Positions 1-47,297 of a DNA stretch of 47,297 nucleotides are shown piece by piece (within the stretch, counting starts at the first letter, position 1; every line of letters begins with the position of its first letter). Made by a program: the position numbers and the translations under genes. This DNA comes from Thalassotalea sp. PP2-459 (lineage in GTDB: Bacteria > Pseudomonadota > Gammaproteobacteria > Enterobacterales > Alteromonadaceae). The notes beneath the pieces are model-generated. The model did no database searches. It saw only the letters and a list, made by a program, of their open reading frames with translations, and was not told the origin of the DNA. Location of the stretch: contig NZ_MKQD01000036.1 of assembly GCF_001913705.1 (NCBI RefSeq), positions 1 through 47,297 on the forward strand, written 5' to 3'.

Positions 1-111
1 TTCTCCTGAATAACCATTCTCTGCAATCAACGCCGTGCCTCTAAAGCGTTTAATTCTCGCTGAATGACCGAATATTTATGCGAATTGGTATAACACACTA
101 TTGATGAATAA
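1..111. repeat. possible dispersed intergenic repeat, partial at window edge
   Basis: This is the non-coding stretch downstream of the hybrid kinase gene. Read on the minus strand, the first ~70 bases form a short open frame without a start (HSARIKRFRGTALIAENGY). From memory this resembles spurious peptides made by intergenic repeats in Colwellia-like genomes. There is no second copy in this window, so the repeat status is inference. The element may continue beyond base 1. Confidence 0.3.
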
Positions 112-3100
112 TTAAATGTTCACCATCAACGATTTTATCGTACGCTTTAATGCCGCAGGCTTTACCGGCTTATTTATAAAAATAAAGTTATTCTCAACGA
201 CTTGCTCATAAAGCTCTTCGGAATGATCAGCAGAATTGATAATGATAGGGATCTGACACTGTAAAGTATCACGAATATGATTAACCGCATCAACACCCGT
301 TTTACCATGATCTAAGTGGTAATCGGCCAAAATCATTTCAGGTAATTGTTGCTGACACTTTGCTAAAGCCGTTTGTTGATCGTGTGCAACACTGACCTGA
401 CACCCCCATTCTAATAAGCGTTGCTCCATCGCCGTCAAGACCGCAGTATCGTTATCTATCACTAAAACATGTAAGCCCGTTAAATCTCGTCTATTTCGAT
501 TAATAACGGGGAGTTTGTCAACTTCTGTTTGCTGCGACACTTTGATCACTGGCAATGATAAGGTAAAACAACTCCCTTCGTTTATTGAAGATGTTAACGA
601 CAGTGGAATACCTAGAATTTTACAAATACGAGAAGTAATGGCGAGGCCTAACCCCAAGCCAACATGATGCTTATTACCTTGTGCCCCTTCTATTTGTTCG
701 AAGTCGTTAAAAATACGTTGTTGATCTTCTTGTTTTATCCCCACACCTGTATCAGCTACCTCAATAATCAGTTTTTGCTGCAATTGGTAAGCATTTAATG
801 CAATTGTGCCTTGATCGGTATAGCGCAGCGCATTTGCTAATAAATTTTGTAACACACGTCTTAATAACGCTTTATCAGAACGTGTTGCACAATGATCTAT
901 GTGTTGTTCAAACGTTAATTGCTTATTTTGTGCAAGATACGAAAACTCTTCCGCAATAGGTTTTATAAAGCTCTCAATTGTAAAGTCTTCTAAATAGGGG
1001 GTTGTACTGCCAGCATCTAGTTTTGTTAGCTCTAGAATCGAACTTAATAACTGCTCAGCATTGGTCAACGAATAATGTATATTATCGCTTAATTCTTTAA
1101 TATCAGCTTTATCGCCACCTTGTTCTCCTGCTTTTTCTGCAAGGATAGAAGAAAATAAGCTGGCAGCATTAAACGGCTGTAATAAATCATGGCTTAATGC
1201 GGCAAAATAGCGTGTTTTATTGATATTAGCTTGCTCTGCTTCTTGCTTGGCTGCCTGTAAATGTAAATTTAACTGCTGTAAATCATGCGTACGTTGCTCA
1301 ACACGTGATTCCAAATGTACATTCACTTCTTCTAACGCTTTTTGAGTGTGTACAAATTCAGTAATATCTGCATACGTAGTAACAAAGCCGCCACCTGGCA
1401 AAGGGTTACCAGACATTTCATACACTTTACCGTTCTTTTGCACCCGCTGAAATCGGTAAGACTTCCCTTGCTGCAAATACGAAATTCGCTTAGCTATTTC
1501 TTCATTACGGTTGTCTTTATTAAATAAGCCTCTGTTTGCATTAAACTGTAATACTTCTTCTACTGGCCTACCGACAAATATCTCTTTTTCAGGGTAATCA
1601 AACATTTCTATGTAGCGGCGATTCCATGCAACAACACGTAATTCTTTATCGACCACCGAAATACCCTGTTCAACGTTTTGAATGGTCGCTTGTAATAACG
1701 AACGGTTAAAGCGTAGCAACTCACTCGCTTCATCAACAATATCAACCACATCATTTAACAACGCGCTACGCCTGCGTTTTGCTGAATCAAACAATAGTTT
1801 TGCTGACGCCCCGCCGATCACACCCGCTAATTCTTGTTCTGCTTTTTGCTCTAAAGCAACCGGTGCAACATGCTCCCAGTTAAACGTCTGCTGTTGAAAA
1901 TAATCATTAATAAGCTGATCAGCTATCGTTGGTCCAAAAAAACGAGCCACTAAACTATGTAAATCGCGAATGGTTAGCGCAGAAGATATTTGGTTAATAT
2001 CACGCTGAGAGTCATCAGGTTGAATAAAATTAACCGCATGCAATTGCTCTGTAATCTCTGGCGTAGTTGTTAAAGAGTAATATACAAACACCAAGAAACT
2101 TGCCACGAGACTAATAAACACACCGTGAGAAATAAATTCGAGCTCCAAGCCAAACATCATCGTTGGACGCAGCCACGCAATACCTAAAAAACCTTCCTGA
2201 AGTAGTGCTTCAATATTAATCAAGCTTTGATGAAGCGAAGGTAATAACAAGGTGTACGCCCAAAATAGCGTGCCAACAATAATACTGCGATAAGCCGCTT
2301 TTTGGTTCGCTTTTCGCCATACCAACCCTAACAATAATGCTGGAGAAAACTGTGCAACTAACGACATAGACATTAAACCGGTAACCGCTAATAATTCAGA
2401 ATTAGAGGTAACCTGATAATAGGCATAAGCGGCTAATAGTATAATCACAATAGCGATACGGCGGATCAACAGCAGTTTATCAGGGCTAAGCTTTTGCAGC
2501 TGGCCGGCATGTGCTTCACGGTTTAGTAATTTTGGTGTGATCAAGTCATTTGAAATCATAATACTTAATACAATGGTTGCGACAATCACCATACTCGTCG
2601 CCGCAGAAAAACCACCTAAGAATGACACTAAGGTCATTAATTGACTGCCCGCTAATATCGGCAATTGCAGCATAAAGCTGTCAGAGCCAACGCTCACACC
2701 ATCAAATAAAATTAAGCCCGCATAAGCAATAGGTAATGCAAATATATTGATTAAAATCATATATACAGGAAAAAGCCAACGTGCTGTTTTAAGCTCTCTT
2801 TCTTCATCTAATTCAATAAAAGTCATATGAAACTGACGCGGTAAACAAAACATCATTAACACGCCTAATAACGTTTGCATGACGTAAACATAGCTGGGTG
2901 GCGAGCTAATGGTTTGAACCGCACGGTGCTCGCTTGCCTGTTGAAACAGTTCAGTCATACCGTCAAACATGTAAAAACACACGAAAAAACCAATCGCTAA
3001 AAAGGTGAATAGCTTCACTATCGATTCAAACGCAATCGCTAATAAGAGCCCTGGGTTATGTTCAGAGGGGCGAATACGCCTAGTGCCGAATAATATGGCA

Positions 3101-3597
3101 AACACGGCTAAGGTAACGGTAAACAATAAGGTAATATCTACGGGAGATTGTTCAGTGGGGTAATTAATCACTTCGTTGAAACTGCTAGTAATCGCCCTAA
3201 GCTGCAAAGCAATATACGGAATAATAGCAAACACTGCCGTGATGGTAATTAAGCCAGCTAGTTTAGATGATTTACCATAGCGAGAAGCAATAAAATCGGC
3301 TAACGAGGTTAACGATTGCTCACGACAAATGCGAGCAACCTTTAACACTAAAGGCCAAGCGAAAATGAACACTAAAATAGCGCCGGTATAGGTTGGTGTA
3401 AACCACCATCCCGTGGTAGCTGACTGCCCTGTTACGCCATAAAACGCCCAAGAGGTGCAGTAAACTCCTAACCCTAGGCTATATACTACCGGCTTAACTT
3501 TCTTTGAGATTGTGTATTTATCGCCAACAAAGGCGATGGTAAACAGTAAAATAAGATAGAAAAAGCTTAATAAAACTAAGACAGAAATCGGCAGCAT
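112..3597 (-). CDS. CrbS/CbrA-type hybrid sensor histidine kinase with an SSS transporter-like input domain
   Basis: Predicted inner-membrane sensor of 1161 residues. Residues ~5-500 form a multi-spanning sodium:solute symporter (PutP/SLC5-like) domain. A PAS domain follows at ~645-765 (ends GGGFVTTYADITEF), then a coiled linker. The HisKA domain has its H-box at SHDLLQPFNA (His ~803). The HATPase shows the N-box NLLANALRYT, DTGVGI and GLGLGLAI. The C-terminal receiver has its phospho-acceptor Asp in LADYHLD (~1092) and the conserved Lys in INKPVKP. Transporter-PAS-kinase-receiver order is that of CrbS, the acetate-switch sensor of Vibrio and Pseudomonas; CbrA lacks the receiver. The cognate LuxR-type regulator is not in the window, so the signal is inferred from architecture. 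It is a single gene with no operon partner visible. Confidence 0.85.
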   Translation of the reverse strand: MLPISVLVLLSFFYLILLFTIAFVGDKYTISKKVKPVVYSLGLGVYCTSWAFYGVTGQSATTGWWFTPTYTGAILVFIFAWPLVLKVARICREQSLTSLADFIASRYGKSSKLAGLITITAVFAIIPYIALQLRAITSSFNEVINYPTEQSPVDITLLFTVTLAVFAILFGTRRIRPSEHNPGLLLAIAFESIVKLFTFLAIGFFVCFYMFDGMTELFQQASEHRAVQTISSPPSYVYVMQTLLGVLMMFCLPRQFHMTFIELDEERELKTARWLFPVYMILINIFALPIAYAGLILFDGVSVGSDSFMLQLPILAGSQLMTLVSFLGGFSAATSMVIVATIVLSIMISNDLITPKLLNREAHAGQLQKLSPDKLLLIRRIAIVIILLAAYAYYQVTSNSELLAVTGLMSMSLVAQFSPALLLGLVWRKANQKAAYRSIIVGTLFWAYTLLLPSLHQSLINIEALLQEGFLGIAWLRPTMMFGLELEFISHGVFISLVASFLVFVYYSLTTTPEITEQLHAVNFIQPDDSQRDINQISSALTIRDLHSLVARFFGPTIADQLINDYFQQQTFNWEHVAPVALEQKAEQELAGVIGGASAKLLFDSAKRRRSALLNDVVDIVDEASELLRFNRSLLQATIQNVEQGISVVDKELRVVAWNRRYIEMFDYPEKEIFVGRPVEEVLQFNANRGLFNKDNRNEEIAKRISYLQQGKSYRFQRVQKNGKVYEMSGNPLPGGGFVTTYADITEFVHTQKALEEVNVHLESRVEQRTHDLQQLNLHLQAAKQEAEQANINKTRYFAALSHDLLQPFNAASLFSSILAEKAGEQGGDKADIKELSDNIHYSLTNAEQLLSSILELTKLDAGSTTPYLEDFTIESFIKPIAEEFSYLAQNKQLTFEQHIDHCATRSDKALLRRVLQNLLANALRYTDQGTIALNAYQLQQKLIIEVADTGVGIKQEDQQRIFNDFEQIEGAQGNKHHVGLGLGLAITSRICKILGIPLSLTSSINEGSCFTLSLPVIKVSQQTEVDKLPVINRNRRDLTGLHVLVIDNDTAVLTAMEQRLLEWGCQVSVAHDQQTALAKCQQQLPEMILADYHLDHGKTGVDAVNHIRDTLQCQIPIIINSADHSEELYEQVVENNFIFINKPVKPAALKRTIKSLMVNI

Positions 3598-3732
3598 AAC
3601 AGATAATTTTTTATTATTGTGTTAGCCATACTAATCTATCTTTCCTCAATTGCGAATAGTGCTAAAGTACTGTTATGCTTTCTCGTACAATAAAGTACCC
3701 ATTTTTATACTGAATTATATTATCAAGTATAT

Positions 3733-6700
3733 TTACTTATCATTGTTTTTATGGAGTACTGCAACGAGTAAGGCGGGTAAAAAAGTCAAACTTAAAAAGG
3801 TAGACACAAAAATACCGCTCAATACAATAACCCCTACACCTCGATATAACTCTGTACCCTCGCCAGGTATAAGCACTAAAGGTGCGAGGCCAAAAAGTGT
3901 AGTAGCCGTTGACATAAGTATCGGCTTTAGCCGTTTTTCAACCGATTGAATCACCGCTTGTCTAACCGCCATGCCTTGCTCAATAACAAAACGGCGCGTT
4001 TGATCCACAATTAATATCGGATTATTAACTACCGTGCCCAATAGAATAAGAAAACCAAGCATGGTGATCATATCAAAAGGCAGGTGAATTAAACCAAGGC
4101 CAACAAAGCCTAACGCTTTATTTAATCCATTAATAAGCACTAGTCCCAGCAAGCCACCAGCCATTCCAAGCGGTACTGTAGCAAGAATAAATAAGGGGTA
4201 ACGCCAGTGGGTAAATATTGCCACGAGCAATAAATAACACAAGACAAGCGCAATAATAAAGTTGCTACTTAAAGATGCCTGTGTTGCTTCAAGCTGATCA
4301 GCTGCACCACTAATGCTAACATTAATACCTTGCGCGATTGCTCCTTGCTGCCATAGTGCTGGCAATAACTCTTGCCGTACTTTTTGCTCTGCGATTTCCA
4401 ACGCCACATTACGCGGAGGAATAATATAAACCGTTACCGTTCGTTTACCATCAACACGACGTAAAGAATTACTGTTTTGGCTTTCTTTTAAATCAGCCAG
4501 GGCTTTTAGTGGCAGAACTTCACCATCAGGGGCAATTATCGGTGTATTAGCTAGCTGCGTAAGGCTTTGCTGGTTACCTTCACCACTAAACAGAAAAATA
4601 TCGACTTTATCATCTTCTAAAATAAACTCATCAACATAAGCTCCATCGCTCATTGCAGCAATGGCATAGCCAAAATCGTTATTGTTAATCCCTAACTCTG
4701 AAAGCCTTTGCCATCTTGGGCTTATTTCAATTAATGGTTGATCTAAGGTTAACGAACTTGGATCTGAATTGATCTGTGGATTGTCAAACACGACACTTGC
4801 CTGTTGATAAACAGCATCTGCAGCTTGATATAGCTCGTTAATATCACTGCCGGCTATATCAACAGCAACAGCCCTTGTACCGCCATCATTACTTGAAATA
4901 ATTGACCCCCGTGATGAGAAAGCCCGCATATCAGGATAACTTCTAAATTTATCCGTGATTGCTGTCATCATTTGATCAATGTACGTTGCATCTTTCGGCG
5001 CGCTTAGTAGCCAAATTCGCCCCACAGAAACTGACATTGAATAATATTCAAGCGGAGGCATTTCAGACTGACCTGCTAAAAACTTTTCTTCGTGTGCATC
5101 TAACACAAAAGGATCTAAGTACGATCTTATCTCTTCCCCTATCACCATCATTTCCGATAAATTATAGCTTGGTGGGGCGATCATTGATGAGAAGGCTTTT
5201 GGTTCTTCACCCTCGGGTAAATACTCCGCTGCCGGCATCAATAAAAATGCACTGGTTAGAATCACAACGATAAATACCGCAGAAGTAATGCGCGCATGCC
5301 TTTTCGTTTGGGTAAAACGATTCGCTAACATTAACCATTTACTTGAAAGTGTTAATTGTTTTCCATGCTGTAAATCTTTTTTCTTACTTAAGGTTGCAAG
5401 TGCAACAGGCACGACAAAAATAGCAACAAACATCGAGGCAATAATAGCGCCTGAAATAGCAATTGCGATATCAGAATATAATTGCCCTGCTTCTTGCTCA
5501 ACAAATAAAATAGGCGCAAAAACCAATACCGTTGTAGCAGTAGAAGCTAACACTGCAGGCCAAACCTCAGTGACACCATTAATAGCCGCCTGTACTTTAC
5601 TCACACCTTGTCGTTTTGCTTGCATGATAGACTCAAGCACGACAATAGTATTATCTACGGTCATACCAATGGCGAATGCAACCCCCGCCAGCGAGATAAC
5701 ATTAATAGTTCTGCCGAACAACATTAACGCTAAAAATGCTGCCACAGTACAGATAGGTATCCCCATCACACCAACTAATGTTGCTTTACCTGATCGTAAG
5801 AATAAATACATGACCAGCGTTGCTAACAGCGCGCCAAGCGCTAAATTGATCCACACATTTTCTAACGAGCTTTTAACGTAACGCACGTCATCACTCATTA
5901 AGGTTAACTCAAGGCCATTTTGCGCTAATAGTTGTTGATTAATCTCTGTAACAATAGGCAACATAGCATCTTTAATCGCAAGTACATTTGAGCCACTTTC
6001 ACGCCTTACAGACAACCTGAGTGTTCGTTCTCCATCTTTGTAAGACACACTTCGGGTTTCAAAATGGTCTAAGTTGACCGTCGCGACATCTTTTAAACGA
6101 ATATCTGTGGTGTTTTTTCTTGCGACAACTAACTCTTCTAATTCGCTCAAGTGTTCAAAACGACCAATAACACGCAACAAATAACGACTTTTACCACTTT
6201 CTATATCACCCGCTGAGGTATCTTTATTACGTGTTCGAATCGCGGTTCTTAGCTCAGGTAAACTCACACCTCGTTGTGCTAAGCGAGCTGCGTCAACTTT
6301 AATTTGAATTTGGCGCTGAGCACCACCACTTACGCGAACCTCAGAAACACCTGCCACGCTTTCCATACGAGGCCGAACAAAATCTTCGGCATAATCTCTT
6401 AGCATATCAACATCAAGATCAAATGGATTACCTGCCACAGGCTTGAGAGTAAAATACATGAAGGCATTACCCGAAAATGAGCTCGAATAAAGCCTAGGTT
6501 GGTCAACATTCTCAGGATAAGCCGGCACTTGACTTAACGCGTTGTTAACCCGAATAAGTGCATCATTTGCATCAACACCAAACGGAAACTCTAATTCAAT
6601 ATTCGCTTCACCCATATCAGCGAACGAGACCATTCGCTTGAGGTTCGATAAGCCACGTAAATATCGTTCTTGCTCGATCAGAATTTCTTTTTCAACATCT

Positions 6701-6864
6701 TGTGGTGTTGCGCCTGGCCAGCCCGTTTGCACAGAAATAGTTCTAACTTCTAAATCAGGGATCATTTGTACAGGAATATTAAGTGCACCTACCACACCTA
6801 AAATGCTACAAATAAGGACAACTACAGCAACTAATACGCCTCGGTTAACGGCTTGTTTAATCAT
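3733..6864 (-). CDS. RND efflux pump inner-membrane permease (AcrB/HAE1 superfamily)
   Basis: 1043 residues, the usual length of an RND permease. It has an N-terminal transmembrane helix (VLVAVVVLICSILGVVGAL), two large periplasmic loops and two sets of membrane helices. The TM4 region contains GVAFAIGMTVDNTIVVLE, the charged proton-relay helix typical of the family. The motif GWPGATPQDVEKEI near residue 50 is also typical. The gene starts two bases after the adaptor gene ends, so the two are co-transcribed and probably translationally coupled. No TolC-like outer-membrane factor gene is adjacent, so the pump must use one encoded elsewhere. The substrate cannot be read from sequence; the many acidic loop residues do not resemble the heavy-metal (CusA) group closely enough to call it. 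Confidence 0.9.
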   Translation of the reverse strand: MIKQAVNRGVLVAVVVLICSILGVVGALNIPVQMIPDLEVRTISVQTGWPGATPQDVEKEILIEQERYLRGLSNLKRMVSFADMGEANIELEFPFGVDANDALIRVNNALSQVPAYPENVDQPRLYSSSFSGNAFMYFTLKPVAGNPFDLDVDMLRDYAEDFVRPRMESVAGVSEVRVSGGAQRQIQIKVDAARLAQRGVSLPELRTAIRTRNKDTSAGDIESGKSRYLLRVIGRFEHLSELEELVVARKNTTDIRLKDVATVNLDHFETRSVSYKDGERTLRLSVRRESGSNVLAIKDAMLPIVTEINQQLLAQNGLELTLMSDDVRYVKSSLENVWINLALGALLATLVMYLFLRSGKATLVGVMGIPICTVAAFLALMLFGRTINVISLAGVAFAIGMTVDNTIVVLESIMQAKRQGVSKVQAAINGVTEVWPAVLASTATTVLVFAPILFVEQEAGQLYSDIAIAISGAIIASMFVAIFVVPVALATLSKKKDLQHGKQLTLSSKWLMLANRFTQTKRHARITSAVFIVVILTSAFLLMPAAEYLPEGEEPKAFSSMIAPPSYNLSEMMVIGEEIRSYLDPFVLDAHEEKFLAGQSEMPPLEYYSMSVSVGRIWLLSAPKDATYIDQMMTAITDKFRSYPDMRAFSSRGSIISSNDGGTRAVAVDIAGSDINELYQAADAVYQQASVVFDNPQINSDPSSLTLDQPLIEISPRWQRLSELGINNNDFGYAIAAMSDGAYVDEFILEDDKVDIFLFSGEGNQQSLTQLANTPIIAPDGEVLPLKALADLKESQNSNSLRRVDGKRTVTVYIIPPRNVALEIAEQKVRQELLPALWQQGAIAQGINVSISGAADQLEATQASLSSNFIIALVLCYLLLVAIFTHWRYPLFILATVPLGMAGGLLGLVLINGLNKALGFVGLGLIHLPFDMITMLGFLILLGTVVNNPILIVDQTRRFVIEQGMAVRQAVIQSVEKRLKPILMSTATTLFGLAPLVLIPGEGTELYRGVGVIVLSGIFVSTFLSLTFLPALLVAVLHKNNDK

Positions 6865-6866
6865 CG

Positions 6867-7922
6867 CTATTCACCCTTTACCGAGACTTTACTACCTGCT
6901 TTTAACATTGCGACCCCCGTTGTAATGACTCGTTGATTTTCATCAATGCCTACAACAGCAACTTTATTTCCTTGGGTTTTTGTGACGGTTACTTTGACAT
7001 TTTTTGCCGTACCATTATCAACAATAAATACTGAACGTCCGCCATCAGGGTGAGCTTTTATTGATGATTTAGGCAACCACACTAAGTGTTTATTGGTAGC
7101 ATCACCCGAAAATGCAATATTCACTTTCGCTGACATGCCCGACACTAAATTATGCCCTTGTGGTAAGTCTACCCACGCAGTAACTGCTCGACTTTGTTCA
7201 TTTGCAACAGGTACTATTTTACTCAACGTTGCCGAAATGGGGTTAGCACCAATGATGTCAGGAATAATGGTAACGTTATGAGTTTGTGGATTAGTTAATT
7301 GAAATAAATATTCTTGCGGAATTGCAAGTTTGACACGAAGCTGTTGTTGCTCAACGAGTGTATACACAACCGTTTGTTGAGTAACCCACTCACCAATATC
7401 AATATGACGTGCTGAAACAATACCTGCAAAAGGCGCACGTAATACATGCCGCTCTACTGTTTCTTTGTATTGCTCAACACTGGCTTTAGCACGTAAAACC
7501 TGTGCTTTGGCTATCGTTAATTGAGAGCGACGTTCTCCTATCGTTGTTTGTGCAACCACCTTTTTACTGGATAACTCTTCAACTTCTTGCAATAAGCGCT
7601 TAGCTTCTGACTGCTCCGCTTGTGCTGATTGGTGGTCGGCCGTTGCTTGCTGCAATTCAAGTTCAGCGAGTGTATTATCAAGCTGCATAAGCGGCTGGCC
7701 TTTAGTAACGACATCTCCAGCTTCTACAAAAATGCTATCAACAACCCCCGCTTGTAAAGGGGCTAAACTTGCGTGCTGCTTAGATTCTATACTGCCAGAA
7801 AGCGTTAATGTTTCACTGACACTCGCAACTTCACCTTTAACGGCTTCAACACTCATTACAGATTCTGCGTTTACAGGCAGTGAAAGCACAGCGATAACCA
7901 GTGATAGTATTAACTTTTCCAT
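6867..7922 (-). CDS. RND efflux periplasmic adaptor (membrane fusion protein)
   Basis: Signal peptide MEKLILSLVIAVLSLPVNA, then the HlyD/AcrA adaptor pattern. A biotinyl-lipoyl-like half-motif (LAPLQAGVVDSIFVEAGDVV) is followed by an alpha-helical hairpin rich in Gln, Glu and Ala (~85-150), the second lipoyl half (VLRAPFAGIVSARHIDIGEWV) and beta-barrel domains. I chose the ATG at 7922 because it begins a clean signal peptide; an in-frame ATG three codons upstream (7931) is possible. It links the permease to an outer-membrane channel. It is the first gene of a two-gene operon, with promoter presumably in 7932-8050. Confidence 0.88.
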   Translation of the reverse strand: MEKLILSLVIAVLSLPVNAESVMSVEAVKGEVASVSETLTLSGSIESKQHASLAPLQAGVVDSIFVEAGDVVTKGQPLMQLDNTLAELELQQATADHQSAQAEQSEAKRLLQEVEELSSKKVVAQTTIGERRSQLTIAKAQVLRAKASVEQYKETVERHVLRAPFAGIVSARHIDIGEWVTQQTVVYTLVEQQQLRVKLAIPQEYLFQLTNPQTHNVTIIPDIIGANPISATLSKIVPVANEQSRAVTAWVDLPQGHNLVSGMSAKVNIAFSGDATNKHLVWLPKSSIKAHPDGGRSVFIVDNGTAKNVKVTVTKTQGNKVAVVGIDENQRVITTGVAMLKAGSKVSVKGE

Positions 7923-8054
7923 AAATCCCAACCATTAGGTGTAATAATAACTATTTGCATTAGGGTATACGAAATTTACATGCTATTCATCACATTAACG
8001 CTAAAAAACTTAATAATTAAAGGGAAAATTCAACTTTTTGACCAATAGAATACG

Positions 8055-8561
8055 TTACGCGATTACACCAAGCTTTTGTAAGACCTCATCAATTTCAATA
8101 GTTGAAAATTTCGCATGACGCCATTTAGGCTTTTTACTGGTATCCATGTATGAAATCGTAAGCTTTCTATTTTTAAACGAATTGCCTAGATTGTGCTCTC
8201 GAAACATAAGATGTGTAGCAATATCTTTAAGGTTTTCTACAAAGGAATGAATTTCAAACGCATCGGTTAGCAAGACTTGTTCGCCGTCAATTTTGTATGT
8301 TGTTGTTCTGATCAAACCATATTTAGGTGAGCTATATTGAAAGGCAGCGTTTATCTCTCCGAAATGCGAAAAGTTAGGTAAATAAAGCCTGACGGCTGTT
8401 ACTTTACCTTCCTGAACATCAAGGTGTAACTGGTTGTCACCGTCACGTGTATGAGCGGTTAATGATGAACTTTTGTCCGTAATGTACCACTGACCAATAA
8501 ACTCTTCAGCGGATACTTCTGTAAAGAAAAAAAACAAACCAAATAATAATAAAAAGTGCAT
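8055..8561 (-). CDS. small secreted protein of unknown function
   Basis: 168 residues with a strong signal peptide (MHFLLLFGLFFFFTEVSA, predicted cut before EEF). The mature part starts GQWYITDKSS and is rich in beta-strand-like alternation (lipocalin-like in feel), but I recognise no family motif. It stands alone between the RND operon and the chemoreceptor gene. Probably periplasmic or secreted. Function unknown. Confidence 0.6.
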   Translation of the reverse strand: MHFLLLFGLFFFFTEVSAEEFIGQWYITDKSSSLTAHTRDGDNQLHLDVQEGKVTAVRLYLPNFSHFGEINAAFQYSSPKYGLIRTTTYKIDGEQVLLTDAFEIHSFVENLKDIATHLMFREHNLGNSFKNRKLTISYMDTSKKPKWRHAKFSTIEIDEVLQKLGVIA

Positions 8562-8962
8562 TACTTATTGCCTCTTCCAACCTGTCTCTACTATTACCAA
8601 AAGTCTATTGAATAGCAAGTTTCAAACCTAGGATAAAAATGTGGAACACACATATAACCTGTTAAGCTTAACGTCACATATTTTTTCGATTAAATGGCTT
8701 AATGATGACTGTACTATCTTTAGCAATGCTTATATAACACCCTGCATATTCTATTAACAGGCAGCAACAAGCTACCAGATGGCATTACAAGGCTCATTAT
8801 CGATCAACAATTAATAGAACAACGGCAACAACTCATTCACAAAACTAAAGCAAATGTATTCCACATCCCTGTTTATGGCGTCAAATTCCGTAACCAGCCC
8901 ACAACTTATCTTCGTGAAGAAATCATTATTCAATCAATTGAGCGCGCCTCGCAAACAAGATG
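8562..8962. other. non-genic interval with a decayed coding fragment
   Basis: A 401-base gap between the secreted-protein gene and the 3' end of the chemoreceptor gene. It holds the probable promoter of the secreted-protein gene near 8565-8660 and the start-less coding remnant described at 8724-8966. I see no RNA gene or insertion sequence in it. Confidence 0.5.
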
Positions 8963-8966
8963 CTAA
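8724..8966 (+). pseudogene. start-less open frame, probable gene remnant
   Basis: An 80-codon plus-strand frame follows a stop at 8721-8723 and ends at TAA 8964-8966, overlapping the chemoreceptor stop. It has no ATG. The translation (HILLTGSNKLPDG...KANVFHIPVYGVKF...REEIIIQSIERA) has a protein-like composition and codon use like the neighbours. I do not recognise the family. The best reading is the C-terminal piece of a gene whose 5' part has been lost; a chance frame is the alternative. Confidence 0.3.
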
Positions 8967-10612
8967 GCCGTTTTAAAAAAGCCAACTTCTTGATTTAACA
9001 CCCTTGCTAACTTATCTAGAGCAAGGGTAGCTTCGTTATTCTGATCTAATGAATAAACAGTTTTTTCATTAATATCATCAATTTTTGCCATCATTTCTGT
9101 AATAGTACCAATAACATCAACTTGCTCACCTGCCGTGTTCGACACTTCAGATGCATTTTTAAACGAACTATTCGCACTTTGTTCAATTTCCTCAAGTAAA
9201 CTCATGGCATTATGCGTTTTTGTTTGGCCATCCTGAACTTTTGGAAGTGTATTTTGCATGACAGAAACAACAGTCGACGTTTCTTTTTGTACTTGCTCAA
9301 TAGTGGATTGAATTTCATTAGTTGCTTCACCCGTTCGAAATGCTAACTGCCTAACTTCATCAGCAACAACTGCGAAACCTCTCCCTGACTCACCAGCACG
9401 TGCAGCTTCAATTGCGGCGTTCAATGCTAATAAATTAGTTTGATCTGAGATACTATTAATAACATTAGTAATACCACCAATTTGAATAGTTAAAGCTTCT
9501 AGTTTACTTATTTGTTCAACCGCCTGCGTTACAGTGTTAGCGACATTTTGCATTGCATCAACGCTCATCGACATAGAACCTATACCATTATTAGCCCTGT
9601 CGACCATTAACTTAGCATTGACTTTATTTTTCGCCGCCGTTTCTGAAATATCATTTATCTTAACTTTCATGTTATTTAAATTGTCACGTGTTGTAACGGT
9701 TAATTCATGCTGCTGCTGCGCCAAACGCACTATATTTTCTGAGCCTCTAGTCACTATTGTTGATTGAGCTTTTAAATCATACGAAGCTTTTATAATTTCA
9801 AGAACTGTATTTCTCAAACGTTCCTGCATGTTTGCCATTGTTGCCAACATACTATGTTTGTGTGGTGTGGAAAGCGCTTGTACTAAATTACCTTTGGCTA
9901 TTGCTGTTAATGAATCGGCAGCAACAGCTGGCTCAGCTCCTAAAGATGCTTTAAAACTACTCGCAATAAAATAGGCGACTAATACTGAAAGTAAAAGCGC
10001 ACTGAAGGTCAACATTAACATGGTATTTTTAAACATGGAGGCATATTTTAAAATAGCGTTTGTGGTGTCAATGTTTTTTGCTTCTTCTAAATCAATAAAT
10101 TCATTGATCGTATTCAACCACTCTATAAACAATTGGCTTCCACTCGTTTTCAATAATGATAAAGCATCACCACTTATTTTATCGGTTTTTATATTTATAA
10201 CTTTTAAAATGAAGCTTTCTGTTTTATTTTCGATATTCTCAATTTTCTGTAATAAAGAACTCTCTTTATCGCTAAAACTTATCTCAGAGCTTATCATCGT
10301 TTGCATTTTTTGATGTGATTTTTCATAAAACTCAGCTAACTTATTAATGTCATTAATATGATTTTGAGCTTCTTCAGAGGTATCAGAATTGATCAAGTCA
10401 CGGATGGCAATAGCACGATCATGAACACTACCACGGAAATTAATGGCATAACGCTGCTTAACAATGTTTACATCGGTCATAATACTAAGATCATGACTGA
10501 TCATATTCACTCTAAAAATACCGACCAGCGTTAATACCAGCATAAGTAATGAAGTGATACTAAAGCCAATTAAAAGGCGTGTATTAATTGTTAGGTTATT
10601 TAAAAGGTTCAT
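8963..10612 (-). CDS. methyl-accepting chemotaxis protein
   Basis: Inner-membrane chemoreceptor of 549 residues. TM1 ([21 protein letters not shown]) is followed by a ~160-residue periplasmic four-helix-bundle-like sensor carrying [18 protein letters not shown]2 lies near residue 200 ([20 protein letters not shown]), then a HAMP domain. The signalling tip is [32 protein letters not shown], which contacts CheA/CheW. There is no C-terminal NWETF-type tether for CheR/CheB. I chose ATG 10612 because CCGGA lies just upstream; the alternative upstream start would be a TTG. The gene follows the small nrtS-like gene by ~33 bases in the same direction, so co-transcription is likely. Confidence 0.9.
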
Positions 10613-10645
10613 TTTTATTCCGGTCAAAAGAAGTATAAGGCTAAT

Positions 10646-10852
10646 TTACCGTTTCATCGTTGTTTCAATACGAGTCGCATAACTTGAATACACCGATACA
10701 CAAAAAGGCACGATATAGGTGATGATCACTTTAAACCAGTTCAGAGGTTGATCACTAAAAATAACATCACTTTGATTCACTAACGTTAAAATTGTCCCCA
10801 CAACAAGGCTTATAGTAACTGCTGTTTTAAATTGCTTTCGTGTGTAATTCAC
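10646..10852 (-). CDS. nrtS: NrtS-family small membrane protein (putative nitrate/nitrite transporter)
   Basis: 68 residues with two membrane helices: TAVTISLVVGTILTLVNQ and FKVIITYIVPFCVSVYSSYA. The pattern of a Gly-Thr-x-Leu-x-x-x-Asn-Gln turn in the first helix and Thr-Tyr-x-Val-Pro-Phe-Cys-Val-Ser in the second matches my recollection of the NrtS family, first described in cyanobacteria for nitrate/nitrite transport. The assignment rests on motif memory. It lies just upstream of the chemoreceptor gene and is probably co-transcribed with it. Confidence 0.6.
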   Translation of the reverse strand: MNYTRKQFKTAVTISLVVGTILTLVNQSDVIFSDQPLNWFKVIITYIVPFCVSVYSSYATRIETTMKR

Positions 10853-11010
10853 TTCACCCTATTCACTATTACGTTGTCAGTGCGGTATATGTAAGAACTA
10901 GTTATTAAATAAAAACTTTCATTAACAAGATAATATTTATAGATACGTTGTTATTCATGGACCGCATGATATTAGTGCGCTTACCAAAATATTAAAAAGT
11001 TATTTACTCA

Positions 11011-13608
11011 TTATTTAACGATAATTTCATCCGCGAATATAAATGCTTCTTGCCCTGGACGAATGTGCCACTTTGGCAGCTTTGAGATATTTTTTGCAGT
11101 TACTTTTATGTAACGCATTCGTTTGGGCGTAAATGCTACTTTAAATTGCTTTAGTTGATAGTCTGGTACATTGGCTTTTGTTTCATAGGATTCTTTACCA
11201 AGTAAAGTAAAATTACTCCCGTCTTCTGATTGTGAAAAACGTACTTCTGTAGGCAGCAAAATGGAGTGAAGAACACTTTGTAAAAAGCCAATTTCAATCG
11301 ATGACACCGATGTTAGTTCTCCCAGATCTATCACAACAGACAAATCTTTTTGGCGATAGCCTTGCCATAATGTTTTATAATCGGGGCCACCTGACAAGCC
11401 GTCAATTAACGTATCATTTCCATTGGCGGCATACTTTTCATCATACAATGACAACAAACGAATATCTTTTCCTACAGCAAGGTGACTTACCTTAGTGATC
11501 TCACCATATTTTTTACCTTGCTCAAATTTTAAAGTCTTTTTACGAGCAATTTCATTATGCTGAGCAACCGTTAAACGTTGAAAATCAATCCCTTTTCTAG
11601 CCGGAGTAAGATAAAAAGCGTGTCCACCTCCACTGGCCATAGCAACTGTTAATTGATCCCCCTTGTTTACAACAAGCTCATTAATTTCTATATCCGCTGG
11701 AGAATCTTGAAAATCTGTTGTCATTGCGTCAGAAAATGCTCGGACAATATAATTTGTGTTCTCCTCAAGAAAATCCAATGAAACATCGACCGTCCTCGGC
11801 TTTTCATCTGTCATACTTCCTATAAACCATTGACTACCCTTTCGGCGAGCTATCGTAATAAAATCACCAATTTCACCATGAAGTACTTTTGTTTCATCCC
11901 ACGTAGTAGGAACAGCTTCTATGAACTCAAAGGCAGGTTGTTCATGATAATTTTCAATCATGTCTGCCGCCATTTGCATTGGACTATACAAAACAACGAA
12001 CATGGCAAGCTGTTTAGCCAAAGTAGAATGCACTCGATATTGACCGTGCGGATCAAATTGAATATTAAAAATTCCAGGGGTATAGTCCATAGGACCTGCA
12101 AGTAACCTAGTAAAAGGTAATGTTACCGTGTGTTCCGGTGAATTCCCTTCACTCCAGCCATTCCACTCCATTCCACGTCCCCCTTCACGTGTCATCATAT
12201 TCGGGTAAGTTCGTCGTATTCCTGTCGGCTTTATCGGTTCATGTGCATTCACCATAATGCGGTATTTAGCAGCAAGCTCTACTACTCTTCGGTAATGATT
12301 AACCATCTGTTGGCCATGATGAAAAACACCTTCAGGGTGCATTTTTCCAGCATAGCCTGTTTTAATTGCATGAACACCTACCTCATGATAGAGTTTAAAA
12401 GCAGCTTCCATTTGTTGCTCATACATAGGAATATTGCCACCTGTTTCATGATGACCAATTAAAGCGATATTATTTTTTCTACCGTATTGAACAACCTCAG
12501 CTAAGTCAAAGTCATCATAAGCCGTAGTAAAGTCTTGTACATTGTGGCCTGTATGCCATGTTTCCCAGCCTTGATTCCATCCCTCCACTAAAACGCCGCC
12601 GATACCATGCTGCTTAGCAAAATCAATGTAGGATTTAGTATTTTCAGTAGTAGCGCCATGCTTTGGTCCTGACTCCCATGTATATTTCCTCATGTGCATC
12701 CCCCACCAGATACCGATATATTTCATAGGTTTTATCCAAGAACTGTCGGTAATAACGCTCGGCTCATTTAAATTTTCTATTAAGTTGGATTCAATTAAAT
12801 CAGCGGCACGTTTAGCAATTTGAATGGTTCGCCATGGTGTTTTAAAAGGGGCTTTTCCTTTAACTTTTATACCGTCAGGCCAAGGCACTAAGTCACTCGT
12901 TAATCGTAATGCTTGCCCGTTTTTTTTAATTAACGTCATCCCAGCATAGTTAGTTAAAGCTGCTTCATGAATACTTAAGAAAACATCATTTTTACCTTTC
13001 ATGGTAATGGGTGTATTCACCGCCGTTATTTGCGATAGTGGTGTTTTTTTGTATAAATGCTCATAACTATCATAATCGGCAGGAGTCCACCAAGTCGTAT
13101 AATTATCCGTAAAAGCAAATTCGGTTTCTTCTGATGTTATGGCAAAGGTTGTTAGGTTTTTTTGTTCCGGAAATTCATAACGAAACCCTAAACCATCATT
13201 AAAAAGACGAAAATAAAGATGTAATCGACGAGGGAACTCACCTGACTCACTAAGCACAACCTTCAGTTGTCGATAGTGGTTTTCTGCTGTGCTTGTTTGC
13301 CCCCAAACTTTTTTCCATGGTGCATTTACTTCGCTAACGTCAGTAGATTCCACGACAAAGTTTGCTAGCATGTTTGCTTGTGATTGAAATTTAAACCCTA
13401 ACGTTGAAGGTTTGATCAACTCAACTCTGTCATAAGATACTTGATATTGTGCTATACCTGTTTTTACTGAAAAAGTTAATTTAATACGCTTATCTGGAGA
13501 ATCAATCATATATTTGTCATTAGCACAAACACCAAAAGCAAAACAAATACTCATCAAAAACATAACGTGTTTAATTATGTTTAAAAATGATTTTCCTGAC
13601 ATACTCAT
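11011..13608 (-). CDS. GH97 glycoside hydrolase, predicted inverting alpha-glucosidase, with C-terminal F5/8C-like domain
   Basis: 865 residues with a signal peptide (hydrophobic residues ~12-29). The GH97 barrel carries all acidic residues of the inverting SusB-type subgroup at matching spacing: HHE (Glu388), AHE (Glu457), TRE (Glu475) and RGME (Glu481). These correspond to SusB Glu439, Glu508, Glu526 and Glu532 (bases, calcium ligand, acid); intervals 69, 18 and 6 are identical. Glu215 in SIHEA is a candidate for the remaining calcium ligand. This argues against the retaining alpha-galactosidase subgroup. Residues ~735-865 form a discoidin-like beta-sandwich not found in SusB. It is the last gene of unit B and overlaps the glycosylasparaginase gene by four bases. 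It may remove alpha-glucose caps from immature high-mannose glycans; this role is inference. Confidence 0.85.
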   Translation of the reverse strand: MSMSGKSFLNIIKHVMFLMSICFAFGVCANDKYMIDSPDKRIKLTFSVKTGIAQYQVSYDRVELIKPSTLGFKFQSQANMLANFVVESTDVSEVNAPWKKVWGQTSTAENHYRQLKVVLSESGEFPRRLHLYFRLFNDGLGFRYEFPEQKNLTTFAITSEETEFAFTDNYTTWWTPADYDSYEHLYKKTPLSQITAVNTPITMKGKNDVFLSIHEAALTNYAGMTLIKKNGQALRLTSDLVPWPDGIKVKGKAPFKTPWRTIQIAKRAADLIESNLIENLNEPSVITDSSWIKPMKYIGIWWGMHMRKYTWESGPKHGATTENTKSYIDFAKQHGIGGVLVEGWNQGWETWHTGHNVQDFTTAYDDFDLAEVVQYGRKNNIALIGHHETGGNIPMYEQQMEAAFKLYHEVGVHAIKTGYAGKMHPEGVFHHGQQMVNHYRRVVELAAKYRIMVNAHEPIKPTGIRRTYPNMMTREGGRGMEWNGWSEGNSPEHTVTLPFTRLLAGPMDYTPGIFNIQFDPHGQYRVHSTLAKQLAMFVVLYSPMQMAADMIENYHEQPAFEFIEAVPTTWDETKVLHGEIGDFITIARRKGSQWFIGSMTDEKPRTVDVSLDFLEENTNYIVRAFSDAMTTDFQDSPADIEINELVVNKGDQLTVAMASGGGHAFYLTPARKGIDFQRLTVAQHNEIARKKTLKFEQGKKYGEITKVSHLAVGKDIRLLSLYDEKYAANGNDTLIDGLSGGPDYKTLWQGYRQKDLSVVIDLGELTSVSSIEIGFLQSVLHSILLPTEVRFSQSEDGSNFTLLGKESYETKANVPDYQLKQFKVAFTPKRMRYIKVTAKNISKLPKWHIRPGQEAFIFADEIIVK

Positions 13609-14609
13609 AGCAAGCTAGCTGCATTAAATAATTGGTTGGTTTTGTTACTTGTAACCGCATAATCAAAGCCTGATTGAATACAAAAAGAGCCATACTCTCC
13701 TGACTTATTCAATGCTAAAAAGCCCACTTGAAAGTCTTTATAATCCCCTAGTTTTTTTGCTATACGCTCTACCGCTGCTTGACAAGCTTGGGTTGGACTC
13801 ATACCTTGTCGCATCATTTCGACCACTAGATGACAACCTACGGTTTTTATCATCAGCTCCCCCATCCCCGTCGCCGTTGCTGCACCAACTTCATTGTCAA
13901 CATAAAGCCCTGCACCAATAATGGGCGAGTCACCAACTCTGCCATGCATTTTGAATGCCGCTCCACTCGTAGTACAAGCACCTGAAAGGTCACCGTGTTT
14001 ATCTAGCGCTAACATACCAATTGTGTCGTGGTTCTCAATATTAATCACTGGCTCATATTTTGATTTAACTAACCATTGTCGCCAATCTTGCTCAGATTTT
14101 TTAGTTAACAGGTTCTCTTCTTTAAATCCCTGTTCTTTAGCAAATTTTAATGCTCCCTCTCCCACAAGCATCACATGTGGCGTTTTATCCATTACTAAAC
14201 GTGCAACAGATATCGGATGTTTAATATGCTGTAAAAAAGCCACTGAGCCACAGTTTTGATTTTCATCCATAATACAGGCGTCGAGCGTTACTTTCCCTTC
14301 TCTATCTGGGTAGCCCCCATAACCAACGGTTCTTACCTCAGGATCTGCTTCGGGGACTCTAACGCCTTTTTCAACAGCATCAATGGCTTTACCATCAGTA
14401 GTTAATACCTGCCAAGCGGCTTTATTTGCTGCGATACCATGTTGCCATGTTGAAACAACAATCGGCTTATTAATCGTTTTTTTTTCTGTATGATGCGCCG
14501 TGATCTCACTTGGGTGGCTTTTTCCTAATGCCTCAGTAAAAAGGCCTGAGGCACTGAACGTTGCAGCACCTGCCAATGAAAATTTCAAAAACTCTCTTTT
14601 AGATGACAT
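13605..14609 (-). CDS. N4-(beta-N-acetylglucosaminyl)-L-asparaginase (glycosylasparaginase)
   Basis: Hydrolyses GlcNAc-Asn to the glycosylamine (then GlcNAc) and aspartate, the step after an endoglycosidase has left GlcNAc on Asn. It is an Ntn-hydrolase of 334 residues. The self-cleavage site HDTIGM (Asp195/Thr196) is identical to the human enzyme motif; Thr196 becomes the nucleophile of the beta chain. Other family blocks are GRVGDSPIIGAGLYVDNEVGA and ATATGMGE. The N-terminus SSKREFLKF plus the hydrophobic stretch LAGAATFSASGLF resembles a Tat signal with Lys-Arg in place of Arg-Arg, implying periplasmic location. It lies 19 bases after the GlcNAc kinase gene and overlaps the GH97 gene by four bases. 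Confidence 0.92.
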   Translation of the reverse strand: MSSKREFLKFSLAGAATFSASGLFTEALGKSHPSEITAHHTEKKTINKPIVVSTWQHGIAANKAAWQVLTTDGKAIDAVEKGVRVPEADPEVRTVGYGGYPDREGKVTLDACIMDENQNCGSVAFLQHIKHPISVARLVMDKTPHVMLVGEGALKFAKEQGFKEENLLTKKSEQDWRQWLVKSKYEPVINIENHDTIGMLALDKHGDLSGACTTSGAAFKMHGRVGDSPIIGAGLYVDNEVGAATATGMGELMIKTVGCHLVVEMMRQGMSPTQACQAAVERIAKKLGDYKDFQVGFLALNKSGEYGSFCIQSGFDYAVTSNKTNQLFNAASLL

Positions 14610-14628
14610 TACTATTCCTTAATAGTTA

Positions 14629-15519
14629 CTAATTGGCTCTTAATTGCATGTGTTTGGCAAAACTAATTGCCCCTTGCTCTGCATTGTGTATTGGCGAGGA
14701 TAGCTCTTTAGCAAGCGTTACAGGCAACATAGGAATGAGTTGCCTTGCAACTCCTCCTAATAATGTAATTCTTGGTGGGTTAGTGTTTTTCAATAAATCA
14801 ATGGTACGAACGATAAACTGACAACTGTCTTTAATCAGTTGTTGTGCAACAACGTCCCCTTTTGCAGCTGCATTGAATACAAGTGGGGCTATAGCGCCAA
14901 AATCTCTAGCGCCGGCTTCTGCTAATGTATCAGCCAGCTGGTAGCCACTGGCATTAAAGTGCTGTGTTACCAGTTCACATAATAAGCTAGGCTGAGCATA
15001 ACCATCATATGATAACAATGCTTTTTGTACCGCTTGATAACCTAACCAAGAACCACTGCAATGATCGGCTTGAAGAAAGCCATATCCGCCAATCATTGTT
15101 TTCACGCCATTGACTAAAGAAAGTGCGCTAAATCCTGTGCCAACAATAACCATGGCTCCATCACCACCAGCATGTGCACCGATAGTAGCGACATGTAAAT
15201 CATCGGTATAATACATCGCTTTAAACGGATGCTGCCAATTTTGCATCATCGTCAGATAACGAGGTAAATGCAACCCTGCCAACCCCGCGCCAACGACAAA
15301 CTGTCCATAATGTTGTTCCGAAAGTTCTGCTTGCTTTAGTGCTTCCTTAAACGCTGTCATAATCGAAAGAATAACAGTTGCTCGACCATGTGAAGGATTT
15401 GCTGTGCCTCCTATACCCTGTCCGAGAAATTGACCACATGACGATTCAATACGCACTCGACAATGCGTACCACCACCATCTATACCCGCATAAAAAACTT
15501 CGCCATTAACTACTTTCAT
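14629..15519 (-). CDS. BadF/BadG-family N-acetylglucosamine (amino sugar) kinase
   Basis: 296 residues of the ASKHA ATPase fold. The phosphate-1 motif is AGIDGGGTHCRVRI, phosphate-2 is MVIVGTGFSAL, and the adenosine motif is ITLLGGVARQLIPML. The segment GGYGFLQADHCSGSWLGYQAV is typical of the eukaryotic NAGK / bacterial GspK group. It most likely phosphorylates GlcNAc (or glucosamine) in the cytoplasm, using the amino sugar freed by the glycosylasparaginase and beta-mannosidase of the same operon. No nagA or nagB is nearby, so later steps would be encoded elsewhere. It starts three bases after the GH92 gene. GlcNAc versus GlcN preference cannot be read from sequence. Confidence 0.85.
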   Translation of the reverse strand: MKVVNGEVFYAGIDGGGTHCRVRIESSCGQFLGQGIGGTANPSHGRATVILSIMTAFKEALKQAELSEQHYGQFVVGAGLAGLHLPRYLTMMQNWQHPFKAMYYTDDLHVATIGAHAGGDGAMVIVGTGFSALSLVNGVKTMIGGYGFLQADHCSGSWLGYQAVQKALLSYDGYAQPSLLCELVTQHFNASGYQLADTLAEAGARDFGAIAPLVFNAAAKGDVVAQQLIKDSCQFIVRTIDLLKNTNPPRITLLGGVARQLIPMLPVTLAKELSSPIHNAEQGAISFAKHMQLRAN

Positions 15520-15522
15520 CTC

Positions 15523-17760
15523 TTAATCACGCTCACGTGACTGGAATGAAAACGTTAAATGACCTGACCGCTTAAGTTCATCATGTGTAATATGGTTACG
15601 ATTAAGCTTTTGTCCATTTAGATCAATATTATCTACAAAGTTTTCACCTGTGCTGCCCAGCTGTTTAATTGTAAACTTTTGGTCATTGGCTAATGTTAGT
15701 GTCACTTCATCAAATAATGGCGTGCCAAAAATATACTTTCCATCAGCTGGATTTACAGGGTAGAAACCAAGTGAACTGAAAATATACCAAGCAGACATTT
15801 GACCAACATCATCATTGCCCGCCAAACCATCTGGATCCGCACGATACATTGTTTTTCTAATTTCTTTTATTCGTGCTTCACCTTTCCATTTTTGATCCGT
15901 AAAAGCGTATAAATAAGGAATATGGTGGCACGGCTCATTACCATGAGCATATTGGCCGATAAGTCCTGAAATATCCGGTGAAACATCACCCTCCATTTCT
16001 GAGCTCACCGTAAACAATTGGTCTAATTTATTAATAAAAGCTTGTTCACTTCCAAATAAATTCTTTAGTCCATTTACGTCATGTGGAACAAACCACGTAT
16101 ATTGCCATGCATTAGCTTCTGTATAATCAGTAGTGCGATGATCAACATGAGTAGGGCTAAAGTTTTCTACCCATTGACCTGACTGATCTTTGCCACGCAT
16201 AAAACCAACACGTTTATCAAACAAGTTTTTATAGGACTGTGCTCGTTTGGTGAAATATTGATAGTCATCATCTTTGCCTATCGCTTTAGCTAATTCGGCA
16301 ATTGCCCAATCATCGTAGGCATATTCTAAAGATTTAGAAACAGCCTCAACTTCTAATTCTGAAGGGATATAACCATATTTGTCGAACAAATCGATACCAA
16401 ACTTATTTTGCATTGCAGATGTTTTGCTTGCTTGTAACAGTTTCTCAGGATCAACTGTCGTTAATCCCTTCAAGTAAGCATCAACAATAACGGGAACCGC
16501 ATGATATCCAATCATCACATCTGTTTCATTCGACATCAGATCCCAAGTTGGCAAAACACCTGATTCATCGTAAAAGGCCATCATCGACTTTATTAAGTCA
16601 TCCACTAATTTGGGATTAGTGATCGTCAATAATGGATGTAATGCTCGAAAAGTATCCCATAGAGAAAATAATGTATAACGGTTATACCCTTCAGCAACAT
16701 GAGTTTTTCCATCAGCACCGTAATATTCACCATTGGCATCACTAAATAAATGTGGTGCCATAAAAGCGTGATATAGGGCAGTGTAGAACTTTGTTTTCTC
16801 TATTTCATTATTATCTTTTACTTGAATTTTATTCAGCTGATCCCGCCATAAGCTCTCTGCTGCTAACTTAGTTTTATCAAAGTCAAAAAACGGTGCTTCA
16901 ATGGCAATATTTTTACGAGCGCCTTCAATACTGGCATATGAAATGCCCACTTTGACAGTGACACTTTTATTATTCAATTGAGCAAAACTTAGTACAGCTT
17001 CACTTTTTTCTGCTTGAATACTATCGCCTGATACCATTTTCTTTTCATTAAATAGCTGAGCTGAAAACGCTTCACTAAATTCCATGACAAAGTACACAGG
17101 TTGAAATTTAGCCCAACCAGTTGATTTACGATAACCAACTAACGTAGTGTTATTTTCAATACGAAAATACGTATCAACAGCCTTATCAAAATTTTGTGCA
17201 TACCCTAAGTCTACGAGTATTTGTGGTGTCCCCTCGCCACCAAAATGATACCTGTGTACACCTACACGTGCAGTTGCCGTTAGTTCAGCTTTAATATCTT
17301 CTTGGGGTAAATAAACAGAATAATAACCCGCTGATGCTTTTTCATCTTCCTTTTGATATTTTGCATACAAATGACCAACGTCATTATTAGTGTTTTCAGG
17401 ATAGTTTGATACAAAAGGCATCACCAAAATATCCAATAAATCGCCAACTCCAGTACCCGATAAATGGGTATGACTGAAACCTAACAAAGTATCGTCAGAG
17501 TAGTGATAACCAGAAGTCCAGTCCCATCTTTCTTTCGTCAAATTATCAGGGCTAAGTTGAACCATACCAAAAGGTACTGTAGCACCAGGGAATGTATGGC
17601 CGTGGCCACCAGTACCAATAAAGGGGTCCACATAGGATAGAACATCAACGGTCTGTTCTGGTTTAACCGACTGTTTTGAGTTTGATTTACCCAACTGATT
17701 TTGACTACAGCCTAGTGTCAAAAGTAATGCAGCAGCGGATAACATAATTCTTTTTTTCAT
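15523..17760 (-). CDS. GH92 exo-alpha-mannosidase, lipoprotein (canonical acid)
   Basis: 745 residues with lipobox LTLGC (Cys18, +2 Ser, so outer-membrane sorting expected). GH92 blocks in order: YVDPFIGTGGHGHTFPGAT near residue 45, WDWTSGYHY, GFSHTHLSGTG, LWDTFRALHP, the acid motif HGNEPCHH (Glu609), and GLAGNDDVGQMSAW with the Asp pair that acts as base. GH92 enzymes are calcium-dependent inverting alpha-mannosidases. The intact HGNE motif with the following HH is the form seen in alpha-1,2-mannosidases of high-mannose glycan systems, but linkage cannot be fixed from sequence. It lies between the SSS symporter and GlcNAc kinase genes in unit B. Confidence 0.92.
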   Translation of the reverse strand: MKKRIMLSAAALLLTLGCSQNQLGKSNSKQSVKPEQTVDVLSYVDPFIGTGGHGHTFPGATVPFGMVQLSPDNLTKERWDWTSGYHYSDDTLLGFSHTHLSGTGVGDLLDILVMPFVSNYPENTNNDVGHLYAKYQKEDEKASAGYYSVYLPQEDIKAELTATARVGVHRYHFGGEGTPQILVDLGYAQNFDKAVDTYFRIENNTTLVGYRKSTGWAKFQPVYFVMEFSEAFSAQLFNEKKMVSGDSIQAEKSEAVLSFAQLNNKSVTVKVGISYASIEGARKNIAIEAPFFDFDKTKLAAESLWRDQLNKIQVKDNNEIEKTKFYTALYHAFMAPHLFSDANGEYYGADGKTHVAEGYNRYTLFSLWDTFRALHPLLTITNPKLVDDLIKSMMAFYDESGVLPTWDLMSNETDVMIGYHAVPVIVDAYLKGLTTVDPEKLLQASKTSAMQNKFGIDLFDKYGYIPSELEVEAVSKSLEYAYDDWAIAELAKAIGKDDDYQYFTKRAQSYKNLFDKRVGFMRGKDQSGQWVENFSPTHVDHRTTDYTEANAWQYTWFVPHDVNGLKNLFGSEQAFINKLDQLFTVSSEMEGDVSPDISGLIGQYAHGNEPCHHIPYLYAFTDQKWKGEARIKEIRKTMYRADPDGLAGNDDVGQMSAWYIFSSLGFYPVNPADGKYIFGTPLFDEVTLTLANDQKFTIKQLGSTGENFVDNIDLNGQKLNRNHITHDELKRSGHLTFSFQSRERD

Positions 17761-17799
17761 AGTGTGCTAATTTTAATTTCCAGTTAAAAGTTGAAATGG

Positions 17800-19590
17800 T
17801 TAATTTTCTAATTTGTCGTACCAATTTTTCTTTAAAATAAATGATGTTATAAGCATGACGACTATTGCAATGACCATTGAATTTGCTTCTTTTATCACTA
17901 AATAAATAGGGATAACCACTAAAGATATTTGCCAAATCATACCTACTACGATATTGAGGACATCACGTCTAAAATTAGCGTTACTAACAAAATTCGGATC
18001 TTGCGCCAATACTTTTTGGTGAATAGGTTGCCAAAAACCCCAAGGACGTACATTTTTATAAAAGGTCATCAGTACGTCATCTTTTTCTGGCGGTGTTAAT
18101 AATGTGCCTAGGACTGAACCGGTAATTCCGGCCAATAGAAGGAAAGGAAACGCGTATAAGGGCTGTAAATCGGGATATATTAACGGTAAAGCTAATGATG
18201 CAATCAATCCAGACATCATCCCCCAAAAGTAACCAAATGCATTGAAGCGCCACCAATGCCATTTAAGTAAGTTTGCAGCTGCGTAACCACCAAATAAAGC
18301 AGCGAAAATCCATTGCATGATGTCGTTTATACTAGAAATAAGGTAACCAACACCGACTCCAGCAACCACTAATAAAGTAGATATGAGATAGCTGAACAGA
18401 ATATAATGCCGTTCACTTCCACGCGGATTAAAGTAACGCTTGTAAACATCATTGACGATATACGCTGGTGCGGCATTAACTGAAGCAGCGAAGGTCGACA
18501 TAAAAGCAGCCAATAGGCCAGCAATCAAAAGACCACTTAAGCCAACAGGAATAAAGTTTTCAATGGCATAAGGTAAAATTTGTTCAAAATCAAAAGCCTC
18601 ATTGCTGCTTTGTATTTCAGGCCCCATAAATACTAAAGCTAATACTGATAATCCAGCTACCATCATGTATCGCGGAAAAAACATCACTAATGACACTATC
18701 CCACTCATCTTTGCTGCTTCTTTGGCATTTTTTGTTGCTAGAATACGCTGCATATCATAGTTAGGAACTGGCCCTGCTAAGCTCGATAAAATCCCCTTGA
18801 ATAACATCATCATAAAAAAAATGCCGAATAAGCCAAAACCATCATCCGTCATCTTTTGATTAACTGAGTCAATTACGCCTGTCCAGTTAAGATCTAAATG
18901 CCAACCAAATGACAACTCTTTCCAGCCAGCAGGAATAGCAGCGTTCAAAGCGTCACTACTTACAGTATTCATAGCGATGACGCCCACAGCAATAGCCGCA
19001 ACCGTCATAATGACGAATTGCAATAATTCTGTAAAAACTACGCTGTACATGCCTCCTTTCACAACATATAGCGTGGTAAAAGTAAAAATAATCAGTGCGT
19101 AGGTATCAGGAGATAAGTCCCAAGGGAAAAAAATAACGGCAAACTTACCTATTCCTTTAAACGCATAAGAAATAAAGCCTATAGCACTGACTACAGCAAA
19201 TATCACTACCGCAAGATGAGAAAGCTCAGCACCACGACCATCACCAAAACGAGTTTTTAACCATTCAGCCCCCGTCATAACGTTAGAACGTCGTAACCAT
19301 GCTGATAAATAAATCATTAAAAACACTTGGTTAAATATCGGCCATATCCAAGGTAACCATGCGCTTTTCAAACCATAGACAAAGCACATCGATACCAACC
19401 ACATGGTACCTGCAATATCAAACATGCCAGAAGCGTTTGATACACCAAGTGCCCACCAAGGAATTTTACGGCCACCAAGAAAGTAAGAGTCAATGTTTTT
19501 AGATGCACGTTTAGATAAGCTAAAGCCTATCGCCAATGTTGCAATTAAATAAAAAACGATAATCAGTATATCAACAGGTTGTAACGACAT
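17800..19590 (-). CDS. sodium:solute symporter (SSS family), sugar importer candidate
   Basis: 596 residues with about 14 membrane helices. The N-terminus shows the SSS pattern: DILIIVFYLIATLAIGFSLS, then NIDSYFLGGRKIPWWALGVSNASGMFDIAGTMW. It contains the YVVKGGMYSVVFTELLQF segment typical of the family. The gene sits 17 bases after the beta-mannosidase gene. Because that enzyme has no export signal, this permease is the best candidate for carrying Man-beta-1,4-GlcNAc, or GlcNAc, across the inner membrane. The substrate is inference from context. The C-terminus extends past the last core helix with two further helices. Confidence 0.87.
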   Translation of the reverse strand: MSLQPVDILIIVFYLIATLAIGFSLSKRASKNIDSYFLGGRKIPWWALGVSNASGMFDIAGTMWLVSMCFVYGLKSAWLPWIWPIFNQVFLMIYLSAWLRRSNVMTGAEWLKTRFGDGRGAELSHLAVVIFAVVSAIGFISYAFKGIGKFAVIFFPWDLSPDTYALIIFTFTTLYVVKGGMYSVVFTELLQFVIMTVAAIAVGVIAMNTVSSDALNAAIPAGWKELSFGWHLDLNWTGVIDSVNQKMTDDGFGLFGIFFMMMLFKGILSSLAGPVPNYDMQRILATKNAKEAAKMSGIVSLVMFFPRYMMVAGLSVLALVFMGPEIQSSNEAFDFEQILPYAIENFIPVGLSGLLIAGLLAAFMSTFAASVNAAPAYIVNDVYKRYFNPRGSERHYILFSYLISTLLVVAGVGVGYLISSINDIMQWIFAALFGGYAAANLLKWHWWRFNAFGYFWGMMSGLIASLALPLIYPDLQPLYAFPFLLLAGITGSVLGTLLTPPEKDDVLMTFYKNVRPWGFWQPIHQKVLAQDPNFVSNANFRRDVLNIVVGMIWQISLVVIPIYLVIKEANSMVIAIVVMLITSFILKKNWYDKLEN

Positions 19591-19607
19591 AGATGCCCTT
19601 TAAATTA

Positions 19608-22142
19608 TTATTGTTGGTAGCTATCAATGATTGACATTATCTTTATCTCTTCATCCAGTAAAGCGACTTCTTGCTGGCTTAACGCTTCGATATTTAAGGT
19701 TATTCGCTTATTCATATTAGGAAGAAGATCAAAAAAGTTATCCGAAAAATTGCCTGTGTGCCCCGGCATTGAAACATGCACTTGTCTCGCCAACACTCCG
19801 CTGCTTAAATTGACTATCAACTCCCCCTGCTGATAGCTTAAATGAGATGTAATCACAGCTGGCTTTAGTGCTAAGGCTTTCGTCGGAACAAAATAATGAA
19901 AGGCTTCGCTTATCAAAGATTGTTGTGAATCATCATGAAAGAGTTGTACAACATAGACCAAGTTTGTCGCATCATGCATCGCGAGTAATTCAGCACGAGG
20001 TTGTGAACTAAAAATTGAAACATTTAAGGGTTCAATTTTTACGGTATCTTGCTGACTATGCATAACGACACCATCCAACGTCATCAATTGTTGTTTTACA
20101 TAGTAAGACTCGCATTCACGTTTATCTGAAATTAAGTTAACGTTAACCTGTTCATCTTGTTCATCAATAAAAACCGCAACAGGTTCAAAGCTACGTTTAA
20201 CTTGATAGTGTAATGCTTTCCATCGTCCGTAATAGTCAATACCTGACCAAGACGCCACCGGCCAACAGTCATTTAATTGCCAATATAAACTCCCCATACA
20301 AAAAGGCATTGCACTGCGGTGTGCTTCAAAAGCAACCTTCATTCCTAAAGCCTGTTGCACTTGGCTTAAGTACAAAAAACTTTCAAAATCTTTTGGCTCT
20401 TGGTATTCATCATCCATGTATTGTTGAATTAAACTATTACCGCGAGGGTGTTTTTGATGTGTTTTCATCACAGGAGAATCTAACCGCCAGTCACTCGCCA
20501 CAGAATAGTTTTGTACCGACTCAAGAATAGGGAAAGATTGAAAGCCAAACTCACTCATAAAGCGAGGGACTCGATTCTTAAATTCACTGAACGGTTCTTC
20601 ACCGTGCCAAACGCCCCAGTAATGATTATCTCCGCGGTTATCATCAGCTTTATTTTCCCAAAAGCCAATTGGTGAAGAAGAAAAGTAGAATCGTTGAGGG
20701 TCTAACTTTTCCACCATTTCTGGTAAAACCTGTTTAAATAACAAATCATAATCTTGTTGTAATTTTGTGTAGAGCTGATCTGAATATTCAAATTTTTCAG
20801 GCCATTGCCAAAATTGAATCCCCATCTCAGTTTCATTATTACCACACCATAAAGCAAGGCAAGCATGATTGCGTAATCGCTTAATATTGTATTCTGCTTC
20901 TTGACGAACATTTTCAATAAAGTCATCATCGCCAGGATACAAACTGCAAGCAAACATAAAGTCTTGCCAAATTAAGATCCCATGTTCATCAGCAAATTGA
21001 TAAAATTCATCATTTTCGTATATACCACCTCCCCAAACACGTAGCATATTCATATTTGCTGAAACAGCATCGGTAAAAACCTTTTGATATTTTTCTTTAC
21101 TCACATGATTTAAAAAGCTGTCTGAGGGAATATAGTTCGCCCCTTTCATAAAAGTAGGCTGTCCATTTACTTTAACAAAAAACGATTCGCCTTGAGCATC
21201 AGCCTCGTTGATCACTTCTACTGTTCTTAAACCAACTGACAACAACTGTTTATCTAAACATTGTTCACCATCTAACAGTTCAATTGAAAATTGATGTAAA
21301 AAAGCTTCACCTAAACCATTAGGCCACCATAATTGGGGCTGTTTAATATCAATATTAACGTTTATTGCATTTTTATCTGTTGTTAGGTTTATCGGTATCT
21401 TCTGAGTAATTCCATCAACATTTTGGCAACATACATTAACGAAACCATTAAAGCCTGTGAAAGGCGCTAAACTGATCTGAAAAGTTAATTTAGCAAGTTC
21501 TTTACTTATCAAGTTCTGCTTTACATAAATGTTATCTATCCGCGCTTTGGTAATGCCTACTAGCTTAATATCACGCCAAATGCCAGATGTGACAAATCTA
21601 GGTCCCCAGTCCCAACCAAAATGATATGGCGCTTTGCGGGCGTAGACACTAAGTCTCTCCGAGGATTTATCATTTTCAGCAGGGTAGGTAAAACCATTAT
21701 CGATATATTTTGGTAATGTTTTAATAATAGGAGAATGAAACTCCACCCTAATTTCATTCTTTCCGAGCAGTAAGTGTTCCTTGCAGGAAATTCGATGACC
21801 TACAAACATATTTACATTTTCTAAAATCAAGACATTATTAATATAGACGTCACAATATGTATCCAACCCATCTATCACTAACTCTATCGCTTCTTGTGCA
21901 AACAGTTCTTCATTTAGTTCAAAGTACTTACGATAATGCCAGTCTTCTCGCTCAATCCACTGCAGCTGATGTTCATGATCACGATAAAAGGGATCGTTAA
22001 TGATGCCATTAGCGATCAAGTCACTGTAATTACAGCCCGGAACTACAGCTGGTAGCCAACTATCATTGCCAGATTGACGAAATTGCCAATGTCCATTAAG
22101 GCTCATTTCTTTTATCGCTACTAATTCTTCATTTTTAGGCAT
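19608..22142 (-). CDS. GH2 beta-mannosidase, cytoplasmic
   Basis: 844 residues with the GH2 order: jelly-roll (NGHWQFRQSG...VVPGCNYSDL), Ig-like domain, TIM barrel, and C-terminal beta domains. The beta-mannosidase-type barrel start RVWGGGIYENDEFYQFADE is present. Catalytic residues are Glu437 in WCGNNETEMG (acid/base) and Glu531 in MSEFGFQSF (nucleophile). It would hydrolyse the Man-beta-1,4-GlcNAc core bond. There is no signal peptide, so the substrate must be imported first. It is the first gene of unit B; the operator palindrome lies 47 bases upstream of the start. The Shine-Dalgarno sequence is weak. Confidence 0.93.
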   Translation of the reverse strand: MPKNEELVAIKEMSLNGHWQFRQSGNDSWLPAVVPGCNYSDLIANGIINDPFYRDHEHQLQWIEREDWHYRKYFELNEELFAQEAIELVIDGLDTYCDVYINNVLILENVNMFVGHRISCKEHLLLGKNEIRVEFHSPIIKTLPKYIDNGFTYPAENDKSSERLSVYARKAPYHFGWDWGPRFVTSGIWRDIKLVGITKARIDNIYVKQNLISKELAKLTFQISLAPFTGFNGFVNVCCQNVDGITQKIPINLTTDKNAINVNIDIKQPQLWWPNGLGEAFLHQFSIELLDGEQCLDKQLLSVGLRTVEVINEADAQGESFFVKVNGQPTFMKGANYIPSDSFLNHVSKEKYQKVFTDAVSANMNMLRVWGGGIYENDEFYQFADEHGILIWQDFMFACSLYPGDDDFIENVRQEAEYNIKRLRNHACLALWCGNNETEMGIQFWQWPEKFEYSDQLYTKLQQDYDLLFKQVLPEMVEKLDPQRFYFSSSPIGFWENKADDNRGDNHYWGVWHGEEPFSEFKNRVPRFMSEFGFQSFPILESVQNYSVASDWRLDSPVMKTHQKHPRGNSLIQQYMDDEYQEPKDFESFLYLSQVQQALGMKVAFEAHRSAMPFCMGSLYWQLNDCWPVASWSGIDYYGRWKALHYQVKRSFEPVAVFIDEQDEQVNVNLISDKRECESYYVKQQLMTLDGVVMHSQQDTVKIEPLNVSIFSSQPRAELLAMHDATNLVYVVQLFHDDSQQSLISEAFHYFVPTKALALKPAVITSHLSYQQGELIVNLSSGVLARQVHVSMPGHTGNFSDNFFDLLPNMNKRITLNIEALSQQEVALLDEEIKIMSIIDSYQQ

Positions 22143-22188
22143 ATATACTACTTCGTTTATAAGATTCTAAATAACTCTACAGACTAGC

Positions 22189-22202
22189 TGCAATCGATTA
22201 CA
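22189..22202. promoter_or_regulatory. LacI-type operator, perfect palindrome, in front of unit B
   Basis: TGCAATCGATTACA, an inverted repeat with the ATCGAT centre typical of LacI-family operators. It lies in the 113-base gap between cutC and the GH2 gene. A TTGCAG -35-like hexamer read on the minus strand overlaps its edge, so binding would block RNA polymerase. This site shows that unit B has its own regulated promoter. Confidence 0.8.
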
Positions 22203-22255
22203 CAGTTGATTAAATTTACTGTGTACATAAGGTTAATGTATGCATACTACTTGAC

Positions 22256-22999
22256 TTAACGAGTAACAATTTTGTGTTCAGGAGTAGTATTCACCAATGC
22301 TTTTACTCGTTCGTGACTGATAACACCATCATGCAAAACACTTGAATAAGCGTGCAGAGATACATGTACTTTCATTTCACTGAACCCAGTCAAAATAGTA
22401 TTTGCATTCTCTGGAGATACACCACCAGCAATCACTAACTCAATTTCGTTACCTGCAACACTAGCGAAAGACTTTAAGTTTTCCATACCAGATATTGCAT
22501 CAGATGCAGCGCCCCATTGAGAGCCACTAGTTAATACTCTATCCACACTTAACCCAATTAATTGTAATAACGCTGACTTTTTATCAATAACAGCATCAAA
22601 TGCTCTGTGGATGCCCACTTCAAGTCCAAATGTTTTTGATAGTAAAATTAGCTTTTGCATTGCCTCAACATTAAATTTCTCACCGCTTTCGTCTAAAACA
22701 CCAAACACTACACCATCAGCGCCAAACTGAGCTGCGCACTTTATTTGTTCAATCATTCGTTCGACTTCTTGCGCGTTATAACAAAAATCTCCAATTCTTG
22801 GCCTTATCATCACCATAAGACCGCAGCGTTTAAATGCTTGGCGAGCTAACTTTATAGATTCAATACTAGGCGTCAAACCATCTTCAGACATTGCACTGCA
22901 CAATTCAATTCGTTGTGCACCTGCTTGATATACTTTATTAATGTTATTAAAAAGGTGTTCTTGATTGTCACCATCTATACAAATTTCGATATCATTCAT
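22256..22999 (-). CDS. cutC: CutC family TIM-barrel protein
   Basis: 247 residues, the normal CutC length. Family blocks: AQRIELCSAMSEDGLTPS near residue 30, MIRPRIGDFCY near 65, FGADGVVFGVL, GIHRAFDA and VIAGGVS. CutC was named for copper tolerance in E. coli, but a role in copper handling is disputed and the molecular activity is unknown. Here its ATG overlaps the stop of the endoglycosidase gene by one base (TAATG), so the two are translationally coupled. No copper gene is in the window. This context suggests a step in N-glycan or amino sugar metabolism. There is no export signal, so it is cytoplasmic. Confidence 0.9.
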   Translation of the reverse strand: MNDIEICIDGDNQEHLFNNINKVYQAGAQRIELCSAMSEDGLTPSIESIKLARQAFKRCGLMVMIRPRIGDFCYNAQEVERMIEQIKCAAQFGADGVVFGVLDESGEKFNVEAMQKLILLSKTFGLEVGIHRAFDAVIDKKSALLQLIGLSVDRVLTSGSQWGAASDAISGMENLKSFASVAGNEIELVIAGGVSPENANTILTGFSEMKVHVSLHAYSSVLHDGVISHERVKALVNTTPEHKIVTR

Positions 23000-24750
23000 T
23001 ATCTAATTTCCACTAAGCCGATATTGCTAGAAAATGAACCGGTCTGTCCGTGTATCATTAAACCAATGCTATCGATGACTTTGCCTTTGTATTGTGATAA
23101 ATCTATCGATAGGGTTTCCCATTGTTTATTATCTGAAATCAATGGATACTTAATGCGCACGTTTTCAGTAGTGTCTAACCAAATCCATAATGAACTTGTT
23201 GTGGCATTATTTTTAAAAGTCACCGACAACTGAGCGTCGTTATCCAATACAAAAGCCGTTTTGTATAATGGTATGGTCGTAAGCTGAATGAGCTTGTCTG
23301 CACGAAGGGCAAGAGAGTTTCCGCCAGAGAAGGCTTGTTCAAAATCATAAAAAATGTCCAGAGCATCATCTCCGATAATGGCAAATTGCCACGTAGGTAA
23401 TATGTCCTGCTGACTTATATCATGCCATTCTTGTGCAATTAACTCACCCTGTTCCGCCTTCATAAAACCATGCCCAGTATTAAAGCTCGTACGAAATGGT
23501 AATGTATTTAGCGTAGTTTTAGCTGGCACAAATTGTCCGATACCTGGCCACTGCCCGTCTGGATCTTTTTTATCTAGATTCCCATCTAAACCGGCAAACA
23601 ACTTTCTTTCCGCCTGATAAAAACGACGGTAATCAGTTTTATCTTTTTTAAACTGACTGTAAGCTTTCGTGTGTTCATTTCCACCGAAACTGTAATTGAT
23701 GTCGTTACCAAACAATGCAATTGAACTTAACCCTTTTGTACCACTTCCTGGAAACAACATATAAAGCCAATTGCTTTGCTCAAACATACGCTGTGCATTT
23801 CTATTTGGAGATAAATCAGCGCCGAAATATAAATCATAGGGAGAACGATTTACTTGCTTTACTAAATGATTTGAAGCGTTAATCATGTCCTCATTCCACC
23901 AATAATTAATAAACATAGCATCACTAAATCGTTGGTTTTCTTGTTGAAAATAAGGAATATTTTTTTCATTAAGCTGATTTTGCCAGCGCACAGACCCATC
24001 TAGCAGCATAGAGTCATACCAATGAATTTCCATTTCACTCGGTGCATTTTTCGTTAGGTAAAGCATAAAGTCCTGCATTTTTTTACCTAAACGCGCAGCA
24101 TTCTCATACTCAAACTTCCCTTTGATCACCTCTCCTTCTGCATTTTTTACCAAGGTAAGGTTAGTTTCAGGGTTAATCAGCCATCCATCAAAGCCATAAT
24201 ATTGGGCTAACGTGATTAACTTATCTGCGAAAATAAATCGTCCTTGATTGTCTTTTTTTAATAACTTTTCCACGGTTTCGACGCTGCCACCATATTGAGC
24301 AACAGATAAGTACACGGTTCCAATAACTTTGACGCCATTTTTATGTGCCGTTTCCACCCAAGGCCGAGACGGTAAACTTACGGTTTCATTTGCCGTTCCA
24401 GCAAACCAGTTAAGTACATCAATTTGCGACCAATGAGTAAAATTATAAAGATTAAATTTTTTCTGTTCATTGAGGTAATTGGCAAAATTATTCATGCCAT
24501 CTGGGGCAATAAGTACGCGCACCTTGCCGTCTAGACTTGCACTATGCTCATCATAGGATGCAAGCATTCTAGGTTGTAAATCTACTCGAGAAATATTGTT
24601 TTTATCCGCCCACTTTGAAGATGGTGACCATTGTTCTACTTGACTTAATGTCAATGAAAATGGTGGACGGTTATTATTAATCTCTGCCCAACTGCTCACA
24701 GACAAAGTAAATAACGTAATGATAGATAACAAATAGTGTTTTAATTTCAT
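22999..24750 (-). CDS. GH85 endo-beta-N-acetylglucosaminidase (ENGase)
   Basis: 583 residues with a signal peptide (MKLKHYLLSIITLFTLSVSSWA). It cleaves between the two core GlcNAc residues of N-glycans, releasing Man(n)GlcNAc and leaving GlcNAc-Asn. The GH85 active-site segment YYGFDGWLINPET carries Asn193 and Glu195, matching the Asn/Glu pair of substrate-assisted catalysis (Asn171/Glu173 of Endo-A). FTHWSQIDVLNWFAG, VIGTVY and LPWQFAI-like segments fit the barrel. Residues ~455-583 form a beta-sandwich domain, probably carbohydrate binding. There is no lipobox, so it is periplasmic or released. It is the third gene of unit A, preceded by two hairpins. Confidence 0.9.
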   Translation of the reverse strand: MKLKHYLLSIITLFTLSVSSWAEINNNRPPFSLTLSQVEQWSPSSKWADKNNISRVDLQPRMLASYDEHSASLDGKVRVLIAPDGMNNFANYLNEQKKFNLYNFTHWSQIDVLNWFAGTANETVSLPSRPWVETAHKNGVKVIGTVYLSVAQYGGSVETVEKLLKKDNQGRFIFADKLITLAQYYGFDGWLINPETNLTLVKNAEGEVIKGKFEYENAARLGKKMQDFMLYLTKNAPSEMEIHWYDSMLLDGSVRWQNQLNEKNIPYFQQENQRFSDAMFINYWWNEDMINASNHLVKQVNRSPYDLYFGADLSPNRNAQRMFEQSNWLYMLFPGSGTKGLSSIALFGNDINYSFGGNEHTKAYSQFKKDKTDYRRFYQAERKLFAGLDGNLDKKDPDGQWPGIGQFVPAKTTLNTLPFRTSFNTGHGFMKAEQGELIAQEWHDISQQDILPTWQFAIIGDDALDIFYDFEQAFSGGNSLALRADKLIQLTTIPLYKTAFVLDNDAQLSVTFKNNATTSSLWIWLDTTENVRIKYPLISDNKQWETLSIDLSQYKGKVIDSIGLMIHGQTGSFSSNIGLVEIR

Positions 24751-24775
24751 GATTAATTATAGGTTTCAAGCTGAT

Positions 24776-24819
24776 TTTATTACTCTATATTCTCTCAATA
24801 CAAAATACAGAGTAATAAA
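24776..24819 (-). repeat. inverted repeat in the leader of the GH85 gene
   Basis: Perfect 11-base arms at 24776-24786 and 24809-24819 (TTTATTACTCT and its complement), extendable to about 16 with one mismatch. There is no T-run downstream in the transcription direction, so it is not an obvious terminator. It could be an mRNA processing or stabilising hairpin ahead of the GH85 start. Confidence 0.45.
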
Positions 24820-24826
24820 CTCAATG

Positions 24827-24905
24827 AAAAATAAGAAACAATGCACATGCAAAACTTGATTGGTGTGTAAGGGAGTCAATCTCAGCACATGTACATTGTT
24901 TCTTA
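24827..24905 (-). terminator. long hairpin plus U-run after the discoidin lipoprotein gene (partial terminator or attenuator)
   Basis: Arms 24888-24905 and 24832-24849 pair over 18 bases with one mismatch. On the minus strand the stem is followed directly by five T (24827-24831). It begins seven bases after the stop of the discoidin gene. The stem is AT-rich and the 38-base loop is large, so termination is probably incomplete. That would give more receptor and lipoprotein than endoglycosidase and CutC, because no operator is seen in front of the GH85 gene. Confidence 0.5.
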
Positions 24906-24911
24906 ATAACT

Positions 24912-27815
24912 TTAGTCGATTACAGGTCCAATTAACTCTATTTCGGCTATTTGCATCAAGGTATCATCACCTTTATTTTTCGTAATATTGATACGGTAAG
25001 TGGTGTATGCAAAACCATTCCCCATTTCAAATAACTTACGTTCAAAGCGATTATCCCAAGTTTCACCTATCCAATTAGCAATCGGTGACCAAGTAACACC
25101 ACCATCGTTAGAACCTTGTAAATTAAAGTTCTCAGGATCTCGACCTTCACTGTCGTTAGCACTTGTAATTGCGATGCTTGTCACTATTTTCTTTTCAGAA
25201 AAATCAATTTGCACCCAAGAAGGATCATCAACAGATGGTGCTCCCGCCCAATCGTTATGATCTAACCACTTAGTGTCGATATCATTATCGAATGCCATTC
25301 CTGCCGCTTCTGCATCACCGATGTAATTTCTAGCCGTAAATACAGCACTTGGATCTGACGAATGATCAATCGATTGATACTGCGGACCATTTAGCTCAAT
25401 TTCAGCAATTTGCATTAACGTATCATCACCTTTATTTTTGGTGATGTTTAAGCGATAAAAACTAAAACCAAGGTCATTGCCAAAGCTAAATACTTTGCGT
25501 TCGAAGCGTTCATCAAAGCTCTCACCAATCCAACTATTTAGCACAATCCAGTTTTCACCGTCATTAGAGGCTAATAAGTCGAAATTTTCCGGATCACGAA
25601 CATCAGCATCATTAGCACTTGTAATTGCTAGCTGGTTTACCGTAGCAGCTTCTGGTAATGCCACTTGCACCCATGAAGGATCTTCAACTGTTGGTGCGCC
25701 AGCCCAATCATTATGATCTAACCACTTAGTATTAACATCCCCGTCAAAAGCCATTGTTTCAACTTCCCCGTCACCAATCCGGTTACGGGCGGTAATAGTA
25801 GCTCCTGGTGTCATACCATGATTCAAACCAGCCATTTCAGGACCAATCAACTCGATTTCAGCGATTTGCATTAACGTATCATCACCTTTGTTTTTGGTGA
25901 TATTTAAACGATAGCTAGTAAAGGCTAATACGTTATCAAAGCCAAACACTTTACGCTCAAAGCGCTCATCAAATGCTTCACCAATCCAACCACTAAGCTC
26001 AACCCAAGTTACACCACCATCATTAGAAGCAACTAATGTAAAATTCTCTGGATCACGTGCATCAGCATCGTTTGCACTTGTTAGCGCTAAAGCATTTACG
26101 GCAACAGGTTCAACAAAATCAATTTGTACCCATGAAGGATCTTCAACCGTTGGCGCACCAGCCCAGTCGTTATGGTCTAACCATTTAGTTTCTAGATTAT
26201 TATCAAATGCCATGGTCCCTGCTTCATTGTCACTAATACGATTACGTTCCGTAATCGTACCTGAACCTACAGGGTTAGTATGATCCACACTTGCATGAAC
26301 AGGTCCCACTAACTGAATTTCAGACAGTTGCATTAACGAATCATCACCTTTATTTTTGGTAATATTAACGCGATAATGCGTGTAAGCGAGACCATTTGAG
26401 AAACTAAACCCTTTTCGTTCAAAACGTTCATCGAAAGATTCACCAACAAAAGTTGCTAAGGTAGTCCAATTTTCACCATCGTTTGAAGCAACAATATTGA
26501 AGTTTTCAGGATCTCTAGCATCAGCATCATTTGCGCTAGTGATAAATAAACTATTTACCGCATGAGCTTCTTGAAACTGAATTTGTATCCATGCAGGGTT
26601 TTCTTCAGTTGGAGCGCCTGCCCAATCATTATGATCTAACCACTTAGTAGTAACATCGCCATCAAAAGCCATCGTTTCTGCTTCAGCGTCACCAATACGA
26701 TTACGCGCTGTAATAATTGCACCCGATAAGTTTTCTGCTGTTGTTATTTCTTTAACAGGACCGCCACTTGAGGCACTATCAAGAAATGTCAACTCAACAT
26801 CAATGACCTCTTCTGCGCTTACCCCTAACTGTTCAAGAAAAGGAATAGCACTAACTGACGCTAATAATCTTTCTCTTAATGGTTTCAAAGCGACTTCATC
26901 ACCATTTAATGCAGCTTCTGTACGCGAAACAGTTTCATCGAACAGTGCATTAAAACTTTCAAACTCGCTGATGTTAGCAAATGCCGCATTAGCAAGAGAT
27001 AACTTAATGATTTTTGCATCAGCCAATATATCTGTGCATGATTCTTCAGTTACCTCATCACCATTTTCATCAACAACAGGGTTACCTTCTTCATCTACCA
27101 AAGGAATAGTTTCACAGGATTGATCAACAACGAAGTTTTCATAGGATTCAGCGCTTATAAGCGGGGTATTAAAGACATTAGTGCCTGGCGAAAAAACCCC
27201 AATAGCTTTTAAAGTATAAGCCGAGTATTCTGCCATCGCTAAATCAAATAGCGCTTTAACGCCAATATTTTTACCTTCTGCTGCGGCCTTTTCTAAAAGC
27301 GAAGTGGTAATCGTAGTAAATGAATTCGCAGTAAAGTTGGCATCAGCGTTATTATCTGCGCTACTTGCATATGGAACATTAACATACACAAGTGATGTTA
27401 GATTAGCACCGGTTAAGGGTGCCCCGCTTAACTCTCCACCTAATTCAACACCAGCACAATTAATGGCATCACATGCCATACGTGTTTCATTATCAGCGGT
27501 AACGCTGATTTTAAAGGCACTATCAATGCCAAAACCGGCATTAGCTTCTACCATTAAGTCGATATCACCGCTGCTATCAGTATGATTATCAGATGTGATC
27601 TCAATACCGGCCCCATTGAGTTGGCTTACGAGCACTTTTGCATTACTCATAGTACCCTTAATAACACTACCGCTGATGTCGGCAGATGTTCTGTCATTTA
27701 CAGCCGCTCTTTCAGGAATATCATCAGCTTTGGTTTCATCACTACTACACCCGACTAACGCGCTCATTGCCAATAATGTGGCAGCAGACGCCTTAGTTAA
27801 ATTTAATGTTTTCAT
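24912..27815 (-). CDS. outer-membrane lipoprotein with four F5/8 type C (discoidin) repeats, candidate surface glycan-binding protein
   Basis: 967 residues with lipobox ALVGC (Cys23, followed by SSD). Residues ~40-360 are a domain I do not recognise; it holds one acidic insert with two Cys (QSCETIPL...ESCTDI). Residues ~365-967 are four tandem discoidin domains of 152-153 residues, each with ARN/ERN-R/Y-I, MAFD, TKWLDHNDWAGAP, SANDxxxRDPENF and YRxNITKNKGDD. Discoidin domains are beta-sandwiches that commonly bind glycans. The gene directly follows the TonB receptor gene, the place SusD-like or SGBP lipoproteins take in Bacteroidota loci. No catalytic domain is evident. Glycan binding is inferred from fold and position. 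Confidence 0.8.
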   Translation of the reverse strand: MKTLNLTKASAATLLAMSALVGCSSDETKADDIPERAAVNDRTSADISGSVIKGTMSNAKVLVSQLNGAGIEITSDNHTDSSGDIDLMVEANAGFGIDSAFKISVTADNETRMACDAINCAGVELGGELSGAPLTGANLTSLVYVNVPYASSADNNADANFTANSFTTITTSLLEKAAAEGKNIGVKALFDLAMAEYSAYTLKAIGVFSPGTNVFNTPLISAESYENFVVDQSCETIPLVDEEGNPVVDENGDEVTEESCTDILADAKIIKLSLANAAFANISEFESFNALFDETVSRTEAALNGDEVALKPLRERLLASVSAIPFLEQLGVSAEEVIDVELTFLDSASSGGPVKEITTAENLSGAIITARNRIGDAEAETMAFDGDVTTKWLDHNDWAGAPTEENPAWIQIQFQEAHAVNSLFITSANDADARDPENFNIVASNDGENWTTLATFVGESFDERFERKGFSFSNGLAYTHYRVNITKNKGDDSLMQLSEIQLVGPVHASVDHTNPVGSGTITERNRISDNEAGTMAFDNNLETKWLDHNDWAGAPTVEDPSWVQIDFVEPVAVNALALTSANDADARDPENFTLVASNDGGVTWVELSGWIGEAFDERFERKVFGFDNVLAFTSYRLNITKNKGDDTLMQIAEIELIGPEMAGLNHGMTPGATITARNRIGDGEVETMAFDGDVNTKWLDHNDWAGAPTVEDPSWVQVALPEAATVNQLAITSANDADVRDPENFDLLASNDGENWIVLNSWIGESFDERFERKVFSFGNDLGFSFYRLNITKNKGDDTLMQIAEIELNGPQYQSIDHSSDPSAVFTARNYIGDAEAAGMAFDNDIDTKWLDHNDWAGAPSVDDPSWVQIDFSEKKIVTSIAITSANDSEGRDPENFNLQGSNDGGVTWSPIANWIGETWDNRFERKLFEMGNGFAYTTYRINITKNKGDDTLMQIAEIELIGPVID
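24915..26745 (-). repeat. four tandem ~457-base repeats encoding discoidin domains
   Basis: The marker TCTAACC (coding WLDH) recurs at 25261, 25717, 26176 and 26635, giving periods of 456, 459 and 459 bases. The repeats stay similar at DNA level, which points to recent tandem duplication or gene conversion within the lipoprotein gene. Copy number may vary between strains. Confidence 0.9.
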
Positions 27816-27881
27816 TTCTGTTCCTCTACCTAATTTTTCTTATATGCGTTTTTCACGCTTATGATTCAAAGGGATCATCAA

Positions 27882-30788
27882 TTAAAATCTATAAGTTGCG
27901 CCTGCATAAAAGCGACGACCACCATAGCCATTTGCAATAAAACGATTTTTAGTATCATTGCCTAAATGACGATAGGTTTCTGACTCAGTAAGGTTGACGA
28001 CTGATGCAGAAAAAACCAAATTTTCACTAAAGTTGTAGCTGGCATTCACATCAATTTGATCGTATGTATCGTTATAGAAGTTTGTTTCCCAAGATGATAC
28101 ATATGCACCAACAGAAGGACCTTTACGGTTATATGACGCTCTTACACTGAATAAATCGTCTTCATAAAATGCTGAAAAATTCATTTGATAATCAGATGAA
28201 CCAATTAACGGTGATTCACCCACTTTATTACCATCTAGCTCAACATTTGCTTGGTTTGTATCGTTGTAGGTGTAGTTGGCATAAAAACCAAAACCATTTT
28301 CAAAGAAATGTTGCCAGGAAACCTCAATACCTGTTGACTCAGCATTCGTTCCATTAGCATTTGTTCGATAATTTCTAACAAGAAAGTTCTCGCCACCGGC
28401 AGAAACAGTCTGGTTACCTGCTGTTTCTATAATAAACTCACGAACAGGCACACTACGAGTAACATCTAAAATCAGCGGTACAACAAAGTTGTCTACATCT
28501 TTTTTGAAAACAGCGATACTGGCGCCTGAACCTTCTCCGTAATAGTATTCTAGAGAGAGATCAAACTGCGTTGACTCTAGTGGTTTCAGACTTGAATTAC
28601 CGCCTGAACCAACCCAGCCTTCAGCATCATAAATAGGGTCAAATGCGGTTTCTAATGAACGATCAGCAGAGTACTCACTTGAGGTGTAAGTAAGTGTTTG
28701 AAAATCACCTAAATCTTGATAAGCAGGACGTGAAATTACTTTAGCCGCAGCGCCACGCATTACCCAAGAGTCATTGATATCCCAGACAATATTAAAACTT
28801 GGTAGCACATGGGTTTGCTTATTAACTTTATCATTGAGGATGAACTCTTCTGGGCGTCCTTGATCTTGACTTATTTCATTACCATCAGCATCTTTATAAT
28901 CTAATCGATACACAACTTTGTCAGTTGCAGAGCTCGTGGTTTCAGTTTCTACAAATCTCAAACCAAAATTACCACGCAGATCATTATATTTATAATCAGC
29001 CTGTATATAAGCAGATAAAATATCTTCTTCTACTTCATAAATAAAGTTTGGCTCTTTGCGCGTATATCTTTGGAAATTACTGTTAAGAATTTCCTCATAT
29101 TTATGCCAATCAACCGCTGGAAATAAATTAGTATTAATAACATCTGATAAATTTTCTAATGGTTTATCCGCTAATACATCAACTATTAATGGGATACCAC
29201 CATTTCTTGAATAATCATCATCAAGAGTAATGCCATTACCGGCTTCTGCTGCCGCAACATCAAAATCTTTATCAAGGTAGAAAGTATTACGAGTATCTCT
29301 GTGAATTTTCCCTTGACGATATTTAATACCAAAATGCAATGTTTCAATCATTTTATAATCAAGTGTATATTCTACGTCAAGTTGAGCATAATCTTCTTCT
29401 TGTGTACCAGTAACAAAACTAGAGTCTGTTGCACCTACATCAGGATCACCACCTATGCCAGCCTGAAGGTTATTAAACATTTCAGGATCCATATACGTGG
29501 TTAATTGTTGTCCCGTTAAATCATAACCATAAAAAGTCGAGGCCTCTTTAGGGTAATAAGCAGCTCGATATTTTTGAGAAGGTCCACCTTCAGCTTCTGT
29601 ACGACCAAAGACAAATTTTGCAGTGTAATCATCGCCTTCATATTCAACAGAAAAATCAAACGTATCTGAAGTCGATTCTTCTCGAACGTATTCACCATTG
29701 ATTCTTGGTACGTCAAACAATTGTTCTGCACCGCCCGCACCGTTTGAGTAATCAATCCCTGTTACCCATTGTGCATCTGCGTCTACCCGAACATTTGTCC
29801 AATAACTATCTTTATTATGCCATTCTGGGTATTCAAGTTGATGTAATACAGAATCTTGTCCTAATTTAAAGCCAAAATAGTTAAAACCCAATAACCATTT
29901 TTCATTCATTTGCCATTGTGCTGTAACCTGAATACCTTCTCTTTCTCTGTCTTCTTCAAGTACTTCTTGAACCATACTTTGAGCAGCGTAGCCTTCAGCA
30001 CCACCTTCCACAACTTGATTATTTTTGCGCTCTTGATATAAGAAGTTTTGGTTAATAATGTTGATACGAGAATTTTGAGCTCGGTTGGTGCGATCTTGCT
30101 TGGTATACCCGACAAGTAAGCCAAGATCTTCTGCGTCATTCTTCCACGAATAAATACCACTGAATTGTGGTTCATGCTTATCGGTAACGTCAGCATAGGT
30201 AGATTCTATATTGATAATACCAGAGTTTTTTTCCATATTGAGTGGTTTTCGAGTATGTAACAATACTGAACCACCTATACCACCTTCATCTATCCTGGCT
30301 TCTGAAGATTTGTAGACTTCCACCATTTCAATCATTGTTGAAGGAAGCAATGAGTATGAAAATGAACGGGAAGGAGTTCCAGGAGAAGAAGCGATGAAGT
30401 TTCCATTTAACTGTGTAAATGTGAAGTCAGAAGATAAACCGCGAATACTTACCGTTGCCCCCTCTCCACCACTTCGTTCAATAACGACACCTGGTACACG
30501 CTGCAATGAATCCGCTATGTTTTTATCCGGAAACTTACCAATATCTTCAGCAGTAATAGCTTCTATCGTTGAGTTAGATAGCCTTTTGATTGCCAAGTTA
30601 GCCGCTGATGATGCTCGGATACCACGAACTTCAATGACTTCTACTTGATCAGTTTTCTTTTCACTACTCTCTACTTCCTCTGCATGTACTACCCCGATTG
30701 AACACAAGATAGCAGTGCAAATGACAGATTTTTTAAAGGTTGTAGAAAAAGGGACTTTCACTGATGCCCCTACTTTGTTCGCCTTCAT
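27882..30788 (-). CDS. TonB-dependent outer-membrane receptor (glycan transporter type)
   Basis: About 968 residues from the chosen start. A signal peptide (KSVICTAILCSIGVVHA) is followed by a TonB-box-like VEVIEVRG. The plug has the block AEDIGKFPDKNIADSLQRVPGV and VSIRGLSSDF; a 22-strand barrel ends in the C-terminal Phe (RRFYAGATYRF). This FPDKNIA subgroup is the one linked to carbohydrate loci in Alteromonadales and Xanthomonadales. I chose ATG 30788 because GGGAGA lies just upstream; the in-frame ATG at 30818 has no ribosome site. It would import oligomannose glycans using TonB energy. It is the first gene of unit A, with two operators upstream. Confidence 0.93.
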   Translation of the reverse strand: MKANKVGASVKVPFSTTFKKSVICTAILCSIGVVHAEEVESSEKKTDQVEVIEVRGIRASSAANLAIKRLSNSTIEAITAEDIGKFPDKNIADSLQRVPGVVIERSGGEGATVSIRGLSSDFTFTQLNGNFIASSPGTPSRSFSYSLLPSTMIEMVEVYKSSEARIDEGGIGGSVLLHTRKPLNMEKNSGIINIESTYADVTDKHEPQFSGIYSWKNDAEDLGLLVGYTKQDRTNRAQNSRINIINQNFLYQERKNNQVVEGGAEGYAAQSMVQEVLEEDREREGIQVTAQWQMNEKWLLGFNYFGFKLGQDSVLHQLEYPEWHNKDSYWTNVRVDADAQWVTGIDYSNGAGGAEQLFDVPRINGEYVREESTSDTFDFSVEYEGDDYTAKFVFGRTEAEGGPSQKYRAAYYPKEASTFYGYDLTGQQLTTYMDPEMFNNLQAGIGGDPDVGATDSSFVTGTQEEDYAQLDVEYTLDYKMIETLHFGIKYRQGKIHRDTRNTFYLDKDFDVAAAEAGNGITLDDDYSRNGGIPLIVDVLADKPLENLSDVINTNLFPAVDWHKYEEILNSNFQRYTRKEPNFIYEVEEDILSAYIQADYKYNDLRGNFGLRFVETETTSSATDKVVYRLDYKDADGNEISQDQGRPEEFILNDKVNKQTHVLPSFNIVWDINDSWVMRGAAAKVISRPAYQDLGDFQTLTYTSSEYSADRSLETAFDPIYDAEGWVGSGGNSSLKPLESTQFDLSLEYYYGEGSGASIAVFKKDVDNFVVPLILDVTRSVPVREFIIETAGNQTVSAGGENFLVRNYRTNANGTNAESTGIEVSWQHFFENGFGFYANYTYNDTNQANVELDGNKVGESPLIGSSDYQMNFSAFYEDDLFSVRASYNRKGPSVGAYVSSWETNFYNDTYDQIDVNASYNFSENLVFSASVVNLTESETYRHLGNDTKNRFIANGYGGRRFYAGATYRF

Positions 30789-30918
30789 ATCACTCTCTCC
30801 CAAATTTATTGTTTTCATTTTTTATGATTTTATTTTTATCGGAATAATGCTCGAACATTCCTTACCACAGCTATTGGTAAAACAAAACCCATAGTAAAAC
30901 CCATTATCCCACCCTTAA

Positions 30919-30932
30919 TGTAATCGATTGCA
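30919..30932. promoter_or_regulatory. LacI-type operator, proximal site of unit A
   Basis: TGTAATCGATTGCA, a perfect match to the shared palindrome (in reverse orientation to the other copies). It lies 131 bases upstream of the chosen TonB receptor start. Confidence 0.8.
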
Positions 30933-31011
30933 TACTTGATTAATAAAAAAGCTACCTAATGCTCTGAATAAATAGCTATTTATTAAAAATATGTTTCCTT
31001 TTTACCCTAAC

Positions 31012-31025
31012 TGCAATCGATTACA
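31012..31025. promoter_or_regulatory. LacI-type operator, distal site of unit A
   Basis: TGCAATCGATTACA, a second perfect copy 93 bases (centre to centre) from the first. Paired operators at this distance, close to nine helical turns, would allow looping by a dimer-of-dimers or cooperative repression. Confidence 0.8.
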
Positions 31026-31349
31026 GTTGATTTGATATTAAATTGAAATTATTTTTCTGTCAACAGTTCATCTGTACGTTTTTTAATTCATATAAAAATA
31101 ATGAATTAGTTATTCTTTAAGTGAAAACTACATAGTAGATAAGTATAAAACAGCTAGACACAATACAGTCGCATAAGATATTCCACCTAAAAAAGTAGTA
31201 CCTAACGCTCTTTATCCAGCATTTCATAATGCCATTTCTTATATGACTCTAGCTCTTATGATGGATGTAGCCTTGAAGGATCGCTGTACCTTAAGAGCAG
31301 ATAAGCAAAATGTTAAATTGAAATTTCCTAAGAAAATACAGTAACCTCT

Positions 31350-32366
31350 TTATGTATAACTTGACGTTACTTGTCCAGAGCTTTCCCGTTCCAATAAGCT
31401 GAAAGGAACAATTTCCCTGTCTTTAATCAGGGGTTGATTTTTAATTTGCTTAAGCACAACTTCAACCGCTTTACGGCCCATTTCATAAGCAGGTTGGTCG
31501 ATGGTCGTTAAGGGCGGATCAACATAGGCGGATACTTTAATATTATCAAAACCAACAACTGAAATGTCTTCCGGTACTGATAAACCTTGTCTTTTAATTT
31601 CGTGGATAGCACCGATTGCAATATCATCATTAAAACAAAAAATAGCCGTTGGCCTATCTTTATGAGCTAACAGCTCCCTAGCTCCTGCTTCGCCAGCCTC
31701 AATGCTATACTCACCACCAACGATCAACGCGGCATCAAGAGCTATTTTCTCTTCTTGTAAGACACTTTTTATGCCGCCTAAGCGATCCCGATAAATTTGA
31801 CTTTCTTTTTGACCACCTATCACGCCAAAATTTCTATGCCCGTAGCTCACTAAATGATTCGCTAATGCTCTACATGCTGAGTAATTATCTAGTTCCACCA
31901 CCGGATATTGTTTTTTTGATACGATTCGCTCACATACACTTACCATAGGAATATTTTCGGCAAGATCCTGATCACTTTTAGAAAAAGGAAAAGAATGATC
32001 TAGATGTATCAACCCATCAGCTCGGTTAGATAATACCATACCAGCATATTCATGCTCACGAGCAGGATCACCTTGCGTATCTCCTAATAACACCGAATAA
32101 CCACTTTCTTGAGCCGCTTGTTCAATTCCTTGAATAATCTTTAAAAAGAAAGGGTTAGAAAGATTAGGTACAAGGATAACGAGAGAATTAGAGCGACCTG
32201 TTTTTACGCTTGATGCTAATACATTAGGACGATAACCAGCCTCTGCAATTGCTTTAAAGATTCGCTCTCTCGTATTAACATTTACCATATCAGGGTTTTT
32301 TAATGCTCTGGATACTGTCGCTGTAGAAACACCAGCGAGTTGACAAACTTTTTTTATTGTTGACAT
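31350..32366 (-). CDS. LacI-family transcriptional regulator of the N-glycan/mannose locus
   Basis: 338 residues from the chosen start. The N-terminal helix-turn-helix and hinge are canonical: [20 protein letters not shown], then [20 protein letters not shown] periplasmic-binding-like effector domain follows ([48 protein letters not shown]). The start at 32366 gives the normal LacI N-terminus; an upstream in-frame ATG at 32417 would add 17 residues without family support. It sits between the oppositely transcribed units. The effector is probably mannose, a mannose phosphate or a small mannoside. A near-match operator in its own promoter suggests autoregulation. Confidence 0.93.
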
Positions 32367-32412
32367 TGTTTCACGTACCCCCCAAAAGTAAATTGTAAAC
32401 TCGGAACAAAAA

Positions 32413-32426
32413 TGCAACCGATAACA
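32413..32426. promoter_or_regulatory. degenerate LacI-type operator upstream of the regulator gene
   Basis: TGCAACCGATAACA matches the locus palindrome at 12 of 14 positions. It lies 46 bases upstream of the regulator start, a position suited to autoregulation. The two mismatches suggest weaker binding. Confidence 0.5.
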
Positions 32427-32600
32427 TCTATGTCAAATTATCCGTTTATAATTTGACATAATATCGCATTAAATTCTATGGCATTCATTAAATTTTAATA
32501 GCTATACATAAGAATTTCCTAATTATTTTTAACTTGTTTAAAGTCAGAGACACAAATCTCTATTGAATTAAATAAATTCATCGTATAACATCTTAAAAGA

Positions 32601-32614
32601 TGCAATCGATTACA
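32601..32614. promoter_or_regulatory. LacI-type operator in front of unit C
   Basis: TGCAATCGATTACA, a perfect palindrome copy 88 bases upstream of the first GH92 start of unit C. Confidence 0.8.
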
Positions 32615-32702
32615 TAGTAATATTCCATCTATGAATGCCTTGATGGAAAAATAAAAAAACTATAAATAAAACAACAAACTAATAAAAGATGAAGACTCAA
32701 TA

Positions 32703-35039
32703 ATGAACAAGTCAACCTACTTTTTATGCTTAGCTTCTGTATTGCTGTTTGGCTGTGGCCAACAACACTCAGTGAAAGTCCAAAAACCGGCAATACAGAA
32801 TTTGAATATTGTTAAAGAAGATTTAGTACAATATGTAAACCCGCTAATGGGGACAGATTCCAAATTTAGCTTATCAAATGGCAACACCTACCCTGCAATA
32901 GCAACGCCATGGGGCATGAATTTTTGGACGCCAATGACCGCTAAAATGGGTGATGGATGGACTTATAAGTACTCTGACAATAAAATTAGAGGCATTAAAC
33001 AAACCCACCAACCTAGCCCTTGGCTAAATGATTATGCCGCTTTCTCTTTAATGGCAGTAACCGGTGAGTTAAAGTTTCAGGAAGATAAACGAGCATCTTG
33101 GTTTTCACATAAAGCAGAAACATCATCACCGCACTATTATCAAGTATATCTAGCTGACTACGATGTAAACGTTGAAGTTGCGCCAACAGAACGCGCTGCA
33201 CATTTTAAGTTTACTTTCCCAGAAACTGATAACGCTTATATAACTTTAGACGCATTTAATAAAGGCTCTATGGTAAAAATTATTCCTGAACAGCGTAAAA
33301 TTATTGGCTATGCTCGGAATAACCATGGCGGCGTACCTGAAAATTTCCATAATTATTTTGTTGCTCAATTCGATAAAGACTTCGAACTCACACACACTTG
33401 GAGAGATGAATGGCAACTTGTTGAAAGCTCTACTGACAGTGAAGGCGATCATGTTGGTGCCATTATTGGTTTCAAAACTCAAAAAGGGGAAACTGTTCAT
33501 GTAAAAGTGGCGTCTTCTTTTATTAGTGCTGAACAAGCAGAACTTAATTTAACAAGGGAAATTGGTAATGACAGCTTTGCAGCAACCAAAGTCAAAGCAC
33601 ATCAGGCATGGCAAACCGAGCTTTCTCGCTTAAGAATTGAAGATGACAATGTTGAAGACGTACGTACTTTTTATTCGGCACTTTATCGCGTTTTATTATT
33701 CCCACGGAAATTTTACGAGTACGACCAAAACAATCAAATAGTACACTATAGCCCTTACAATGGTGAGGTTTTACCTGGGTATATGTTCACAGACAATGGA
33801 TTTTGGGACACATTCCGTGCAGTATTTCCCTTCTTTACCTTAATGTATCCATCAATGGATGCACAAATAATGGAAGGCCTAGCAAATACCTATAAAGAAT
33901 CTGGTTGGTTACCTGAGTGGGCAAGTCCTGGTCATCGTGGTGTCATGATAGGCTCTAATTCAGCGATTAATATTGCCGATGCATACATAAAAGGGATAAG
34001 AGGGTTTGATATTGACACCTTATATGAAGCAATTATCAAAAATGCGACTGTCAATGAAGGCCGCCCGGTAAGCTCTGTCGGTCGTGAAGGCGTTGATTAC
34101 TATAATAAACTTGGCTACGTTCCTTACGATGTTGATATTCATGAAAATGCCGCACGAACGCTTGAATATGCTTTCGCAGATTTTAATATTTCAAAATTAG
34201 CAACATTGCTTGGCAAAACAAAAGACGCTGACTTGTACCGTGAAAAAGCATACAACTACACTCATGTTTTTGATCCAGATACTAAATGGATGCGCGGCAA
34301 AAACCAAGATGGTAGCTTTCAATCTCCCTTTAATCCATTGAAGTGGGGAGACGCTTTCACTGAAGGGAATAGCTTGCATTATACTTGGTCAGTTTTCCAA
34401 GATATTGAAGGCCTCAAGCAACTAATGGGTGGTAATGATGCATTTGTTGCCAAATTAGATGAAGTATTTTCAATGCCACCAAAATTTGATGATTCATACT
34501 ACGGATTTACGATTCATGAAATAAGAGAAATGCAAATTGTTAATATGGGTAATTATGCTCATGGAAACCAGCCTATTCAACATATGTTGTACCTGTACAA
34601 TTATGCGGGGCAGCCCTGGAAAGGACAAACTAAACTTAGAGATGTAATGAACAAGCTCTACTCCGCAACACCAGATGGATACGCTGGTGATGAAGATAAT
34701 GGACAAACGTCAGCATGGTACATTTTTAGTTCGCTAGGTTTTTATCCCGTCACTCCAGGTACCACTCAGTATGTTATCGGAAGTCCATTGTTCGATAAAG
34801 TTACCATGACGCTTGAAGACGGCAAGCAATTTGTGATTACGGCTAAGGATAATCTAAAGCAAAATCATTTTATTCAATCAAGCTCATTAAATGGAAAAAC
34901 CTATAATAAAAGTTGGTTAGATCATCATCAAATCCAAGCAGGTGGTTCGCTAGAATTTTCAATGGGAGAAACCCCCAACAAACAATGGGCAAATGCTAAA
35001 GACTCTATACCTTATTCACTGTCTACAGAGAAAAAATGA
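32703..35039 (+). CDS. GH92-family lipoprotein with Gln at the general-acid position, candidate mannosyl-phosphate phosphodiesterase
   Basis: 778 residues, lipobox LLFGC (Cys18). GH92 blocks are present: YVNPLMGTDSKFSLSNGNTYPA, WGMNFWTPM, FWDTFRAVFPFF, WLPEWASPGHRGVMIG and DGYAGDEDNGQTSAWY. The acid motif HGNE-x-HH of the other enzymes here is HGNQPIQH, with Gln623 replacing Glu. In GH92 a Glu-to-Gln change at this position is known from the Cellulosimicrobium enzyme that uncaps Man-alpha-1-phospho-6-Man, where the phosphate leaving group needs no acid. This enzyme may therefore act on mannosyl-phosphate caps (yeast-type mannan) or another good leaving group. It is the first gene of unit C, 88 bases downstream of the operator. 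Confidence 0.85.
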   Translation: MNKSTYFLCLASVLLFGCGQQHSVKVQKPAIQNLNIVKEDLVQYVNPLMGTDSKFSLSNGNTYPAIATPWGMNFWTPMTAKMGDGWTYKYSDNKIRGIKQTHQPSPWLNDYAAFSLMAVTGELKFQEDKRASWFSHKAETSSPHYYQVYLADYDVNVEVAPTERAAHFKFTFPETDNAYITLDAFNKGSMVKIIPEQRKIIGYARNNHGGVPENFHNYFVAQFDKDFELTHTWRDEWQLVESSTDSEGDHVGAIIGFKTQKGETVHVKVASSFISAEQAELNLTREIGNDSFAATKVKAHQAWQTELSRLRIEDDNVEDVRTFYSALYRVLLFPRKFYEYDQNNQIVHYSPYNGEVLPGYMFTDNGFWDTFRAVFPFFTLMYPSMDAQIMEGLANTYKESGWLPEWASPGHRGVMIGSNSAINIADAYIKGIRGFDIDTLYEAIIKNATVNEGRPVSSVGREGVDYYNKLGYVPYDVDIHENAARTLEYAFADFNISKLATLLGKTKDADLYREKAYNYTHVFDPDTKWMRGKNQDGSFQSPFNPLKWGDAFTEGNSLHYTWSVFQDIEGLKQLMGGNDAFVAKLDEVFSMPPKFDDSYYGFTIHEIREMQIVNMGNYAHGNQPIQHMLYLYNYAGQPWKGQTKLRDVMNKLYSATPDGYAGDEDNGQTSAWYIFSSLGFYPVTPGTTQYVIGSPLFDKVTMTLEDGKQFVITAKDNLKQNHFIQSSSLNGKTYNKSWLDHHQIQAGGSLEFSMGETPNKQWANAKDSIPYSLSTEKK

Positions 35040-35136
35040 TGAAAAGTCTTGATAGCAACATTAACCGTTATTAGTCGAAAAAAATCACCTAGTGACGCTA
35101 TTTTAACAACAACCAAAAACGAATAAAGGCAATAAT

Positions 35137-36396
35137 ATGGCTGGAAACATTCCAACGGGGAATACATTTAAAGCAACAGGAGCAATGAATACTAAATTTG
35201 CTTTTATTGCGATGACAACCTTGTTTTTTATCTGGGGATTTATTACTGCATTAAATGACATTTTAATTCCTCATTTAAAAGCGGCATTTGATCTTAACTA
35301 CACTGAAGCAATGTTGGTGCAATTTTGCTTTTTTGGTGCTTACTTTATTATCTCTCCTTTCGCGGGTAAATTAATTGAGAAAGTAGGTTATCAACGTGGC
35401 ATCATTATTGGTTTACTTACCATTGCAGCTGGTTGCCTCTTGTTTTATCCAGCAGCAGAAGTTGAAATTTATGCCATTTTCCTACTTGGCTTATTTATTC
35501 TTGCTAGCGGCGTCACAATATTGCAAGTATCAGCCAACCCATATGTCGCGATCCTGGGTTCAGAAACAACAGCAGCTAGTCGCCTCAATTTAGCGCAAGC
35601 TATTAATTCTTTAGGTCATACTTTAGGCCCTGCATTTGGTGCAGCACTTATATTTGGTGGTACAGCGACAATCATAGCCGCAACGGCAGTTCAGTTACCT
35701 TATTTAATTTTAGCCAGTGTCATGATAATTACAGCGGTGATATTTAGTCGTATACAACTTCCAGTTATTACTGACGTTGAAACAACAGATACCACAGAAG
35801 CGCCTAATGATTCTGTTTTTAAACACCCTCCACTTTTGTTTGGTACCTTAGCTATCTTTTTGTATGTAGGGGCAGAAGTCTCTATCGGTAGCTTTCTCGT
35901 TAATTTTTTTGCAGAAAGTCATATTGGTGGTTTAAGTGAGCATGAAGCCAGTAAAATGGTGTCATATTATTGGGGTGCGGCCATGATCGGACGTTTTATT
36001 GGTGCCGCTTTAATGAGAATCATTAGACCATCATTTTTATTAGCCTTTAATGCCATGATGGTTATTTTACTGATCACTTTAACTGTTAACAGTAGTGGTC
36101 AAACTGCGATGTGGGCGATCCTCAGTGTAGGTTTTTTCAACTCAATTATGTTTCCTACTATCTTTACCTTAGCCATTAAAGGACTCGGTCCATTAACCGG
36201 TCGAGGGTCTGGCTTATTATGCCAAGCAATTGTCGGAGGTGCGGTTATTCCAATGCTTCAAGGCGTTGCAGCTGACGTAACATCAGTACAGGCTAGCTTT
36301 ATCGTACCTGCTTTTGCTTATGTTTATATCGCTTGGTACGCACTAAAAGGCTCTAAAAGTACGAATATCAACAATGCAGCAGAGGTAAAAGCATGA
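35137..36396 (+). CDS. FucP/GluP-type sugar:proton symporter (MFS), mannose importer candidate
   Basis: 419 residues with 12 membrane helices. FFIWGFITALNDILIPHLK near residue 30 is the FucP-family signature containing the substrate-binding Asn-Asp. FFGAYFIISPFAGKL and LQVSANPYVAILG are also typical. In gammaproteobacteria such permeases carry glucose, mannose, GlcNAc or fucose. Its stop overlaps the fructokinase start (ATGA), and an AGE isomerase follows, which favours mannose. Substrate is inference. Confidence 0.88.
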   Translation: MAGNIPTGNTFKATGAMNTKFAFIAMTTLFFIWGFITALNDILIPHLKAAFDLNYTEAMLVQFCFFGAYFIISPFAGKLIEKVGYQRGIIIGLLTIAAGCLLFYPAAEVEIYAIFLLGLFILASGVTILQVSANPYVAILGSETTAASRLNLAQAINSLGHTLGPAFGAALIFGGTATIIAATAVQLPYLILASVMIITAVIFSRIQLPVITDVETTDTTEAPNDSVFKHPPLLFGTLAIFLYVGAEVSIGSFLVNFFAESHIGGLSEHEASKMVSYYWGAAMIGRFIGAALMRIIRPSFLLAFNAMMVILLITLTVNSSGQTAMWAILSVGFFNSIMFPTIFTLAIKGLGPLTGRGSGLLCQAIVGGAVIPMLQGVAADVTSVQASFIVPAFAYVYIAWYALKGSKSTNINNAAEVKA

Positions 36397-37367
36397 AACC
36401 CGTCTTATGTTTTGGCGAAGCGCTAATCGATTTTTTAAATACAGGAAAGCAAGAAGACGGTCCCCTTGTTTTGAATAACTATCGCCAATATCCAGGTGGT
36501 GCGCCAGCAAATGCTGCGGTAGCTGTAGCCAAACTTGGCGGTAAAGCATTATTTGCAGGTCAAGTAGGTAATGATGCCTTTGGTCACTTTCTAGAACAAG
36601 CATTGATAGAATATGGCGTTGATACTCAGTTTTTAACCAAGCACCCTAGCGCCAAAACGGCGCTAGCATTTGTTATGCTAGACAGTGAAGGTGACAGAAG
36701 CTTTTCTTTTTATCGTGATGGTTCCGCAGATGTGCTTTTTAGTGAACAGCAGATTGATGATAAATGGTATGAAGATCAACCTTTATTTCACTTTTGTAGC
36801 AATACACTAACTGACAAAAGCATAGCGATAGCAACTAAAGCTGCCGTTACACGAGCAAAAGCGAAGCAGTCATTGGTAAGTTTTGATGTTAATTTACGTC
36901 ATAATTTATGGTCTACTGGCCAAGCTAATGTACAATTAGTTAATGAACTCGTTTATATCTCAGATATTGTTAAGTTCTCACGTGATGAATTAGAGTACCT
37001 CGCCCAAGGGAACAATCAAACTTACATTCAATCCTGTCTTGATAACGGTGTCTCATTGTTAGTTATTACTGATGGCGAGCATCCAATTGAGTTTTACTCA
37101 ACCATTGGACAAGACACAATACCAGTACCTGATATTAAAGCTGTAGATACCACAGCAGGCGGCGATGCATTTAGCGGTTCTCTGCTATTTGCATTAAGTA
37201 AATTGTCAGAACCAAAAACTGCGCTGTTTTCAATGGATATACTTAGAGAGTTAATTACGTTTGCGTCAAACTGTGGTGCTCATACAGTAACTTTACCAGG
37301 CGCATTTCCTGCCCTACCTCGCTTTAGTGATATAGAACAACATTGGCCAACAGATCTTTATCTATAA
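36393..37367 (+). CDS. PfkB-family fructokinase
   Basis: 324 residues of the ribokinase/PfkB fold. The N-terminus VLCFGEALIDFL and the YPGGAPANAAVAVAKLGG block are those of bacterial ScrK-type fructokinases. The C-terminal signature is VDTTAGGDAFSGSLL, with the catalytic Asp in GGD. It would convert fructose to fructose-6-phosphate with ATP. Its ATG overlaps the permease stop by four bases, and the AGE-family gene follows at once, so the intended substrate is probably fructose made from mannose. Confidence 0.88.
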   Translation: MKPVLCFGEALIDFLNTGKQEDGPLVLNNYRQYPGGAPANAAVAVAKLGGKALFAGQVGNDAFGHFLEQALIEYGVDTQFLTKHPSAKTALAFVMLDSEGDRSFSFYRDGSADVLFSEQQIDDKWYEDQPLFHFCSNTLTDKSIAIATKAAVTRAKAKQSLVSFDVNLRHNLWSTGQANVQLVNELVYISDIVKFSRDELEYLAQGNNQTYIQSCLDNGVSLLVITDGEHPIEFYSTIGQDTIPVPDIKAVDTTAGGDAFSGSLLFALSKLSEPKTALFSMDILRELITFASNCGAHTVTLPGAFPALPRFSDIEQHWPTDLYL

Positions 37368-37394
37368 CCATTGATACCCGATTTGGAGAGAAAT

Positions 37395-38621
37395 ATGAAA
37401 CCAGCACAACAACCATTACCAGAAGAGGCGTTTTATAGCCGCGATTTTTTACTCAAACATGGCCAATCAATTCTTAACTTTTATAACCCAAGGGTAATTG
37501 ATAATACGGGCGGTTACTTTCAAAACTTCCGTGATAATGGCGACCATTTTGATGATAAATTCAGACAGCTTGTCAGTAGTACACGCATCGTTGTTAACTA
37601 TGCTCTTGCCAGTTTGGTGTATGATAACAATGAATACCTTAGCATGGCTAAACACGGCTTAGATTATGTAGAACAAGTACATTGGCAACAAGACAAGCAA
37701 CGCTACGCATGGACGTTAAACGATCACCAAGCTAATGACATGACCCAACAAGCCTATGGTTACGCCTTTGTATTACTTGCATATGCTGCAGCAAAAAAAT
37801 CAGGCCTTATCAACAGTAACGATAAACTACTTACTGTTTATCAGTTACTTGAAGAGCGCTTTTGGCAAGCCGAATTTGGCTTATATGCCGACGAAATCAG
37901 TGCCGATGGACAATTAAGTGATTACCGTGGTCAAAATGCTAACATGCACTTATGTGAAGCGATGATTGCCGCCTACGAAGCAACATCAGACACATTATTT
38001 TTACAACGTGCGCAAACCATTGCTGAAAATATTGCTATTCGCCAAGCTGATCTCACTGATGGGTTAGTATGGGAACATTACACTACCGAGTTTACGCCTG
38101 ACTGGGAATACAACAAAGACGATCCAAAAAATCTATATCGCCCTTGGGGATTTCAACCCGGCCACCAAACAGAGTGGACCAAATTACTGTTAATGCTTAA
38201 CCGACATCAACCACAAAGCTGGTTAGTTGAACGCGCCAAATCATTATTCGATCGTGCTTATCAAACAGCATGGGATAATGAGCACGGCGGTTTAATCTAC
38301 GGATTTGATCCGCAAGGAAAATGCTGCGATAACGATAAATATTTTTGGGTGCAAGCAGAAAGCTTTGCTGCTGCTGCAATGTTATATCAAGTCACCAAGG
38401 ATAAAAAATACTTAGAGCAATACAATGCATTATGGCAATACAGCTGGCAGCATATGGTTGATCATCAACACGGAGCATGGTTTCGTATCTTAAAACATAA
38501 CAACACTAAATACAGTGACCAAAAAAGTGCTGCTGGTGCAAAATGTGATTACCACACATTAGGCGCATGCTTTGAAGTATTACGTGTACTTGGCGACGAT
38601 ACCTTAAATAGAAAGCTTTAA
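37395..38621 (+). CDS. AGE-family sugar epimerase/isomerase, predicted mannose isomerase
   Basis: 408 residues from ATG 37395, chosen for the strong GGAGAG eight bases upstream; the alternative TTG at 37371 is unlikely. The (alpha/alpha)6 barrel family is shown by NTGGYFQNFRDNG, HWQQDKQRYAWTL, FQPGHQTEWTKLL (catalytic His) and CDYHTLGACFEVLR (second catalytic His). The family includes GlcNAc 2-epimerase, mannose isomerase (YihS-like) and cellobiose epimerase. Placement directly after a fructokinase and in a mannose locus favours mannose-to-fructose isomerisation. A mannobiose or GlcNAc epimerase cannot be excluded. Confidence 0.85.
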   Translation: MKPAQQPLPEEAFYSRDFLLKHGQSILNFYNPRVIDNTGGYFQNFRDNGDHFDDKFRQLVSSTRIVVNYALASLVYDNNEYLSMAKHGLDYVEQVHWQQDKQRYAWTLNDHQANDMTQQAYGYAFVLLAYAAAKKSGLINSNDKLLTVYQLLEERFWQAEFGLYADEISADGQLSDYRGQNANMHLCEAMIAAYEATSDTLFLQRAQTIAENIAIRQADLTDGLVWEHYTTEFTPDWEYNKDDPKNLYRPWGFQPGHQTEWTKLLLMLNRHQPQSWLVERAKSLFDRAYQTAWDNEHGGLIYGFDPQGKCCDNDKYFWVQAESFAAAAMLYQVTKDKKYLEQYNALWQYSWQHMVDHQHGAWFRILKHNNTKYSDQKSAAGAKCDYHTLGACFEVLRVLGDDTLNRKL

Positions 38622-38637
38622 GCATAAAGGAAAGAAA

Positions 38638-40926
38638 ATGCAGTACCGCTTGGTTCAGTCGACGCACAATGACGTAAAAAAAATAGTGTTCGGTGTTTTT
38701 ATAACGATATTATTAACAACGGCTTGCACGCAAAAACCAAATGCAACCAAGCCTCAACACAATAACACACTCATTTCCTATGTAGATCCTTTTATTGGCA
38801 CGGCCGGAAAAGGTAAAACCTACCCAGGAGCTACCCAACCTTATGGTATGGTGCAATTAAGTCCAGATAATGGTCGCAATGGTTGGGATTGGATTTCAGG
38901 TTATTTTTATCCTGATAATGTTATTGCCGGTTTTAGTCATACTCACCTTTCCGGCACAGGTGCTGGTGATTTATATGATATTTCGTTTATGCCATTGGCA
39001 GGTGAAGTAAAACAAGCAGTATTAGACGATGTAAAAAAAACACCAACCATTTATTCGTCTTTCTCTCATGATAATGAATCTGCTTCGCCTGGTTATTATC
39101 AGGTTTTTTTAACCGATTACGACATTAATGTTGAATTAACGGCAGGTTTAAGAAGCGGGGTTCAAAAATATACCTTTGCTGATAAACATCAACATGGACA
39201 AGTAAAATTAGATTTAAATTATTCACGTAATTGGGACGCTACGATTGCCACTAACATTAACGTGATTGATGATTACACTATTTCAGGTTACCGAAAGTCT
39301 ACCGGCTGGGCTAAAGATCAGCGAGTATATTTTTATACCACCTTTTCTGAAAAAATCACTTCTATCGATATCAGTGTTGCTGAAAAAGCCATTCAAACAA
39401 CAAAGACACATTACACAACAACCAAAGGCGATGGTTTAACAGCCCTGCTACATTTTGATGTCAGCAAAAACAAGAAAATTACGGTTAAAACAGCGATCAG
39501 CTCAGTCAGTAGTGAAAATGCCAAACTAAATTTACTAAGTGATGGAGCAGAAAAAAGTTTTACACAGGTAAAACAAGAAAGTGAACTATTATGGGAACAA
39601 GCGCTAGCAAAAGTAAAAGTTAACGCAACTCCTGATAACATGGTGCAGTTTTACACGGCACTTTATCATTCTTATTTAGCACCTCGCGTATTTTCAGATA
39701 GTAATGGACAATACAAAGGCCCTGATGGCAATATTCATCAGTCTACAGAAAACCCACGTTATTCTTTTTTCTCTTTATGGGATACCTTCCGAGCATTACA
39801 CCCATGGAAAACAATTACCGACACAGAACACAGCAAAGCCATGATGCATTCACTTATGGCCCATTATCATGAATATGGGCTATTACCCGTGTGGAATTTT
39901 CAAGGTAACGAAACCGATATGATGATGGGCTATCATGCCGTACCAGTACTGGCTGATGCGTATCTAAAAGGTGTTATTACTGATAAAGACATTAATGGTG
40001 AAGAGTTATTCGTCGCCATGAAAAAAAGTGCGATGCAAACTAATTTTAGCATTAAAGAATATCGTGAATTGGGCTATGTTCCCTTTGAACAAGGTAACTG
40101 GAATGTGTCATTAACGCTTGAGTATGCTTTTGACGATTGGAGCATAGCCCAAATGGCAAAGGCTTTAGGTAAAGCAGACGATTACCAGTTATTTTCCCAA
40201 CGAGCCTTAAACTACCAACAGCATTTTGATCACAATACAAATTTCATGCGCGCTAAAGGCTTAAACGGCGAATTTAAAGATAACTTTGATCCATTAGCCT
40301 ATCATCCAGAAGATTATTGCGAAGCTAACGCCTGGCAGTATAACTTTTTTGTGCCTCATGATATTCATGGGCTTATTAAGTTGATGGGTGGGTCTGAAAA
40401 GTTTAATCGAAAACTCGATAACATGTTTACTACTGCCCAACAAGTAGATCCCAAAACAAATATGTTGCCTGAATGGATATCAGGTTACATAGGTCAGTAT
40501 GTACACGGCAACGAACCAGCACATCACGTCCCATACTTGTACCAATTTATAGACAAACCTCATAAAACTCAGCAACGCGTACGACAAATTATGTCTACTT
40601 TATATACAACAAAACCCGATGGCCTTGTTGGTAATGAAGATGCCGGTCAAATGTCAGCTTGGTATATGTTTAGTGCACTTGGTTTTTATCCGGTAAACCC
40701 AGTATCTGGTGAATATATTTTAGGTAGCCCAGAAGTTAATCAAGCAACAATATCACTGCCCAACGACAAAACATTTAACATCATCGCCAAGAACCAATCA
40801 GAAGATAATATTTATGTTGAGTCAGTATTTTTGAATGATAAAAAACACACTTCCTTTAAAATTAGCCATGAAGAAATTATGGCGGGTGGCACACTCATAT
40901 TTAACATGACTTCGGAGCAACAGTAA
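38638..40926 (+). CDS. GH92 exo-alpha-mannosidase, lipoprotein
   Basis: 762 residues. A long charged N-region precedes the lipobox LTTAC (Cys30); the start is supported by AAGGA seven bases upstream. GH92 blocks: YVDPFIGTAGKGKTYPGAT, WDWISGYFYP, GFSHTHLSGTGAGDL, LWDTFRALHPW, HGNEPAHH (Glu626 acid) and GLVGNEDAGQMSAWY, where the usual Asp-Asp is Glu-Asp. It is closest in layout to the unit B GH92 enzyme (15523-17760). Likely an alpha-mannosidase on high-mannose glycans; linkage not readable. Confidence 0.92.
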   Translation: MQYRLVQSTHNDVKKIVFGVFITILLTTACTQKPNATKPQHNNTLISYVDPFIGTAGKGKTYPGATQPYGMVQLSPDNGRNGWDWISGYFYPDNVIAGFSHTHLSGTGAGDLYDISFMPLAGEVKQAVLDDVKKTPTIYSSFSHDNESASPGYYQVFLTDYDINVELTAGLRSGVQKYTFADKHQHGQVKLDLNYSRNWDATIATNINVIDDYTISGYRKSTGWAKDQRVYFYTTFSEKITSIDISVAEKAIQTTKTHYTTTKGDGLTALLHFDVSKNKKITVKTAISSVSSENAKLNLLSDGAEKSFTQVKQESELLWEQALAKVKVNATPDNMVQFYTALYHSYLAPRVFSDSNGQYKGPDGNIHQSTENPRYSFFSLWDTFRALHPWKTITDTEHSKAMMHSLMAHYHEYGLLPVWNFQGNETDMMMGYHAVPVLADAYLKGVITDKDINGEELFVAMKKSAMQTNFSIKEYRELGYVPFEQGNWNVSLTLEYAFDDWSIAQMAKALGKADDYQLFSQRALNYQQHFDHNTNFMRAKGLNGEFKDNFDPLAYHPEDYCEANAWQYNFFVPHDIHGLIKLMGGSEKFNRKLDNMFTTAQQVDPKTNMLPEWISGYIGQYVHGNEPAHHVPYLYQFIDKPHKTQQRVRQIMSTLYTTKPDGLVGNEDAGQMSAWYMFSALGFYPVNPVSGEYILGSPEVNQATISLPNDKTFNIIAKNQSEDNIYVESVFLNDKKHTSFKISHEEIMAGGTLIFNMTSEQQ

Positions 40927-40928
40927 TT

Positions 40929-43181
40929 ATGCGTACTTTTTTATTATGTTTCTTAGTGTGCACATTCACGCATGCCACCGAAACAGTCACTCAATATGTT
41001 AACCCTTTTATTGGTACTTCTAATTTTGGCGCAACACACCCCGGTGCGCAATACCCGCATGGTATGGCATCTGTTGTTCCGTTTAATGCTGCATTTAAAG
41101 CAGGTAAAGAAAATACATTTGAAAAAGACGAGGCATGGAATTCACGAGGGTACATCCATGATAATAACTTTCTAACCGGTTTTAGTCATGTCAATTTAAG
41201 TGGTGTTGGTTGCCCAGACTTAGGTAGCCTCTTATTGATGCCAACGACAGGGAGTTTAGAATTTGACGCGGAAAAATATGGCGCTACTTACAGCAATGAA
41301 GAAGCCTCTCCAGGATATTACCGTAATACCCTTAATAAATACGGAATTGATGTAGAAGTCACTAGCACCTTACGTACAGGCCTTAGTCGGTATACCTTTC
41401 CTAAAGGACAATCTCAAATTTTACTAAATTTAGGCTTAGGTCTCACTAATGAAACGGGTGGCATGCTAAAGGTGGTATCAAACAACGAAGTCGAAGGCTT
41501 TAAAATGCTGGGTACTTTTTGTTATAACCCAGAGGATGTTCGTCCTGTTTATTTTGTCGCTAAACTGAGTAAAAAAGCTAAAACGGCTGGTGCATGGAAA
41601 AAAATGCCGACGTATAAAAACGTTGAGGCAGAATGGGTTGGTTACAACGATAGCTATAAGCCCTATGAAAACTATCGACAAGAAATTGCAGGTGATGATA
41701 TTGGTGCGTACTTCCAGTTTGACACGCAAGAAAATGAGCAAATTGAAGTTAAGCTAGGTATTTCCTACGTTAGTATTAGCAATGCAAGAGAAAACCTTGA
41801 GGCAGAACAACCCGAATTTTCATTTGAGCGCACCAAAGAAAAATCTCAACAAAAATGGCAACAACTGCTTGAACGTATTACCGTTAAAGGCGATACAGAA
41901 AAGAAAACTATTTTTTATAGCGCACTCTATCATACACTGATTCACCCTAATATCATTCAAGACATCAATGGAGATTATCCATTGATGGGACAATCAGGTA
42001 TTGGTAATAATCAAGAAAAAACGCGTTACAGTGTATACTCATTATGGGACACCAATAGAAACCTTCACCCTCTGTTAAGCCTTGTTTACCCAGAAATACA
42101 ATCTGATATGGTGAATTCTATGGTAGACATGGCTAAAGAAAGTGGCTGGTTACCTAAATGGGAATTACTGGGCATGGAAACACAAGTCATGGTAGGTGAT
42201 CCTGCAACACCTGTCATTGCTGATACCTATTTACGTGGCATACAAGACTTTGATATTGATAGTGCTTACAATTTTGCAAAAAAAGCTGCGAGTGTTGAAC
42301 AAAACAACCTATTACGTCCAGAAAATAAAGCATATTTAACACATGGCTATGTGCCTGTTGATGGAGAAGGTCAATGGGATGGTACTGTATCAACTAGCCT
42401 AGAATACTATATCGCTGACTGGAACCTTGCACAGCTAGCAAAAGCATTAGGTAAAAAGCAAGATCATGACACTTTTTTACAGCGTTCTATGGGTTATAAA
42501 AAATTATTTGATCCTAAGACAGGTATGCTTCGTCCTAAGCACATCAATGGAAAATGGCTAACACCTTACGACCCTCAACTAGGCCGAAATTTTGAACCCG
42601 CTCCTGGGTACATCGAGGGAAATGCTTGGAACTATCGCTTTTATGTTCCCCATGATATTAATGGGCTTATGGAATTACTTGGCGGTGAAAAACATTTTCT
42701 TGAGCAACTTGAACAAACTTTTATTACTGATAATTTCGATATGGCAAATGAGCCAGATATCACCTACCCATTTCTCTATAATTATATAGAGGGCGAAGAA
42801 TGGCGTAGCCAAAAACGAGTAATGGAGCTAATAGAAAAACATTACCATAATACACCTGGTGGCATTCCTGGTAATGATGATGCCGGTACCCTTTCAGCAT
42901 GGTTAGTTTTCAGTATGATGGGTATATATCCAGTTTCACCTGGCGATATGCATTATGCCGTTGTATCACCCTCATTTAATGAAGTAACAATAAAGCTCAA
43001 TTCAGATTACTATGCGAATAAAAATTTAGTGATAAAATCAAAACAAAATGACTCTGAAGGTAAGTATATTTCAAACATTTTGTTTAATAATGAAAAGATT
43101 AACTCCTATTTCATCAATCACAATGCATTGGTCAAAGGTGGTGAGTTGTTATTTTTGATTGGCGATGAAAAGTCTAAATAG
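40929..43181 (+). CDS. GH92 exo-alpha-mannosidase, secreted, divergent subgroup
   Basis: 750 residues with a signal peptide (MRTFLLCFLVCTFTHA) and no lipobox, unlike the other three. The N-terminal block is YVNPFIGTSNFGATHPGAQYPHG. The acid motif reads ANEPDITYPFLYNY (Glu608 kept, but the HGN and HH context is lost), and the base motif is IPGNDDAGTLSAW. These differences place it in another GH92 subgroup, so a linkage other than alpha-1,2 (for example alpha-1,3) is plausible. It begins two bases after the preceding GH92 stop and ends unit C. Confidence 0.9.
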   Translation: MRTFLLCFLVCTFTHATETVTQYVNPFIGTSNFGATHPGAQYPHGMASVVPFNAAFKAGKENTFEKDEAWNSRGYIHDNNFLTGFSHVNLSGVGCPDLGSLLLMPTTGSLEFDAEKYGATYSNEEASPGYYRNTLNKYGIDVEVTSTLRTGLSRYTFPKGQSQILLNLGLGLTNETGGMLKVVSNNEVEGFKMLGTFCYNPEDVRPVYFVAKLSKKAKTAGAWKKMPTYKNVEAEWVGYNDSYKPYENYRQEIAGDDIGAYFQFDTQENEQIEVKLGISYVSISNARENLEAEQPEFSFERTKEKSQQKWQQLLERITVKGDTEKKTIFYSALYHTLIHPNIIQDINGDYPLMGQSGIGNNQEKTRYSVYSLWDTNRNLHPLLSLVYPEIQSDMVNSMVDMAKESGWLPKWELLGMETQVMVGDPATPVIADTYLRGIQDFDIDSAYNFAKKAASVEQNNLLRPENKAYLTHGYVPVDGEGQWDGTVSTSLEYYIADWNLAQLAKALGKKQDHDTFLQRSMGYKKLFDPKTGMLRPKHINGKWLTPYDPQLGRNFEPAPGYIEGNAWNYRFYVPHDINGLMELLGGEKHFLEQLEQTFITDNFDMANEPDITYPFLYNYIEGEEWRSQKRVMELIEKHYHNTPGGIPGNDDAGTLSAWLVFSMMGIYPVSPGDMHYAVVSPSFNEVTIKLNSDYYANKNLVIKSKQNDSEGKYISNILFNNEKINSYFINHNALVKGGELLFLIGDEKSK

Positions 43182-43208
43182 CAATTTGTACAAATAGAAT
43201 ATATAAAA

Positions 43209-43247
43209 TAAGAAAGTCCGATAATTATTAAATTACGCGCTTTCTTA
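43209..43247 (+). terminator. possible terminator of unit C
   Basis: Arms TAAGAAAG (43209-43216) and CTTTCTTA (43240-43247) pair perfectly over eight bases, 28 bases after the last GH92 stop. No clear T-run follows, so termination strength is uncertain. Confidence 0.35.
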
Positions 43248-43344
43248 ATATCGGGCGGCTGACCCCCTAAACAGAACCTATTCCTCACTCAACCTCAATG
43301 AGAGTCTTGGAGGTTATTATTTACAATTAAATCTACCTGAGTCC

Positions 43345-43503
43345 CTATATTCTCAATAAACAATAGATTGCCTTCAGTTCTGTAATATTCACTCCTTTAA
43401 TATGAACAGGCGCGATATTACTACCCGGCAGCCAATCTTCACGATCATAATAAGTAATGCTTTCTATAGCGCAACGGCCAAAATTCTGTCGAATTATAAT
43501 CAT
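43345..43503 (-). CDS. short open frame of 52 residues, doubtful gene or remnant
   Basis: ATG at 43503 to TAG at 43345, between two plus-strand genes. The peptide (NFGRCAIESITYYDREDWLPG...HIKGVNITELKAIY) looks protein-like in composition. There is no good ribosome site, a stop lies two codons upstream, and I recognise no family. It may be a fragment of a lost gene. Confidence 0.25.
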   Translation of the reverse strand: MIIIRQNFGRCAIESITYYDREDWLPGSNIAPVHIKGVNITELKAIYCLLRI

Positions 43504-43652
43504 GTTCTAACAATCATACCTAGTAATCTATAGTCACCATTACATAAGTTTTCTACAGACCGCTACAAAACATAACAAATAAATTTTATGTGTTGAATTA
43601 ATTCCCATATAATAATGGTTTACCTAAATAGTTGTGCGTACTGGAGGAGCCA

Positions 43653-45383
43653 ATGTTTCTGATTGATCAGTTTATTTTACTTGCAGCCGCACTTATTCTA
43701 ATAGGTATTTTGTCGAGTCAATTGTCTGCTCGCTTGGGCTTACCTGTATTAGTACTCTTTTTATTAGTTGGCATGCTAGCAGGAGAAGATGGCCCTGGCG
43801 GCATAATGTTTGATAATGCTGAAGCAGCGCATGCGCTGGGAACACTGGCATTAGCAATGATATTATTTGATGGTGGCTTACAAACACCCTTTTCCTCGAT
43901 TAAAAAGGTGTGGAAACCAGCTTCTGCATTAGCAACTCTTGGTGTACTTGTCACAGGGGCTGTTACTGGATATGCGGCAGCTTATATCTTAGATTTACCC
44001 TTATTATATGGAATGTTAATTGGCGCTATCGTTGGCTCTACTGATGCCGCAGCTGTTTTTTCACTATTGCGCAATGCCGGTATTAATTTAGACAAAAAAC
44101 TTAGCTCCACACTCGAGATCGAAAGTGCATCAAACGATCCAATGGCCATCTTCCTAACTGTAGGTCTATTAGAAATTTTAGTGAATGGAATGGAGCCCGG
44201 CACCCAATTATTAGCATTATTTGCCTCACAAATGGGGTTTGGGGGACTGTTCGGATTACTAATCGGTTGGTTATCAGTCAAGTTAATCAATAACACACAG
44301 TTATCAGCAGCAGGCCTATACCCTGTGCTAGTAGCAGCCTGCGGCTTATTGTCATTTGGTATAACCGCTTATGTTGGTGGAAGTGGATTTTTAGCTGTGT
44401 TTATTACCGGCACAGTTATAGGAAATAGTCATTTCATTGCAAGAAAAAACACTTTTCTATTTCACGACGGCCTTGCTTGGCTGAGTCAAATTACAATGTT
44501 CTTAGTACTCGGTTTGTTAATAACGCCTACATTATTATTAGAAGTTTGGCTAGAAGGCCTTGTTATAGCACTCGTATTAATTTTTATCGCCCGCCCATTG
44601 GCTGTAATTCCAATTCTTGCACTTTTTAGGTTTAAATGGCGAGAAATCACCTTAGTTTCTTGGGTGGGCTTAAGAGGCTCTGTGCCTATTATTTTAGCGA
44701 TATTCCCTTATATATTTGGGTTACCCGGAGCCGCGCTTATCTTTAACGTAGTGTTTTTCGTTGTTCTAATTTCTGCAACGGTTCAAGGCTCTACCCTAGC
44801 TTTAATGGCCAAAGCATTAAAGCTAACATTACCGCCTCAAGAGAAGCCAGCAGCCACTTTAGAAATTATGTCATTGAAAGATGTAAATGCTGATATTGTA
44901 GAAATCACCATTGATGAGAAGTCACGTGCAGCAGAGCGACGATTATCACAACTTGCCTTACCTGAAAGTGCCGTAGTTGCGATGATTACCCGAAACGATA
45001 AGATAATTGCACCAAGAGGCTCAACGCAATTATTGACAGGCGATCACTTATTTATTGTATTAAAGCCTGCAATTAGGTCTTTTGTGAATTTTGTTTTCTC
45101 TAGTAAATCAAAGCGAAAAAATCTCAATACTTTATTAGACGAATTTAAAGTTAAAGCCACAACAAGAATATTAGATTTATCTCACTCCTATAATATAGAA
45201 GTAAATTGCTCTGAAAACGAAACTTTAGAACAGCTCATAAAAAGTAAACTCAAAGACAATGTGGAAGTTGGAAAATCGGTGATATTAGAAAATGTTGAAT
45301 TAACCATTCATGAAATGTTAATGGATAGAATCATAACTGTTGGGGTAAAAATGACGGCCCCAAAAATCACTAAAAGTAAATGA
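43653..45383 (+). CDS. nhaP2: K+/H+ or Na+/H+ antiporter, NhaP2/CvrA type
   Basis: 576 residues from ATG 43653, which has GGAGGAG six bases upstream; the GTG-type upstream start is not needed. The CPA1 membrane domain has the motifs GLPVLVLFLLVGMLAGEDGPG, IVGSTDAAAVFSLL (the transport Asp) and SWVGLRGSVPIILAIFPY. A C-terminal TrkA-C-like regulatory domain starts near residue 410 (LKDVNADIVEITID), as in CvrA/NhaP2. It exports K+ (and Na+) for protons and helps in osmotic and pH balance. It is monocistronic and unrelated to the sugar locus. Confidence 0.9.
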   Translation: MFLIDQFILLAAALILIGILSSQLSARLGLPVLVLFLLVGMLAGEDGPGGIMFDNAEAAHALGTLALAMILFDGGLQTPFSSIKKVWKPASALATLGVLVTGAVTGYAAAYILDLPLLYGMLIGAIVGSTDAAAVFSLLRNAGINLDKKLSSTLEIESASNDPMAIFLTVGLLEILVNGMEPGTQLLALFASQMGFGGLFGLLIGWLSVKLINNTQLSAAGLYPVLVAACGLLSFGITAYVGGSGFLAVFITGTVIGNSHFIARKNTFLFHDGLAWLSQITMFLVLGLLITPTLLLEVWLEGLVIALVLIFIARPLAVIPILALFRFKWREITLVSWVGLRGSVPIILAIFPYIFGLPGAALIFNVVFFVVLISATVQGSTLALMAKALKLTLPPQEKPAATLEIMSLKDVNADIVEITIDEKSRAAERRLSQLALPESAVVAMITRNDKIIAPRGSTQLLTGDHLFIVLKPAIRSFVNFVFSSKSKRKNLNTLLDEFKVKATTRILDLSHSYNIEVNCSENETLEQLIKSKLKDNVEVGKSVILENVELTIHEMLMDRIITVGVKMTAPKITKSK

Positions 45384-45406
45384 AATGGCTAAAACGAAGT
45401 TTAGAG

Positions 45407-45437
45407 CCAATAAACCAAGAAAAAATTATTTTATTGG
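45407..45437 (+). terminator. possible terminator after the antiporter gene
   Basis: CCAATAAA (45407-45414) pairs with TTTATTGG (45430-45437), 24 bases after the antiporter stop. It is AT-rich and followed by a weak T-run (CTCTTTTC), so moderate confidence only. Confidence 0.4.
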
Positions 45438-45626
45438 TTAACTCTTTTCATTTCAATTGAAGTAACTTTTTGATTACCTCTTCACAGTAATATGTGGGGA
45501 TTGCCGAACACCCATGAGATCAGTGTATTAATGTATGGATTTGTTTCAATGTTTCGAGTTAAAAAGAAGCTGCAATAGCTATTTTTTGATATGAGAAAAT
45601 TCATTGGATAATAACAAAAGAGAAAA

Positions 45627-45714
45627 TGGCGGTGACGGAGAGATTCGAACTCTCGAAAGGTTGCCCTTTACACACTTTCCAGGCGTGCTCCTTCAGCCAC
45701 TCGGACACGTCACC
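45627..45714 (-). tRNA. tRNA-Ser(GGA)
   Basis: Minus-strand sequence begins GGTGACGTGTCCGAGTGGC and ends with encoded CCA. The seven-base acceptor stem GGTGACG/CGTCACC is perfect. A GGA anticodon lies in the loop CTGGAAA, a long variable arm follows (serine type), and the T-loop is GTTCGAATC. The length is 88 bases. It reads UCC and UCU codons. A T-rich stretch follows the gene. Confidence 0.95.
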
Positions 45715-45789
45715 TAAATTTGATTCATTTTTTAACGATAAATTTTTTACAGTGTTTATCTGCACTGGGTGATTTGGCTGAGCTCGCCT

Positions 45790-45830
45790 AGGCGTGTTAT
45801 ACACCTTGGCAGCAACTCGGACACGTCACC
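45790..45830 (-). pseudogene. decayed partial copy of tRNA-Ser
   Basis: The bases CTCGGACACGTCACCTAAA (45816-45834) repeat the 5' end of the intact tRNA-Ser and its upstream flank. AGGCGTG at 45790 repeats its anticodon-stem part, but the interior is scrambled and the 3' half is missing. It is either a leftover of a former tandem tRNA array or of an att-type duplication. Confidence 0.6.
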
Positions 45831-45898
45831 TAAACTTGAATTTTTATTGCTCCTTCACATCAATACTGAAGGCTGCACTAAAAAAGCTGCGCTATGTT

Positions 45899-45930
45899 AG
45901 AAAAAAAGCCCTGATTTAGCAAGGCTTTCT
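45899..45930 (-). terminator. intrinsic terminator of nadA
   Basis: On the minus strand AAAGCC (45923-45928) pairs with GGCTTT (45905-45910), followed by a run of T to about 45901. It starts 36 bases after the nadA stop. A classic Rho-independent shape. Confidence 0.8.
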
Positions 45931-45963
45931 TATACTTTCAGTACTAATTGGTTGCTTTTTAGC

Positions 45964-47004
45964 TTAACGTTTTAAACTTGCTGAAAAATCGAGCATGCGA
46001 TTGGTTGAACGTAAAGCGCCTTTTCGCAGTTCCATATCAACAAAAACTTCTTTGCCAGTTGGATCTATTAGGGCTTCTTCAATGGCTTTTAAGCCGTTCA
46101 TCGCCATCCAAGGGCAATGTGCGCAGCTTTTACAGGTTGCCCCTTCCCCTGCTGTTGGAGCTTCAAAAAACTCTTTTCCAGGGCACAGTTGCTGCATTTT
46201 ATAAAAAATACCGCGATCAGTGGCAACAATGAATTTTTGGTTAGGCATTTCTTGTGCTGCTTTGATCAGTTGGCTAGTTGAACCTACGGCGTCAGCTAGC
46301 GCTACAATTTCTTCTGGAGACTCAGGATGAACCAAAATAGCGGCATCAGGATGCAACGCTTTCATATCAGTCAACGCCTTGGTTTTAAACTCATCATGCA
46401 CAATACAAGCACCTTGCCACATGATCATATCTGCACCCGTTTGCTTTTGAATATAATTGCCTAGGTGACGATCTGGCCCCCAAACAATTTTTTCGCCTTG
46501 TTCATCTAAGTGCTCAACAATGTCGAGTGCGCAAGATGAAGTGACTATCCAGTCAGCACGTGCTTTGACGGCAGTTGAAGTATTGGCGTAAACAACAACG
46601 GTACGATCAGGGTGTTGATCACAAAAATCGTTAAACTCTTTAATTGGGCAACCTAAATCTAAAGAACACGTAGCTTCTAGGGTTGGCATAACAACACGTT
46701 TTTCAGGTGTTAGCACTTTTGCGGTTTCACCCATGAACTTAACACCTGCAATGATTAACGTATCTGCCTGATGTTGGTTACCAAAACGTGCCATTTCTAG
46801 TGAATCTGCCACACAGCCACCGGTTTCTTCGGCTAACGCTTGAATCTCAGGATCAGTATAATAATGCGCGATCAATACCGCGTTTTTTTCAACTAATAGG
46901 TTCTTAATGCGTGTTTTGTAGTCTGATTTTTCTTGTTCAGATAACTTTGCGGGTTTCGCTGGAAAGTTAAATTCAAAATCTACTGCTAAATTACTCTGTG
47001 CCAT
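45964..47004 (-). CDS. nadA: quinolinate synthase A
   Basis: 346 residues, the normal length. It condenses iminoaspartate with dihydroxyacetone phosphate to quinolinate in NAD biosynthesis and carries a 4Fe-4S cluster. The conserved blocks are [53 protein letters not shown] and [13 protein letters not shown]. One Cys in each of the last three blocks ligates the cluster. It is cytoplasmic and stands alone, with its own terminator. Confidence 0.97.
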
Positions 47005-47173
47005 TAGTTTACTCTACGTGCCTATTACAACTGGGCGGAATTATACGAGATATACGATGAAAAGTGTACTATCGGATCAATGTACAACTGGTGGTTTTTA
47101 GTGAACTGCTTATATCGTGTGGGAAAGTCATACAAATAGGCGATAACATGATAAAAAAGTGGTCGGTGGGATT

Positions 47174-47297
47174 TATTCCGTACATCCTGTACTTCACCCT
47201 ACGGGCCGCTGCGCGTTCAAAATTGTTCCTGACAATTTTGTATTCCGTAATCCTGTACTACACCCTTTGGCCGCTGCGCGTTCAAAATTGTTCCTGA
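47174..47297. repeat. tandem intergenic repeat, two copies, cut by window end
   Basis: Copy 1 at 47174-47232 and copy 2 at 47241-47297 share TATTCCGTA, ATCCTGTACT, CACCCT, GGCCGCTGCGCGTTCAAAAT and TGTTCCTGA. The spacer completes a hairpin (CAAAATTGT at 47218-47226 with ACAATTTTG at 47232-47240, five-base loop). GC content is above the flanks. The upstream short open frame (47064 onward) is a by-product of the repeat. The array probably continues beyond the window. Confidence 0.8.

Follow-up and report, generated by a model that had tools for sequence, protein, structure and literature searches.

A LacI-linked high-mannose N-glycan regulon in Thalassotalea sp. PP2-459 and a proposed role for CutC in its GlcNAc-Asn branch

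The genes between positions 11011 and 43181 of the window (the whole 47,297-nucleotide stretch of Thalassotalea sp. PP2-459 DNA that was analysed) are best read as a LacI-controlled regulon for high-mannose N-glycoproteins, in which CutC acts as a cytoplasmic enzyme of the branch that disposes of the GlcNAc-Asn stub; we give this reading as a whole a probability of about 0.7. It builds on features computed directly: gene content, operators, conservation of the cassette, the co-occurrence and linkage of CutC with glycosylasparaginase (AGA), and the TIM-barrel fold of CutC.

Gene content of the locus

An earlier note on this DNA had named GH85, AGA, a GH2 beta-mannosidase, four GH92 enzymes, GH97, a GlcNAc kinase (NagK), an AGE isomerase, a fructokinase, a TonB receptor, SSS and MFS permeases and a LacI regulator, and profile matches recover each of these families where it had been placed. 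The list was nonetheless incomplete, for it overlooked CutC at 22256-22999 (PF03932, 7e-50), the least expected part. The features are as follows (signal peptides and N-termini judged by eye; operators from a site search, without strand).

11011..13608, minus: GH97 enzyme with C-terminal F5/8C domain (Pfam 2.9e-110)
13605..14609, minus: AGA, HDTIGM cleavage motif, Tat-like N-terminus with KR (Asparaginase_2, 3e-73)
14629..15519, minus: GlcNAc kinase, NagK (SO3507) type, BadF family (NagK_SO3507-like model 301.9 bits, below cut-off 370)
15523..17760, minus: GH92 alpha-mannosidase, lipoprotein-like signal (profile matches)
17800..19590, minus: sodium:solute symporter, SSS (profile matches)
19608..22142, minus: GH2 beta-mannosidase, no signal peptide, cytoplasmic (nearest solved 7op6/2vjx, 777 bits)
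22188..22203: LacI-type operator, gap between CutC and beta-mannosidase
22256..22999, minus: CutC, TIM barrel, no signal peptide (AlphaFold pLDDT 95.5)
22999..24750, minus: GH85 endo-beta-N-acetylglucosaminidase, signal peptide (PF03644, 3.9e-76)
24912..27815, minus: lipoprotein with four F5/8C (discoidin) domains (profile matches)
27882..30818, minus: TonB-dependent receptor (TIGR01782, 607.8 bits)
30918..31026: LacI-type operator pair (30918 and 31011, 93 bp apart), ahead of the receptor operon
31350..32417, minus: LacI-family regulator, true start probably the ATG near 32366 (profile matches)
32412..32427: LacI-type operator, 5' end of lacI
32600..32615: LacI-type operator, ahead of the plus-strand operon
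32703..35039, plus: GH92 alpha-mannosidase, lipoprotein-like signal (profile matches)
35137..36396, plus: MFS sugar permease, gluP type (gluP-type model 325.5 bits, cut-off 202.55)
36393..37367, plus: PfkB-family kinase, probably fructokinase (fructokinase model 211.9 bits, below cut-off 450)
37371..38621, plus: AGE-family enzyme, probably mannose isomerase (D-mannose isomerase model 216.9 bits, below cut-off 600; nearest solved 3gt5/5x32)
38638..40926, plus: GH92 alpha-mannosidase (profile matches)
40929..43181, plus: GH92 alpha-mannosidase (profile matches)

For the fructokinase, AGE isomerase and GlcNAc kinase the specific models all fall under their cut-offs. The 22999-24750 protein is identified as GH85 by the likeness of its catalytic domain to solved bacterial enzymes (nearest 3fhq/2vtf; aligned with 3fhq over 37-569, including YGFDGW-IN-ET) and is predicted to act on Man(n)GlcNAc2-Asn. 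The HDTIG cleavage site and close likeness to bacterial AGA (nearest solved structure 3ljq, 447 bits, 3e-133, against 131.7 bits for the best full-length non-AGA chain) likewise assign the AGA, by sequence, to the glycosylasparaginases, unlike the isoaspartyl peptidases. AGA N-termini in the cassettes of the family are Tat-like, with RR or KR, by eye; NCBIfam scores Tat for that of locus L229 and reports none for the window protein. The four GH92 proteins match Pfam at 1.5e-158 to 3.8e-172. Among solved structures, GH97 lies closer to the alpha-glucosidases than to the retaining alpha-galactosidases (5hqc, 620 bits, versus 5e1q, 225 bits), which disfavours an alpha-galactosidase role, although its sole NCBIfam match, at 336 bits and far below the cut-off of 800, is to a retaining alpha-galactosidase model.

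The high-mannose N-glycan PUL of Bacteroides uses SusC/SusD. As had been proposed, the window instead pairs a TIGR01782 receptor with an F5/8C lipoprotein, whose only solved match is the GH92 alpha-1,2-mannosidase 7nsn, and no SusD family match occurs among the proteins scanned. The profile matches also agree with the absences claimed for GH125 and GH76: GH125 is not among them, and the GH76 model hits nothing but the AGE protein, below threshold (23.6 bits, cut-off 25.9). Neither nagA nor nagB was found among the 20 locus proteins scanned, in keeping with the same note, which had missed two nagA genes elsewhere in the genome (C44 and C42; TIGR00221, 304 and 313 bits, cut-off 226). The window also holds an RND efflux pair (3733-7931), at least 14 kb from CutC, with an adaptor domain named for CusB or HlyD.

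Operators and conservation of the cassette

The window contains five operator-like LacI-type sites, ATGYAATCGATTRCAT, palindromic with a central CG, where 0.10 would be expected. These sites link both halves of the locus and support the word regulon, used in the earlier note, as well as LacI control of the block, with a predicted response to mannose or mannosides. An operator occupies the same place between CutC and the beta-mannosidase in loci L216, L218, L220 and L226; the 93-bp spacing of the operator pair recurs in L216, L218 and L220, with other spacings in L213 and L226. Of the fetched loci, 12 of the 21 with GH85 contain LacI-type sites, versus none of the 11 CutC loci lacking GH85. A rule drawn from 13 of these 32 loci, that loci without lacI have no operator, proved wrong once all 32 were compared.

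The cassette is a high-mannose N-glycan regulon of known kind that other genomes share. GH85 occurs in 22 of 157 sampled genomes of the family, and 20 of the 21 fetched GH85 loci carry every gene of the core set. The GH85 stop and CutC start share 1 base in the window, and 20 of those 21 loci also show the two genes overlapping, by either 1 or 4 bases. In 19 of the 21, every called gene inside the cassette matches a window protein and none a copper family; this comparison concerns cassette interiors, the flanking genes being mostly unassigned. Reduced loci retain NagK-AGA-CutC (L229) or NagK-CutC-AGA adjoining receptor and lipoprotein genes (L228, L230), with no matches to the window's mannosidases; others retain just AGA-CutC. 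Degradation of high-mannose N-glycans, dealing with the GlcNAc-Asn stub as well as with free Man(n)GlcNAc, remains the best reading of the locus, backed by the operators and the conserved cassette.

Several described systems offer parallels. In the portions of the sources consulted, the Xanthomonas nix cluster brings together N-glycan enzymes, a TonB receptor, beta-mannosidase, alpha-mannosidase and cutC (XAC3091) in one region, with an asparaginase at the next locus number, XAC3092 (PMC6718126, PMC5700972); unlike here, GH85 is not named in those portions and cutC is read as copper resistance. The Bacteroides high-mannose PUL (GH18 BT3987 and GH92) similarly sets an endoglycosidase first and GH92 trimming next, but employs GH18 (PMC10154615, in part), in contrast to the GH85, the TonB receptor with discoidin lipoprotein and the dedicated AGA branch of the window. 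The same source also describes N-glycan systems from Streptococcus and Bifidobacterium. The Lacticaseibacillus casei fucosyl-GlcNAc-Asn pathway (AlfH, AlfC, AsnA2, SugK) also uses a glycosylasparaginase and a sugar kinase for GlcNAc-Asn; it differs in that its AGA is intracellular and the breakdown of 1-amino-GlcNAc is taken as spontaneous, the text consulted giving no enzyme for that step and not mentioning CutC (PMC6960285).

CutC and its association with glycosylasparaginase

The 22256-22999 product is CutC by both sequence (169.7 bits, cut-off 23.3) and fold (3iwp, E 1.9e-21), and resembles human CUTC (3iwp) and Shigella CutC (1twd) alike; the role proposed for it here is glycan catabolism, not copper. 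The family is common to bacteria and humans and is elsewhere annotated as copper homeostasis. Mapped on the AlphaFold model, the invariant residues lie at barrel-strand ends, an active-site-like arrangement, and ribulose-phosphate epimerase and KDPGal aldolase are among the nearest folds outside the CutC family.

By genome comparison the association of CutC with AGA is strong and ties CutC to the GlcNAc-Asn branch. In the family sample, the 30 of 157 genomes with CutC contain all 22 with GH85 and all 25 with AGA (Fisher 1.5e-20 for CutC-GH85 and 2.1e-24 for CutC-AGA, uncorrected for kinship); five CutC-positive genomes lack AGA. All listed members of genera g1, g228 and g230 carry CutC, four of them without AGA. 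Among the 148 genomes of the order of Pontibacter, 57 hold both genes, 1 CutC only, 4 AGA only and 86 neither (agreement 143, phi 0.93). In ten of the 57 double-positive genomes the sole candidate is an AGA-like protein of lower score (289-317 bits; GTI replaces HDTI in the one inspected), and setting these genomes aside leaves 47 with both, 11 with CutC only and 4 with AGA only (phi 0.79). Within the 96 GH92-negative genomes, CutC occurs in 28 and AGA in 27, with both in 27.

Across many phyla the association is looser, and CutC often occurs without AGA: most CutC-positive genomes of other phyla lack AGA, which was found in 26 of 74 searched (of 80) at 383 bits or more, with one further fragment and three AGA-like proteins. 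A search of the window's own order for CutC only gave matches in 123 of 295 genomes, and the E. coli control matched too. AGA stands near CutC in 19 of the 80 many-phyla loci (six-frame HMM search; nine of the 19 supplied HMM rows), and 14 have it upstream on the CutC strand at a distance of at most 151 bp, namely, nine Xanthomonadales (9 of 9 in the set) and five Bacteroidota. ORF-based neighbour calling was weak, the longest-ORF caller giving AGA within three genes in 11 of 80 and the codon-based caller missing CutC in 15 of 80. Since the callers missed genes, the Pfam tallies are partial and biased, and no conclusion is based on them: upstream, Asparaginase_2 is commonest (6 of 58; L037, L071 and L088 hand-added knowing AGA to be there); downstream, a transglutaminase-like family (5 of 54) and GH2 mannosidase domains (4 of 54; L036 and L044 hand-added). 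A candidate CutC fusion, a 650-aa open frame in genome G819, was rejected: AGA sits divergently beside CutC there and the frame reads across the other strand of AGA, so the extra part is a chance frame.

A proposed pathway and competing accounts of CutC

In the proposed pathway, the discoidin lipoprotein and TonB receptor would bind glycoprotein or glycopeptide, GH85 would cleave between the two core GlcNAc residues, and the GH92 enzymes would remove alpha-mannose in the envelope. Man-beta-1,4-GlcNAc, by a presumed transport step and with the linkage likewise presumed, would enter the cytoplasm and be split by the unexported beta-mannosidase, mannose passing through the AGE isomerase and fructokinase to fructose-6-phosphate, and GlcNAc through NagK to the NagA encoded elsewhere. 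Exported AGA would cut the stub into aspartate and 1-amino-GlcNAc, a compound described as one that cannot be metabolized and that is unstable in acid (PMC6960285, in part).

We infer that CutC quite probably belongs to this stub branch. What it does there is more of a guess: our tentative proposal is a glycosylamine-processing enzyme that clears the 1-amino-GlcNAc made by AGA, which would otherwise have to break down spontaneously. Most likely it would take off ammonia in the cytoplasm, either from 1-amino-GlcNAc itself, to yield GlcNAc, or from its 6-phosphate after NagK, to yield GlcNAc-6-phosphate. The predicted ammonia release comes from the partnership with AGA and NagK only. Against it, AGA is apparently exported and CutC has no signal, so the product would need import; the L. 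casei pathway described above handles GlcNAc-Asn compounds with no enzyme for this step; and in L. sakei, in the part of the source consulted, cutC (LSA1440) and asnA2 (LSA1693) have distant locus numbers and change oppositely on ribose (PMC3146418). Our literature search found neither "cutc" co-mentioned with "glycosylasparaginase" or "aspartylglucosaminidase" nor titles or abstracts with the proposed role.

CutC might instead serve another step of the GlcNAc branch, for instance converting one isomer or anomer of GlcNAc, or of its 6-phosphate, into another, or act on a peptide-linked stub. This account, doubtful but worth keeping in view, draws on the CutC-NagK pairs adjoining receptor and lipoprotein genes in L219 and L227, on Asticcacaulis (L079), where a NagK-like kinase adjoins CutC and the best AGA match reaches only 182 bits, and on the phosphosugar-acting folds close to CutC. 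It sits less easily with the nearly one-to-one tracking of AGA by CutC in the Pontibacter order, where AGA-CutC pairs often have no match to the window NagK, the only kinase sought, alongside. We know of no isomerisation or anomerisation step that standard GlcNAc catabolism requires. Pure hitch-hiking through common descent and lifestyle, with no functional tie between the genes, is the least probable account and is disfavoured: related genomes do enter the counts and both genes are found in glycan degraders, but AGA tracks CutC exactly in eight of nine genera mixed for CutC, among the rows listed, GH92 as a lifestyle control does not track CutC in the Pontibacter order (phi 0.28), and on the CutC tree (duplicates L017, L019 and L020, the same genes as L226, L222 and L232, excluded) explaining the AGA/GH85-linked label takes 14 changes, of which starred branches force at least five, against a shuffled mean of about 33.5.

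The name and history of CutC, filed under copper for thirty years, favour a copper protein that in N-glycan loci serves copper balance or supplies metal to a partner, and C7 and C34, both of which the window protein has, are common (C7 in 38 of 38, C34 in 51 of 54). Yet C7 is replaced in nine of 18 CutC proteins of Pontibacter-order loci (by eye), the cassette interiors described above hold no copper family in 19 of 21 GH85 loci, and the cutC mutant phenotype is accounted for by MicL. The promoter of this RNA is located in the cutC region (PMC8216713, in part), and the copper tolerance of E. coli overexpressing cutC has been ascribed to the sigma-E response (PMC6338753, in part). Weak Cu(I) binding is described for human CUTC, and worm and human cells become more sensitive to copper when CutC is lost; the review reporting this, in the part consulted, concludes that CutC has a part in copper homeostasis, while judging the weak binding unlike a chaperone (PMC11083455). 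On balance a copper role in these loci is improbable. Slightly more so is assistance to AGA itself, for example in folding or in keeping a Tat-exported precursor inactive in the cytoplasm, which would account for a cytoplasmic partner of an exported enzyme and suits the Tat-like RR/KR N-termini; however, AGA relatives near CutC in Pasteurellaceae (L046, L048) have no signal by eye, CutC without true AGA is common, and the conserved CutC residues appear, on the model, to be placed as in an enzyme pocket.

The locus gives the old question of CutC function a named partner and a substrate class, and the regulon adds a GH85-based TonB/discoidin design to the known N-glycan systems. If CutC does process the glycosylamine, glycoprotein turnover would have one more enzyme in its GlcNAc-Asn branch, and the labelling of this widely conserved family, the human gene included, as copper proteins would need revision.

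The cassette and its operators in the host family

The enzymes of high-mannose N-glycan degradation that the earlier note had named in the block at 11011-43181 are all present, as judged by the open reading frames and the Pfam and NCBIfam matches of the window (positions 1-47297 of contig C36, in a host genome of 4.08 Mb in 85 contigs), with the NCBIfam matches of the GlcNAc kinase (NagK), fructokinase and mannose isomerase lying below their model cut-offs. Among solved structures, GH85 is nearest to bacterial endo-beta-N-acetylglucosaminidases, the glycosylasparaginase (AGA) to a bacterial glycosylasparaginase, the GH2 protein to a beta-mannosidase, the AGE enzyme to the AGE enzymes 3gt5/5x32, and the discoidin domains of the lipoprotein to a GH92 alpha-1,2-mannosidase. 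The structures nearest to GH97 are alpha-glucosidases rather than alpha-galactosidases, and its sole NCBIfam match is an alpha-galactosidase model, far below cut-off. By eye, signal peptides suggest export of AGA, GH85, GH97, GH92 and the lipoprotein; no export signal is apparent on the beta-mannosidase, NagK or CutC, a PF03932 protein (22256-22999, minus strand) that had escaped the earlier note. The left flank of the block (112-10627) encodes a hybrid histidine kinase that includes an SSS-like part, an RND efflux pump whose adaptor is of the HlyD/CusB type, and a chemotaxis receptor; the right flank (43632-47004) carries a potassium/proton antiporter gene, a tRNA-Ser (gga) and nadA.

The gene set is a widespread cassette, not one peculiar to the host genome. 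GH85 occurs in 22 of 157 sampled genomes of the family, and 21 of these loci were fetched, the 22nd being the window itself. The TonB-dependent receptor, lipoprotein, GH85, CutC, beta-mannosidase and SSS symporter are complete in 20 of the 21, and CutC adjoins GH85 on the same strand in every one, with a 1- or 4-base overlap in 20; in the window, the CutC start shares one base with the GH85 stop. The position of NagK-AGA varies: ahead of GH85 in some loci, behind the symporter in others. Within their stretches, locus L233 is missing the beta-mannosidase, symporter and GH92, L232 is without AGA and L213 without GH92, and no NagK was called in L223.

When up to two mismatches are allowed, the 16-mer ATGYAATCGATTRCAT is found at five sites in the window, where 0.10 are expected; the count is by itself partly circular because the pattern was taken from the window's own palindromes.

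Operator sites in the window
Pair, spaced by 93 bp: ahead of the receptor operon
Single site: at the start of lacI
Single site: before the plus-strand operon
Single site: in the gap between CutC and the beta-mannosidase

Of the 32 stretches fetched from the family, the 21 with GH85 include 12 that have sites, and the 11 with CutC but no GH85 have none. Five GH85 loci include lacI in the stretch (L213, L216, L218, L220, L226), and each of these holds three to six sites, most of them flanked by the same gene pairs as the window's sites; L232 holds five, two of them within genes. Six others have one site each, in the first 97 bases of the stretch and directly before the receptor; their stretches start there, and further sites may lie outside. 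In the region 32366-32427, lacI was called from a TTG that overlaps an operator; translation more likely begins close to 32366, at the ATG that opens MSTIKKV.

Co-occurrence of CutC and AGA

Of the 157 genomes sampled from the family, 30 carry CutC and 25 true AGA (at least 421.9 bits; next class at most 120.2), and all AGA-positive and all GH85-positive genomes carry CutC. Five genomes have CutC without AGA (G418, G443, G579, G645 and G683, the last with GH85). Among nine genera with both CutC-positive and CutC-negative members, AGA shows the CutC pattern in eight and GH85 shows it in seven, in a comparison confined to genomes with a listed genus, which 23 genomes without an AGA match do not have. 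Every listed member of genera g1, g228 and g230 is CutC-positive, four of these being without AGA. No match to the window AGA was found in the G443 genome; its CutC (L231) falls near the window's in the tree, and the downstream genes resemble, by eye, agmatine deiminase and N-carbamoylputrescine amidase. A second, stand-alone CutC of the host lies outside the block (G000:C33:10523-11119; L010, L239), shares 44% identity with the window CutC and is preceded, by eye, by a response-regulator gene; G616 and G673 also carry two CutC genes.

The second sample, 148 genomes of the Pontibacter order, was picked because the CutC of Pontibacter adjoins AGA. Both genes occur in 57 genomes, CutC only in one and AGA only in four. 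Among the 57 are ten small genomes (1.1-1.6 Mb: G730, G749, G765, G780, G794, G807, G821, G835, G848, G860) in which CutC is accompanied by an AGA-like protein at 289-317 bits; in the sole one inspected (G730, L274), GTI replaces the usual HDTI. When these ten are not counted as AGA-positive, the table reads both 47, CutC only 11, AGA only four and neither 86 (phi 0.79). GH92, included to control for lifestyle, has a phi of 0.28 with CutC. Where GH92 is lacking (96 genomes), CutC is present in 28, AGA (including the ten AGA-like proteins) in 27 and both in 27. AGA lies less than 200 bp away from 16 of 60 CutC copies and less than 10 kb from 20. The Fisher values for co-occurrence are uncorrected for kinship of the genomes.

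From a wider scan of named genomes, the best 80 of 560 CutC loci were kept. AGA is present in 19 of these 80, and in 14 it sits upstream in the same orientation, at most 151 bp away, namely in nine Xanthomonadales (every one in the set) and five Bacteroidota. Whole-genome searches of 74 of the 80 gave AGA at 383 bits or more in 26; true AGA was found neither in the spirochaetes (four genomes) nor in Aeromonas (four genomes), nor in most Verrucomicrobia and gut Bacteroidales searched, many genomes here being incomplete metagenome assemblies. AGA is nearly always accompanied by CutC in the two sampled groups; CutC does not imply AGA. On a tree of 109 CutC proteins, the AGA/GH85-linked label requires 14 changes against a shuffled mean of about 33.5, at least five changes being forced by starred branches. 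A transglutaminase-domain protein follows CutC in some Bacteroidales (three of three inspected: L036, L067, L085), and this family accounts for five of 54 proteins downstream of CutC in a partly hand-picked set.

Copper and the proposed reaction of CutC

CutC is elsewhere annotated as a copper homeostasis protein. A review assigns it a role in copper homeostasis, reports that worm and human cells become more sensitive to copper when it is depleted, and deems human CUTC an unlikely chaperone given its weak copper binding (PMC11083455). Other sources ascribe the copper tolerance of E. coli with overexpressed cutC to the sigma-E response (PMC6338753) and place the MicL RNA promoter within the cutC region (PMC8216713). 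In Xanthomonas, cutC has been grouped with the N-glycan genes of nix and labelled copper resistance (PMC6718126), and predicted links from VirK to CutC and asparaginase have been noted (PMC5700972). None of the papers searched mentions CutC together with glycosylasparaginase or aspartylglucosaminidase. C7 and C34 correspond to residues put forward as copper ligands in human CUTC; by eye, C7 is absent from nine of 18 CutC proteins of Pontibacter-order loci.

In 54 aligned CutC proteins, E32, R66, R68, G70, F72, H131, R132, D135 and G159, among others, are invariant, as are E5 and C7 where the alignment covers them. The structure model is a TIM barrel (pLDDT 95.5) that places the invariant residues at the barrel strands or just after. 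The nearest solved non-CutC folds are MJ1099, ribulose-phosphate epimerase and KDPGal aldolase, all with phosphate-carrying substrates.

The smallest gene sets, NagK-AGA-CutC (L229) and AGA-CutC pairs, point to the AGA product, 1-amino-GlcNAc, as the lead to CutC function, and CutC probably serves the GlcNAc-Asn branch of N-glycan degradation. The main difficulty for a CutC that acts on this product in the cytoplasm is that AGA is apparently exported and CutC apparently is not; the product would have to be imported, perhaps via the symporter. Two nagA genes lie elsewhere in the host genome, on contigs C44 (L005) and C42 (L003); by eye, L005 further contains a NagB-II-like gene next to an MFS permease gene in its list of neighbours, and L003 a ROK-type kinase. 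The host presumably lives in cold sea water, and 1-amino-GlcNAc, said to be non-metabolizable and unstable at acidic pH (PMC6960285), would presumably need help with its breakdown in a slightly alkaline, cold cell. We therefore tentatively propose, at a probability of about 0.35, that CutC performs a deaminating step on the AGA product or its 6-phosphate.
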